Source: Planctomycetaceae bacterium (GTDB lineage: Bacteria > Planctomycetota > SZUA-567). Taken from it: DNA of 43,624 bases. A model generated the notes under the pieces. That model searched no databases. It was not told the origin of the DNA and saw nothing but the letters and a program-made list of their open reading frames with translations. Below are positions 1-43,624 of the stretch, in pieces. Numbering within the stretch: position 1 is the stretch's first letter; every line of letters starts with the position of its first letter. The DNA lies in contig JAJQFC010000213.1 in assembly GCA_021201355.1 (NCBI GenBank), positions 1 to 43,624 of the forward strand, read 5' to 3'. The position numbers were made by a program, and so were the translations under genes.

Positions 1-115
1 CCCGCATTTGCTCGGCCTCTCCAGGCGTCAGATACACCACAACGCGCTCACATTGCTTTTCCGCTTTCGGCTTCGGTAATCTGCCGCGCTTCAATGCCTT
101 GATCGTTTTATTCAT
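1..115 (-). CDS. MobC/ribbon-helix-helix-like mobilisation protein (partial)
   Basis: Only the first 38 codons lie in the window; the gene runs off the left edge. The ATG at 113-115 (minus strand) is preceded by a GGGAGG ribosome-binding site. The visible protein is a basic N-terminus (MNKTIKALKRGRLPKPKAEK) followed by a short strand and helix start, VVVYLTPGEAEQM, of the type seen at the start of MobC or other plasmid/ICE ribbon-helix-helix proteins. Together with the HTH gene upstream of it on the same strand, this fits the accessory end of an integrative or mobilisable element. The family assignment rests on a short fragment and is tentative. Confidence 0.5.
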   Translation of the reverse strand, partial: MNKTIKALKRGRLPKPKAEKQCERVVVYLTPGEAEQMR

Positions 116-166
116 GGCGTCATACCTCCCAAAGCCACTTTAAACCACAACACCCAAAAATCAAGC

Positions 167-413
167 TCACCGTTTGCTTTTCTGGACGGCAGCGCATATT
201 TGTTCCCACTTAGACCTGGGTGGACAGGCCGCTTTTATCCAAGCCTCGATTTCTTGGTCGCCATTTCACCGTCCGGCCAATTCTCACGGGTGCGGGGATC
301 TTACCGCTCACTTGCCACTTGCGGATCGTGACTTCGTGGACGTTTAGTTTCGTGGCGAGAGTCGGGGCATCTATCAAAACTTCATTCATCAGCGTTTCAC
401 TCGTCGTTGTCAT
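167..413 (-). pseudogene. Excisionase/AlpA-type helix-turn-helix protein, frameshifted
   Basis: A small MerR-like excisionase or AlpA-type DNA-binding protein. The ATG at 411-413 has a GGAG ribosome-binding site seven bases upstream. The N-terminal half shows the classic winged helix: APTLATKLNVHEVTIRKWQ, then GKIPAPVRIGRTVKWRP. After WRP the frame departs from the family and soon meets a stop near 210. In the neighbouring frame the expected ending appears at once (EIEAWIKAACPPRSKWEQ, continuing to a TGA at 167). A one- or two-base indel near 255-260 therefore splits the gene. It could be real decay or a sequencing error. Such proteins usually act next to an integrase as directionality factor; no integrase is in the window. 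Confidence 0.65.
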
Positions 414-450
414 TTTCCACTCCGTAATTATCGAATTAGACTTTTAACAG

Positions 451-953
451 CTAACACAATCGCTTTCGTCGCGGTGGTTCCCACAACTCAGGATTTAATG
501 GGCCGAATTTCGCGTTTTCCGGCCCGTGGTGGAGTTTTGGTCCGTCCGGATTATCTTTGACCGTTCGGATGTTCGGGCCGCTCAAATCGCCCGTATTGGC
601 TCCCGTGTCGTCCACCTGAAAAATCGTCCCATCCTCAATCGCCCGTCTCAGCCGTCCGTGGTACGCGCCACGTCGCTGCAATGCTACAATGATGGTCATT
701 CGAACTGCCTCCATTTCATAGGCCCCGCCATCGACCGCGTGCAGGACGGATTCGGCCAACTCGCCGACGTCCAGCCTGAGACGCCGCGCCGCGATGGTCA
801 GGCCGGGGAATTCGAGATTATCCATAGTTGATTCCCGGGTGACCGGGCCCACGCGGGCGGCGGCGGGATGGCAGTACTCGGCGATGATTTGCCGGGGTCG
901 TCGTTCGCTAGCCAGCGGTCGAACACCGTGGCGAGACAATGACGCATTTCCAT
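451..953 (-). pseudogene. Unknown mobile-element protein, frameshifted
   Basis: Not recognised. It lies 37 bases upstream of the HTH gene on the same strand and is probably co-transcribed with it. Two frames appear to belong together: an upstream piece starting near 953 with MEMRHCLATVFDRWLANDD, and a downstream piece beginning around QIIAEYCHPAAARVGPVTRE and ending at the TAG at 451-453. They join at a CCCCGG run near 895-900, so a one-base indel is likely. If the broken gene is not rejoined, an internal ATG (MDNLEFPGLTIAARRL) could still start a C-terminal product. The upstream frame remains open to about 1015, so the true start may lie further upstream, where the sequence changes to the sugar-binding-protein remnant. 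Confidence 0.4.
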
Positions 954-1010
954 GCCATCCAACTTCGGAAGGTCGTAGCGGTCGCCGGTAAACAATTCCG
1001 CCTCGTTCAG

Positions 1011-1321
1011 GACATCGAGGAACGCGGCCTCGAGGGCAAAGTCTTCTTTTCCGGAACCGGCCTTCCCTCCACCGCCGGCCAATACATCAAATCCGGGGCC
1101 ATCCAGACCATCCATTTCTGGGATCCGAAAATCGCCGCCATCGCCATGAACAAACTGGCATCATGATCCTCGACGGCAGGCGGGACGACATCAAGGCCGG
1201 CCTCGACCTCGGCCCCGACGGCTTCCGCAACCTCACGCAAGACCCGGAAAAACCGAACCTGTTCTACGGCCAGGGCTGGGTCGACGTTACCACCGAGAAT
1301 GTTGATGACTATCCGTTCTAA
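1011..1321 (+). pseudogene. Sugar ABC transporter substrate-binding protein, C-terminal remnant
   Basis: This is the C-terminal third of a periplasmic sugar-binding protein of the rhamnose/autoinducer-2 (RhaS/LsrB-like) group. Visible blocks are GLEGKVFFSGTGLPSTAGQY, then SGAIQTIHFWDPK, then MNKLA. In the next frame the protein continues with MILDGRRDDIKAGLDLG, FRNLTQDPEKPNLFYGQ and a terminal VDVTTENVDDYPF ending at 1321. The two frames join near 1162, so one base is missing or extra. The N-terminal domains are absent: upstream of about 1010 the DNA is a minus-strand mobile-element gene. The remnant lies just upstream of an ATPase/permease set of the matching transporter class and was most likely its binding protein. 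Confidence 0.7.
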
Positions 1322-2025
1322 GCGTCAAAACATATATCATCAATCGGGACGCGGATGAGACAGCGGCTGGCATGTTTTCGCGCCGTGGCATGGATGAAAT
1401 CTCACAAAAAACAGAAGATGCCCGATCAATAACGCGATCTCACAGAAGGTTGTTTGACAAAAAAACATGATTCCCGTGATTCTACAAAAGGGGACCACCA
1501 CTTCTTCCCTGGTGGAAGAAATGGCGGTCCCGACATTCCCCGTCCGAAAACTCGAAGGGTACGTGCACGTAAACATTTTCGAGGATCCGGGGCCAGCGGC
1601 TTCCTCCGGCGTGATGTAAGTCGTGCTCCACAGGTTCAAGAAGCGTTTCCCCTACTCCGTCCGCAACGCGTCGAAGTTTAGGAACGGCTTTTGAAATCCG
1701 GTAGGGGACCCGGCTTTTGTCCGACCCGATTGTCGGAATGCCGCCCGGCATTGTACTCCCCCCCGGCACGACCCGTGGTGGCCAGGTAAAATTGCACCTT
1801 CACGCCGTATACCATGGGGATGGCCGGCCCGCTCTTGCGTTGGATGTTGCGCCGGAACCGCATCACCATGGATTTGTCTTTACCCTCCGAGTCCGACCCA
1901 GGCGAGAAACGCCGGGACGACCATAAGGCATTTTTTTGCTTCGGCCGAAGCGGTTACCACGACTCCAGAAGATAACCGCGTTCATGCGCCGGAGTGAGTC
2001 TTTTTTTTTCCGCGAGAGGATGAAC
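1322..2025. other. Gene-free stretch with possible gene debris
   Basis: No intact gene is supported here. On the minus strand, pieces in three frames between about 1870 and 1440 look protein-like: MVYGVKVQFYLATTG near 1815, FLNFDALRTE followed by a TAG, then FLNLWSTTYITPEEAAGPG near 1640. They cannot be joined without several frameshifts, so they may be remains of a decayed gene. The last 100 bases contain a nine-T run and the ribosome-binding site of the downstream ATPase gene. No clear promoter was found. Confidence 0.35.
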
Positions 2026-3540
2026 ATGGCATCCGATTTCCTTCGCCTCGTCGACATTGAGAAACAATTTTCCGGGGTGCCAGTCTTGAAGAAGGTTTCA
2101 TTGTCCATAGGGCAAGGGGAAATACGTTGTCTGGCCGGTGAAAACGGCTGCGGCAAATCGACGCTCATTAAGATTGTTTCCGGTGTCTACGACTTCGACG
2201 CCGGTTCCGTCTACATTAACGGCATCCAGCGTCACGAGCTCCGGCCAGTCGATTCCATCAACGCCGGAATCCAGGTCATCTACCAGGATTTTTCCCTGTT
2301 CGCCGGCCTGACCGTCATGGAAAACCTGGCCCTCAACACCCAGATTGAGCAGAAGAAATTCCTCGTCCGCCGCAAGGAAATGCGCGAAATTGCCGAACGC
2401 TGCCTTGCCCAAATAAACGTCGACATCGGCCTCGACCGCCTGGTCGGCGACCTGTCCGTCGCGGACAAGCAACTCGTCGCCATCTCCCGCGCCCTCGTCA
2501 ACGACGCCAAACTGATCATTATGGACGAGCCGACGACGGCCCTGACCCAGCACGAGGTCGATTCCCTTTTCGAGATAATAAAGGGTTTGAAGGAGCGCGG
2601 CATTTCAACCCTGTTTGTCAGTCATAAGATGCGGGAAATGCTGGAAATCAGCGAGAAAATCACCATCATGCGAAACGGCGTCATCGCCGCCGACGGCGAT
2701 ATCAAGGACTTCGATGAAGCCAAAATCACCTATCACATGATTGGCCGAAACCTGGACGACGTCCGTTTTCAGGCACCGGCGCCGTCGGAGGCGAACCCGC
2801 TACTCCGTACCCGCAACCTGACACGGCACGGCGCGTTCAGGGATATCGACATTATCCTGAATCCCGGCGAAATCCTCGGCATCACCGGCCTTCTCGGCTC
2901 CGGCCGCACCGAACTCGCACTCGCCCTCTTCGGCAAGGAACCTGCCGACCTCGGGAGCATTTACCGTGACGGCAAGGAAGTCCGCATCGACTCCATCCAA
3001 ACGGCGATGGAATACGGCATCGCCTATGTGCCGGAGGACAGGCTGACTGAAGGGCTGTTCATGGAGCAATCCATCCAGCGGAACATGTTCGCGACCATTT
3101 ACGACCGTTTCGTCGGCTCGGCCGGACTCCTGAACCTCGGTGATATCGACCGGAAGTCGGGAGACATGATTCGCGCTTACGGCATCAACACTCCCCGCTA
3201 CAACAATCCGGTCCGCTCGCTGTCCGGCGGCAATCAACAGCGCGTCATGCTCGCCCGCTGGATGATGACGGATGCCCGAATACTCATTCTTAACGGCCCC
3301 ACCGTGGGGGTGGACGTCGGGTCGAAATTCGCCATTCACGAAATGCTCAGGGAAATCGCCCGGGGCGGGGTCGGCGTGATAATCTGTTCCGACGATATGC
3401 AGGAAATCGTTCAGACCTGCAACCGTGTCCTCATCATGCAGGAGGTTAGAATCACGGACGAGATGGTTACCAGGGGAATTTCCGACGCCGACATTTCCAT
3501 GCGACTCAAGAGAGCCAGACAGGAATCCTATCGTGAGTAA
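2026..3540 (+). CDS. Sugar ABC transporter ATP-binding protein (two nucleotide-binding domains)
   Basis: A duplicated ATPase of the RbsA/MglA/LsrA class that powers import of a monosaccharide or related ligand at the inner membrane. The first half has Walker A GENGCGKST (about residues 38-46), a Q-loop region VIYQDFSLF and Walker B LIIMDEPTTAL. The second half has GLLGSGRTE and the signature LSGGNQQRVMLARW. The ATG at 2026 is chosen because GAGAGG lies six bases upstream; an in-frame ATG at 2020 has no spacing to it. The length (504 residues) is normal. The second-half Walker B reads LILNGPTVGVDVG, with N-G in place of D-E, so the second site looks catalytically altered; this may be a subfamily trait. 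The downstream permease overlaps its end by eight bases. Confidence 0.9.
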   Translation: MASDFLRLVDIEKQFSGVPVLKKVSLSIGQGEIRCLAGENGCGKSTLIKIVSGVYDFDAGSVYINGIQRHELRPVDSINAGIQVIYQDFSLFAGLTVMENLALNTQIEQKKFLVRRKEMREIAERCLAQINVDIGLDRLVGDLSVADKQLVAISRALVNDAKLIIMDEPTTALTQHEVDSLFEIIKGLKERGISTLFVSHKMREMLEISEKITIMRNGVIAADGDIKDFDEAKITYHMIGRNLDDVRFQAPAPSEANPLLRTRNLTRHGAFRDIDIILNPGEILGITGLLGSGRTELALALFGKEPADLGSIYRDGKEVRIDSIQTAMEYGIAYVPEDRLTEGLFMEQSIQRNMFATIYDRFVGSAGLLNLGDIDRKSGDMIRAYGINTPRYNNPVRSLSGGNQQRVMLARWMMTDARILILNGPTVGVDVGSKFAIHEMLREIARGGVGVIICSDDMQEIVQTCNRVLIMQEVRITDEMVTRGISDADISMRLKRARQESYRE

Positions 3541-4504
3541 AATACTTTACAGGACGGAATTTCACGTCTTCGTCATCTTGGCGCTTTTCTCCCTGTTGTG
3601 CGGGTATATAAACGCCGGGTTCTGGTCTCCCCTCAATCTTTTTTCCATTTTGAAAAGCACGTCCACCATCGGCATCATGGCCCTCGGCATGCTGATGGTC
3701 ATCGTGGCGGGAGGCATCGATATCTCCATCCCTGCCGTGGCGGTGTTCGCGGTGTATTCGACCTCGAAATTTCTTGTATCGATTAAGTACGCGGGCGGCA
3801 TTTGGGTGCCGTTCCTGATGGCCATCCTGATTGGCGCGCTCCTCGGGTGCCTGAACGCCTTCTTCATATCGAAATACCGCCTTGCCCCGCTCATCGTCAC
3901 CCTGGCCATAGCCAGCGCCGTCACCGGGTTTCTTCGGACCTTTATCGGATCGACGGTCATCGCCAACCTGCCCCGGTCCATGTTCGACTTTTCCCGGACG
4001 AATATCCTGTCCGTCACCCAGGCCGACGGGTCCGTCGCCCGCCTGTCCGTCGCCGTCGTGGTGTTTGCGGTCATCACCGTCCTGGTTTGGCTTCTCATGA
4101 ACTACACGACGCCGGGACGCGGGTTGTACGCCCTCGGGAATGACCCGGTGGCGGCGGAGCGCATCGGGTTCAATACAAAACGCATCCAGTTCATGGCCTA
4201 CGGCCTGTCCGGAGCGTTGGCCGGGATAACCGGCGTCATCCATGTCTCCCTCATCAGGCAGGCGAATATTCGCGACCTCGAAGGCGTGGAGATGGAAGTC
4301 ATCGCCGCCGTGGTGTTGGGCGGCGCTTCCATCACCGGCGGCAGGGGAACCGTTATCGGCACGCTTCTCGGCGTGTTTCTCATTATGGTGATCAAGGGGA
4401 GCCTGATCCTTATGGGGATTCCGTCGTCGTGGCAAAAGGTGGTCATAGGCGCCGTTCTTATTGCCGCCACGGTCGTCACGTCACTCCGGAAAAAGTCTTT
4501 TTAG
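3533..4504 (+). CDS. Sugar ABC transporter permease
   Basis: An integral membrane permease of the RbsC/branched-chain-like family, forming half of the translocation pore with the next permease. The GTG at 3533 is chosen as start because it overlaps the ATPase stop (translational coupling) and gives a normal N-terminus leading into the first membrane helix (FVILALFSLLCGYI). Family landmarks are VIVAGGIDISIPAVAVFA and, near the C-terminus, VVLGGASITGGRGTVIGTLL. About eight to ten hydrophobic segments are visible in 323 residues. The gene ends in TAG with a TAA two sense codons later. The substrate cannot be told from the sequence; the remnant binding protein upstream suggests a rhamnose- or AI-2-like ligand. 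Confidence 0.9.
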   Translation: MSKILYRTEFHVFVILALFSLLCGYINAGFWSPLNLFSILKSTSTIGIMALGMLMVIVAGGIDISIPAVAVFAVYSTSKFLVSIKYAGGIWVPFLMAILIGALLGCLNAFFISKYRLAPLIVTLAIASAVTGFLRTFIGSTVIANLPRSMFDFSRTNILSVTQADGSVARLSVAVVVFAVITVLVWLLMNYTTPGRGLYALGNDPVAAERIGFNTKRIQFMAYGLSGALAGITGVIHVSLIRQANIRDLEGVEMEVIAAVVLGGASITGGRGTVIGTLLGVFLIMVIKGSLILMGIPSSWQKVVIGAVLIAATVVTSLRKKSF

Positions 4505-4617
4505 CGTTTTTAAAAGTAACCGGATTCTTACCGCATTTTACGGTCATTACCGGAAAAAGCGAAATGCGCGGAGGAAGACTCGCATTCAATGTAAAACGCT
4601 ACAGGAAGGCGGAATGA

Positions 4618-5631
4618 ATGGACAACCACAACCAGCTACCGCAATCGCTAACCAGCCGATTGTTCCATGGCGAGAATAATCTGTTTCAATTGGCGGCAAT
4701 TACGATTATTACATTCGTCCTGATGAGCGCATTGAAGTTCGACACGTTCTTCACCATGCGGAATATGACATCAATGTCGTTTCTTTTTCCCGAACTTGGC
4801 ATATTCGCGGTGGGAATGGGAATCGCCATGCTGACGGGCGGCATCGACCTATCCGTCGTCGGCGTCGCGAACCTGTCAAGCATTTTGGTCGGATTCATGT
4901 TTATCCGATTTTTCCCAGCCGAGGCGTCGCCCGCCGTGGCGGCCCTGTTCATCGCGTCAATGATTGTCCTGGCAATACTGATAGGCGCGTTATGCGGCTG
5001 TCTGAACGGGATACTCATTTCCGTCTTTCAGGTGCCGCCGATGCTGGCCACGCTCGGCACCATGCAACTGTTTACCGGAATTTCCATTGTCATCACGAAC
5101 GGCCAGGCCGTCGTCGGCTATCCGCCGCAGTATTCCGCCATAGGAAACGGAAGTATCGGACCGGTAGCGATTCCTCTTCTTATTTTCATCGTCATACTCG
5201 TCCTGTTTTCCATCGCTTCGCGGCGTACCGTCTTCGGCGTAAACCTGTACCTAATCGGGACGAACCTCAAGGCGGCGGTGTTTGCCGGATTACAGGTGAA
5301 GAAACAGCTCACCGCCGCCTATATGCTGGTGGGCGCCCTCGCCGGGATTGCCGGCATTATCATCAGTTCCCGGACAAACGCGGCCAAGGCGGACTACGGC
5401 TCTTCGTATATTCTTCAATCCGTATTGGTCGTCGTGCTTGGCGGCGTGAAGCCGACCGGCGGCAAGGGTACCGTCCTCGGCATATTCCTTGCCGTTCTCG
5501 CTCTCCAATTCCTGTCCAGCGGTTTCAATATGCTTCGTTTCAGCAACTTCGCGAAAGAATTTGTCTGGGGCGCGTTTCTCCTGGTCATCATGGTTATCAA
5601 TTATTACACGAACGAGCGGCGAAAAACCTAA
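4618..5631 (+). CDS. Sugar ABC transporter permease
   Basis: The second permease of the importer. The ATG at 4618 follows AGGAAGGCGG. The protein (337 residues) shows the same family landmarks as its neighbour: GMGIAMLTGGIDLSVVGVAN in an early membrane segment and VVVLGGVKPTGGKGTVLGIF near the end. Having two different permeases with one fused ATPase is the usual make-up of rhamnose and autoinducer-2 type importers. It lies 113 bases after the first permease; I see no terminator in that gap, so co-transcription is likely. Confidence 0.9.
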   Translation: MDNHNQLPQSLTSRLFHGENNLFQLAAITIITFVLMSALKFDTFFTMRNMTSMSFLFPELGIFAVGMGIAMLTGGIDLSVVGVANLSSILVGFMFIRFFPAEASPAVAALFIASMIVLAILIGALCGCLNGILISVFQVPPMLATLGTMQLFTGISIVITNGQAVVGYPPQYSAIGNGSIGPVAIPLLIFIVILVLFSIASRRTVFGVNLYLIGTNLKAAVFAGLQVKKQLTAAYMLVGALAGIAGIIISSRTNAAKADYGSSYILQSVLVVVLGGVKPTGGKGTVLGIFLAVLALQFLSSGFNMLRFSNFAKEFVWGAFLLVIMVINYYTNERRKT

Positions 5632-5648
5632 CGCGGAAAGGGAATCGG

Positions 5649-6146
5649 ATGCGATACATCACCATTGAGCAGTTGACCCCGGAATCGTTTTCACCCTTCG
5701 GGAGCTACCGGGATCTGCTTCATCCCGAGGGAGAGTGCATCGGCGGGGAACCGATAGAATTTTTTCGAGACATGGTTCATCTGCACATTGACAATCCGAC
5801 CATCGCCATCTGCCGGGTGGTGAAACGACCCCTTGTCATCGATACGACGGAAATGCACAGCCGCACTCCGGAGGCGACGCTCAGTCTGGACGCGGATACG
5901 CTTATCCACGTCGGGCCGGCGACACCTCCCGGCATCGTACCGCTGGATAGGTTTCGGGTATTCTTTATTCCCAAGGGCACAATCGTCACGGTCCACGCGG
6001 GCGTGTGGCATCATGCCGCATTTCTCTACGATACGGCGATGAGCGCCGCGAATGTTATTGGCATTCTTCCGGAAAGGACCTATGCCAACGACAGTAACGT
6101 CATTACACTACCCGAAGAAAACCGCCTAGCAATCAGGGATATGTGA
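5649..6146 (+). CDS. Ureidoglycolate lyase (AllA)-family cupin protein
   Basis: A 165-residue cupin-like protein resembling the ureidoglycolate lyase family. The start (ATG 5649, with GAAAGGGA upstream) gives the family opening ITIEQLTPESFSPFGSY, and the second half has FRVFFIPKGTIVTVHAGVWH followed by HAAFLYD, like the conserved AllA region near its histidine. True AllA converts ureidoglycolate to glyoxylate and urea in purine breakdown, but no other purine-degradation gene is here. It follows the permease by 17 bases and ends the transporter operon, so a role in handling the imported ligand (an isomerase- or lyase-like step) is an equally fair guess. Confidence 0.65.
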   Translation: MRYITIEQLTPESFSPFGSYRDLLHPEGECIGGEPIEFFRDMVHLHIDNPTIAICRVVKRPLVIDTTEMHSRTPEATLSLDADTLIHVGPATPPGIVPLDRFRVFFIPKGTIVTVHAGVWHHAAFLYDTAMSAANVIGILPERTYANDSNVITLPEENRLAIRDM

Positions 6147-6255
6147 GAAGCCCTTCTCCGACAATATTTCATCCAAAAGTCAATCCGCCCAGATGCTGAC
6201 CCTGGCAGCACCTGGGTTTTAGCGATTCTTTGGTATTTATTCATTAGCGAAACGA

Positions 6256-6720
6256 TCATCCCTTGGGAGCGATCGCCGGCGCGGCAGCAGAAGATTTAAG
6301 TGATGAAAGAATGGTGTGCGTATCAGTTTTGATCACCCCGAAATCGTCCCGCATGCGAACAAGGAGCTCCTCGAGCTCCCTCGGGGATCTGGTGGCGATT
6401 TTGACGAGATATTCGTGCCCGCCCGTTATGCGGTGGCATTCGAGTATGTCAGGCTCACTCCGGATAAATTCCAGAAAAGACTCAGCCCGATGCGAATCGT
6501 GCGCGCCAAGGGTGAGAAAGCAAAAACACAGGAACGGCCTGCCCAGTTTTTCATTATCCACTATGACCGAATACCCGGTGATAATCCCGGCCCTTTCCAG
6601 CTTGCGTAGTCGTTCGCTCGTTGCCGGAATGGACAGGCATACCTGCGTGGCAATCTCCTTGAGAGATGCCCGCGAATTCTTTTGCAATGCGTTCAGCAAT
6701 CGTACATCGAGGTCGTCCAT
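6256..6720 (-). CDS. Lrp/AsnC-family transcriptional regulator
   Basis: A DNA-binding regulator with the standard Lrp layout. The N-terminal winged helix shows DDLDVRLLNALQKNSRASLK and LSIPATSERLRKLERAGII; the C-terminal RAM ligand-binding domain carries ECHRITGGHEYLVKIATRSP. The start at 6720 is preferred because the protein then begins, as Lrp proteins do, just before the first helix; the ribosome-binding site there (GGGA) is weak and an in-frame ATG 48 bases further upstream is possible. The gene is transcribed away from ald. Lrp-type regulators beside alanine dehydrogenase genes commonly activate them in response to amino acids, so control of the divergent operon is likely. Confidence 0.88.
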   Translation of the reverse strand: MDDLDVRLLNALQKNSRASLKEIATQVCLSIPATSERLRKLERAGIITGYSVIVDNEKLGRPFLCFCFLTLGAHDSHRAESFLEFIRSEPDILECHRITGGHEYLVKIATRSPRELEELLVRMRDDFGVIKTDTHTILSSLKSSAAAPAIAPKG

Positions 6721-7088
6721 ACAATTATCCCGTGCGGAATCTCCGCTTTCCAACTTGGGCCGGTTCATCAGGCGCCGAAAATAGTAAGGCCGCACCCGCC
6801 TTTCACCTAAAAATCGGCACTGCCAACCGGCCCGTCCCCTTTCATTTTCTCAATTTCAAAAACCACGCCGCACTACTCCCAGCCATACCGTAAAATACTA
6901 GCAGCGAACCACTTTCGACACAATACGACAGGGTGGCACCGCGCCGGGGCCCGCTTCGTGTCTATTCGCTTAATCCTTGTTACGGCATCGCCACTAGCCG
7001 TCGCCAGCCACCGGCCCGTCAACCGGACGATGGAGTAAAGCCATAGTGTACCGCAGTACGACACAGTCCATAAAGGAGGAAAACCGCA
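6721..7088 (+). promoter_or_regulatory. Divergent control region between the Lrp-type gene and ald
   Basis: A 368-base gene-free region between divergent genes. It ends in a strong ribosome-binding site for ald (AAAGGAGG, about nine bases before the ATG). About 40 bases before that ribosome-binding site lies GTAC-CGCA-GTAC, a small dyad that could be part of a regulator site. A partial repeat, AACCGGCCCGTC near 6826 and CACCGGCCCGTC near 7010, is also present. No convincing sigma70 promoter stands out. Binding of the adjacent Lrp-type protein is an inference from gene arrangement. Confidence 0.4.
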
Positions 7089-8201
7089 ATGAAAATCAGC
7101 TGTCCCAAGGAAGTCAAAAACAATGAAAACCGCATCGGGCTCACTCCCAACGCCGTTCGCGCCTATATTGCCGCCGGACACGACGTCTATGTGGAAAAAG
7201 GCGGCGGACTCGGCTCGGCCATTCCGGACGAGGAATACGCCGCGGTTGGCGCCACCATCCTCCCCTCGGCCGCCGACGTTTGGGAAACGGCCGACATGAT
7301 TGTCAAAGTAAAGGAACCGCTTCCCCAGGAATATCCCCTTATGCAGGAAAACCAGGTGTTGTACACCTATTTCCATTTCGCCGCCGACGAGACGCTTACC
7401 CGCGCCTGTCTGGAACGAAAAATCATCGCCGTCGCCTATAAAACGGTGCAGGAGGGGCGCTCGCTGCCGTTATTGAAACCGATGAGCGAGGTGGCCGGGA
7501 GAATGTCCAGTCTTATGGGCGCGTTCTACCTCGCCAAAACACAGGGCGGCCGCGGCCTCCTTCCCATGGGAGTGACCGGGGTTGCTCCGGCGGAAGTCTT
7601 GATTCTCGGCGCGGGAGTGGTGGGAACCAATGCGGCGCGCACCGCTGCCGGCCTTGGAGCTAAGGTCACCATACTGGACATCAATTTGGAACGCCTCGAA
7701 TACCTTGGCGAAGTCATGCCCGCCAATGTTACGCCGCTTTTTAGCGATCAGGTCAGCCTGGAGACGCATTTGAAAACCGCGGACATCGTGGTTGGCGCGG
7801 TGCTGATTCCCGGCGCCAAGGCGCCCAAGATGGTACGTCGCGAACACCTGAAGCTCATGAAGCCGGGCGCGGTTTTGGTCGACGTGGCCATCGACCAGGG
7901 AGGTTGTTTCGAGACCTCGCATCCGACCACCCACAGCGAACCGACCTTCGTCATCGACAACGTCGTCCACTACTGCGTCGCCAACATGCCGGGAGCGTAT
8001 GCCAGAACTTCCACCTACGCCTTGAACAACGCCACCCTCCGTTACGGACTCATGCTGGCCGACAACGGTCCGGAAAAAGCCTGCCAGATGTCCCAACCGC
8101 TTCGCCTGGGACTGAACGCGTACAAGGGCGTCGTGACCTACAAACCGGTGGCGGACGCCTTCGGCATGGAATATGTGCCGCCGGAAAACGTCATTCACTA
8201 G
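7089..8201 (+). CDS. ald: Alanine dehydrogenase
   Basis: NAD-dependent L-alanine dehydrogenase, interconverting alanine with pyruvate and ammonia in the cytoplasm. All key residues are in place: Arg15 in [11 protein letters not shown], Lys75 in VKVKEP, His96 in YFHFAAD, the Rossmann glycine motif [10 protein letters not shown] (about 173-182) and the catalytic Asp269 in VDVAIDQGG. The length of 370 residues is standard, so the TAG at 8199-8201 is a genuine terminator codon. It is the first gene of an apparent four-gene operon with an amino-acid permease, an SDR and an aminotransferase, and is divergent from a Lrp-type regulator. Confidence 0.95.
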
Positions 8202-8341
8202 CGGTTTTTCATGATGGCAAGGGCCTTCCCCGCGACGTGGCACCGATGCGGATCGCAATCGGAAAATGCGCCGTACGGATCGGTCTTGTGCGAGAAGCGC
8301 CGTAAAAACAAAGGGCCCACGTTGACGTACGGAGGAACCAG

Positions 8342-9688
8342 ATGAAAAAGACCGCACCAATGTCCACTCGCGCGCTGCGCCGCGAGCTGGGAAAGAAAGA
8401 GCTTTTCGGCATCGCTTTCGGTCAGGTGGTGGGGGCCGGGATCATGGCCCTCGTTGGCCTCGGGATCGCCATGACGGGACGCAGCGTCAACCTCGCCTTT
8501 GTCCTGTCGGCGGTATGGGTGGTGCTGTTGTCCATTCCCTGGATTTTCATTGCCAGCACGGTTCGCCTGCGCGGAGGCGAATACACCCAGGCGGCGCTCC
8601 TATGCGGGGAGAAATTCGCCGGTTTCTACATCGTTATCTACCTGGTGCGTAACCTGCAAATGGCCGTCTACACCCTGGCCTTCACCAGCTATTTCCTCAC
8701 CCTGGTTCCCGGCGCTCCCGGCCTCGCCGTTTCCCTGATTGTGGCGACATTCTTTTTTGTCCTGAATATCTTCCCGACCAAGTTCATGGCTAAAATTCAG
8801 AATTATATTGTTGTCGTTCTTTGCGCGGCGCTGGCGGCGTTCGTCGTCTACGGCTTCCCCGAAATACAGCCCGGCTACTGGAGCCAGCCCGGTTTCTTCA
8901 CCCACGGCGCAATGGGATTTCTCGGCACCTCCGCCTTCCTGACCTTCGCCACGTTCGGCGCCAACTCCATTTTTCAACTCAGCGGCGAATGCAAGAAACC
9001 GACCACCGACATCCCATTCGTCCTCATCTTCGCCACCCTCCTGGTCGCCATCATTTACGCGCTGGTGGCAATGGTGGCGGCAGGGGTTCTCCCGCTCGAA
9101 GAGGTCGCCGGCATGAACCTCGCCAGAGTCGCCGAAACGGTGTTGTCCAGGCCGCTTTATTTGTTCTTCATCGTCGGCGGCGCCCTGGGCGCCCTGGCCA
9201 CCAGCCTCAACGCCACCATCGCCTGGGTGACGAAGCCGCTCATGCAGGCGTGCGAGGACGGCTGGTTCCCGCGGTCCCTCGCTTATCTCCATCCGAAATA
9301 CCGCACGCCCGTCGTCCTTATCGCCATTTACTACGTGGTCACCATCGTGCCCATCATCCTGGGCGTGGACATGGGCCAGATAACCAACAGCGTCCTGGTC
9401 ATCATGTACCTGTGCATGATAGTCACCTCCATCGCCACAATCCGGCTGCCGAAGGTGCTGCCCGAACAGTGGGCGAAGTCGCCGTTCCGCTGTCCGCAGT
9501 GGCTGTTGGCGCTATTCTGCATCCTGGCATCGGTGGTTCTTGGCATCCAGATATATTTCAACGCCGAAATGCTGTCCCCGGCGATGTTCGCGGCGAATGT
9601 GATCCTTATGGTTCTGGCATACTTTTACGCGGTGTGGCGTCACAAGAGCGGCAAGGTCAAAATGGACATCAGCTACGAAGACGCCTGA
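8342..9688 (+). CDS. APC-family amino acid permease
   Basis: A 448-residue membrane transporter of the amino acid-polyamine-organocation superfamily with about twelve hydrophobic segments. The N-terminus carries the family helix-1 signature, FGIAFGQVVGAGIMALVG, where the unwound GAGI segment binds the substrate amine and carboxylate. Later landmarks include FATFGANSIFQLSGECKKP (helix 6 and the following loop) and a conserved WFPRSLAYLHPKYRTP. The start has CGGAGGAACC upstream. The spacing of 140 bases from ald is larger than elsewhere in the operon but holds no terminator. Its partners suggest import (or exchange) of alanine or a related amino acid. Confidence 0.88.
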   Translation: MKKTAPMSTRALRRELGKKELFGIAFGQVVGAGIMALVGLGIAMTGRSVNLAFVLSAVWVVLLSIPWIFIASTVRLRGGEYTQAALLCGEKFAGFYIVIYLVRNLQMAVYTLAFTSYFLTLVPGAPGLAVSLIVATFFFVLNIFPTKFMAKIQNYIVVVLCAALAAFVVYGFPEIQPGYWSQPGFFTHGAMGFLGTSAFLTFATFGANSIFQLSGECKKPTTDIPFVLIFATLLVAIIYALVAMVAAGVLPLEEVAGMNLARVAETVLSRPLYLFFIVGGALGALATSLNATIAWVTKPLMQACEDGWFPRSLAYLHPKYRTPVVLIAIYYVVTIVPIILGVDMGQITNSVLVIMYLCMIVTSIATIRLPKVLPEQWAKSPFRCPQWLLALFCILASVVLGIQIYFNAEMLSPAMFAANVILMVLAYFYAVWRHKSGKVKMDISYEDA

Positions 9689-9746
9689 CCGATTCGCGAG
9701 CCAAAAACGCGGCTGACGCATTTCTTTTACAACATGAGGAAACGCT

Positions 9747-10538
9747 ATGAAAAAAATACTTGTCACCGGCGGAACGCAGGGTATCGGCGCCGCAACCGTC
9801 AATCTTCTGGCCGAAAAGGGATATGAAGTTCACCTGACCTACCGGAGTTCGTCCAAGGCCGCGGAGGAGCTGTGCGCGCGTTACTCCGGCACGGTGTTCG
9901 CCTACAAGCTCGACCAGGGCGACGCGGAGGCGGTGAAAAACGCCGATTTTCTTGTCCAACACTCGTGGGACGGCATCATCTTCAACGCCGCCCTCGGATC
10001 GGGGACGGTGAAGCAATACGCGGACCAGAGCGACCCGTTCGGCGCCGCCAACGACGAAGCGATGATGAAGGTGAACGCGCTCGGCCCGCTTTGGATTTAT
10101 AAGAAGGTGAAGGATGAGTTGCTCGGGAGAACGGAACCGTCGAAACTTATCCTGCTCTCCTCGGTCGGCGGCGGCATAGCCGCGTTTCCCTATTTCACCC
10201 TGAGTGACGGCATGAGCAAGGCGGCGGTCAGTTTTCTAGGACGGCAGCTTGCGGCCGAAAACACCCACACTCTTATTGACGTATTCGTGGTTTGTCCCGG
10301 CGCCACGGAGACGCCCATGTTCACCTCAAGCACCCTGAGCAAGATGACGCCCGAACAACGCGCCGCGTTCGACGCCGCCCAGTCGAAGAAACGCCTTATC
10401 CAACCTGAGGAAATCGCCTACTGGCTCTACCAGCTCCTCCAGAAGGAATCGACCGTCCTGCACGGTTGCAGCATTGACGCGTCCATGGGCCTCGGCATCC
10501 GTCCCGGCATTCAGACCGAAGCGGGCCTGTCACACTGA
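9747..10538 (+). CDS. Short-chain dehydrogenase/reductase lacking the usual catalytic Tyr
   Basis: A 263-residue Rossmann-fold protein of the SDR superfamily. It has the cofactor motif TGGTQGIG (7-14), NAA (80-82), Asn110 in MMKVNALGP and the serine pair in LLSSVGGG (138-139). Arg33 after the second strand (TYRSSS) suggests NADP(H) preference. The active-site YxxxK is changed: the lysine is present in SDGMSKAAV (Lys158), but the position four residues before it is Asp154, with the nearest Tyr at 149. The protein may therefore be a non-standard reductase or a divergent member. It lies 58 bases after the permease and 17 bases before the aminotransferase, so it most likely works on the same amino or keto acid. 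Confidence 0.8.
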   Translation: MKKILVTGGTQGIGAATVNLLAEKGYEVHLTYRSSSKAAEELCARYSGTVFAYKLDQGDAEAVKNADFLVQHSWDGIIFNAALGSGTVKQYADQSDPFGAANDEAMMKVNALGPLWIYKKVKDELLGRTEPSKLILLSSVGGGIAAFPYFTLSDGMSKAAVSFLGRQLAAENTHTLIDVFVVCPGATETPMFTSSTLSKMTPEQRAAFDAAQSKKRLIQPEEIAYWLYQLLQKESTVLHGCSIDASMGLGIRPGIQTEAGLSH

Positions 10539-10555
10539 AAAAGGAGGAAAGCGGG

Positions 10556-11806
10556 ATGAAAGATTCCTTATCGCAACGGGGCCGCGCGCTGGTGAAGGAC
10601 ATGTCGCCGCTTATGCACGCCGATTTCAGCACCAGGGGCGATCAGTACCATCCGGAGAAAAATCCGCGCGGACACATCAATATGGGCACGGCGGAGACGC
10701 ATCTTATAAACGACGACGTCATCGCCCTGCTCCGCACGGTCCAGGCGCGGATGCCGTTACACGCGAAAACGCTTCACTACGACTTCTTCCACGGCAGCGT
10801 GGAATTCCGCACCGCCATCGCCGATTATTGGGGCAGGCTGGCGCTGGGAAAAACACCCAAGCGCACGCTCACGGCGGACAATGTGGTTGTGGGAGCCGGA
10901 TGCTCGTTGGCGCTGGAAATGCTGGCGACCATGCTCGGGGATCCGGGAGATGTTTTCCTGATTCCCGCTCCGTATTATTCCGGCTTTGTCGACGATATCC
11001 ACGATCGCGCCGGCATTGAACCGGTGGGCGTGCACTGTGCGGAAACGCTGGACCGTGACGCGCTCGAGGCGGCCTGGCGCGATCAAACCGCCGCCGGGAA
11101 ACGGGTGAAAGCCGTCCTGTTTTCGTCGCCCAACAACCCCACGGGCGCGGTGTATTCATTAGAGGCGATACGGGGGCTGATCGATTTTTGCATGGACAAG
11201 GACATCGATCTCATTTCGGACGAAATTTACGCCCAGACCATACACGACCCGGAGGCCCGCTGGATCAGCACGCTTTCCCTGGTACCGGACGGGTACGAAA
11301 CGCGAGTGCACGCGACCAGCAGTTTTGCCAAGGATTTCGCCCTTTCCGGCTTCCGCACCGGCTTCGCCCTATCCTTCAACCAGGACATGGTGAAGGGAAT
11401 GCACGGGCTGGCCTATTATTCCGCCGTCTCAACCCACACCCAGGCGCTCCTTACGGAATTGCTCGGCGCACCCGAACTGCCGAACATTTTGAAGAAAAAC
11501 CGTCAAACATTACGAAGCGCCTACACCCTGATGGAGGAATGCCTGCAAAAAATGGCAGTCCCCATCATGCCGGCAAAGGGCGGGATTTTCGTATTCGCAA
11601 ACTTCTCCGCATATATGGACGCCACCGGATTCGAAGCGGAAACACGGCTATGGGAAAGAATCCACAAGGAACTGCGGGTCAATATTTCACCCGGAAGGCT
11701 GTTCGACGCTCCCGCGCCGGGATGGTTCCGCATCTGCTTCGCCCACCCGCCCTGCGTGGTGGAAGAAGCCTGTAGCCGCCTGGGCCAGTTGGAAAAACAA
11801 AAGTAA
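10556..11806 (+). CDS. PLP-dependent class I/II aminotransferase (ACC-synthase-like)
   Basis: A 416-residue fold-type I PLP enzyme. It has the aminotransferase landmarks SSPNNPTGAVYS (cofactor Asn), ISDEIYAQT (Asp-x-x-Tyr), the PLP-binding lysine in SSFAKDFALSGFRTG and the carboxylate-binding arginine in GWFRICFA. The N-terminus, with NPRGHINMGTAE, and the context around the PLP lysine resemble 1-aminocyclopropane-1-carboxylate synthases and their bacterial relatives rather than AspC, so either transamination or an elimination/cyclisation reaction is possible. The start has AAGGAGGAAAGCGGG upstream. It is the last gene of the ald operon; no clear terminator follows. Confidence 0.85.
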   Translation: MKDSLSQRGRALVKDMSPLMHADFSTRGDQYHPEKNPRGHINMGTAETHLINDDVIALLRTVQARMPLHAKTLHYDFFHGSVEFRTAIADYWGRLALGKTPKRTLTADNVVVGAGCSLALEMLATMLGDPGDVFLIPAPYYSGFVDDIHDRAGIEPVGVHCAETLDRDALEAAWRDQTAAGKRVKAVLFSSPNNPTGAVYSLEAIRGLIDFCMDKDIDLISDEIYAQTIHDPEARWISTLSLVPDGYETRVHATSSFAKDFALSGFRTGFALSFNQDMVKGMHGLAYYSAVSTHTQALLTELLGAPELPNILKKNRQTLRSAYTLMEECLQKMAVPIMPAKGGIFVFANFSAYMDATGFEAETRLWERIHKELRVNISPGRLFDAPAPGWFRICFAHPPCVVEEACSRLGQLEKQK

Positions 11807-11827
11807 TGTTCTAGGCTCGGCGCCAGT

Positions 11828-11874
11828 TTTACAAATATTTTGGCCCTATCGGTATAATAACTTTGACCGACAGG
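11828..11874 (+). promoter_or_regulatory. Candidate promoter with an overlapping dyad
   Basis: TTTACA (11828-11833) and a consensus TATAAT (11853-11858) are separated by 19 bases, slightly long for sigma70. The -10 lies between the arms of a dyad: CCTATCGGT (11845-11853) and ACCGACAGG (11866-11874), matching at eight of nine positions. Such an arrangement fits a repressor site over a promoter. It could drive the 12.2-29.6 kb island about 370 bases downstream, or it may be only a fold at the end of the ald operon; there is no T-run. Confidence 0.35.
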
Positions 11875-12183
11875 CATACTTCTCCCACCAAAATTCGCGT
11901 GGCGAGCGTCCTCTAACCATCAATGAATAATGCGGTTGAACTTTCGGGGCTATATCGGATTACTATCCCATATGAGATATATGGAAGAGTTACCTGGTAC
12001 AGCCCAAAACTTATCTCTACATTTGGTAACAAGCCCGGTACTATACAACTTCCAATCATCATACTTGTAGTAATACCCTCGCAATTACTACAATATTCAC
12101 TTCCGACTAACCCACCAACGAATCTCCGGTTAAAGAAGGCGGAACCGTCGAATGTAAACATCGGCTCTTCACATATTGACTGT
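11875..12183. other. AT-richer gene-free stretch upstream of the island
   Basis: This stretch is visibly richer in A and T than its surroundings. Open frames of about 100 codons exist on both strands, but they cover each other, have no ribosome-binding site and show no recognisable domain. I see no terminator, tRNA or attachment-site repeat. The composition shift marks the boundary between the ald operon and the island. Confidence 0.4.
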
Positions 12184-12222
12184 AAATGGAAACGTATTAC
12201 CATATGGTGTACAATTCCATTT
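12184..12222 (+). promoter_or_regulatory. Nested dyad immediately upstream of the island (candidate operator)
   Basis: Two nearly concentric inverted repeats lie 20-60 bases before the first start codon of the island. The outer arms are AAATGGAA (12184-12191) and TTCCATTT (12215-12222). The inner one is the perfect palindrome ACCATATGGT (12199-12208), extended by GTA on one side and TAC on the other. The centres differ by half a base. This is typical of an operator bound by a dimeric regulator, although no regulator gene is adjacent. Confidence 0.45.
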
Positions 12223-12242
12223 CCATACATGTGAGGGCTCTC

Positions 12243-13706
12243 ATGAACAACAACATCAATGAACCCGAATTAACCGGAGAAATATCCATCAGGGTCAAAA
12301 AACAGTCCATACGTGACGCATGGGCGGGCGCGCAGGTTGAAAACCGGATCAATATCCTCCATGGAGTATTCAGGAAGTACGACGCGGAAACTCAATACCC
12401 GTCGGCAGTGCATAATCTCCTCAAGGCGGCAAAAAGCAAGAAAACTTCCGGCCGCACAAATCTCATCCATAATGAGCTAACACCCTCACATTTTCGAAAA
12501 CGGGAATGGGTTGAAAAATGGCACGACGTTTTCGGAAGCGTCATGCAGAGGGACGAAAAGGTGGGCGGGGAAGTTTTGTATTTTTATTTCGGCATCGTTG
12601 CTCCGCAAGCTCTCGGCGCTTTTAAGCAACGTGTCACAGAAATGATTCAAAACAAGGGCGGAAACATTCAAGCTTTTAAGGGCCTGTCCGCCGGCCTCAA
12701 GTCAGTTCGCGAAATCGTCTCGCCCGATATTTACTCACTCTTTGCGGCCACCCTCTTCTTTAAAAACAATCAATGGCTATCCAAAATTAAACTAAGCAAG
12801 GTTTTCGGCACCGTTTTAAATGATTGGGAAAATTATATAGCTTTTGACAAGAAACAGGCTTCGCCAACCGTAGATGACGGGGTCGAGGGCGAGGAGGAAC
12901 AAGTCGACATTTCCAAGGGCGAATCAAGCGTCCAGGAAGATCTTGCGACAAACGAGGAAATCTCGGCCTGTTTTGACCGCCTCAGTGCCGCTCTCGCCGA
13001 TTCCGTAAACAAGCTATTACAAAACGGAGATGCAGAGGGTTCCGGCGCCAAGAAAATTGAACAAATCACCACCGACTTATGCCGTGAGGCCGAACGGCTG
13101 AACCGGGAGCTCACGGCTCTGGCGAAAAAATCAGGGCTGAAAAATTTGTCATGGTCCGGGTTAGATGCGTACAAAGAAGCCTGGTTACGGGCTCAGACCG
13201 CCGTCAGTGAGAAGTCCGGGCGGGCGCGGGAGGCGCGGGAAAAACTTATCAATGCTCTTGCCGAATGGCTTCCGAGGCAAAACCCTCAAACGGGTGTACA
13301 CGGGCGCATGCTTGAACAGCAACGCGAATTAATAAGCCGGGCGGCCGATACCCTGAAACGCGCAGCCACCCGCGATATCGACGCGGAGTTCCCCGGACAA
13401 CATAACGACTCCCCCGAAGAGTGGTGGCGGTGGCAATTGGCCGCGGATGGGGAACAGTTCGACCACATCATATTCGCTTTGCGCCAGCCGTGGGATCTGG
13501 ATGAGTTCAGTCAGGTAGTTGAAGGCAATCTTATTGCCTTTGACGACCGCACCGACGCGAAAACAGCGGATCTTCCCATACAGGCTCCTCAACCCCTCAC
13601 AGAAAAAATTTTAACTGAATCATCTTCTCCTGACGTAACGGATTCTGGTTCTGTCAATGATAAGGCAGACACCGTCACGATCGTGGAGAGTGAGGAATCA
13701 GGCTAG
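12243..13706 (+). CDS. Island protein A, N-terminal segment (ends at an in-frame TAG)
   Basis: First gene of the 17-kb island. The ATG at 12243 has GAGGG five bases upstream; in-frame codons further upstream lie inside the dyad. The 487 residues match no family I can name. Residues 1-200 look mixed helical and globular (for example EWVEKWHDVFGSVM and KVGGEVLYFYFGIVAPQAL), followed by an acidic linker, a long helical stretch rich in E, R and A, and a second acidic S/E/D/P-rich linker. The frame is interrupted in that last linker by TAG (13704-13706) but stays open in the same frame through another acidic stretch into the large ATPase ending at 18470. The downstream part has no ribosome-binding site, so both segments most likely are one protein of about 2075 residues. 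Confidence 0.7.
   Translation: MNNNINEPELTGEISIRVKKQSIRDAWAGAQVENRINILHGVFRKYDAETQYPSAVHNLLKAAKSKKTSGRTNLIHNELTPSHFRKREWVEKWHDVFGSVMQRDEKVGGEVLYFYFGIVAPQALGAFKQRVTEMIQNKGGNIQAFKGLSAGLKSVREIVSPDIYSLFAATLFFKNNQWLSKIKLSKVFGTVLNDWENYIAFDKKQASPTVDDGVEGEEEQVDISKGESSVQEDLATNEEISACFDRLSAALADSVNKLLQNGDAEGSGAKKIEQITTDLCREAERLNRELTALAKKSGLKNLSWSGLDAYKEAWLRAQTAVSEKSGRAREAREKLINALAEWLPRQNPQTGVHGRMLEQQRELISRAADTLKRAATRDIDAEFPGQHNDSPEEWWRWQLAADGEQFDHIIFALRQPWDLDEFSQVVEGNLIAFDDRTDAKTADLPIQAPQPLTEKILTESSSPDVTDSGSVNDKADTVTIVESEESG
13704..13706 (+). other. In-frame amber codon inside island protein A
   Basis: Codons before the TAG spell an acidic linker (IVESEESG) and codons after it spell more of the same (DVEDSPSSEVNADITSESV), with 60 sense codons up to the ATG at 13887. 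No frameshift is present. The TAG sits in low-complexity sequence where any inserted residue would be tolerated. Confidence 0.75.
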
Positions 13707-13886
13707 GATGTCGAAGATAGCCCTTCCTCGGAAGTCAATGCTGATATCACTTCCGAAAGTGTCAAGGTCGAACCCCCTCTTGAACCTTCAGATGAATCCT
13801 CTATCGAATCCACCAACGAGCCCATTGATCAGTCTTTTCCCGAACCTGTCAGCGAAACCCATTCCGAAAATCCGGCTGAATCGGTA

Positions 13887-16800
13887 ATGGATACACCCAC
13901 CGGGTCAGTTTCGGAAGGAATGATATCGGGCGAGGATGAAGCGACGTCTATCGACGGTCCCGCCGATGCGGAAGAAGCGTTACCCGAAAACGCCTCCGAC
14001 AATGAAGCTTCCGGTGCCGGTGATTTTGTCTGGAGAATGATGAAGAAGGATCGCCTGGATCTGGCGTATTACTGGGCCAAATTGGCTGAAGATTCAGGTG
14101 AACCGGCGGTATTCCCCTCGTCTTCCGCCATTCGCGCCATCGCGCTGGCCAACTATCTGGAGGAAAACGACGAAGAACTTCACAAGGAGTACGAGAAACA
14201 CCTTTCCCGTTCGCTCTCTGACTTCGACGTTACCAGTGGAGAAGGCGGTTTGGGCGAGGCGCGTCGCTTGATGGCGCTCGCCGCCAGTCTTATTCCCCTC
14301 ATCACCCGGAACAGCACCAATGCGGAAGCACTGGTGGCTTCTTCATTAAATATTTCCGGTTCTCCGGAGGTGAAACGCCTTATAAGGATAGTAAAGGAAT
14401 TCTCCGAATGTCGCTTCAGCATCGATCTTCTCCGCCGCGGCGCCAGCAACCAGGCCGAAAAGGATAGAATCGAGAACGAGTTCCACAACCAGGCGGTATC
14501 CTGGCTGAAGGAGGCGCGCAGCAAAAAGATTATCTTCGATGCGGGTAAAAAGGTCTGGCTCGTCTGGCTGAAATCGACCGGGGATATCGGCAGGCTCGTA
14601 GAAGGCATAATAGATAATCGTCGGTCCGAAATCGATGAATTACGCCAAATCGCTCAAAAGTGGTCGCAGGACAAGTATATTGACAAGCAAATTCAGGATA
14701 CCGATGCGCTCCTTCGTAAAACCGGTGCGAAACGGCGCGCCATCACGGCGCGGAGCCGAGTATCCTTGAAAAAACATGTCAAGGAAGCGCTTAAGCTTTT
14801 CTTCAAATGGGAACTCCTGTCCAATTTCAAAGTAAGAGAAAAGGATTTTATTAAAATTCCGGAGTACCATGTCGACCTGAAAAAGACACTTCCTCTGGCG
14901 AAAGAATGGCTGGCGGGCAAGTGCGAAGAAAGCATACAAAACCTGGCCCTGGAAGTCGGGTATCGTCTCTTGCGGCGTACTGTAGACCAGTTGGATACGA
15001 TAATCTTTCATCACGAGAATCGCGCCGGTTTTTCCTCGCTGCCAGCCGGTATCGACGCCAATCTTTTACGCATTCCATATATTCGACTCAAGAATGACGC
15101 CGGCTGCCGTCCGTGGCTGGCGGTTCAGCCCGAAAATTTCCGTGAGGCGCTCATAGCCGCCGGGAATGACGAAGACGACTGGCTGACAATCGCTAAAATG
15201 CATATGAGCTCGGGTAACTTCGGAAACGCAGGCCTCGCCCTGGAACTCGCCGAAAATGAGAATTTAGAGGAATACGACACGATACGGGCGAGTTTTAAGG
15301 AAAAGACGGTCGCTGCACGCAACAACCTCTACATCCGGATTAAAGCAGCCAGACTCAAGCTCAACCGCGCCTATTGCGAAGGCCTGCTCAAAGAAGAGGA
15401 GAGGGAACAGTTCGATTGGCCGGTGAAGCTCGCCGAGGTAAAGGACTTTCACCCAATTAACAAAAGTATCGCGGAGATGGAAAACCTCGTCGCCGAAAAA
15501 GAGCGCGAGTTTACGAACCAAATTCGCGAAAAGATCAATGCGATGCCGGACCTGTCCGATGATCGCCGTAATCGAATTCTCCAGTTTCTCGAAAAAGGCA
15601 GATATCTTGCAGCCGAAGGGATAGTGTCTGGCGAACGCTATATCGAGGCGTCGTATTCGACGGAAGAGTATGATTTCTACCCGGACTTCATCGATAGGAT
15701 AAATAGCTTTACCCCAACCTCAAAACCGCCTTTTGACAGTAAAACATTTAGAAAGGCGGCAAAACAGGGAAAGCTCGGCTGGCAGCTTCCGCCCGAAAAC
15801 ATTGAAGCAGCGCTCTATAATCTCGACCAGTTCGAGAATCTTTACCGCTCCGGCGCTAAATACAAAGAAAAGGACGCTTCATTAAAAGATCGGTCGGTAT
15901 ACCTTAAAACTATTCTCACCCGTATCGGATTCAAGAATGTAGACGTGCAACCGTTCGGCAAGGAGACCGACAGAAGGGGCGCCTGGTACACGATGACATG
16001 CGACACCGTAAACAACCGCGACGTTTGTCCGATACCGCATTTCGGTTCCGAAGCGGACGGTAAATACAGTATTTATTGCGTCTGGGATAAACCGTACGGC
16101 CACGAACTGAGAGACCGGGTAAAAAAATCCACCTGTCCGGGAAGAACCATTGTCATTTACCTTAATTGGATGGATAAGGATAAGCGTAACGACCTCGCTT
16201 ACCAAGGCGGTCGCTCGCTGCCGCCTGATAAGGCTTATATCGTACTTGACTGCTACTTGTACCTCTATATCTGTGGTCAACGGAACCCGCTCGCCGCCCT
16301 TTTTAACTGCGCCATCATGTTCAGTCCGGGCCAGCCCTACCAGAGCACCAACAACGCCGGCATTCCGCAAGAAATGTTCTACGGCAGGACGCAGCAACTT
16401 GATAAAATCTGCCACCGCGACGGTCATCTCGTTTACGGTGGGAGGCAATTAGGAAAAACGGCGCTGCTCCATGCCGCCCAACAGCGAATGCACCAGCCCA
16501 AAGAGGAGAGCTACGCTTTTTATCTTGATCTAAAAAATGATTCCCGCACGCACATCGGTACGGCAAACCAACCGTCTTATATTTGGACGGTCATGGGTAA
16601 AATTCTCTTCGAAAATGGCATTATCTCTTCCGGTATCGCCCGGCCCGATACATTCGCCAGATGTGTAATGGAATGGTTGGACAAGAATTCAAAAAGACGC
16701 ATCTTCTTCTTTCTCGACGAAGCGGACAATTTCCTCGAGGCTGATAGGCAAAGCGACTGGATTACGGTGGGCGAATTAAAGAACCTCATGGACAAAACCA

Positions 16801-18470
16801 CCAGCCGATTCAAAATCGTTCTCGCCGGTTTGCATAATGTACAGAGAACGGCAAAGGAAAGTAACACCCCCCTTGCCCATTTCGGCGATCCCATTTGCGT
16901 CGGCGCCTTCACGGACGAAGTTCAGGCGGCCCGGGACATGATTAACCTTCCGCTACGCGCGCTCGGTTTCCGGTTCGAGGATCCCGACCTCTATCTCGAG
17001 ATCCTGGCCCTAACCAATTACTACCCCAGTTTAATCCAGATTTTCTGCAGAAATCTGCTGGACAGTCTGCGCCGCGAACTAAGCCTCAAATCCTCGAACG
17101 TACCACCCTACACCATTACCCATGCCCATATTCAGGATGCCTACAACGAAAGCATCAAGCATATTCGGGAACGATTCTCCTGGTCACTCGACCTCGACCC
17201 CCGGTACAAGTTCCTGGCATACATGATAGCCGAAGAACTCCGTCTCAACCCGAACGGTTCCAACGCACTTACCGTCGGCGAAATTCGCACCGCCGCCCTG
17301 ACCATATGGGACGCCGGTTTCGGAACTCAGACGGGTGAACGGGATTTCAGCGTATTATTGGACGAAATGGAAGGATTGGGAATACTTCGGCGGGTGGACA
17401 ATGAAATGTACACCCTCCGAAACCGGAACGTCATGGCGCTACTGGGCAGCCCGGAAGGGTTCGAGGGCGGAATGCTCGCGGCTATGGACATTGAAGCCGA
17501 CACGCCGTACAGCCCTGACATATTCCGCAAGAAAATCTTGAAATGGAGTCGAAATCCGCTTACCGAGAGCCAGGAACTAAGTCTTCAGGACGTCGTTCAC
17601 GGCGTCATCGTCATCTTTGGTTGCAGTGCCGCCGAAGTCGACAAGATGCCGAAGGCATTGGAAAGCAGTCAATCGTATGAGATGCGAACACTCAACTGGA
17701 AAAACAACGCCACCATTCATCGGTTCCAGGAATGGGTAAAAGACACGACAGCCAGCCAGACTAAATGGACGTACCTCGTGGTGCCGGCCGCCGTCGCCTG
17801 GGACATGAAATGGGTCAAGCATGCCATGAACGAAAACCGAATAGGGCAGAGTTACCGTCAGCGTAAAGTGAAAATTATATTTGTCGGCAATTCGGTTCAG
17901 GCCTGGGACTGGTTTATAAACGGAAATTGCGTACAAGGCCCGAATTTGCGCCTGATGAGCCTCTTGCCGTGGCACGAGCAGACGTTGAAACAGTGGTTTG
18001 AATCCTTGGAGATTCCGTTCGACCGGCCAAAAATCCGTAAAACAATGGGACAGTGCGGCGGATGGGGAGGACTGTGCGACCGCTTTGGCGAGGACGTCAA
18101 CAGAAAGAATGATCGCTGGGACAAACATATGAATAACGACGAGGAATGGACCGGCGCGGATCTATTCAGAGATTATTTCGGACTCAATTTCGGTACGCCC
18201 GAACATGAAATTTTTCACTTGGCGACGGAAGCTTTCGAACTTTTCGACGACGAACTCGATGAACGCGGGTATTACCGCACGCCGGTTTCCTATTCGGAAA
18301 TGAAAGAATGGGTAAGTACCATGAAACCCAATCTCGTCGACTACCTGTCAAAATTATGGGAATGGGCCGCCGCCCTCAGTTACATCAAAAGAATCGACTC
18401 CGAGGAGGATGGCGATCACTGGGCGTTAAACCGTATTCTCACTCGTTTCGCCAAGGCGGGCGCACAATGA
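13887..18470 (+). CDS. Island protein A, main segment: large P-loop (AAA/STAND-like) ATPase
   Basis: A 1527-residue segment whose frame is open from 13707 directly after the TAG; the ATG at 13887 is only the first methionine and lacks a ribosome-binding site. An acidic start is followed by roughly 700 residues of helical repeat-like sequence, a domain of unknown type near 15900-16300, then an ATPase: MFYGRTQQLDKI, Walker A GGRQLGKTALL (lysine codon at 16455) and Walker B RIFFFLDEADNFL (Asp codon at 16716). This type of module occurs in ORC/STAND-like NTPases used as sensors in conflict systems. After it come a winged-helix-like region and a C-terminal module with alternating strands (VIVIFGCSAAEV, VKIIFVGNSVQAW). 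The stop overlaps the next start (ATGA). Confidence 0.8.
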   Translation: MDTPTGSVSEGMISGEDEATSIDGPADAEEALPENASDNEASGAGDFVWRMMKKDRLDLAYYWAKLAEDSGEPAVFPSSSAIRAIALANYLEENDEELHKEYEKHLSRSLSDFDVTSGEGGLGEARRLMALAASLIPLITRNSTNAEALVASSLNISGSPEVKRLIRIVKEFSECRFSIDLLRRGASNQAEKDRIENEFHNQAVSWLKEARSKKIIFDAGKKVWLVWLKSTGDIGRLVEGIIDNRRSEIDELRQIAQKWSQDKYIDKQIQDTDALLRKTGAKRRAITARSRVSLKKHVKEALKLFFKWELLSNFKVREKDFIKIPEYHVDLKKTLPLAKEWLAGKCEESIQNLALEVGYRLLRRTVDQLDTIIFHHENRAGFSSLPAGIDANLLRIPYIRLKNDAGCRPWLAVQPENFREALIAAGNDEDDWLTIAKMHMSSGNFGNAGLALELAENENLEEYDTIRASFKEKTVAARNNLYIRIKAARLKLNRAYCEGLLKEEEREQFDWPVKLAEVKDFHPINKSIAEMENLVAEKEREFTNQIREKINAMPDLSDDRRNRILQFLEKGRYLAAEGIVSGERYIEASYSTEEYDFYPDFIDRINSFTPTSKPPFDSKTFRKAAKQGKLGWQLPPENIEAALYNLDQFENLYRSGAKYKEKDASLKDRSVYLKTILTRIGFKNVDVQPFGKETDRRGAWYTMTCDTVNNRDVCPIPHFGSEADGKYSIYCVWDKPYGHELRDRVKKSTCPGRTIVIYLNWMDKDKRNDLAYQGGRSLPPDKAYIVLDCYLYLYICGQRNPLAALFNCAIMFSPGQPYQSTNNAGIPQEMFYGRTQQLDKICHRDGHLVYGGRQLGKTALLHAAQQRMHQPKEESYAFYLDLKNDSRTHIGTANQPSYIWTVMGKILFENGIISSGIARPDTFARCVMEWLDKNSKRRIFFFLDEADNFLEADRQSDWITVGELKNLMDKTTSRFKIVLAGLHNVQRTAKESNTPLAHFGDPICVGAFTDEVQAARDMINLPLRALGFRFEDPDLYLEILALTNYYPSLIQIFCRNLLDSLRRELSLKSSNVPPYTITHAHIQDAYNESIKHIRERFSWSLDLDPRYKFLAYMIAEELRLNPNGSNALTVGEIRTAALTIWDAGFGTQTGERDFSVLLDEMEGLGILRRVDNEMYTLRNRNVMALLGSPEGFEGGMLAAMDIEADTPYSPDIFRKKILKWSRNPLTESQELSLQDVVHGVIVIFGCSAAEVDKMPKALESSQSYEMRTLNWKNNATIHRFQEWVKDTTASQTKWTYLVVPAAVAWDMKWVKHAMNENRIGQSYRQRKVKIIFVGNSVQAWDWFINGNCVQGPNLRLMSLLPWHEQTLKQWFESLEIPFDRPKIRKTMGQCGGWGGLCDRFGEDVNRKNDRWDKHMNNDEEWTGADLFRDYFGLNFGTPEHEIFHLATEAFELFDDELDERGYYRTPVSYSEMKEWVSTMKPNLVDYLSKLWEWAAALSYIKRIDSEEDGDHWALNRILTRFAKAGAQ

Positions 18471-19591
18471 AGCCGCTCTGGTTCAGACTGCCCGGGCCAT
18501 CGCGGTTTCTCAACAACGTTTTCTCCGAACTCTCCGGGGGCATTAACGTTCTCCTCCTGGCTCCCAAGGAGGCAGCCGGACCGATCTGCGATGCCCTCAA
18601 CGAACTGGTCGTCGATCGCGGACATTTTGCGCCTTCCATTTTTATCGACGCTACAGTGGAACACCACGAAATCGACAAGCTGTTGCTTGACTGTCTCCCG
18701 GAACCATCGGACCAAGACCTCGATGCCCCCGACACGGTGGAACTTCTGTTCCGTCATTTGTCGGATCACCTGTTCTTGATCATGACCAGCGGCGAAGACG
18801 CAAACCGATGGATAGATTTTTTAGGCCAGCACTACCTATTACGGATACGCGGCAGGAAACCCGGTCAAAGCCCGATTTTCTTTATCGTCGCCACCACGAA
18901 CGATTGGCAAAGGACCAGTTCAGGAGGCGTCGCATACATGGGCCAGCCACCGCGGGAAATATCCGGTGACGTCGCCTTCCGCTGCCACACGTGGGATGGC
19001 GTCATCCACCGAAGCGACGTGGAGGCGTACGTCATCAGTCAACTCGTCGACAACACGGAAGAGGACGAGGAATGGTACAAGGAATTACAAGCGGCGATGG
19101 TCTCCTGCATCGCGGGCGATCATATTGAGTTAATAGAATATCTGACGACGCTCCGCTGGAGTCTCCTTGAGTTACCTGAAACGGCGTTGTATTCATCCAA
19201 AATCATGTTGCGGGACGGTTTGATAAATGATTCCGGCGACTATGATGAGGAAGTTTGGCAACGGCGTATATGGCGGGCGCAGGTTCGGGAGGTCTTTCCG
19301 ATTATCGAAGAAATGCGTATCCATATTATTCGAACCGCCATACAAAACGGTTGCCTGGCCGACCAGCTCTTCACCAAGGTCGGCACTCAAAAACAAGCCG
19401 TTGCCGATGCGATGGAGTTAGACTTCGGCGATCTTCCCAAAAACATGATGAAAGAGGCAAATCGCGAATTATTCCATAAGGCCAGCCTCCTCCGGAAAAT
19501 TCGCCACGATATAGCGCATTTAAAACCAGTCCGTATGGATAAGCTCGACCAGGATCTCTTCAGGAAAATGCTTAAGGAAATCAGGTCCTGA
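18467..19591 (+). CDS. Island protein B: degenerate ATPase with HEPN-like C-terminal motif
   Basis: A 374-residue protein translationally coupled to A (ATGA overlap). The N-terminal half follows the rhythm of a P-loop NTPase, but the phosphate loop is lost: INVLLLAPKEAAGPICDAL has no GKS/T. HLFLIMTSGEDANRW and SPIFFIVATTNDWQ sit where Walker B and sensor-1 strands would be. The C-terminus is helical and carries LLRKIRHDIAHLKPV: Arg346-His-x3-His351 fits the R-[N/H/D]-x(3-4)-H signature of HEPN domains, many of which are RNases of defence and toxin systems, though similar motifs also occur in non-catalytic STAND lids. The likely role is as partner of the large ATPase; RNase activity is an inference. 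Confidence 0.7.
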   Translation: MKPLWFRLPGPSRFLNNVFSELSGGINVLLLAPKEAAGPICDALNELVVDRGHFAPSIFIDATVEHHEIDKLLLDCLPEPSDQDLDAPDTVELLFRHLSDHLFLIMTSGEDANRWIDFLGQHYLLRIRGRKPGQSPIFFIVATTNDWQRTSSGGVAYMGQPPREISGDVAFRCHTWDGVIHRSDVEAYVISQLVDNTEEDEEWYKELQAAMVSCIAGDHIELIEYLTTLRWSLLELPETALYSSKIMLRDGLINDSGDYDEEVWQRRIWRAQVREVFPIIEEMRIHIIRTAIQNGCLADQLFTKVGTQKQAVADAMELDFGDLPKNMMKEANRELFHKASLLRKIRHDIAHLKPVRMDKLDQDLFRKMLKEIRS

Positions 19592-19618
19592 CAGAATTGA
19601 CCGAATGTGGGAGAAGGG

Positions 19619-21058
19619 ATGAAAATCGCTGTTCAGGCAAAAAGCGGGAAGCTTGCATCCGGTGACGACGTTCCCGGCGGCTCTCACCTGAAGGGTATAT
19701 ACCATTGTCCGAAATGCCTCCGGCCCGTCTACCACCGCGCCCGCCATTTCCAGCACTACCATTATAATAAGCATTGCCCGGACAGCATGAAAGGCGGGGA
19801 GGCGCGGCGCGACCCGCGAGGCATGTGGCAATCACTTCCCGTTGAAATAAACGCCTGGCTCCTGGATATAAAGGCGCGCCGGCGCGACGAAGGACTCACT
19901 CTGGAACAAGCGGTGACGGAATATCCGCCGCCCGGAGAATATTGGAGATTACCGTGGGACACGGGACCGTTTACCGAAATAGTTGAATCATTTGGCGAAC
20001 GTGACGACCGTATTCACGACACGACAGCGCTCGCTGTTCTCCACCGGCCGCAAGAAGACGAAACAACGGCGGTTCTCCTGGCAGTGAAAAATGGCGTGAT
20101 TGCGTTTGAACACGAACGTCTCCTCCTTCCGGTCGACCTGACACATCTTCCGGACATGCAGTTCAGCAACCGGGAAATTCAACGAAAGGCGTGGTTTCGC
20201 CGGCTGCTGAGAGAAGACTTCCTCATCGCCGTTCGGGATGACAGTTTCATCGAACCGGTATATGTCTGCTCCGACTTTGCATCGCCGGGCGATGAAATCC
20301 TGTTCCTGGCCAGCGACGAAGTAATGGCTGGAGAAACGGAAAGGCTGCGGATCTACGCCGATGGCGGAGAGGTCCGGATGGTGACTTCCGTCAATGCAGA
20401 ATCGCCGGGGAATCCTTGCATCGCGTCCGACTGGGAAGCGGTGCGATTGACCCTGGCGCATGACGCCCCGGTCATGCCGGCGTGGGTTATCCGTAAAACA
20501 TTGAGCGTGGAAGGCGGCTTAAGAATTGGCCGAGATGTCTACATGTCGGGAACGGATCTTCGCGTCACGCACCTGTCCGGCATGGCGGTCGAATGGTTCG
20601 GTTTTTACGAAAGTGAACGGTTCAGGCCAAAGACCGACGGCGCCAATGCGTGTTCACCCGATAATTTCATCCGGCCGGGGCGATACTATATTTGGGCCGA
20701 CGATGATCGCGGCGGCATCGGTTTTGAAGTACGGAAGCCCGCCGAAACACCGACGTTCTGTGAACGCTCTCCACGCGAATGGTTATGGGGACGCGGATGG
20801 CCACTCCCGGGCGAGGTGGACGATACGATCCCATGCAGCCGCATGTTTGGTGCCTGGTTCTCTTGTCCGGCGGCGGGCGCGATCACGAATATCAATCAGG
20901 CGGCCGGCCGGGAATCTCCGGTTTTTATGGCTCTAAAAGCGTTTACGAACAGCCTGTCAGCCGCTCCGGCCAACCGGTACGCCGGAACGGCGTTGCCCCG
21001 CCATATCGCGGCGGTTTTACTGGAACATGGACAAGGAAAACTGCATGAGAGACGGTGA
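19619..21058 (+). CDS. Island protein C: CoiA-like zinc-finger protein
   Basis: A 479-residue protein. The ATG at 19619 is preceded by GGGAG at five bases; an in-frame GTG at 19607 is possible. Residues 27-53 form a likely zinc site: IYHCPKCLRPVYHRARHFQH with Cys30, Cys33, several His and Cys53. The pattern CPxC...HFxH...C resembles the N-terminal zinc finger of the competence protein CoiA and relatives, where it precedes a nuclease domain. No clear PD-(D/E)xK core is visible here. The rest looks beta-rich with many short strands (for example YYIWADDDRGGIGFEV) and is not recognised. It overlaps the next gene by 14 bases. Confidence 0.7.
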   Translation: MKIAVQAKSGKLASGDDVPGGSHLKGIYHCPKCLRPVYHRARHFQHYHYNKHCPDSMKGGEARRDPRGMWQSLPVEINAWLLDIKARRRDEGLTLEQAVTEYPPPGEYWRLPWDTGPFTEIVESFGERDDRIHDTTALAVLHRPQEDETTAVLLAVKNGVIAFEHERLLLPVDLTHLPDMQFSNREIQRKAWFRRLLREDFLIAVRDDSFIEPVYVCSDFASPGDEILFLASDEVMAGETERLRIYADGGEVRMVTSVNAESPGNPCIASDWEAVRLTLAHDAPVMPAWVIRKTLSVEGGLRIGRDVYMSGTDLRVTHLSGMAVEWFGFYESERFRPKTDGANACSPDNFIRPGRYYIWADDDRGGIGFEVRKPAETPTFCERSPREWLWGRGWPLPGEVDDTIPCSRMFGAWFSCPAAGAITNINQAAGRESPVFMALKAFTNSLSAAPANRYAGTALPRHIAAVLLEHGQGKLHERR

Positions 21059-22997
21059 ATACTTAGGCAGGATAAGCTGGTGCAAACCCGATATGCCATG
21101 GTTGGCCCGGATCGAAGTCTATCAGAACAGGGATATTCCGGAGGAGGATCTCGACTTCCTCGGACCGACGAGACATGTATTCGTGAAGGATCTGCCGAAC
21201 GTTTTACAAAATCAAATCGGTCAGATCGTCTCTTTCCGCATTTTTAAAACGCCCTGGGACGTACCGGACGACAAGGATCCTTTCCATGCGGACGGGCGGA
21301 CTATCAAGGCGGCGGGTTTCTTGCGAGTCGCCGCATGCGAAGAGGACGAATGGAATCAAATTCCTCCCGTTTTTCAGTCCGATAACGTACCTCCGAACAG
21401 CGCGAAGGAACTCATACTCGATACCACATTCGGTCAACGGAAGGGATGGGTCGGGCCATGGAAAGCGGAAAAAGGGAGATGGGTGCCCAAATATGATTTC
21501 AGCCTGTGGTTTTGGGACGCGGAGGATCACGCCCTCACGGCTGAGCCGCTCGGAACGCCGGTGGAATGGTTTGTCCGTCCTCCGAGCACTCACTCAGCGC
21601 AAAAATTGGACGCGAGCGACGGGCCCCGTCTAGCGACGTGGTTCGAAAAACTGATTACAGGCGCCTTCCCCATGATGATGCGGGAATTACAGGAAAAATA
21701 TCCATCATGGCAGGTGGATTTGGCAAACTCCCTGACTGAACGGAATGAATCCGAAGAAGATTTGCAGCGATGGGGCAAGCTCGCCGGCATTTTCAATTCC
21801 CTGAAATTCACCGACAACGAGGTCGATTATCTCCTCTCCCGCCCGGAAGGCGTCGCCGCCCTATTGAAGGCGGTTGAACGGCGGGCGGAATTCGTCGAAG
21901 CGGAAGCGGTACGCATGGCCGAGGAAGAACTGATACGCCTCGAAACAGCCACGAAAAAGAAAGGCGAGGAACTGGCGGATTTGGAGTCCCGTTTCCGGTC
22001 ATTGGATGACGAGTACCAGAATAAGCTCGACCAATTGGCGGTCGTTGAGAACCACTTCCTGGAAAACTGGGATCGTCTCGTCAAGGATGTGGCAGTCATC
22101 GCCAGCGTCTTGCCGGAAGGAAAGCGCGACGAGGACCTTGTTCGACAGCCCGCCGTTTCACCGTTGCCGCCGGTTCGCCTGACGAATGACGCGGAAACGG
22201 ACGATGAGGAAACTTTTATAAACGTTTCCCTGGCCAACACGCTGAAACGTCTCGCCCCCGGTGCGACCACCGACGGCGGACGAAAATTCCATGCCGCGCT
22301 GCTTGCCTGCCGCGGTCTCAGGGTTCCGCATTCAGGCTGGACGCGTGCCTACGGCGAAGCTGTCGGCGCCGCCTCCGTAACCACCATCGTCTCCGCCCGT
22401 CCGGTGTGGGCCTCTTTCGACGACTGCTGGCACGACGGCCTCGACACGTTCTGGCGGCAGGCTTTGACAGATACGGAAAGACTCTATCTCGTCCATCTCC
22501 AAAACGTCGACCTCAGTCTGATCGAGAGTTGGGCCATACCCCTCGTCAATATCCTTCTGGGCCACGCCGCCGTCCTCCCAGTCGACAACTTCCCACCGTG
22601 GCCGGAGAACGTTCGCCTTACCTGGTGCGCCGCTCCCGGCGAGGACCGGTTCCCCCTTCCGGAAAAATTTTCCGCCGCTTTCCCGGCCATTCCTCAACCG
22701 GACGTGGATAGCTGGCTGGCTCCGGACGCATCGATGATCTGCCCAGGTATCAGTTTTGCTTCGTTCGCGGCTTGGGCGCGAATCCGGAATTCCAGTACTG
22801 GTGAACGGGTGGTGCCTGACAGCGCCGTGCGGCGCTGGCCCGATCTCGCCCCAACAATGAACCGGGACATTCTCGCCATCAGGAGCCACCTGCTCCGTCT
22901 GTACGAAGACTACGGACAGGACAATGCCCTGGCGACCGCGATGGACCTTCGCCTCGGACACATGGCTGACGGGAAGGAGCCGACATCACTGTCATGA
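21045..22997 (+). CDS. Island protein D: coiled coil plus apparently inactive McrB-like AAA+ domain
   Basis: A 650-residue protein; the start at 21045 uses AAGGA upstream and overlaps gene C. Residues 1-190 form an unrecognised beta-rich domain. Residues about 275-350 form a coiled coil (EEELIRLETATKKKGEELAD and onward). The C-terminal 250 residues parallel the dynein/McrB type of AAA+ domain: a loop-strand where the P-loop should be (LLACRGLRVPHSGWTRAYGE, no GKS/T), then VSARPVWASFDD like the V-x-P-x-W-x-(S/T)-x-x-D block, then YLVHLQNVDLSLIESW where the DE(M/I)N Walker B should be, and PENVRLTWCAAPGEDRFPLP like the sensor-1 strand and following loop. Catalytic residues are missing, so it may act as a structural or ligand-binding relative. 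This homology is read from pattern only. Confidence 0.65.
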   Translation: MRDGEYLGRISWCKPDMPWLARIEVYQNRDIPEEDLDFLGPTRHVFVKDLPNVLQNQIGQIVSFRIFKTPWDVPDDKDPFHADGRTIKAAGFLRVAACEEDEWNQIPPVFQSDNVPPNSAKELILDTTFGQRKGWVGPWKAEKGRWVPKYDFSLWFWDAEDHALTAEPLGTPVEWFVRPPSTHSAQKLDASDGPRLATWFEKLITGAFPMMMRELQEKYPSWQVDLANSLTERNESEEDLQRWGKLAGIFNSLKFTDNEVDYLLSRPEGVAALLKAVERRAEFVEAEAVRMAEEELIRLETATKKKGEELADLESRFRSLDDEYQNKLDQLAVVENHFLENWDRLVKDVAVIASVLPEGKRDEDLVRQPAVSPLPPVRLTNDAETDDEETFINVSLANTLKRLAPGATTDGGRKFHAALLACRGLRVPHSGWTRAYGEAVGAASVTTIVSARPVWASFDDCWHDGLDTFWRQALTDTERLYLVHLQNVDLSLIESWAIPLVNILLGHAAVLPVDNFPPWPENVRLTWCAAPGEDRFPLPEKFSAAFPAIPQPDVDSWLAPDASMICPGISFASFAAWARIRNSSTGERVVPDSAVRRWPDLAPTMNRDILAIRSHLLRLYEDYGQDNALATAMDLRLGHMADGKEPTSLS

Positions 22998-23923
22998 TTG
23001 ACGGCGATACAATCCTTTATTGGCTCAGTTCCCGAAAGACGGCGACTTTCGGGAAGGCTGTCGTTGATAATTCTCTTTCCGGCCTGACCGTTCATGGCGG
23101 AGGCGGAATTTATACCAGTCTCTGGCCCCTCCTTCTTCAAGGTCATGTTGAAATTACGAAACCGGACTATTTCGCCATGGTCCCGCCCATTCTTCTATGG
23201 CGAAATGAGAAATGCGGCGCAATGCTATGCGGCGCCCGAACTCCCGCACTCGTCGACGCTTTTATTAAAAAGGGCGGCGAACCCCGTTCCGTATCGGACT
23301 CGATGACGAACTTCGCGACACCGCTAGTTCTACGCCGCAGTGGCGGTGAATGCCGGGAAGCGGCGCGCAGCCTCGGCATCGGCTTTACCGACAGCCCATT
23401 GTTACCGCTTTTGGCCGGGCTCCCCGATTTTGGCGAAACTTTGGCGGTCAGTACCACTTCTGCCGAACGCATCCATCCGGATGTTCTTCGGAATTGTCGA
23501 CGCTTCTCCGCGAAAGGCGCAACGCTGCGTTGGTCGATGAGTCCCGATCTGACAGGCAGGCGCGGTCTGTATAGAAGTAATGACGCGTCGTACAAGGGAA
23601 ATACGTATTACGCCATTCTTGATGATTTCGGCCCCGGCCTGGTTTTAGATTATTTTCTGCGGGATATCGCCGTTTGTTATTTCGGGAGTGCGGAGGGCGT
23701 TCCATTGTCCCTTTCGTACGACGGCGATGCCCTGACAATTACCCACCCCTATCACGAAGAAATATATCCACGCCTCCCGCTCCTCCTTGAAAGGATACTT
23801 TTCCTTGCAGCCGCGTCGGTGGAAAAAAACGGTTTGACAACATGTTTTCGCGGTATTCCGCAACCAATTGCCAGCGAGACCGCTCGCATTGTCGGCGTTT
23901 CTTCAGCCGGCCTTTCCCTTTAA
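22994..23923 (+). CDS. Island protein E: unknown
   Basis: A 309-residue protein coupled to D by an ATGA overlap. I do not recognise it. It starts IDGDTILYWLSSRKTATFGK, contains a glycine-rich turn (TVHGGGGIY), several short hydrophobic strands (YFAMVPPILLW, VLDYFLRDIAVCYF) and no membrane helix, nuclease or ATPase motif that I can see. Because it is tightly packed between D and the helicase, it is probably a component of the same machine. Confidence 0.7.
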   Translation: MIDGDTILYWLSSRKTATFGKAVVDNSLSGLTVHGGGGIYTSLWPLLLQGHVEITKPDYFAMVPPILLWRNEKCGAMLCGARTPALVDAFIKKGGEPRSVSDSMTNFATPLVLRRSGGECREAARSLGIGFTDSPLLPLLAGLPDFGETLAVSTTSAERIHPDVLRNCRRFSAKGATLRWSMSPDLTGRRGLYRSNDASYKGNTYYAILDDFGPGLVLDYFLRDIAVCYFGSAEGVPLSLSYDGDALTITHPYHEEIYPRLPLLLERILFLAAASVEKNGLTTCFRGIPQPIASETARIVGVSSAGLSL

Positions 23924-24099
23924 CAACGGTGCGCTTTTTCCGACGTTTCTCACGACCCTTTTTCATGACCGGACTCGTCACGTTTTCCCTCGTCAAATCC
24001 GGCAATCGGCGTCTTTTCCCCGTCTCCGTTTGCCGATACCAGATATGAAACAACTGCATCTCGACCGTTACGCTGGCACTGGACCGATGGAGATCAACC

Positions 24100-27000
24100 A
24101 TGAATCCTGTGGAAAAAACGACATACCTTAAAAAGCTTTATCAGATGTATATGGATTCGGCGATTCCGTTCCGACTCGATTGCCTGACGAGCGAACGTCG
24201 GGACATCTTCGAAGATTCCGGCGCCCTTTGCCAGCCGCCAATGTTCGAACCGCTGACGCGTTATCCCGCCGGACCGACGGTACGGGACATCGCCGTGGAA
24301 CTGGATTTGGCAACGGACTTTCCGGATTTTGTCGAGACGGGTTTTTTCCGGTCCAGTAACGACGAGCCACGCCGGCTGTACGAACACCAGGCCGAAGCCT
24401 TGCGCCAATACCGGGCGGGCAGACACATCGTTATCGCGACGGGTACCGGTTCCGGCAAAACCGAAGCTTTCCTCCTCCCGATACTCAGTACCCTTCTTCG
24501 CGAATCGGCATGCTGGCCGGATACTGGAAAAGAACCGGCGATCCGGGCACTCCTTCTTTATCCTCTCAACGCCCTGGTCGAAGACCAAATGATCCGGTTG
24601 CGCCGGGGCCTGAACGGAGACAGCCTGGGCAAAGACCCAAAGACACCGCGGAGCTGGCTCCGGGATCACCGAGCCGACAAACGAATAACGTTCGGTCGCT
24701 ACACCAGCCAGACTCCCGTTCCCGGCAGTTTTGAAAAGCGTCGGGAGAAATGGAATGAGGCAAGAATTGCGCTGGAGGATCAATGGCGCCGAATTCTTGA
24801 ATCCGCCGCAAAGAACGAACTGAAGGATGAAGACGTACAGTACCATTTTCCTTGTATGGATACCGACTCCGCCGAATGCTGGGATCGTTTCAGCATGCAG
24901 AGGAACGCACCGGATCTTCTTATCACAAACTTTTCCATGTTGAACGTCATGTTAATGCGAAGACGCGAAGACGGGATGTTCGATCAGACCAGGCACTGGC
25001 TGGAAGGAGACCCGTGGCGTTCCGGCAACGATGTTGCACCGACCCGGTATTTCCATCTTGTCGTCGACGAATTGCATTCCTATCGCGGTACTGCCGGCGG
25101 GGAAGTGTCTTTACTCCTCCGGCTTCTCCTTGATCGCCTGGGACTGTCGCCCAATTCGCCGCAACTCAGGTTCCTCGCTTCGAGCGCGTCGCTCACCGAT
25201 GACGCGGCGACAAGAAGCTTCATTACGAGTTTTCTCGGGACCGATTCGTCGGAAAAAGACGACTTTCTCCACCGCTTCTCCCTAATTCAGGACCCGCCCC
25301 GGCAAAAAGGAATCAAGTCTCCCGATCTTCGTGGCAAGATGGAAATGTTTGAAGAAATCGCGGCGACATCGTCCCTGTCGACGGTAAACCGTTCCTCTTC
25401 TTCCAGTGAAGAAGCCGACGGCATGACCGCCCTCAAGGACGAACTCCCTCTCATGCGTGAAATCGCCGAGGATTTTAACAGTCTTTCGGGAGTTTACACC
25501 GTCGCGGATCTTGCCGGCCGCTGGTTTGGCGATTCCGAAAATGCGGCCGCCGCCGCCGGTGTCCTGACCGCTTTAAACTCCTTAAGGGACTCCGGCCGCA
25601 CCGGGGCGCCGATGCGGATGCACGTATTCTTCCGTACCGTGCCAGGCTTATGGGCCTGCTCGAATCCCGATTGCGGAATACTGCCGGAAAACTACCGTCA
25701 CGCCGATCGTCTTTTCGGAAAATTGTACAGGCGCCCAGTCCTGACCTGCGGATGCGGCGCGCGTGTCCTGGACCTCCTGCTCTGCCGTCATTGCGGAGAA
25801 GTGTTTCTTGGAGGAAGCAAATGGCGGGCTGAGGACAACACTCTTTTCCTGACCCATGGACAACCTGATTTGGAGCGAATTCCAGGCAGCGGCTGGCGCC
25901 AAAGGCGCTATGGAGAATACGCGGTCTTTTGGCCCGAAACCGAGAAGCCAAAGCTAATAGAATGGAGACCTGCAAGTGAGGGTTTGCATCACCAGTGGAT
26001 TCGAAGCGCATACAATTGCTTCACCGGTAAAATTGAAAGTCTGGCGAGACAAACGAACTGCTGGCTGTATAAAATAGACCCGCAGGGAGGTGCGGCAGGT
26101 CATCTTGCACCACCGGATTGGGAAATCAGCTATACCGGATTGCCGACGCGCTGCCCCAAATGCGACGCGGACGGACACCGACGGAACAGGGAGCCATTTC
26201 CACCCGTCCAGGAGCATGTCACCACCGTCAACCGGGTGAACCAACTGTTAGCCGACGGCCTTATTCGAAGTACCGAGCCGACCGGCGATGGAGAGACGCT
26301 CCGGAAGCTTGTCATCTTTTCCGACAGCCGGCAGAATGCGGCCAAACTTGCCTCTGGAATCGAACTGGAACATTACCGCGATCTTGTTCGCCAATGTCTT
26401 GTCCAGCATTTCACCGCTGCGACGGACCTGCGCCGGATAATGGTCAAGTATCTCCGTTCAGGCCGGAACGGGCTTTCCGACCGGGAGTTCTCGATGTGGC
26501 GGGACGACCCGGGGATTACGTCCGAATACAAGGACGCAATTAAGACCTGGCGGGATTACCGGGACGAATTGAACGAAAAGCAGCGGCGCATCATCGCATC
26601 ACTGGAAAATGAACACTCTCGCACGGTCTTCAGCGTCACGCAGGCGGCCAACGCGACGCGAAAAAAACTACTCGATCTCGGTGTCAATCCCGCCGGACCG
26701 AGGCCAAGCCTTCAAGGTGACCAGCGTAGCGGGCGCTGGACACGTTTGCTAACTTCCCGGGGTAACGATCTGGAATTTCTTGACGAAGAGTATCTTGAAG
26801 ACAGTCAGCGCTTTCTCTACAAATCCATCAAGGAAATGAGCGAACGTGAATGCATATACACCTTGTTTGCCCACCGAAGAAAGAGCGCCGAAGCCCTTCT
26901 ATTGGGGCGGGTGACCTATAATCCGGATATCGCGGCTCCCGACCTCTCCCGTTATGGCCTGAACGCGGACCAGTCGTCAGCCGCCATCGAAATACTGATT

Positions 27001-28992
27001 CGAATAATGGGTGAATTACGCAGGCTGGAAGGGGAACGGTATTCCAGGTACTACCAGGCACTGCCAACGCCGTTTATGAATTTCGTCGCCGAAGTCACCG
27101 GAATAAACAATAACTTGCAGAAAGCGTTCTCCCTGGAGTTGGTTGAATTTCTCGCGAGACATGGATTGACAACGGCGCCGGAGCGGGTCACGCTGCGGTT
27201 TGGCAACCTCTATTTCATTCCCGCCGAGACCGGCGCACCGTATTGGCAGTGCAATCGGTGCAATACAATTCTTCTTCGTAACGCCTTCCAGCGTTGCTGG
27301 AACTGTCTTGAACCGTTGGACGCCGCCACTCAAAGAATCGTCCGGACGGATAACGCTGAACCGGATTACTATGCCTATCTTTCATCCGACCGGACTGAAA
27401 GTTACCGACTGCATTGCGAAGAGATGACCGGTCAAACCGACTATGGCGAAGCCCGCCGCCGGCAGCGGCTTTTTCAGGACATCACCCTGGCGAAGAATGG
27501 CGAAAATATCCATTTCGACGGCATCGATCTGCTGAGCGTGACGACAACCATGGAGGCCGGCGTCGACATCGGCGGATTGGAATCGGTAATGATGGCCAAC
27601 TTTCCGCCACAGCGGTTCAATTATCAACAACGCGTTGGCCGGGCGGGCCGAAGGAATTCCAGCCTGGCAACGGCGCTCACCGTGTCCCGCGGTTCCAACC
27701 ACGACGAAGCCCACTACACCAACCCGAGACGGATGCTCTCCACCACACCTTCGGCGCCATATATCGATGTCGAGCGCCTGGAAATGCAGAAGCGGTTCCT
27801 CATGAAAGAGGTTTTACGACGGACATTTTGGGAGAGCAAGGTCGGCGGAGAAAATGTCCACGGCTCTTTCGGCACAGTTGGGGATTGGGCAAGCAATGCG
27901 CCGCTCCTCCTCCGCTGGCTGGACAGGAACAAATCGGAACTGTCGGGCATTATCGATACCCTGGTCCGCGGCACGACAGTGGCGTCGCGAAAGCAGGAAT
28001 TAGCAGAATGGGCCGCCGTCGGTATGCCGGAAGCCATCAATATGGCTGTTCGCGATCAACCGGGATTCCCCGGCGCTCCGTTGAGCCAGGCGCTGGCGGA
28101 CTGCGGCCAGTTGCCGATGTTCGGCTTGCCGACCCGCATGCGGCAACTCCACCACCACCGCCCGAACCGTTTGCCTGGAGACGGCATCGCCCGGGATCTG
28201 GACATCGCCATCAGCCAGTTCGCGCCGAAAAGCCAGACCATCAAGGATAAATCCAAGCTCACGGCGGTCGGTGTCGTTACCTTTCAGGAACAGTGGAACA
28301 GGGTCAGGGAGGAGGATGGACGGGGCGTCCCGCACAGATTCTGCCAGTGTCCGGCATGCACCACGTTGTTTCACGAACCGCTCCCGGAAGGTTTTTGTCC
28401 GGTGTGCCAGGCCCCGCTGGACGAAAACGCCGCGTTTACCGCCTGGGAACCGCTCGGATTTACCGTCGAGTATAACTTTGAAACAGGCGAGGGTGAACGA
28501 GAGGACGACGACGGCTATTTCGAGTGGACTCCCCGGTCGACCCCCGCCCGGCTTTGCATGCCGTCCCGGCCCATGCGAAAGGTGTCTGGCCGGAATATCG
28601 CGTCCGCGTCGCTCCCGGGAACGGTGTATTCGGTGAACGATAACGACGGGAAACTTTTTCGCATGGAACAGCTGCGCTCCCACCGGGCGTTATGGGTTCA
28701 TCGCGACGCGTTGAACGACGGCGGCGATCCTTCCCGTCCGCAGAGGGGCTTTTGGCTGAACGATCTGGACGGGAATAGTGCCGTCGACGTGGCACTGTGT
28801 TCAGCCAGAACCACGGACGTCCTTCTTCTTCGCCATTCAGACGTTCCCGCCTTCCTCCATTCCAATCCGGATGCTCCGGCCGGACGGGTCTACTGTAAGG
28901 CCGCCTATTATTCCTGGGGCTACATGGCCCGCCGGGCCGCGGCCAATTACCTCGACGTTTCGGTGGACGAATTGAATATGAACACCACCTAG
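24100..28992 (+). CDS. Island protein F: SF2 helicase with zinc-binding clusters and DUF1998 (ends at in-frame TAG)
   Basis: A very large superfamily-2 helicase (1630 codons to the TAG). GGAG lies seven bases before the ATG. Helicase motifs are complete: I, ATGTGSGKTEAFLLP (Lys120); II, LVVDELHSYRG (Asp323); III-like, FLASSASLTDD; V, TTTMEAGVDIGGLESV; VI, QQRVGRAGRR (about 1176-1185). Cys pairs suggest several zinc sites: ACSNPDCG, CGCGARVLDLLLCRHCGE, CPKCDADG, CNRCNTI with CWNCLE, and CQCPACTT with CPVCQA. The C-terminal DUF1998 domain begins before the TAG and continues after it. This architecture is that of DruE of Druantia and of DrmA/DrmB-like proteins of DISARM. A 176-base gap separates it from gene E. 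It probably moves along or remodels invading DNA. Confidence 0.85.
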   Translation: MNPVEKTTYLKKLYQMYMDSAIPFRLDCLTSERRDIFEDSGALCQPPMFEPLTRYPAGPTVRDIAVELDLATDFPDFVETGFFRSSNDEPRRLYEHQAEALRQYRAGRHIVIATGTGSGKTEAFLLPILSTLLRESACWPDTGKEPAIRALLLYPLNALVEDQMIRLRRGLNGDSLGKDPKTPRSWLRDHRADKRITFGRYTSQTPVPGSFEKRREKWNEARIALEDQWRRILESAAKNELKDEDVQYHFPCMDTDSAECWDRFSMQRNAPDLLITNFSMLNVMLMRRREDGMFDQTRHWLEGDPWRSGNDVAPTRYFHLVVDELHSYRGTAGGEVSLLLRLLLDRLGLSPNSPQLRFLASSASLTDDAATRSFITSFLGTDSSEKDDFLHRFSLIQDPPRQKGIKSPDLRGKMEMFEEIAATSSLSTVNRSSSSSEEADGMTALKDELPLMREIAEDFNSLSGVYTVADLAGRWFGDSENAAAAAGVLTALNSLRDSGRTGAPMRMHVFFRTVPGLWACSNPDCGILPENYRHADRLFGKLYRRPVLTCGCGARVLDLLLCRHCGEVFLGGSKWRAEDNTLFLTHGQPDLERIPGSGWRQRRYGEYAVFWPETEKPKLIEWRPASEGLHHQWIRSAYNCFTGKIESLARQTNCWLYKIDPQGGAAGHLAPPDWEISYTGLPTRCPKCDADGHRRNREPFPPVQEHVTTVNRVNQLLADGLIRSTEPTGDGETLRKLVIFSDSRQNAAKLASGIELEHYRDLVRQCLVQHFTAATDLRRIMVKYLRSGRNGLSDREFSMWRDDPGITSEYKDAIKTWRDYRDELNEKQRRIIASLENEHSRTVFSVTQAANATRKKLLDLGVNPAGPRPSLQGDQRSGRWTRLLTSRGNDLEFLDEEYLEDSQRFLYKSIKEMSERECIYTLFAHRRKSAEALLLGRVTYNPDIAAPDLSRYGLNADQSSAAIEILIRIMGELRRLEGERYSRYYQALPTPFMNFVAEVTGINNNLQKAFSLELVEFLARHGLTTAPERVTLRFGNLYFIPAETGAPYWQCNRCNTILLRNAFQRCWNCLEPLDAATQRIVRTDNAEPDYYAYLSSDRTESYRLHCEEMTGQTDYGEARRRQRLFQDITLAKNGENIHFDGIDLLSVTTTMEAGVDIGGLESVMMANFPPQRFNYQQRVGRAGRRNSSLATALTVSRGSNHDEAHYTNPRRMLSTTPSAPYIDVERLEMQKRFLMKEVLRRTFWESKVGGENVHGSFGTVGDWASNAPLLLRWLDRNKSELSGIIDTLVRGTTVASRKQELAEWAAVGMPEAINMAVRDQPGFPGAPLSQALADCGQLPMFGLPTRMRQLHHHRPNRLPGDGIARDLDIAISQFAPKSQTIKDKSKLTAVGVVTFQEQWNRVREEDGRGVPHRFCQCPACTTLFHEPLPEGFCPVCQAPLDENAAFTAWEPLGFTVEYNFETGEGEREDDDGYFEWTPRSTPARLCMPSRPMRKVSGRNIASASLPGTVYSVNDNDGKLFRMEQLRSHRALWVHRDALNDGGDPSRPQRGFWLNDLDGNSAVDVALCSARTTDVLLLRHSDVPAFLHSNPDAPAGRVYCKAAYYSWGYMARRAAANYLDVSVDELNMNTT
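28990..28992 (+). other. In-frame amber codon inside the DUF1998 domain of the helicase
   Basis: The TAG interrupts DUF1998 between YLDVSVDELNMNTT and FSDGTSTGMEVFLADNLANG. In this family the region before the VFLAD strand is continuous with the GAGYC motif, which here lies beyond the TAG in the same frame, with no indel. Without readthrough the helicase would lose the conserved core of its C-terminal domain. Confidence 0.8.
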
Positions 28993-29577
28993 TTCTCCGA
29001 CGGAACGTCTACGGGGATGGAGGTGTTCCTTGCCGATAATCTCGCCAATGGAGCCGGATATTGCCGGCACCTCGCCGAAAACATCGAGCCGGCAATCCTC
29101 ATGCCGCTCCTGCCCGGCGGTGAGTTTTACAACGCCATGATTTCGCAGTCACATGCTTCCGACTGCAACGGCGTTTGTTACGACTACCTTGCAGACTACA
29201 GCAACTCGGAGTTCCACGGGATACTTGATTGGCGGCTGGCCCTGGACCTGGCGGCCCTGGCGGCGGACGAGCGCCATCCCGTCGATTTGACCGCCGAGTA
29301 TTGGTCCGGTATACCCGAAAAAGCGGCGCGGATTTTTGTAAACGCGGTCGACGGGCTGGAAGCACAGACGATTGATTCGCTAACCTGCTTGTTTCGCGGT
29401 AAAGAATTGTTTTGCGTATTTACTCATCCCCTCTGGAGAACCGATCATCCCAGCCTGATCAACCTCGCGACAACGCTCACTCTCACTTCGGAAGCGTTAG
29501 GATTGCGGCAGTGCAACCTTTTTGACGCCCTTCGCCGGCCGGGATGGTGTTTAACCCGGTTGGATTTTGAGGGATAA
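28993..29577 (+). CDS. Helicase F, C-terminal DUF1998 segment after the TAG
   Basis: The frame continues directly from the helicase and encodes 194 more residues, giving 1825 codons in total. It carries the DUF1998 core: VFLADNLANGAGYCRHL, then SDCNGVCYDYLADYSNSEFH with the paired cysteines and H typical of the domain, then LDWRLALDLAALA. Its first methionine (29017) lies inside the domain and has no ribosome-binding site, so independent translation is unlikely. It is part of protein F if the TAG is read, or an untranslated remnant if it is not. It ends in TAA, 29 bases before a hairpin. Confidence 0.75.
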   Translation, partial: FSDGTSTGMEVFLADNLANGAGYCRHLAENIEPAILMPLLPGGEFYNAMISQSHASDCNGVCYDYLADYSNSEFHGILDWRLALDLAALAADERHPVDLTAEYWSGIPEKAARIFVNAVDGLEAQTIDSLTCLFRGKELFCVFTHPLWRTDHPSLINLATTLTLTSEALGLRQCNLFDALRRPGWCLTRLDFEG

Positions 29578-29606
29578 ACAGATCTTTATACAGCTATAAT
29601 GGAAAT

Positions 29607-29639
29607 GGACCTGCGGCACGGAGAAAATGCCGCAGGTCC
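29607..29639. terminator. Perfect 12-bp hairpin between convergent genes
   Basis: GGACCTGCGGCA (29607-29618) and TGCCGCAGGTCC (29628-29639) form a perfect stem with a nine-base loop. It lies between the end of the island (29577) and the convergent small minus-strand gene, so it can serve both directions. There is no long T-run after it, so efficiency is uncertain. Confidence 0.65.
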
Positions 29640-29696
29640 ATAATTAGGATGGGAATGCTACAATATGCAGCGAGAGGCCTTTTTACTGCCGAACTC

Positions 29697-29816
29697 TTAG
29701 TGCTTCTTTTTCCGGCGCTTCTTTTTGGCCTGGTGGCTTTGGCCCATTCCCTGGACGCCTGATTTGTCGACTTTTTGCGTGGTGGGGTAGGCGTCGGTGG
29801 GCTGGCTGGTGAACTA
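29697..29816 (-). other. In-frame extension after TAG in the small gene
   Basis: After the TAG the same frame reads FTSQPTDAYPTTQKVDKSG and ends in a basic tail, QAKKKRRKKKH, followed by TAA (29697-29699). A lysine-rich tail of this kind looks like a real protein C-terminus rather than chance. The bases around the TAG (CC-TAG-TTC) are the same as at the helicase TAG. Confidence 0.45.
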
Positions 29817-30056
29817 GGCCAGCGAATTCGTCGCCAGAAGCTCCTCAATGCGCTTTTTCGCTTCCTCAAGGGTCGTCGCGCCGGTGCAGTTCATTTGCAG
29901 GTGGCGGCAGGTCTTGAAAGCGCCCTGCCATACCATCACCGGCGGCGTCGCGCGGTCGAACCAGCGAAGCTGCCAGCCCGGAGAATCATGGTTGCACTGG
30001 CCGCGCGCCGCCAAGCCGTCGGCACTGAACACGGTGGGCTTACTGATGGTCAACAT
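29814..30056 (-). CDS. Small protein of unknown function, with a lysine-rich extension after an in-frame TAG
   Basis: An 80-residue protein with a strong ribosome-binding site (AGAGGAGAG, about nine bases before the ATG at 30056). It opens with MLTISKPTVFSADGLAARGQ, has WQLRWFDRATPPVMVWQGAF, the CRHLQMNC pair of cysteines and a helical end (LEEAKKRIEELLATN). I do not recognise the family. The frame ends at TAG (29814-29816) but continues open for 38 codons to a TAA. It lies downstream of the TPR gene on the same strand, 183 bases away. Confidence 0.6.
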   Translation of the reverse strand: MLTISKPTVFSADGLAARGQCNHDSPGWQLRWFDRATPPVMVWQGAFKTCRHLQMNCTGATTLEEAKKRIEELLATNSLA

Positions 30057-30239
30057 AGAACTCGCTCTCCTCTGAAGGCGTGCCGGGAACGGCATGCCGT
30101 TTTCCCGTCATTTCGATTTGACGCCGGATTGACAGCGGATACTTTGGTCGACCACGCCGTCAACTATAATGAATGCCGCGACTCCACGCAAGTGGCGTCG
30201 CGGCGTATTGGCATTTTTAATCCGATATTTCCGGAATTT

Positions 30240-32255
30240 TTAGTTCCGGTTGCCGCCCCACGCTTCCCAATAGCCCTCGACTTCGCGGAGGTTTTTCTGG
30301 GCGGCGGCGTTGTTCTTGTCGATCTCGTCCAGGATGGACTGCTGGACGTCGCGGGAATTCCGCAGTTCGATAAGGGCCAGATCGTTTTTGCCGAGCTGGT
30401 GGTAGAGGATGGCCTTCCGGAGGTAGAGACCGCCAAGGAGGGCGCGGGGACCGGCGTCGCCCGGGTTCTGTTTGGCCCGTTCGCGGGAGCGTTCGACGCC
30501 CTTGTTAATAACGACGAGGCAGTTTTCCGCAAACAGTTCTGCCCGTTCCCGCTGTTCCGGCCCGAGCTTCAGGTAACTGATGGCGTTCGAGTACAATTTC
30601 CGGCTGGCGCCCTCGGCCGCCATCGCTTCGCCGTAGATGGCTTCGCCGTCCGTCGGGGCGCGGCGGAGGCAGAGGCCGAGGAGTTCGAGGGATTTCTTGT
30701 AATTCTCGTGGGCCTGGGCGAACGTTTGGGCGGCGGCGTCCTTCTGGCCGGCGGCGACCTCTTCCTGCATCTGGCGCCAGTATTCGTGGCCGCGGTGGAG
30801 GTGGGCGAAGCCCTGGCCGCGAAGGGCGTAGTAGTCGTTCGGATCCCGCTCCAGCGCCCGCTGGTACGAGGCGGCGGCGGCATCGAGTTCGAGGAGGTTG
30901 TACTGGCAGTCAGCCAGCCAGCGCCAGGCGGCGGCATTGGACGGGTTCCGGGTGGTCTCCGAGGCCAGGATGTTCTTGGCTTCGGAGAACCGGTTTTCCT
31001 TGACCAGTCTCACCGCATTTTCGAACTGCGGGCTGCCCTGGGCGTCGACAGACGGTTCGGCCTGGAAGTTCGGCATCGGCGCGGCCGGCGCCTGAACCGG
31101 GGCGTAGGGAGACGCCGTCGTCTGCACCGGTCCGGCCCCGGTATCGAGCGGCAGGCCGGAAACGGTGCCGGGCCAGGAACTCATGACCGGCTGGGCGTTG
31201 ACAGACGCTGTCGGCTGGTAGGAGCCGTAGGCGTTCGGGTCGTAATAGGGGGCGGACTGGTAGGTCGGACCAGACCCATAAAGCGGATTTCCCATCGAGT
31301 CGTAGCCGGTGACGATACTGGCAGTGCCTTCGACCGCACCGTACTGCTGGGCCGGAGCGCCGTAGGGGTTTGCCGCGTAGGGATCCTGGTACGGCTGCGG
31401 GGCGGCATACGGATCCTGGTACGGCTGGGCGGCGTAGGGCGCGCCGTACTGGGCCTGGCCCATGCCGGCGGTCTGGGGGCCGGACATGACGGGCGGTGCG
31501 GCGCGGTTGCCGCCGAAGGCAGGGGCGGCATAGGGATCGGCGGCCGGGTCGCGGCTCGGCTGGACGCCGGCCTGAGCGCCGTTGGCGCCGCTGGTCGTGT
31601 CGTAGCCGTAGTCGTCGTCCCACATTTCGTCGTCGTCCATCATGCGGGGAGCGCGGCGGCCGGTACCGCCGTTATTGGCGGTGGCGGCGGCGGTGGACGA
31701 ACTGTCGTCACGACCGGCGCGGCCGGCCGTCGACGAGGTGTCGGTGGACGAATTGTTGTCGTCGTCGGACCGCCGGTTCCGCCACATGCCGCCTTTCCAC
31801 CACGGCACCCGTTCGTTCTCGGCGTACTGCTGCCGGGGGCCGCGCTGGACCATGTGGTTGGCGACTTCGGAATAGTACGGATCCGGCGTCGGATTGACGA
31901 CGGTCCGGGGATCGGCGTGGCCGAACGCCACTTCCGGCGGGACGTAGATGTTTTCGTAATTCACGGTCGGAGCGACGGCGAGGACGACCTCCTCCTGCCC
32001 GTCCAGGTGCGAATTGTCCACTTCCTGGACCGAATCGCCACGGAAGACGAGGAGCTGGCCGGTGGTGGCGTCGATACCGAAATGGGTATCGAGGAATTCC
32101 GAATTGTCGCACCCGGGCGCGGCGCAGTAGCGGAGGCCGGGGATGTTCGGAATCTGCGGAAGACCTTCACCAAAAGAGGGAACGACATAGTCGGCGGAAA
32201 CGGCAGCGCTGGCGAACAGGGCGCAACAGGCGGCGAGCACGACGGTTTTCTTCAC
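30240..32255 (-). CDS. Exported TPR protein with proline/tyrosine-rich middle region
   Basis: A 671-residue secreted or envelope protein. The GTG at 32255 has GGGGAG upstream and gives a clean signal peptide, KKTVVLAACCALFASAAVSA, cleaved near residue 21. Then comes a region with a cysteine pair (YCAAPGCDNS), a VPWWKGGMWRNRR block (about 150-162), an acidic S/D/T-rich linker, a repetitive P/Y/Q/A-rich stretch with tandem QPYQDPYAA units, and a C-terminal TPR domain starting near NAAAWRWLADCQYNLLELDA. TPRs bind partner proteins, so it is probably a scaffold in the periplasm or outer envelope. The VPWWKGG block is shared with the protein encoded just upstream (33730). Confidence 0.75.
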   Translation of the reverse strand: MKKTVVLAACCALFASAAVSADYVVPSFGEGLPQIPNIPGLRYCAAPGCDNSEFLDTHFGIDATTGQLLVFRGDSVQEVDNSHLDGQEEVVLAVAPTVNYENIYVPPEVAFGHADPRTVVNPTPDPYYSEVANHMVQRGPRQQYAENERVPWWKGGMWRNRRSDDDNNSSTDTSSTAGRAGRDDSSSTAAATANNGGTGRRAPRMMDDDEMWDDDYGYDTTSGANGAQAGVQPSRDPAADPYAAPAFGGNRAAPPVMSGPQTAGMGQAQYGAPYAAQPYQDPYAAPQPYQDPYAANPYGAPAQQYGAVEGTASIVTGYDSMGNPLYGSGPTYQSAPYYDPNAYGSYQPTASVNAQPVMSSWPGTVSGLPLDTGAGPVQTTASPYAPVQAPAAPMPNFQAEPSVDAQGSPQFENAVRLVKENRFSEAKNILASETTRNPSNAAAWRWLADCQYNLLELDAAAASYQRALERDPNDYYALRGQGFAHLHRGHEYWRQMQEEVAAGQKDAAAQTFAQAHENYKKSLELLGLCLRRAPTDGEAIYGEAMAAEGASRKLYSNAISYLKLGPEQRERAELFAENCLVVINKGVERSRERAKQNPGDAGPRALLGGLYLRKAILYHQLGKNDLALIELRNSRDVQQSILDEIDKNNAAAQKNLREVEGYWEAWGGNRN
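31381..31440 (-). repeat. 30-bp tandem repeat within the TPR protein gene
   Basis: GGATCCTGGTACGGCTG occurs at 31381 and again at 31411, a period of 30 bases (ten codons). It encodes repeated QPYQDPYAA-type units in the proline/tyrosine-rich region. Such in-frame repeats can change copy number by slippage. Confidence 0.7.
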
Positions 32256-32403
32256 AATACTCCCCTTGCATGCAAGTGCGGGAACGGGTGGTTGACCAGG
32301 GACGTGTCCCCGGAGGCGGAAGGAGGCGCAAAACGGCCTCCGCCGCGGACGGTACGGGACTGTCCTCTATGGCGCTTGGAATACCGCTTACTGGAAACCA
32401 CCA

Positions 32404-32431
32404 AGTATACACAGCGACGTCGCCCCGGCAA
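32404..32431 (-). promoter_or_regulatory. Candidate sigma70 promoter for the TPR protein gene
   Basis: On the minus strand TTGCCG (32426-32431) and TATACT (32404-32409) are spaced by 16 bases, about 150 bases upstream of the GTG start at 32255. Confidence 0.4.
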
Positions 32432-32450
32432 GTGGGCCACGTCGAGAAGC

Positions 32451-32490
32451 ACAGGAAAAAACAGACCGGTCGGCTCCGGCTGCCGGAGCC
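32451..32490 (-). terminator. Candidate terminator after the proline-rich exported protein gene
   Basis: On the minus strand a perfect 8-bp stem (GGCTCCGG, loop CAG, CCGGAGCC; 32472-32490) is followed after about ten bases by six Ts. It lies about 155 bases after the stop at 32645. The distance between stem and T-run weakens the call. Confidence 0.4.
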
Positions 32491-32644
32491 CCGTCGTGCA
32501 GGCGGTTTTCCACGCCATCGTCCTGGCGGCTACCCGGTCGCCGAGCGGCGGCAGTGCGGCGAATGGTTCGCCACGAGCCGGCCGGTGCGGAACGGGGTAT
32601 GTCGGGCCAGGACGGGACCGGTTCTGTCGATTCCGTTTAATGTC

Positions 32645-33730
32645 TTATTTTTTCGCATTTCCCGCGTGGGAAACGTCGGCATTCCTGGATTTTTTTCTGA
32701 GGAACCCGCCCTTCCACCACGGCACCTTGGAGTCGGTCTGCTCGACCTTTTTGCCGTCGCGGCCGGGGCGGTTTTTCTGGGCGGTTTCATTGGCTATTTC
32801 GGATATGACTTCGGCTTTTTTCGGTTTCCGGTTGTTCTGCCTCACCGCGGTGGAGGCCTGCCGGGCCACGGCTTCCCGATCGTCCGACCGGGTTTCGTAG
32901 ACCTGACGCCGGGCCGAGCCCTGATCAGCGAACGCTTCGTGATAGGGCGGCTGCTGGCGCATCTGCGGCTGCGGCATGGGTATCGGACCCGTTGCCATCG
33001 TGGGCGTGGCCATGACCGGGACCGGCTGGACCGGCGGCGTCAGGGCAACCTGCCTTTGATGACCGGGAGGCGGCGGCATATAGGACGGAGGGGGCGGCAT
33101 AAAACCGGGGGCCTCAGCCGGAACCGGAGCCTCGGCGCGGGCGTAATTCTGCGGTTGAACCGGGACCGGCGGCAGGGAATAGTTTATCGCCGGGGCCGGA
33201 GCCTGGGCCAGCGTGTATTGCGGGGCCGGGGTGGATTGATGCGGCTGCGGCTGGCCGGGCGTGTAGACATCCAGCGGGTAATATTTGACTTCCTGTTCCC
33301 GGTGCGTCGGCGCCGGCGGCGGCGGCTGGCGCATGTAGTTCGTCGCCATCGGACCCATGTCGTAGTCGGCGGGCGGACCCATATAAATGGCGCCCGGCGT
33401 GAGGCCGTCGACCGGTCCGCCGCCCGGGGAGACCATAATAAGGGTTTCACCTTCGTTCAACTGGCTTTCGAAGTACTCGCGGTTTGGTTCGCGGTAGGCG
33501 ACCTGCTGGCCAGGCGTTGGAGCAGTACGGCCATAAGGTTGCGGCGCCATCTGCCCGAACGGGGCGTTGTCCGCCGGATAGGCGGGCGCGGCGGAAAAGC
33601 CGTTACCGAGAGGCGGCGGGCAGAATTTTGCGCCGGGCGGACAGTAATACTCGCCGTCCGAGGCGGAAGCGGGAAGGGAAGCAAGGGCGAGACCGGAAAC
33701 AACGACCAAAGCCGTGACGAACTTTTTCAC
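32645..33730 (-). CDS. Exported proline-rich protein with C-terminal VPWWKGG motif
   Basis: A 361-residue exported protein. The GTG at 33730 has AAGGAT upstream. The signal peptide is KKFVTALVVVSGLALASLPA, with a cleavage near ASA-SDG. A cysteine-containing mature start (YYCPPGAKFCPPP) leads into a long low-complexity region rich in P, Q, A and Y (for example PPPPSYMPPPPGHQ), then a basic helical segment (RQASTAVRQNNRKPKKAEV), and the C-terminus carries KVPWWKGGFLRKKS (V336 onward). No catalytic domain is visible. Proline-rich exported proteins of this kind are usually envelope structural or linker proteins. The motif and position link it to the TPR protein encoded next on the same strand. 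Confidence 0.7.
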   Translation of the reverse strand: MKKFVTALVVVSGLALASLPASASDGEYYCPPGAKFCPPPLGNGFSAAPAYPADNAPFGQMAPQPYGRTAPTPGQQVAYREPNREYFESQLNEGETLIMVSPGGGPVDGLTPGAIYMGPPADYDMGPMATNYMRQPPPPAPTHREQEVKYYPLDVYTPGQPQPHQSTPAPQYTLAQAPAPAINYSLPPVPVQPQNYARAEAPVPAEAPGFMPPPPSYMPPPPGHQRQVALTPPVQPVPVMATPTMATGPIPMPQPQMRQQPPYHEAFADQGSARRQVYETRSDDREAVARQASTAVRQNNRKPKKAEVISEIANETAQKNRPGRDGKKVEQTDSKVPWWKGGFLRKKSRNADVSHAGNAKK

Positions 33731-34046
33731 GATAAATCCTTTTCAAGAATGGGTCGTGCCGATGCTGGCACTCGGTGTGGCAAGCAGCTACGGATACCTA
33801 ACCGATTCCGTTTTACCCGAACCGGATACCGGCGCAACCGCTCCATTCCACAAACCGGGTCTCGCTCACCATATCCATTGGCGCTGGCAAGGCCATCATC
33901 GCTGCTCTAACGGTACTTATCGGAAAATTTTATGAAATTGCCAGCCCACAATCAAGTAATAACCGGCCACGGCCGATAATGTCAGAAAATTTTCGGTTAA
34001 AGTTGAAGTCGGCGGCTGGGTCGTCGTTCCGTATGGCGTGGATGTC
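33731..34046. other. Gene-free region between divergent genes
   Basis: A divergent intergenic region of about 450 bases in total (33731-34185), AT-richer than the flanking genes. No gene or RNA is recognised in this part. The sequence GAAAATTTT occurs twice (near 33922 and 33987). Confidence 0.4.
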
Positions 34047-34074
34047 TTGACAAGACTGGGGTAACAGATACTAT
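34047..34074 (+). promoter_or_regulatory. Sigma70-type promoter for the lipoprotein pair
   Basis: A perfect TTGACA (34047-34052) is followed after 16 bases by TACTAT (34069-34074), about 110 bases upstream of the small lipoprotein start. It is the best promoter in the window by sequence. Confidence 0.7.
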
Positions 34075-34185
34075 AGGGCATTACCTTACATGTCGCGGTT
34101 TGGTCGGAATCCTTCGCCGGTCCCGGCCGGTTTTTCGGCGAAACCCGCTTCGTGGAAACTTTCCGAATAAAACTGGGGAAAAAAC

Positions 34186-34311
34186 ATGCGCGTTTTGCTG
34201 CTCATCTTAGTATTATTGGCTTCGGTCACCGTATCCGGATGCCTGGGTGGAAGCGCCGCCGCCTCGAACGGCGGAGCCAGGGCGAACCTCAACCTGGGAA
34301 CGGCATTTTAG
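34186..34311 (+). CDS. Very small lipoprotein (41 residues)
   Basis: A short gene with GGGGA six bases before its ATG. The product is almost entirely a lipoprotein signal: MRVLLLILVLLASVTVSGC with a VSGC lipobox, followed by a 22-residue mature part (GGSAAASNGG, ending LNLGTAF). It would be a lipid-anchored peptide at the membrane. It lies 38 bases upstream of another lipoprotein gene and downstream of a strong promoter, so the two are probably co-expressed. The function is unknown. Confidence 0.65.
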   Translation: MRVLLLILVLLASVTVSGCLGGSAAASNGGARANLNLGTAF

Positions 34312-34349
34312 CGACAATCCCCTTGAACGCGTCATAATGGAGCGAATGT

Positions 34350-34931
34350 ATGTTTGGACGGGTGTGCAGGGTCGTGCTACTCCTCGGTCTCCTCAGCGCT
34401 TCGGGCTGTGTCGAGCGGGCGCTTGTCATCACCAGCGAACCCTCCGGCGCCGAGGTGACGGTCAACCAACAGTGGCGCGGTACCACGCCCTTTGTCGTGC
34501 CGTTCAAGCATTACGGCGTGTACGATATCTGGATTGAACACCCGGGCATCGAAGAAAACGGCCGCATGGTGAAGTACTATCCGCTCCATGTCGGCGAACC
34601 GGTCAACGCCCCGGGCTACCAGTATCCGGGAGCGGATTTCGTCACCGAAGTGCTTCTCCCGACCACCCTCCGGGACCAGCACAACCTCCACTACCGGCTA
34701 GAACGCGTCTCCGAGGCCGACGATCTCGGCGACGTCCTGGCCCGGGCCCAACAGCTTCGCGACGCCGGCGCCGCCCGCCGCCTCATGCGCTACGAAAAGG
34801 ACGTCAGCCGCGGCCGCTACGACCAGGTCGGGAACAACGCGCCGCTGCCTCCGGGCGAACCGGAACCGGTGGATTACTACGGCGAACCGCCGTTGCCGTC
34901 CGAAGTGCCGGTATTCATCGATTCATATTGA
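34350..34931 (+). CDS. PEGA-domain lipoprotein
   Basis: A 193-residue lipoprotein. The signal peptide ends in a clear lipobox (LLGLLSASGC), and the mature protein starts directly with a PEGA-type beta domain: ALVITSEPSGAEVTVNQQ, then WRGTTPFVVPFKHYGVYDI. PEGA domains are common on surface and periplasmic proteins and mediate envelope contacts. The remainder contains a helical segment (LARAQQLRDAGAARRLMRYE) and a proline-rich end. GGAG lies upstream of the ATG. It ends at a TGA and is followed by a bidirectional terminator shared with thrC. Confidence 0.8.
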   Translation: MFGRVCRVVLLLGLLSASGCVERALVITSEPSGAEVTVNQQWRGTTPFVVPFKHYGVYDIWIEHPGIEENGRMVKYYPLHVGEPVNAPGYQYPGADFVTEVLLPTTLRDQHNLHYRLERVSEADDLGDVLARAQQLRDAGAARRLMRYEKDVSRGRYDQVGNNAPLPPGEPEPVDYYGEPPLPSEVPVFIDSY

Positions 34932-34993
34932 AGAATGTAGCGGCGTTCGCCGCAGTGCGGTCATCGTCCCGCGCCACCAATTCGAACGAAATG

Positions 34994-35031
34994 AAAAAGC
35001 GCGTCCCGTCTGCTGACGGACGCGCTTTTTT
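34994..35031. terminator. Bidirectional intrinsic terminator
   Basis: A long stem with AAAAA on one side and TTTTTT on the other: AAAAAGCGCGTCC-C-GTC, loop TGCT, GACGGACGCGCTTTTTT, with a single bulged C. It ends both the PEGA lipoprotein gene (plus strand) and thrC (minus strand), which converge here. Confidence 0.9.
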
Positions 35032-35058
35032 AGTGAAAATCGGCGTCGATGCCCTGCC

Positions 35059-36465
35059 CTATTTCTGGTCCGACCGGACGCGGCGGATGACGTCGACAAT
35101 GTCCCCGAGGCTGTTCGCCACCGGGATCGGGTGGTTGGCGTACTGCGACGTCCTGACGCCGAACTCGCCGTAATCGGCCTGGAGCCTGGCCTCGTCGTAA
35201 CTGTGGTACGCCACCGTGGCGTGCGGGTCTTTAAGTTGATGGCCGGTAAGGATGCAGACGACCGTGCTGTCCTTGTCGATGACGCCCTTTTCAACCAGCT
35301 GCCTGGCCCCGGCAAGGCTGGCGGCGCTGGCGGGTTCGCAGCCGAGGCCGTCCCGGGCGACCCAGGCCTTGGCGTCGAGGATGGCCTGATCCGAGACGTC
35401 GAGGGCGACGCCGTTCAGGCGATCGAGGGCGCGGAGGCATTTCTTCAGGTTGACGGGCCGGTTGATTTCGATGGCGCTCGCCAGTGTGTGGGCTTTTTCG
35501 CCCCGCTGGTCGAGACCGGCGTAGTAGTCGGCGATAATCCCGTCGTCGACGGCGCCGCCGTTCCATTTCAGGCCCTTGTCGTTGACGATCCGCGACAGGG
35601 TCGGAGCGCCGGACGAATTGACGACCGCCAGCCGGGGCAGTTTCTTGATAAGGCCGTGATCGTACAGTTCGTAGAGGGCTTTCCCGAAGGACGAACTGTT
35701 GCCGAGGTTGCCGCCGGGGCAGACGATCCAGTCGGGAACCTGCCAGTCGAGGCCTTCTAGGACGCGGTACATGGTGGTCTTCTGGCCTTCGAGGCGGAAC
35801 GGGTTGACCGAATTGACGAGGTAGATCCCCTCCTCCGCGCAGACCTCCTGGACCCGGGCCATGGCGTCGTCGAAGTCTCCCTTGACGAGGAGGGTGACGG
35901 CGCCGTAATCAAGGGCCTGGGAGAGTTTCCCATAGGCGATTTTGCCGTCGCCAATAAAGATGATGGCCCGCATCCGGCCGCTCGCCGAGGCGAAGGCGGC
36001 GAGGCTCGCCGAGGTGTTCCCGGTCGAGGCGCAGGCGGCGACGCTGGCGCCGACCATGCCGGCATGGGTCAGGGCGCCGGCCATGCCGTTGTCCTTGAAG
36101 CTGCCGGACGGGTTCAGGCCTTCGTACTGGAGGCGGAAGTTTTCTGATTTGACGCCGGCGTAGGACGCGGCCCGGGGGCTCCGGCGGAGCTGGGTGTGGC
36201 CTTCCCCGATACTGGCCCGCTGTTCCGGAGCGGCAAACGGGAGCATGGCGCCGAAGCGCCAGACGCCGGAGACGGCGCCGAGGCCGCCCGACGGCCAGTC
36301 CGGGACTTTGCCGAGATCGGAGACCCGGGTCGGCAGGGCCATCTTTTCCCAGTCATAATCGACGTCGAGGAGGTTGCCGCATTTCGGGCACTTCGGCAAG
36401 ACCTGCATGATGTCGTAGTCCGCCGCGCAGGCGGGGTTGATGCACTTTTGAAAAGCGAGGGACAT
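35059..36465 (-). CDS. thrC: Threonine synthase
   Basis: A PLP-dependent lyase converting O-phosphohomoserine to threonine, the last step of threonine synthesis. The N-terminus has a zinc-ribbon-like cysteine set (CINPACAADYD and CPKCGNLLDV). The PLP lysine lies in LNPSGSFKDNGMAGALTH, with the downstream ACASTGNTSASLAAFASA block binding the cofactor phosphate and substrate. The length of 468 residues fits the class. GGAG six bases before the ATG supports the start. It ends in TAG, immediately followed by a terminator, so that TAG is a real stop. A promoter lies just upstream. Confidence 0.93.
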   Translation of the reverse strand: MSLAFQKCINPACAADYDIMQVLPKCPKCGNLLDVDYDWEKMALPTRVSDLGKVPDWPSGGLGAVSGVWRFGAMLPFAAPEQRASIGEGHTQLRRSPRAASYAGVKSENFRLQYEGLNPSGSFKDNGMAGALTHAGMVGASVAACASTGNTSASLAAFASASGRMRAIIFIGDGKIAYGKLSQALDYGAVTLLVKGDFDDAMARVQEVCAEEGIYLVNSVNPFRLEGQKTTMYRVLEGLDWQVPDWIVCPGGNLGNSSSFGKALYELYDHGLIKKLPRLAVVNSSGAPTLSRIVNDKGLKWNGGAVDDGIIADYYAGLDQRGEKAHTLASAIEINRPVNLKKCLRALDRLNGVALDVSDQAILDAKAWVARDGLGCEPASAASLAGARQLVEKGVIDKDSTVVCILTGHQLKDPHATVAYHSYDEARLQADYGEFGVRTSQYANHPIPVANSLGDIVDVIRRVRSDQK

Positions 36466-36531
36466 GGAAATCTCCGTTTCGTCTGGATGGCGTTTTGCAC
36501 GCCGCTATCCTCATATGAACGCGAACGGTTC

Positions 36532-36560
36532 ATAATCGCCAAGACGGGACACATTGTCAA
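36532..36560 (-). promoter_or_regulatory. Candidate thrC promoter overlapping the end of the upstream gene
   Basis: On the minus strand TTGACA (36555-36560) and GATTAT (36532-36537) are spaced by 17 bases, about 67 bases upstream of the thrC start. The -35 contains the TGA stop codon of the upstream TPR gene. Confidence 0.5.
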
Positions 36561-39500
36561 TGAATTCCGTAGTCCCGCATGATCTTTTGCGCCGCCATCT
36601 GGTCCCGGAGGCCGCTCAGGATGCTCCGGGCCATCTCCGCCTCGGCCGGGCCGCGGTCCGGACCGGTGAGGAGCATGACGGCGGATTCGGTGCGGGCGGC
36701 GTCGTCCGTTTCCTCCTGCTCCGGGTACATGGCGAAGACGTCGGCGTAGGCGCGGAGGGCGTCTTCCCGGCGGTTCTGGCTCCGGTAGACGCGGGCCGTC
36801 TCCAGGGTGACGAAGGCGGCGTCGCGGCGGCTGTCCGGCGTGTCGTCGAGAAGATCCCGGGCATAATCGAGTTCGTCCAGGGCCTGATCGTAGTTCCCGG
36901 CCATGGCCTGGGCCTTGGCGGCGAGGATGTACATGGCGCGGTCGACCTCCGGCTTGTCGCCCGGAATGTCTATGACGTCCGTCGCCAGCCGGGACGCCGC
37001 CTCGTAGCCGCCCGGTTCCCCGAGGTAACTTTCCCTAAGAAGATTCAGGATGGGGACGGCCCAAGTGCTCCGGAGATCGGCGCGGGCATTGGCTATCAGG
37101 AGTTCCCGGGCCGAAGCTACCACCTGTTCGGGAGGAAGGAGGGGATTGGCGCTGTTCGGGCTGCCGAGGGCCAGTTGGGCGGCGTGGTAGGCGGCGTCCT
37201 GGACCCGGCCCGGCGTGGCCGGGGGAATGGCCGGGGAATCCGGGTCGGCGGCAAAGAGGTAGTACTGGTACGCTTCCCGGGGATAGCCGGCCTCGTCCGC
37301 CAGGTGGCCGGCGAGGAGGGCGGCTTCGGCGTCGATTTCCGTAAAGACGGCGAGGCGGGTCAAGGCGGTCCGGTTTTCGCCAAGCTTCCCCATGCATTCG
37401 GCCCAGCGGCGGGCGGCGTTGGCCCGGAGAATGCGGGGAAGTTCGGAATTGTTCATGAGGGACAGGTAGTCGACGGCGGCGCCGCGCCATTCGCCCATAA
37501 GTTCGAGGGCGCGGCCCCGGGACCATTTGGCCCGCCGCGACGCCAGGCTGGACGGCCCCGACGTGGCAATGGCCTGGTTGAACGGCCTGAGGCTCGCTTC
37601 GATGCGTTGCCGCGCTTCGTCCCGCCAGGACAGGGACCGGGCGGCGAACTGGCCCCGCTCCCAGCGGCGCGACAGTTCCATGAGGAAGGCGCCGGATTCC
37701 ATGTTGACCATGCCCTGGTTCAGGCTGTCCTCTATAGAAAAGCCGCCGGCCGACGCTTCCTGAAAGCTTGCCGCCGCCGCCGCGAAGTCGCCGAGGGTGC
37801 GGTCTATCGCTTCCGGGTCGGGGATGGGCGCTTTCAGTATCCGGTCGGCCCGGGCCAGCGCCAGGGCGTGGCGGGCTTCGCCGAGGCGGGACGACAGGAC
37901 GCTGTCCGTCACGCCGGCGGGTTCCCTTTTTCGGAGGTGGGCGATGAGGCCGATGGCCAGTTCGAGCTTTTCAATGCCGTCCCCCGACCATTCGTCCGCC
38001 GCCTCGACGGTGATGCCGAGATCGAAACCGCTATCCGGATCGCCCCCGGTGAAAAGGAGGTTTCCGAGAACCTGGCCGAGGGAGGCGGCGACGTCGGCCT
38101 GGCGCGTCTCCAGGGAAAAGACCGGGGCGTCCGAGGCGGCGGTGAGAAGATCGATATCGCTGGAGAGGGACATCGGCCCGCCCATTTTGCCGAGTTTAAG
38201 AATCGTTTCCATGGCCTGGAATTCCGAGACGAGGAGCGTCCCGAACAGGCGGTCGCGGCGGAGCATGCGGCTCGCCGTGTGGTTGAGGGCCAGGGCCATG
38301 CCGTATTCGCGGCGGAGATCGGCGGTGCGGGAGGCGTCCCGGCAGGCGGTGTAGCGGAGGTTCCGGTTGGTCGTGGACGGCCTGGCGGCCGGGTAGAGGA
38401 GGTGGAACGATTCCCCGAGGCGGCCGCGGCGAAGTTCGGCGATGCCGGCGACGTGCCAGGCCGGCGGGTTGTGACCGCCGCCGGCGAGGACCGGCGCCAA
38501 CGTCTCGAGGGCGGCGGTGGGCTGGTCGAGAAGAAGCTGGACGCGGGCCTTGACGACGCGGGCGCCGTCCCACGGGCCGGGGCTGGCGGTGCCGTCGATG
38601 GCCCGGTCGAGGGCCTCCGACGCCAGCCTGAGAAGGCGGTTCCGTTCCTCGACGCCGGCCGACCCGGCCATTTCCATCTGGGCGAGGCCGAGGCCGAGTT
38701 CGGCGGCGCGGCGGTCGTCGTCGCCGGGCGCTTCGTCCTGGACGACCCGGCGGAACCAGACGGCGGCGTCCTGCTGGTTCCCGAGCATGGCGGCGGCCTG
38801 GCCCCGGTAGAGGGCGGCGCGGGCGCGGAGTTCGTCCTTGGCCGGATCGCTCTCGATATAGCCCTCGGCCTCGGTGGCGGCTTCGCGGACAAATTGTTCC
38901 TCGCGGCGGGCCATCCGGAGGGCGATAAGGTCGAGTTCGATTTCCTTCCGGCGGTTGCCGACCGGGAAGGCGAGGCGGGCGCGGTCGAGTTCGCTGATGG
39001 CCTGGTTGAGAAGATGATCGCGGCGCTGGCGGTCGCGGAGCGTTCCCGGGTACGGCACCTCCTCCGCCAGTTCCCGGAGGCAGCGGGACGTCCGTTGGGC
39101 GGCGTCCCCTTCCATCCCCGGCGGCAGGGTGACGCCGCCGACCCGGGTGTACTGGTCGACGGCGTCCCGGTAGTCCTCGGTCATCTCGAAGGCGCGGGCG
39201 GCCCAGTAGGCGGACTGGACGTTGAAGGCCGGTTCCTGGAGGCGGTAGCGGTTGTTCGAGAGATGGACAAAGGCCTGGGCGACGTCCTCGTAGTCGGCCC
39301 GGGTGGCGGCGAGGCCGAAGCGGCCGCGTTCCCGGATGAACCGGGCCTTTTCCCGCCGGGCCAGCCACTGCTGCATTTCCTGGAAATCGCGGCCCTCCGG
39401 ATCGGCGTCCGGATGGTCGAGGACGGAATTGGCCAGTTGTAGGGCGCGGTCGTAGATGCCGCCCTGGAGCATGCGCATGGCGATGTCGAGGCGGGTATCG

Positions 39501-39739
39501 GCTTCGGCCAGGGTGAGGGCGCCCGGCGTGGCGTCGACGGCGGCGTCGACCATGGCATCGGCGGCTATGACGTCGGGCTGCGAAGCGGCATCGTTCGTGA
39601 CGCCGGCGTCGGCCACGATGGCGGCGTCGGCGGCGGGCGCGTCGGCGGCCGTGGCCGTCATCCCGGTTGAAATGGCCGAAGGCAGGACCAGTGCGCCGGC
39701 GAGGACGATGCAGCGAAGACGGGTTGTCACTCCAATCAT
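36557..39739 (-). CDS. Large exported TPR-repeat protein
   Basis: A 1060-residue protein beginning with a signal peptide (CIVLAGALVLPSAISTGMTA) and an alanine/aspartate-rich segment, followed by helical repeats over almost its whole length. The repeat pattern, such as ALQLANSVLDHPDADPEGRD, RAALYRGQAAAMLGNQQDAA and LETARVYRSQNRREDALRAY, is that of degenerate tetratricopeptide repeats. There is no catalytic motif. Very long exported TPR proteins are common in Planctomycetota-type bacteria and probably form periplasmic or outer-membrane scaffolds. GGAG lies nine bases upstream of the ATG. Its stop overlaps the thrC promoter. Confidence 0.8.
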   Translation of the reverse strand: MIGVTTRLRCIVLAGALVLPSAISTGMTATAADAPAADAAIVADAGVTNDAASQPDVIAADAMVDAAVDATPGALTLAEADTRLDIAMRMLQGGIYDRALQLANSVLDHPDADPEGRDFQEMQQWLARREKARFIRERGRFGLAATRADYEDVAQAFVHLSNNRYRLQEPAFNVQSAYWAARAFEMTEDYRDAVDQYTRVGGVTLPPGMEGDAAQRTSRCLRELAEEVPYPGTLRDRQRRDHLLNQAISELDRARLAFPVGNRRKEIELDLIALRMARREEQFVREAATEAEGYIESDPAKDELRARAALYRGQAAAMLGNQQDAAVWFRRVVQDEAPGDDDRRAAELGLGLAQMEMAGSAGVEERNRLLRLASEALDRAIDGTASPGPWDGARVVKARVQLLLDQPTAALETLAPVLAGGGHNPPAWHVAGIAELRRGRLGESFHLLYPAARPSTTNRNLRYTACRDASRTADLRREYGMALALNHTASRMLRRDRLFGTLLVSEFQAMETILKLGKMGGPMSLSSDIDLLTAASDAPVFSLETRQADVAASLGQVLGNLLFTGGDPDSGFDLGITVEAADEWSGDGIEKLELAIGLIAHLRKREPAGVTDSVLSSRLGEARHALALARADRILKAPIPDPEAIDRTLGDFAAAAASFQEASAGGFSIEDSLNQGMVNMESGAFLMELSRRWERGQFAARSLSWRDEARQRIEASLRPFNQAIATSGPSSLASRRAKWSRGRALELMGEWRGAAVDYLSLMNNSELPRILRANAARRWAECMGKLGENRTALTRLAVFTEIDAEAALLAGHLADEAGYPREAYQYYLFAADPDSPAIPPATPGRVQDAAYHAAQLALGSPNSANPLLPPEQVVASARELLIANARADLRSTWAVPILNLLRESYLGEPGGYEAASRLATDVIDIPGDKPEVDRAMYILAAKAQAMAGNYDQALDELDYARDLLDDTPDSRRDAAFVTLETARVYRSQNRREDALRAYADVFAMYPEQEETDDAARTESAVMLLTGPDRGPAEAEMARSILSGLRDQMAAQKIMRDYGIH

Positions 39740-39807
39740 AACGGGGTACTCCGGATTAGGCCGCCCTCACGTAGTCCAGTACGGCGATGCGTCACTCCCC
39801 CGCCCTG

Positions 39808-40224
39808 CTACGCCTCGGCCAGGAAGGGCATGAGGGCGTCCCGGAGCGTTTCCGGGATGACCCGGGGCTTCCCATTCTCGCCGACGCAGGCCAGTTCGAC
39901 CGTGGCGACGACAAGGGGCGAATCGGTTCCGGCACGGCGGATGTCCGTGACGAAGGTCAGGGTGGCGTGGCGCATGGCGCCGATGTGAGACCGGCATTCG
40001 AGGAGGTCGTCGTAGACGGCGTAGCCACGGTAACGGGCGTGGCAGTTCCGCACCGGGAACAGGCAGCCGCTCGCTTCGATGTCCTTGTAGGCATGGCCGA
40101 CGTCCCGGAGAAATTCGGTGCGGGCGCGTTCGGCGATGACGAAATAGTTGGCGTAATAGACCCGGTCCATACGGTCGGTGTCGGCGTAGGAGACGCGGTA
40201 TGTGGTGAGATGGGTTTCGGGCAT
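39808..40224 (-). CDS. YbgC-type acyl-CoA thioesterase (4HBT, hotdog fold)
   Basis: A small hotdog-fold thioesterase that hydrolyses acyl-CoA esters. The signature is YRVSYADTDRMDRVYYANYF, containing the catalytic aspartate in the DTD position, followed by ERARTEFLRDVG. The length of 138 residues is typical. The start at 40224 (METHL-like opening MPETHLTTY) is preferred because homologues begin just before the first strand; an in-frame ATG at 40251 would add nine residues, and neither has a strong ribosome-binding site. In proteobacteria ybgC sits with tol-pal; that is not the case here. It ends in TAG, with no plausible extension beyond it. Confidence 0.88.
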   Translation of the reverse strand: MPETHLTTYRVSYADTDRMDRVYYANYFVIAERARTEFLRDVGHAYKDIEASGCLFPVRNCHARYRGYAVYDDLLECRSHIGAMRHATLTFVTDIRRAGTDSPLVVATVELACVGENGKPRVIPETLRDALMPFLAEA

Positions 40225-40275
40225 GGGAATGATCGTACCTTCACGTGCCATGGGGTCATGAGAAATAATACAGTT

Positions 40276-40283
40276 AAAAAAAA
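40276..40283 (-). terminator. Poly-U tail of the RNase P RNA gene
   Basis: Eight Ts follow directly on the 3' strand of the P1 helix of the RNase P RNA (minus strand), so P1 itself can act as the terminator stem. Confidence 0.65.
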
Positions 40284-40674
40284 CACGCGGCGGATCGATA
40301 AGCCGGCTTCTGTCGGGGATGGCTATTTATCTCGGACAAACGTCGCCGTTTGCCTCGTGCACGCTACCCGGGACTACTGGCGGGACAGGCGGCCCCGCGG
40401 CAAAAACCATCGCCAAACGATTTTGCCTCGTCCCCTATTTGCGCTTGCACCGGAAGGACAGTCGCCGTGCCGTCGGCGTTACCGTCGACGCGGTGGGCTC
40501 TTACCCCACCGTTTCACCCTTACCGCCCGGACAGCCGAAGCCGGCCGGGAGGCGGTCTGTTCTCTGTTGCCTGTCCCTGGGGTTGCCCCCGGCGGGCGTT
40601 ACCCGCTTTCCTGCCTTGTGGTGGCCGGACTTTCCTCCGGGATCGCTCCCGGCAGCCATCTGAACCGCCGCGTG
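40284..40674 (-). ncRNA. rnpB: RNase P RNA (bacterial, about 391 nt)
   Basis: The catalytic RNA of RNase P, which matures tRNA 5' ends. Conserved blocks are plain on the minus strand: GAGGAAAGTCCGGCCACC near the 5' end (about 40618-40636), CAGGGACAGGCAACAGAGA (P4-side region) and GACAGAAGCCGGCTTATCGA near the 3' end (about 40297-40316). The ends are set by the P1 helix: CACGCGGCGG (40665-40674) pairs perfectly with CCGCCGCGTG (40284-40293). The length and block order fit the ancestral type A class. No protein gene is supported on either strand over it. Confidence 0.93.
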
Positions 40675-40830
40675 AAAAAAACCTTTTAAATTGAACCGCA
40701 CCCTCTCCGTGATGCCGTCGGCGCGGCGGAGCATGCGAACGTCTGGAAACACGGCGCCGCCCAAACCACGCCAACGCCGTTTGCCCCGACCGATCCGCAC
40801 CTGCAATTATTCACGGGCGGCCGCGCCCGG

Positions 40831-41613
40831 TCAAGTCAGCCGCACCTTTATTTGCAGGCCGTCGTAGGCCGGGGCCATGCCGCTCGGCAGCCGCTCACCC
40901 AGTTCCCGGTGGGTAAAACTGTGGGTCAGGTGGGTCAGGAACGTCCGCCGGGGCCGGAGGCGCTCGTGCAGTTCGATCGTCTCCGGAATGCTCATGTGGG
41001 TCGGGTGGTTCTCCATCCTCACCGCCGAAACGATGAGCGTTTCTATATTGTCGATTAACCGGAACGACGAATCCGGAATGGACGAGACATCCGTCAGGTA
41101 GGCGAGGTCGCCGACCCGGTAGCCGAGAATCGGCAGGGTGCCGTGGAAAATCGGCACCGGAATAAACACCATGCCGCCGGCCCGGAACGGCTTGTCGGCT
41201 TCGTGCAGGGTGATGGCCGGAAGACCGCCGCCGACCTGGGGCGCGTTCCAGATATACCCGAACCGGTGCCGCACCGTCGCCAGGGTCGCGGCCGATCCCC
41301 AGACCGGCACCTCGGTGTTCTTGAAGAGGGAGTAGGCCCGGATGTCGTCGAGGCCGTGGAGGTGGTCGGCGTGATCGTGGGTGACGAGGACGGCGGCGAC
41401 GTTGTCAAGGCCGGCGCAAAGGGCCTGGACGCGGAACTCCGGGCCGGTGTCGATGACGACGTTCTTTCCCTTGTGGCTGACGACGGCGCTCGACCGGTGG
41501 CGCTTGTCCACGATGTCCGGCGACCGGCAGACCCGGCAGTCGCAACCGGCCATCGGCACGCCGGTCGAGGTGTCGGTGCCGAGAAAGGTGAAAAGCGCTT
41601 CGTCATCCGCCAT
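40831..41613 (-). CDS. PhnP-like metallo-beta-lactamase-fold hydrolase
   Basis: A 260-residue MBL-fold phosphodiesterase or related hydrolase. It opens LFTFLGTDTSTGVPMAGCDC with a following CRVC, the cysteine set that binds a structural zinc in PhnP-like enzymes. The metal motif is LVTHDHADHLHGLDDIRAYS (HxHxDH), with a later His in THLTHSF. PhnP acts on cyclic phosphoribosyl phosphates, but many relatives have other substrates (LipB-associated or octanoyl-related MBL proteins look similar), so the substrate is unassigned. The start at 41613 gives the usual short N-terminus; ATG 41640 is an alternative, and the ribosome-binding site is weak for both. Confidence 0.85.
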   Translation of the reverse strand: MADDEALFTFLGTDTSTGVPMAGCDCRVCRSPDIVDKRHRSSAVVSHKGKNVVIDTGPEFRVQALCAGLDNVAAVLVTHDHADHLHGLDDIRAYSLFKNTEVPVWGSAATLATVRHRFGYIWNAPQVGGGLPAITLHEADKPFRAGGMVFIPVPIFHGTLPILGYRVGDLAYLTDVSSIPDSSFRLIDNIETLIVSAVRMENHPTHMSIPETIELHERLRPRRTFLTHLTHSFTHRELGERLPSGMAPAYDGLQIKVRLT

Positions 41614-41741
41614 TGCTTGCCGTCCGCATGGTGTCGTCATTGGCCGCCGCCGCCCGTTCCGGCCGTGTCCGGCGTCCGAAAACGCCGGCGGGCCGGCATG
41701 GCGCGGCCGCGCCGTGTCCGTTCTCCCCTTCCCCATTTCGT

Positions 41742-41773
41742 AAAACGCCGGGCGCTCCGAAAAGAGCGCCCGG
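41742..41773 (-). terminator. Terminator after frr
   Basis: A perfect 10-bp stem, CCGGGCGCTC (41748-41757) with GAGCGCCCGG (41764-41773), loop of six. On the minus strand it is followed by CGTTTT. It lies about 80 bases after the frr stop. Confidence 0.65.
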
Positions 41774-41855
41774 GCCCGGATCAAGTGGTTGGTACGGGAA
41801 TGCCGCAACGGGCGGCGGGCCCGCCTCGGGCGCCGCGCCTTTTTCGGCTGGATAC

Positions 41856-42416
41856 TTAAATTTCCATGATTTCCTTGGACTTCTTATCCACTTCTTCGTC
41901 AATCTTCTTTTCGAATTCCTTCAGGATATCCTGGACGACGTCCTTCTGCTTCTTCAGGTCGTCCTCGCTGATTTCCTTTTTCTTCTCCATCGCCTCGAGG
42001 GATTTGATGCCGTCGCGGCGGGCGTTCCGGATAACCACCTTGGCGTCTTCGCCCTTGGCCTTGACGTCCTGCGCCAGTTTCTTGCGGCGTTCCTCGGTAA
42101 GGGGCGGGAAGGTCAGACGGATCAGTTTGCCGTCGTTCTGCGGCGTGACGCCGAGATCGGACGCCAGGAGCGCCTTTTCGATTTCCTTCAGAAGCCCGAG
42201 ATCGAACGGTTTCAGGACGAGCTGACGCGCTTCCGGCACCGAGATGTTCGCGCACTGCTTCAGGGGCATTTCGGCGCCGTAGGCGTTGACCTTGACGCCT
42301 TCGACCAACGCCGGGGTGGCCCGGCCGGTGCGGGTCAGGCGGGAATCCTTCTGCAGGTGTTCAAGCGACTTCTGCATGCTGTCCCTGAGGTTTTTCATGG
42401 CTGCATCAACAGGCAT
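41856..42416 (-). CDS. frr: Ribosome recycling factor
   Basis: Ribosome recycling factor, which with EF-G splits ribosomes from mRNA after termination. The 186-residue length and the family sequence are standard: LTRTGRATPALVEGVKVNAY, VPEARQLVLKPFD, and a C-terminal helical part rich in charged residues ending KKIDEEVDKKSKEIMEI. The ATG at 42416 has AAAGGAG six bases upstream. It follows pyrH by 58 bases on the same strand, the usual pyrH-frr pairing. Confidence 0.96.
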   Translation of the reverse strand: MPVDAAMKNLRDSMQKSLEHLQKDSRLTRTGRATPALVEGVKVNAYGAEMPLKQCANISVPEARQLVLKPFDLGLLKEIEKALLASDLGVTPQNDGKLIRLTFPPLTEERRKKLAQDVKAKGEDAKVVIRNARRDGIKSLEAMEKKKEISEDDLKKQKDVVQDILKEFEKKIDEEVDKKSKEIMEI

Positions 42417-42474
42417 TCGTACTCCTTTCGCGGGCTGTAGAAGACTGCGGTATCATGACGGATCGACGGAAATA

Positions 42475-43200
42475 TCACGCCCCGGATTCATGGCTGTCGA
42501 CGGTGGTGCCGATCGGCTTTCCGGTGGCGGCGAGGATGGTGTTGCCGGGCTGCTTGATCGAATAGACGACAATCGGGACGTGGTGCTCCTCGCACATGGT
42601 GAAGGCGGTCGAATCCATGATGCGAAGGTTTTCCCTGATGGCCTGGCGGTAGGTGATGTGGTCGTACTTGAGGGCGTTCGGATTCTTCATCGGGTCTTCC
42701 GTGTAGATGCCGTCGACCTTGGTGGCCTTGAGGATGGCGCGGCAGTCGAGCTCGATGGAGCGGAGCGCCGCCGCCGTGTCCGTGGTGCAGTACGGGTTGC
42801 CGGTGCCGCCGGCGAGGATGACGACGCGGCCCTTTTCCATATGGCGCTGGGCCCGGCGGCGGATATAGGGTTCGACCACCTGGTCGACCTGGATGACGGA
42901 AAGGACGCGGGTCGGATAGCCCTGGCCCTCGACGGCGGACTGGAGGGCAAGGGCGTTCAGGATGGTGGCGGTCATGCCCATGTAATCCACGGTGGCGCGT
43001 TCGATGCCGAGGGTGTCGCTTTCGATGCCGCGGACGAAATTACCGGCGCCGACGACGACGGCGAGCTCGATGCCGGCGGCGCAAACGTCGCGGATTTCGG
43101 TGGCGATCATCTGGATGGCGTCGCGGTCGAAACCGCTGCCGGCGTCGCCGCCAAGGGTCTCGCCGGATACTTTCAGGAGAATGCGTGGATAGGGCGGCAC
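42475..43200 (-). CDS. pyrH: UMP kinase
   Basis: Bacterial UMP kinase, of the amino-acid kinase fold, which makes UDP from UMP. The GTG at 43200 is chosen because AGGAAGG precedes it and it gives a normal 241-residue protein starting PPYPRILLKVSGETLGGDAG. Other landmarks are VVVGAGNFVRGIESDTLGIE, TATILNALALQSAVEGQG and VVILAGGTGNPYCTTDTAAA, the nucleotide and UMP binding blocks. It precedes frr. The usual rpsB-tsf partners are not adjacent here. Confidence 0.96.
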   Translation of the reverse strand: MPPYPRILLKVSGETLGGDAGSGFDRDAIQMIATEIRDVCAAGIELAVVVGAGNFVRGIESDTLGIERATVDYMGMTATILNALALQSAVEGQGYPTRVLSVIQVDQVVEPYIRRRAQRHMEKGRVVILAGGTGNPYCTTDTAAALRSIELDCRAILKATKVDGIYTEDPMKNPNALKYDHITYRQAIRENLRIMDSTAFTMCEEHHVPIVVYSIKQPGNTILAATGKPIGTTVDSHESGA

Positions 43201-43334
43201 TGTTTGTCCTTCCTGCTGGAGAAATAAATGGCGCACTCGGCCCGGACTGAACCGGTTGCGGGTAGCTGTTCGATGGTTTTGTAATAACACAGTAGACGGT
43301 TTTTCCGGCGGACGGCGCCGCAGCGTCGGGACGA

Positions 43335-43553
43335 TTACCCTTCCGACGGCTTTGCCGAATTTCCTTCGCACTGCCCGGCGCCGGATGCATTTGAGGCCGG
43401 CTCCGGTTCGAGTTCGGCCAGGCGCTTTTCCAAAGCGTCAATCCGTTCCCGCAGGCGCTGGTGGACGAGGAAGGCGTCCCGCCGCGCCCGGGACCGGGCC
43501 GCAAGGCTCCACAGGTATCCGGCCAGCGCAGCCAGTCCCGCGTAAAAAACCAT
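43335..43553 (-). CDS. Small membrane-anchored coiled-coil protein (CcmD-like appearance)
   Basis: A 72-residue protein with one N-terminal membrane helix (VFYAGLAALAGYLWSLA), a basic stretch (ARSRARRDAF) and a short coiled coil (LRERIDALEKRLAEL), ending in a low-complexity tail. The layout resembles the small haem-exporter subunit CcmD or other helper membrane peptides, but sequence alone is not enough to name it. Its ATG directly follows the TAG that ends the upstream gene, in the same frame, so it is either translationally coupled or an extension of that gene. Confidence 0.55.
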   Translation of the reverse strand: MVFYAGLAALAGYLWSLAARSRARRDAFLVHQRLRERIDALEKRLAELEPEPASNASGAGQCEGNSAKPSEG

Positions 43554-43624
43554 CTAGGCCCGGAGCCGGACGTACAGGGCAATCGGCCACGCCGGCGCCA
43601 CCGTGACCTTCTCCGCGGCGGAGG
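43554..43624 (-). CDS. C-terminal end of an upstream gene (partial)
   Basis: The minus strand is open from the right edge to TAG (43554-43556), encoding SAAEKVTVAPAWPIALYVRL plus two residues. Only the last 22 residues or so are present and I cannot assign a family. The TAG is followed at once by the ATG of the small membrane protein. Confidence 0.4.
   Translation of the reverse strand, partial: SAAEKVTVAPAWPIALYVRLRA

Follow-up and report, generated by a model that had tools for sequence, protein, structure and literature searches.

The window analyzed here, i.e., the whole stretch of 43,624 nucleotides of contig JAJQFC010000213.1 of a Planctomycetaceae bacterium (GCA_021201355.1), contains an island of six genes, named A to F in the following. 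As described in the first-pass annotation, which was made from the sequence alone, they are located co-directionally on the forward strand and show short overlaps. The genes and features are:

12243..18470, forward strand: gene A, a frame of about 2075 codons for a predicted STAND/ORC-type ATPase, broken by a TAG at 13704
13704..13706, forward strand: in-frame TAG stop at codon 488 of A, in a poorly conserved linker
16437..16460, forward strand: Walker A motif of A (GGRQLGKT), a pattern shared by all 40 sequences of the alignment
18467..19591, forward strand: gene B, 374 amino acids, predicted AAA+/STAND fold without P-loop (residues ~1-258) and C-terminal HEPN-like helices
19502..19519, forward strand: HEPN-type motif R-x4-H in B (R346-H351), unchanged in all 54 members
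19607..21058, forward strand: gene C, 483 amino acids, N-terminal zinc finger (seen by eye), weakly related to the DruF type over ~96 columns
21045..22997, forward strand: gene D, ~650 amino acids, coiled-coil protein, DruG-like
22994..23923, forward strand: gene E, 309 amino acids, putative DruL homologue
24100..29577, forward strand: gene F, predicted DruE, a YprA-family SF2 helicase, broken by a TAG at 28990
24442..24462, forward strand: Walker A motif of F (GTGSGKT)
28990..28992, forward strand: in-frame TAG stop at codon 1631 of F, upstream of the conserved C-terminal cysteine cluster
29578..29700, no strand: right island edge, collinearity with the closest species compared (G341) starting at 29701

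A and B overlap by 4 nt, C and D by 14 nt, and D and E by 4 nt, while B and C are separated by 15 nt and E and F by 176 nt. In the two alternative frames, 9 to 102 stops per gene were counted, so the frames of A to F are real coding frames. Genes A and F had been taken for open frames of 2075 and 1825 codons, which does not hold, as in-frame TAG codons are located at 13704-13706 and 28990-28992, respectively.

The third-position G+C content is 0.54-0.66 in the six island genes vs. 0.69-0.87 in 13 flanking genes, which fits an island of foreign origin. On the right side, the closest species compared, G341, which shows 96% identity in the flanking gene PALP, shares three blocks with the window between 39314 and 29701, at 84-92% nucleotide identity. 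Positions 1-29700 of the window found no match in the 20 kb examined of the 28-kb G341 contig, and the collinearity breaks 124 bases past the stop of F. Of eight ORFs tested beyond this edge, four encode metabolic or transport functions and the other four are without a Pfam match. The aminotransferase gene just upstream of the island had no match at 1e-60 in the six other genomes of the genus.

Since TAG serves as a regular stop codon around the island (in 3 of 13 flanking genes examined) and no PylS was found in the genome (three candidates scored, none at 0.001), the TAG codons inside A and F are read as nonsense codons. A sense reading of TAG was ruled out on the same grounds, though not absolutely, the genome being 83% complete; an rpoB domain examined is free of internal stops. 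Because the alternative frames are rich in stops, one stop per 5-6 kb represents a lesion in a real gene, and with nonsense codons in both large genes this copy is itself probably impaired. Past its stop, F also carries a tyrosine in place of one cysteine of the C-terminal cluster, which is kept in all 11 other aligned DruE sequences. The island copy in this genome is therefore probably decaying, and it is fairly likely that in this genome, and here only, it is a relic without function, which is compatible with every reading of the gene families given below. Genes B to E are intact, however, and each large gene shows just a single internal stop; single-base errors are possible in an assembly of 3.85 Mb in 372 contigs, and a start at 13887 could still yield the ATPase part of A.

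Gene F is, by its sequence, DruE: among the PADLOC models it matches DruE4 best with 1240 bits, followed by DruE2 (1176 and 1153 bits), DruE1 (541 bits) and DruE3 (349 bits), and the piece past its stop matches the same DruE models. Its earlier designation as an SF2 helicase is supported by Pfam and PADLOC. The DUF1998 domain, which had also been claimed, has no Pfam match in F and was placed by alignment with other DruE proteins. DISARM and Dpd were considered and rejected, since F reaches just 38 bits with DrmA and 54 bits with DpdJ, and their partner genes were unmatched (PADLOC).

For comparison, DruE-bearing loci were collected from the genomes of the phylum (6 of 392 at 1e-30, own genome included) and from plasmids (162 of 72,556 records, of which 15 loci were examined). 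In five plasmid loci scanned, PADLOC labels the proteins preceding DruE as DruF and DruL. In the genome G205 the gene order is DruF-like (PADLOC 3.6e-15), D-like (27% identity), E-like and DruE, with the E-like protein matching the C-terminus of the long DruF2 model at 1.3e-8.

Searches of A to E against Pfam, NCBIfam and PADLOC revealed nothing notable apart from an ATPase match of A below the threshold and two weak matches of D. At an E-value of 0.05, PADLOC gave no matches for A, B, C, and E of the window, and its DruL models do not match E. Gene E is nevertheless assigned as a DruL homologue from profile comparisons. A profile of the E proteins of the window, G277, G205, and G161 matches six of six DruL-position proteins (three named DruL by PADLOC, three by position) with E-values from 1.7e-19 to 3e-9 in a set of 39 proteins. 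In the reverse direction the DruL profile matches E of the window at 2.8e-9, but neither the G277 nor the G205 protein. The profile-profile alignment (hhalign) of E and DruL gave 97.95% with an E-value of 3e-13 over 265 columns.

The protein encoded by D seems to resemble DruG, less firmly than the assignments of E and F. Its PADLOC matches are just two weak ones, PDC-S62 and LmuB, without a match to DruG. The D profile matches the Burkholderia DruG-position protein at 1e-8 and the Rhizobium DruG at 0.001, perhaps partly due to coiled coils. In profile-profile alignments, D and DruG reached 74.5% (E-value 2.7e-5, 98 columns), D and the D-like protein of G205 99.4%, and the latter and DruG 76%.

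Gene C appears weakly DruF/DruB-like and is the weak link of the Druantia assignment. It aligns to the DruF-like pair of G205 and G161 at 71% over 96 columns and this pair to DruF at 98%, while C reaches 31% directly with the type IV DruF set and 0.2% with type II DruF. Altogether, 28 profile pairings were calculated, of which 7 stand out and the other 21 reach at most 1.5%. When C, D, and E were paired with type II DruF or with the type I proteins of Nitrosococcus (a fused one in the DruB/C position and one in the DruD position), all values stayed under 2%; the low values of the pairings predicted for type I argue against a close relationship to this type.

A counterpart of the island was found in another genome of the same genus (Planctomycetota bacterium Nc350_bin29, G277, locus L039). 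It contains a C-like gene and open frames for relatives of A, B, D, and E (BLAST, 26-38% identity), of which the relative of A is open across 2056 amino acids. There, A-B is divergent from the C-like, D, and E genes, and the contig ends where F would lie. The zinc finger that had been attributed to C is seen by eye in the window; the C-like protein of G277 matches the PADLOC model DruB1 through its finger (2.2e-10, 51 residues), and C of the window has no such match. Between the two C proteins, BLAST shows no link at 0.01 and phmmer gives 0.005-0.03 in the 39-protein set; what ties them is their position, their size, the zinc finger seen by eye, and these weak phmmer values. A tblastn search of the plasmids with C and D of G277 gave no match.

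DruA, DruH, methyltransferase and SNF2 partners, whose absence had been stated before, were indeed found neither in A to F by Pfam or PADLOC nor, by Pfam, among 20 flanking ORFs. Individually, DruA is without a PADLOC match in the island and without a Pfam match among these ORFs, the DruM methyltransferase is matched neither among A to F nor by Pfam in the flanks, and DruH has no PADLOC match among A to F. A search of the 392 phylum genomes with the DruC1 model yielded nothing, but is uninformative because the control genomes were also blank. No relative of F was found in the viral contigs searched. Genes C to F are best read as a Druantia core which seems to mix features of types II and IV and lacks DruA, DruM, and DruH.

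The protein encoded by A consists of an N-terminal helical and linker region, an alpha/beta domain (recognized by eye) of unknown role, an ATPase with a winged helix, and a C-terminal domain. The ATPase proposed earlier is supported by Walker A and B patterns in all 40 aligned sequences and by the fold. A structure model of a segment of A (pLDDT 83.7, pTM 0.66) superimposes over residues 187-559 of that segment on the archaeal ORC/STAND ATPase structure 2qen with a Z-score of 18.9 (rmsd 4.4, 320 aligned residues). Comparison with NLR and apoptosome ATPases gave Z-scores of 14-16, and Avs3 is among the Foldseek matches. Judged from this model and its intact motifs, A is a STAND/ORC-type ATPase.

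For B, the model (pLDDT 86.7) shows an AAA+/STAND fold over residues ~1-258, which matches Cdc6/Orc1 with a Z-score of 11.0 (rmsd 5.1, 229 aligned) and Apaf-1 with 10.2. The description of B as a P-loop-lacking partner with a HEPN-like motif is supported in its family, as the P-loop is present in 0 and the C-terminal RX4H in all of the 54 members. The residue following the arginine is N in 48, D in 3, H in 2, and R in 1 of them; in the available part of PMC3710099, Rx4-6H with a polar residue after R is given as the motif of HEPN RNases. The C-terminal region is helical in the predicted structure. The Pfam family HEPN_Swt1 is weakly matched by 21 of the 54 members at E-values up to 1 (best 3e-4) and DUF4145 by 5 of 54 at E-values up to 1, while B of the window itself has no Pfam match. 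No HEPN chain is present among the best 50 matches of each fold search, and these mainly cover the AAA part (residues 1-276). B carries the RNase motif on a putative HEPN domain. In a search of the B profile against PDB sequences, the best match was an AhpD chain with an E-value of 0.019, which was taken as chance.

Relatives of A are widespread. When GTDB genomes were scanned with an alignment of seven sequences, at least 545 of 594 pattern stretches proved to be relatives, counted as stretches and not as species. Judged from the record titles, the best 80 of these at least 545 loci belong to some 17 groups of phylum rank, including Planctomycetota, Acidobacteriota, Cyanobacteriota, Verrucomicrobiota, Pseudomonadota, Myxococcota, Gemmatimonadota, Bacillota, Deinococcota, Actinomycetota, and Bacteroidota. 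Of the 80 loci, 73 extend 600 bases or more beyond A and were testable for a following gene. B is located there in 55 loci, in 53 cases with a gap of -108 to +20. The 18 loci without B in this position comprise 11 cyanobacterial ones, three with a B match placed otherwise (L048, L071, L082), and four without any. On plasmids, A relatives were found in 27 of 72,556 records, and three of six plasmid loci (Thiodictyon, Salinibacter, Streptomyces) carry a B-like gene directly behind A and no annotated DruE. One relative of the A family was found in viral contigs.

The two large parts of the island are distributed independently of each other. A conserved order of A to F in unrelated genomes, which had been proposed as support for a new system, was not found: the C, D, and E profiles match 1 of the best 80 A loci, which is the G277 contig of the same genus and itself a source of these profiles. 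The F profile matches 10 of the 80, six of which hold a gene of 1800 codons or more. Those tested were typed by PADLOC as DruE3 (L100, L116), DruE1 (L107), DruE of a divergent kind (L108), and DruH3 (L112); in L100, the gene preceding DruE has no PADLOC match at 1e-10. A-B is thus a self-standing, widespread pair, usually without Druantia, with dozens of loci lacking C to F. The island had been regarded as an undescribed-looking six-gene unit, which is not the preferred interpretation, since C to F, with less support for C and D, are homologous to Druantia genes and A-B is a pair of its own. A match of the whole gene set to a named system, which had been set against novelty, was found in part: F and E, less firmly D and C, are Druantia homologues, whereas A and B of the window and of G277 match no PADLOC model. 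Consequently the island is not a wholly new six-gene system; C to F are a Druantia variant, and the more interesting part of the island is A-B.

The neighbors of A-B were scanned with PADLOC in a sample of 112 of 234 ORFs, many of them raw longest-frame calls and without a control set. Among the 25 of 50 families listed are QatD (two), a type II methyltransferase, ZacA, BrxA, DzbA, DarG, LmuA, and reverse transcriptases (DRT). In Salinibacter, some 10 kb separate A-B from a CRISPR of type I-E. In PADLOC-DB 2.0, no model matched A or B of the window at 0.05 or A or B of G277 at an E-value of 10, these being the copies scanned. In openly readable main texts, including the available parts of PMC12839542, PMC7159879, PMC13092281, PMC10853773, and PMC3710099, no two-gene pair of a STAND ATPase and a P-loop-less AAA-HEPN protein was found, and it may be described elsewhere.

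With moderate confidence, the island is interpreted as two abutting modules directed against mobile elements, a divergent Druantia (C to F) and the independent, widespread ATPase-HEPN pair A-B, for which the independent distribution of A-B speaks. The earlier view of a defence-type island is thereby supported; the defence activity itself we infer. In the proposed mechanism, A would sense an infection cue, oligomerize, and activate the putative HEPN RNase of B via the degenerate AAA+ domain of B. Activated B would then cleave RNA and stop the cell or the phage as a last-resort response. The products of C to F may form a helicase-centered complex acting on invading DNA, as has been suggested for Druantia; for Druantia type III, the accessible part of PMC13192584 describes DruE as a helicase-nuclease effector. 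A more far-reaching version is put forward tentatively, at somewhat less than even confidence. In this version, A-B would be a widespread but as yet unnamed antiviral system, with an NLR-like STAND ATPase relaying an infection signal to a pseudo-ATPase with a HEPN RNase, and it would be coupled here to a new type of Druantia core (a zinc-finger DruF/B-like protein, a DruG-like protein, DruL, and DruE, without DruA and DruM) as a two-tier island of DNA and then RNA defence.

Alternatively, the six genes may form one integrated system, with A-B serving a new Druantia type as its sensor where types I and II have DruA or DruM. This is unlikely, though several observations fit it. The genes of the window are contiguous and co-directional with short gaps, and in G277 A-B also adjoins the C-like, D, and E genes; there, PALP lies on a contig other than that of the island, so the two island copies may occupy different sites. 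In L100 and L113, A is located about 100 and 65 nt behind a DruE-like gene on the same strand. This adjacency in two arrangements, as well as beside other Druantia types, speaks for a cooperation of A-B and C-F. However, A-B and C-D-E are divergent in G277, the C, D, and E profiles match none of the 79 other A loci (flanks of 10 kb or less), and A or B occurs in 0 of 20 other DruE-bearing loci (15 from plasmids, 5 from planctomycetes).

It is quite improbable that A-B is instead a general ATPase-RNase pair for stress, cell cycle, or element stability, similar to toxin-antitoxin systems and located near defence genes by chance or hitch-hiking: an AAA+ protein with a HEPN protein is compatible with such logic, relatives do occur on plasmids at the frequency given above, and the counts of defence neighbors lack a control set, but the spread is patchy (of the 392 genomes of the phylum, just this one and one other contain A in full length) and yet covers many phyla, and the neighbors are of the defence type.

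The reading as two modules can be compared with known systems. Avs and other bacterial STAND NLR-like sensors resemble A in having a STAND-type ATPase, a winged helix, and large extra domains; in A-B the putative effector would be a second protein, of the HEPN type. ATPase-HEPN systems such as DUF499/Hma likewise couple an AAA+ ATPase with a Swt1-like HEPN RNase, as far as described in the available parts of PMC12839542 and PMC3710099. In contrast to these, A-B would have its HEPN domain on a protein other than the ATPase, together with a further AAA+ domain that lacks a P-loop, and the pair is without methyltransferase or helicase.

Druantia type IV consists of DruE, DruF, and DruL according to the accessible part of Payne et al. 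(2021; PMC8565338). The island is similar to it in that F scores best with DruE4 and the putative DruL homologue E is located directly before DruE, whereas it differs in the DruG-like D, the short and weakly DruF-like C, and the preceding A-B. Druantia types I and II are termed type IV CoCoNuT with an inactive CnuB in the part available of Bell et al. (2025; PMC12458937), and the order of a zinc-finger protein, a coiled-coil protein, a small protein, and then DruE is shared with the island. In comparison, the island is without DruA or DruM, F scores lower with DruE1, no profile link to the Nitrosococcus type I proteins was found, and D has just weak PADLOC matches of the coiled-coil type. The same source names types I and II as diversity still to be studied. 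To this diversity the locus would add a Druantia core that combines DruG-like and DruL parts and lacks DruA and DruM. The pair A-B, if interpreted correctly, would be a simple two-protein relay from an ATPase to a HEPN protein; it recurs next to different Druantia types.

Beyond the right-hand edge of the six-gene island, the downstream flank of the window contains the following features:

30240-39739, genes encoding TPR proteins, together with those for a PEGA-domain protein and a protein of 1060 residues
40283-40671, minus strand, bacterial RNase P RNA class A (259 bits)

The first of these stretches is common to the window and G341, the closest species compared, and the RNase P RNA is accompanied by the ribosome recycling factor gene and one for an amino acid kinase.

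Relatives of the STAND/ORC-type ATPase A were also found in cyanobacteria, where they comprise about 2400 residues and the HEPN-motif partner B is missing beside them (L043, L044, L051, L053, L054, L097, and other loci). One example is P0013:

L033:12682-19551, cyanobacterial A relative

Judged by eye, its N-terminus may comprise a sigma-70-like region. One neighbour protein family of roughly 1000-1100 residues is present at 13 A loci, mainly cyanobacterial, and its Brasilonema member is annotated as a helicase.

On an Azospirillum plasmid, the A relative is part of a fusion, which is preceded by a WYL regulator gene and one for an ATP-binding protein:

L036:7945-17715, A relative fused within a 3256-residue protein annotated as RNaseH domain-containing

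The A relative of a Methylocystis plasmid (L037) is flanked by PLD, PD-(D/E)XK, and UvrD genes and by a DruE-like helicase, which is accompanied by a STY4851-family protein; this gene set is a large island of the defence type.

Finally, a Druantia row was identified in the planctomycete genome G205:

L024:2261-7199 and the joined L023/L024 stretch, DruF-like, DruG-like, DruL-like, and DruE genes

Upstream of it lies an ORF which, by eye, resembles an integrase gene. The G205 Druantia is a mix of types II and IV.

What the first reader, a model, noticed from the sequence alone, without database searches (positions are those of the whole stretch)
28990..28992. In-frame TAG splits the DUF1998 domain of the helicase
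The helicase reads without any indel through 1630 codons to a TAG and then on, in the same frame, for 194 codons that carry the conserved GAGYC and cysteine-pair core of DUF1998. Independent translation of the tail is unlikely, as it has no ribosome-binding site and starts inside the domain. So either the protein is truncated, or the amber is read.
Basis: partly seen in the sequence, partly recalled or inferred. Interest (0 to 1): 0.7.

Follow-up and report, generated by a model that had tools for sequence, protein, structure and literature searches.

The report
Amber stop truncates a Druantia helicase
A stop codon cuts the last tenth off a large anti-phage helicase (DruE of the Druantia family) inside its zinc-binding domain; the evidence points to an ordinary broken defence gene rather than to a stop codon that is read through.

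Summary
The ORF at 24100-28992 ends at TAG 28990-28992, and the same frame stays open for 194 codons to TAA 29575-29577. The protein is DruE, the YprA/MrfA-type helicase of Druantia anti-phage systems; both halves match DruE models in register. The stop falls in a predicted beta-strand of the DUF1998/MZB zinc domain and removes all cysteines of its zinc motif plus the C-terminal domain.
Homologues read through the site. The column is variable (P, S, I, V, T...), not a fixed Q or W.
Amber decoding is not supported: release factor 1 is present, no PylS was found, none of 36 resolved tRNAs reads UAG, and other genes in the window end in TAG. Re-initiation lacks a ribosome-binding site.
The tail also carries C1696Y, a cysteine kept in 88 of 88 homologues, so even a read-through product would probably have a damaged zinc site. 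Published work shows that one DUF1998 cysteine mutation abolishes defence in a type III DruE.
Broken druE genes are not rare: about five others turned up here, one with a stop at the adjacent codon, which I treat as coincidence.
Best explanation: a fairly recent nonsense mutation that inactivated a horizontally acquired Druantia-like system. Low interest.

The parts
24100..28992 (+). druE open reading frame up to the amber stop (1630 codons): DEAD/DEAH helicase core and the start of the MZB domain
   Evidence: PADLOC DruE4/DruE2, best E = 0; motifs GTGSGKTE, DELH, QRVGRAGR intact
28990..28992 (+). in-frame TAG, residue 1631 of the read-through protein, inside a predicted beta-strand (model residues 246-254; stop = 252) of the MZB/DUF1998 domain
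   Evidence: homologue column variable
28993..29577 (+). former C-terminal part of druE: 194 codons and TAA; rest of the MZB domain (GAGYC, H1685, C1689, C1693, Y1696 in place of C) and the C-terminal domain
29185..29187 (+). codon for Y1696, where 88 of 88 homologues have the third MZB cysteine
22994..23923 (+). partner gene in the DruL/DruG position (309 aa), overlapping the gene before it by 4 bases
   Evidence: E = 1e-6 to the gene before druE in Nostoc sp. C052, which matches PADLOC DruL4; also matches L021, L036 and L080
21027..22997 (+). partner gene in the DruF position (656 aa), not recognised by DruF models
   Evidence: homologues upstream of druE in L020 and L021 (tblastn 1e-33, 5e-25); no DruF match
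13887..19591 (+). large P-loop ATPase gene (1527 aa) and the following gene, same strand, in the same island; link to Druantia unproven
29607..29642 (+). hairpin (GGACCTGCGGCA...TGCCGCAGGTCC) shortly after the TAA, near the original gene end; terminator-like by eye only, not called by the scan
   Evidence: sequence; one search did not list it

Best explanation
The TAG is a nonsense mutation in a horizontally acquired druE gene. Translation stops within the DUF1998/MZB domain, so the zinc site and the C-terminal domain are never made, and the Druantia-like system is predicted to be inactive. The downstream 194 codons are a fairly young relic: still open and coding-like, but already without an invariant cysteine. 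Shown here: the stop, the identity, the domain position, the uninterrupted homologues, the lack of amber-decoding machinery in the assembly. Inferred: loss of function, and the recent date.
For: Both halves match DruE in register. Homologues continue through the site. The stop is in a confident beta-strand of the MZB fold (mean pLDDT 88; best PDB match MrfA 6znp). RF1 present, no PylS, no CUA-anticodon tRNA among 36 resolved tRNAs, TAG ends other genes of the window. C1696 is Cys in 88/88 homologues and Tyr here; S1692V and R1698A lie next to it. Mutating DruE C1516 (DUF1998) of M. smegmatis type III Druantia abolished defence (PMC13316683). In-frame stops also occur in other druE genes at residues 720, 970, 1124 and 1630.
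Against: The tail does not evolve faster than the body: lineage-specific changes against L020, with outgroup L021, are 22:12 in the tail and 237:116 in the body, so decay is not visible beyond the cysteine motif. Departures at conserved columns are 3/20 in the tail against 11/224 in the body, suggestive only. The rest of the operon is open. Loss of function was not measured.
Confidence: 0.78

Rival explanations
1. The stop is an assembly or sequencing error, or a minority allele in the sampled population; the real gene is intact.
For: The genome is a draft of 372 contigs, 83% complete, probably assembled from a metagenome; reads could not be seen.
Against: The same tail also carries C1696Y at a column invariant in 88 homologues. 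Nonsense alleles of druE occur in other genomes.
Confidence: 0.12
2. The amber is read through (near-cognate or suppressor tRNA) at some level, giving a little full-length DruE.
For: The tail is open, coding-like and no faster-evolving than the body. The stop column tolerates many residues.
Against: RF1 present, no PylS, no UAG-reading tRNA found; the genome is incomplete, so absence is not proof. RNA folding around the stop is unremarkable (z = -1.7). The full-length product would lack a conserved zinc ligand.
Confidence: 0.05
3. The gene has been split: the tail is made by re-initiation at ATG 29017 and works in trans, as DrmA and DrmB do in DISARM.
For: ATG 29017 lies 24 bases after the TAG. 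In DISARM the DUF1998 module is a separate gene (PMC12458937).
Against: No ribosome-binding site. The cut is inside one beta-strand of the MZB domain, whereas DISARM separates the whole OB-CON-DUF1998 module. No homologue examined is split here, and C1696Y argues against a working tail.
Confidence: 0.03
4. The truncated 1630-residue protein is itself functional in defence.
For: Helicase motifs are intact.
Against: All 88 homologues that cover the region keep the three MZB cysteines; a DUF1998 cysteine mutant of a type III DruE is dead in phage assays (PMC13316683).
Confidence: 0.02

Closest known systems
DruE of Druantia types II/IV (PADLOC DruE2 and DruE4)
   Same: Best model matches over nearly the full length; helicase followed by MZB and a C-terminal domain; a DruL-like gene and a gene in the DruF position precede it.
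   Different: In-frame amber at residue 1631 and C1696Y; the gene in the DruF position is not recognised by DruF models; no cytosine methyltransferase was recognised among the operon genes scanned.
MrfA/YprA helicases (PDB 6znp) and DISARM DrmAB (7s9v)
   Same: The MZB/DUF1998 fold of the read-through C-terminus matches them.
   Different: DruE is far larger, with inserted domains; in DISARM the DUF1998 module is a separate gene (PMC12458937).
druE of an uncultured proteobacterium (L020, CAIMUS010000035.1)
   Same: Closest homologue, 42% identity over the whole length, same order of partner genes.
   Different: Uninterrupted; Leu (CTC) at the stop position; full cysteine motif CDSSCYDCLRDY.
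druE of Nostoc mirabile CHAB5784 (L081)
   Same: Also broken by an in-frame stop, TGA, at the adjacent codon.
   Different: Distant (32% identity), a different stop codon, cysteine motif intact; a close relative (L043) is uninterrupted.

Membership tests
Druantia DruE helicase | Full-length match to DruE models | tested here: met
   Body and tail both match DruE2/DruE4 in register; 161 plasmid records and 80 genome loci hold relatives.
Druantia DruE helicase | SF2 motifs I, II and VI | tested here: met
   GTGSGKTE, DELH, QRVGRAGR present; largely invariant in alignment A1.
Druantia DruE helicase | Complete MZB/DUF1998 zinc domain in the translated product | tested here: not met
   Stop at 1631 inside the domain; third cysteine is Tyr in the tail. 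It belongs to the family by descent, not as a complete protein.
Druantia type II/IV system | DruF, DruG/DruL (and DruM in type II) beside DruE | tested here: inconclusive
   309-aa gene is DruL-like by pairwise match only; 656-aa gene sits in the DruF place without a DruF match; no methyltransferase recognised among the operon genes scanned.
Amber decoding (pyrrolysine or suppressor tRNA) | PylS or a tRNA with CUA anticodon | tested here: not met
   No PylS; 36 tRNAs resolved, none with CUA; genome 83% complete, so absence is not absolute.
TAG reassignment in the whole genome | RF1 absent, TAG not used as a stop | tested here: not met
   RF1 above cut-off; alanine dehydrogenase and other window genes end in TAG.

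The most novel reading that the evidence does not exclude
Nonsense mutations at this spot of the MZB hairpin recur (amber here, opal at the adjacent codon in Nostoc L081) because truncation there is a favoured, perhaps reversible way to switch DruE off, or leaves a partly working helicase.
Probability: 0.04. Interest if true: 0.55.

Novelty: new member of a known kind. Interest (0 to 1): 0.17.

Why it matters
It is an example of how costly anti-phage systems are gained and lost. A gene caller would report an apparently normal 1630-residue helicase and defence-finding tools would score the locus, although the system is predicted to be dead. Checking the MZB cysteines and the 3' end would flag such false positives.

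Tried and rejected
Amber reassignment and pyrrolysine: rejected. Stop position as a conserved special residue (Q, W or Pyl): rejected, the column is variable. Faster evolution of the tail as a sign of long decay: tested, not seen. RNA structure for read-through: weak. A same-genus intact copy: not found, the six other genomes of the genus lack druE. Adjacent-codon stop in L081: with about five other broken druE genes and roughly 1800 codons, one falling within a codon of this stop has a chance of about 1%, and it was noticed after the fact; treated as coincidence. The apparent stop in L044 is only its own gene end. First genome-contig scan with the single protein found nothing.

Full report
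Observation. The ORF 24100-28992 (+) has 1630 codons and ends at TAG 28990-28992. The same frame runs on for 194 sense codons to TAA 29575-29577. Base-shuffled tails stay open in 0.08% of cases, and the tail keeps the codon usage of the body in this frame only. The tail alone matches DruE models at about 1e-31 to 2e-33, continuing from where the body match ends.

Identity. The protein is DruE, the YprA/MrfA-type helicase of Druantia (PADLOC DruE4 and DruE2, E = 0). Pfam finds DEAD and Helicase_C, and MZB (formerly DUF1998) weakly across the stop; the closest homologue passes the MZB cut-off at the same place. An AlphaFold model of residues 1380-1825, read through with Q at the stop, is confident (mean pLDDT 88, pTM 0.87) and puts the stop (model residue 252) in the strand 246-254. 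Its best PDB match is MrfA 6znp, then DrmAB 7s9v. A full-length relative is already solved (9wae, 'Helicase').

Homologues. Relatives came from 80 genome loci, plasmid records and searches of the window's phylum and of Cyanobacteria. In the alignment of 88 usable sequences, all but L081 (discussed below) are uninterrupted around the stop position. The residue at the stop column is P 24, S 16, I 15, V 10, T 10, A 5, Q 3 and others, so the site is a variable strand position and no single ancestral codon can be named. The nearest homologue, L020 (42% identity), has Leu CTC.

A second lesion. Histidine H1685 and cysteines C1689, C1693 and C1696 form the conserved motif H-x3-C-x3-C-x2-C. C1696 is Cys in 88 of 88 homologues and Tyr in the window. 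S1692V and R1698A lie beside it. So even a full-length product would probably have a damaged zinc site. In M. smegmatis type III DruE, C1516A abolishes defence, and the authors assign this to DUF1998 (PMC13316683). The cryo-EM study of E. coli type III DruE describes zinc clusters in the MrfA-like module beside the DNA channel (PMC13192584). That C1516 is the counterpart of one of these cysteines is my inference.

Is the tail under relaxed selection? Overall no: the window sequence has changed faster than L020 along the whole protein (237:116 in the body, 22:12 in the tail, outgroup L021). At columns at least 90% conserved, departures are 3/20 in the tail and 11/224 in the body, which is suggestive but weak. 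This fits a recent stop.

Is the amber read? RF1 is present above its cut-off. PylS was not found. Of 37 tRNA matches, ARAGORN resolved 36, none with a CUA anticodon. Alanine dehydrogenase, a transporter permease gene and others in the window end in TAG. RNA structure near the stop is not unusual. No start codon in the tail has a usable ribosome-binding site. The assembly is 83% complete, so a missing tRNA cannot be excluded.

Base rate. Other druE genes with in-frame stops: L078 (residue 970, TGA), L081 (1630, TGA), L089 (1124, TGA), L175 (720, TAA) and a fragmented copy in G514. Broken copies are thus a few per cent of those seen. The L081 stop lies at the codon next to this one, in a gene only 32% identical. 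I treat this as coincidence (about 1%, noticed after the fact) and list it as the most novel reading.

Surroundings. The druE gene lies at the right end of an island. From 29704 onward the DNA is about 84-92% identical to same-genus genome G001. Parts of the left side (roughly 1.5-8.2 kb) also have relatives in the genus, whereas 10556-12200 and druE do not. GC is 46-54% between about 12 and 20 kb and rises above 60% after 30 kb. Upstream genes on the same strand are a 506-aa protein, a 1527-aa ATPase, two proteins of unknown family, a 656-aa gene in the DruF position and a 309-aa DruL-like gene. L020 and L021 keep the 656-aa homologue, then a smaller gene, then druE. This makes the locus a Druantia II/IV-like variant with divergent partners.

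Conclusion. The most likely reading (0.78) is a nonsense mutation that inactivates a horizontally acquired Druantia-like system, with the tail as a young relic. The main alternative is an assembly error or a minority allele (0.12).

Noticed in passing
window 13887-19591: A 1527-aa P-loop ATPase followed by a roughly 370-aa protein; homologues of the ATPase, with a gene of similar size after it, occur on plasmids of Candidatus Thiodictyon (L196) and Salinibacter (L197), and one lies near a DruE-like helicase in Methylocystis parvus (L194). Possibly a defence pair of its own.
   Followed up: partly
window 21027-22997: 656-aa gene in the DruF position, with homologues upstream of druE in L020, L021 and Bacteroidota loci, is not recognised by any DruF model; perhaps an undescribed DruF-like family.
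   Followed up: partly
L081, druE: Nostoc mirabile druE has an in-frame TGA at the codon adjacent to the window's TAG position; its close relative L043 is uninterrupted.
   Followed up: partly
window 29577-29704: Sharp right-hand boundary of the island about 125 bases after the druE TAA; synteny with same-genus genomes starts at 29704 and GC rises from about 56% to above 62%.
   Followed up: partly
window 12001-13000: Lowest GC of the window (46%), at the first gene of the island (506-aa protein with no family match).
   Followed up: no
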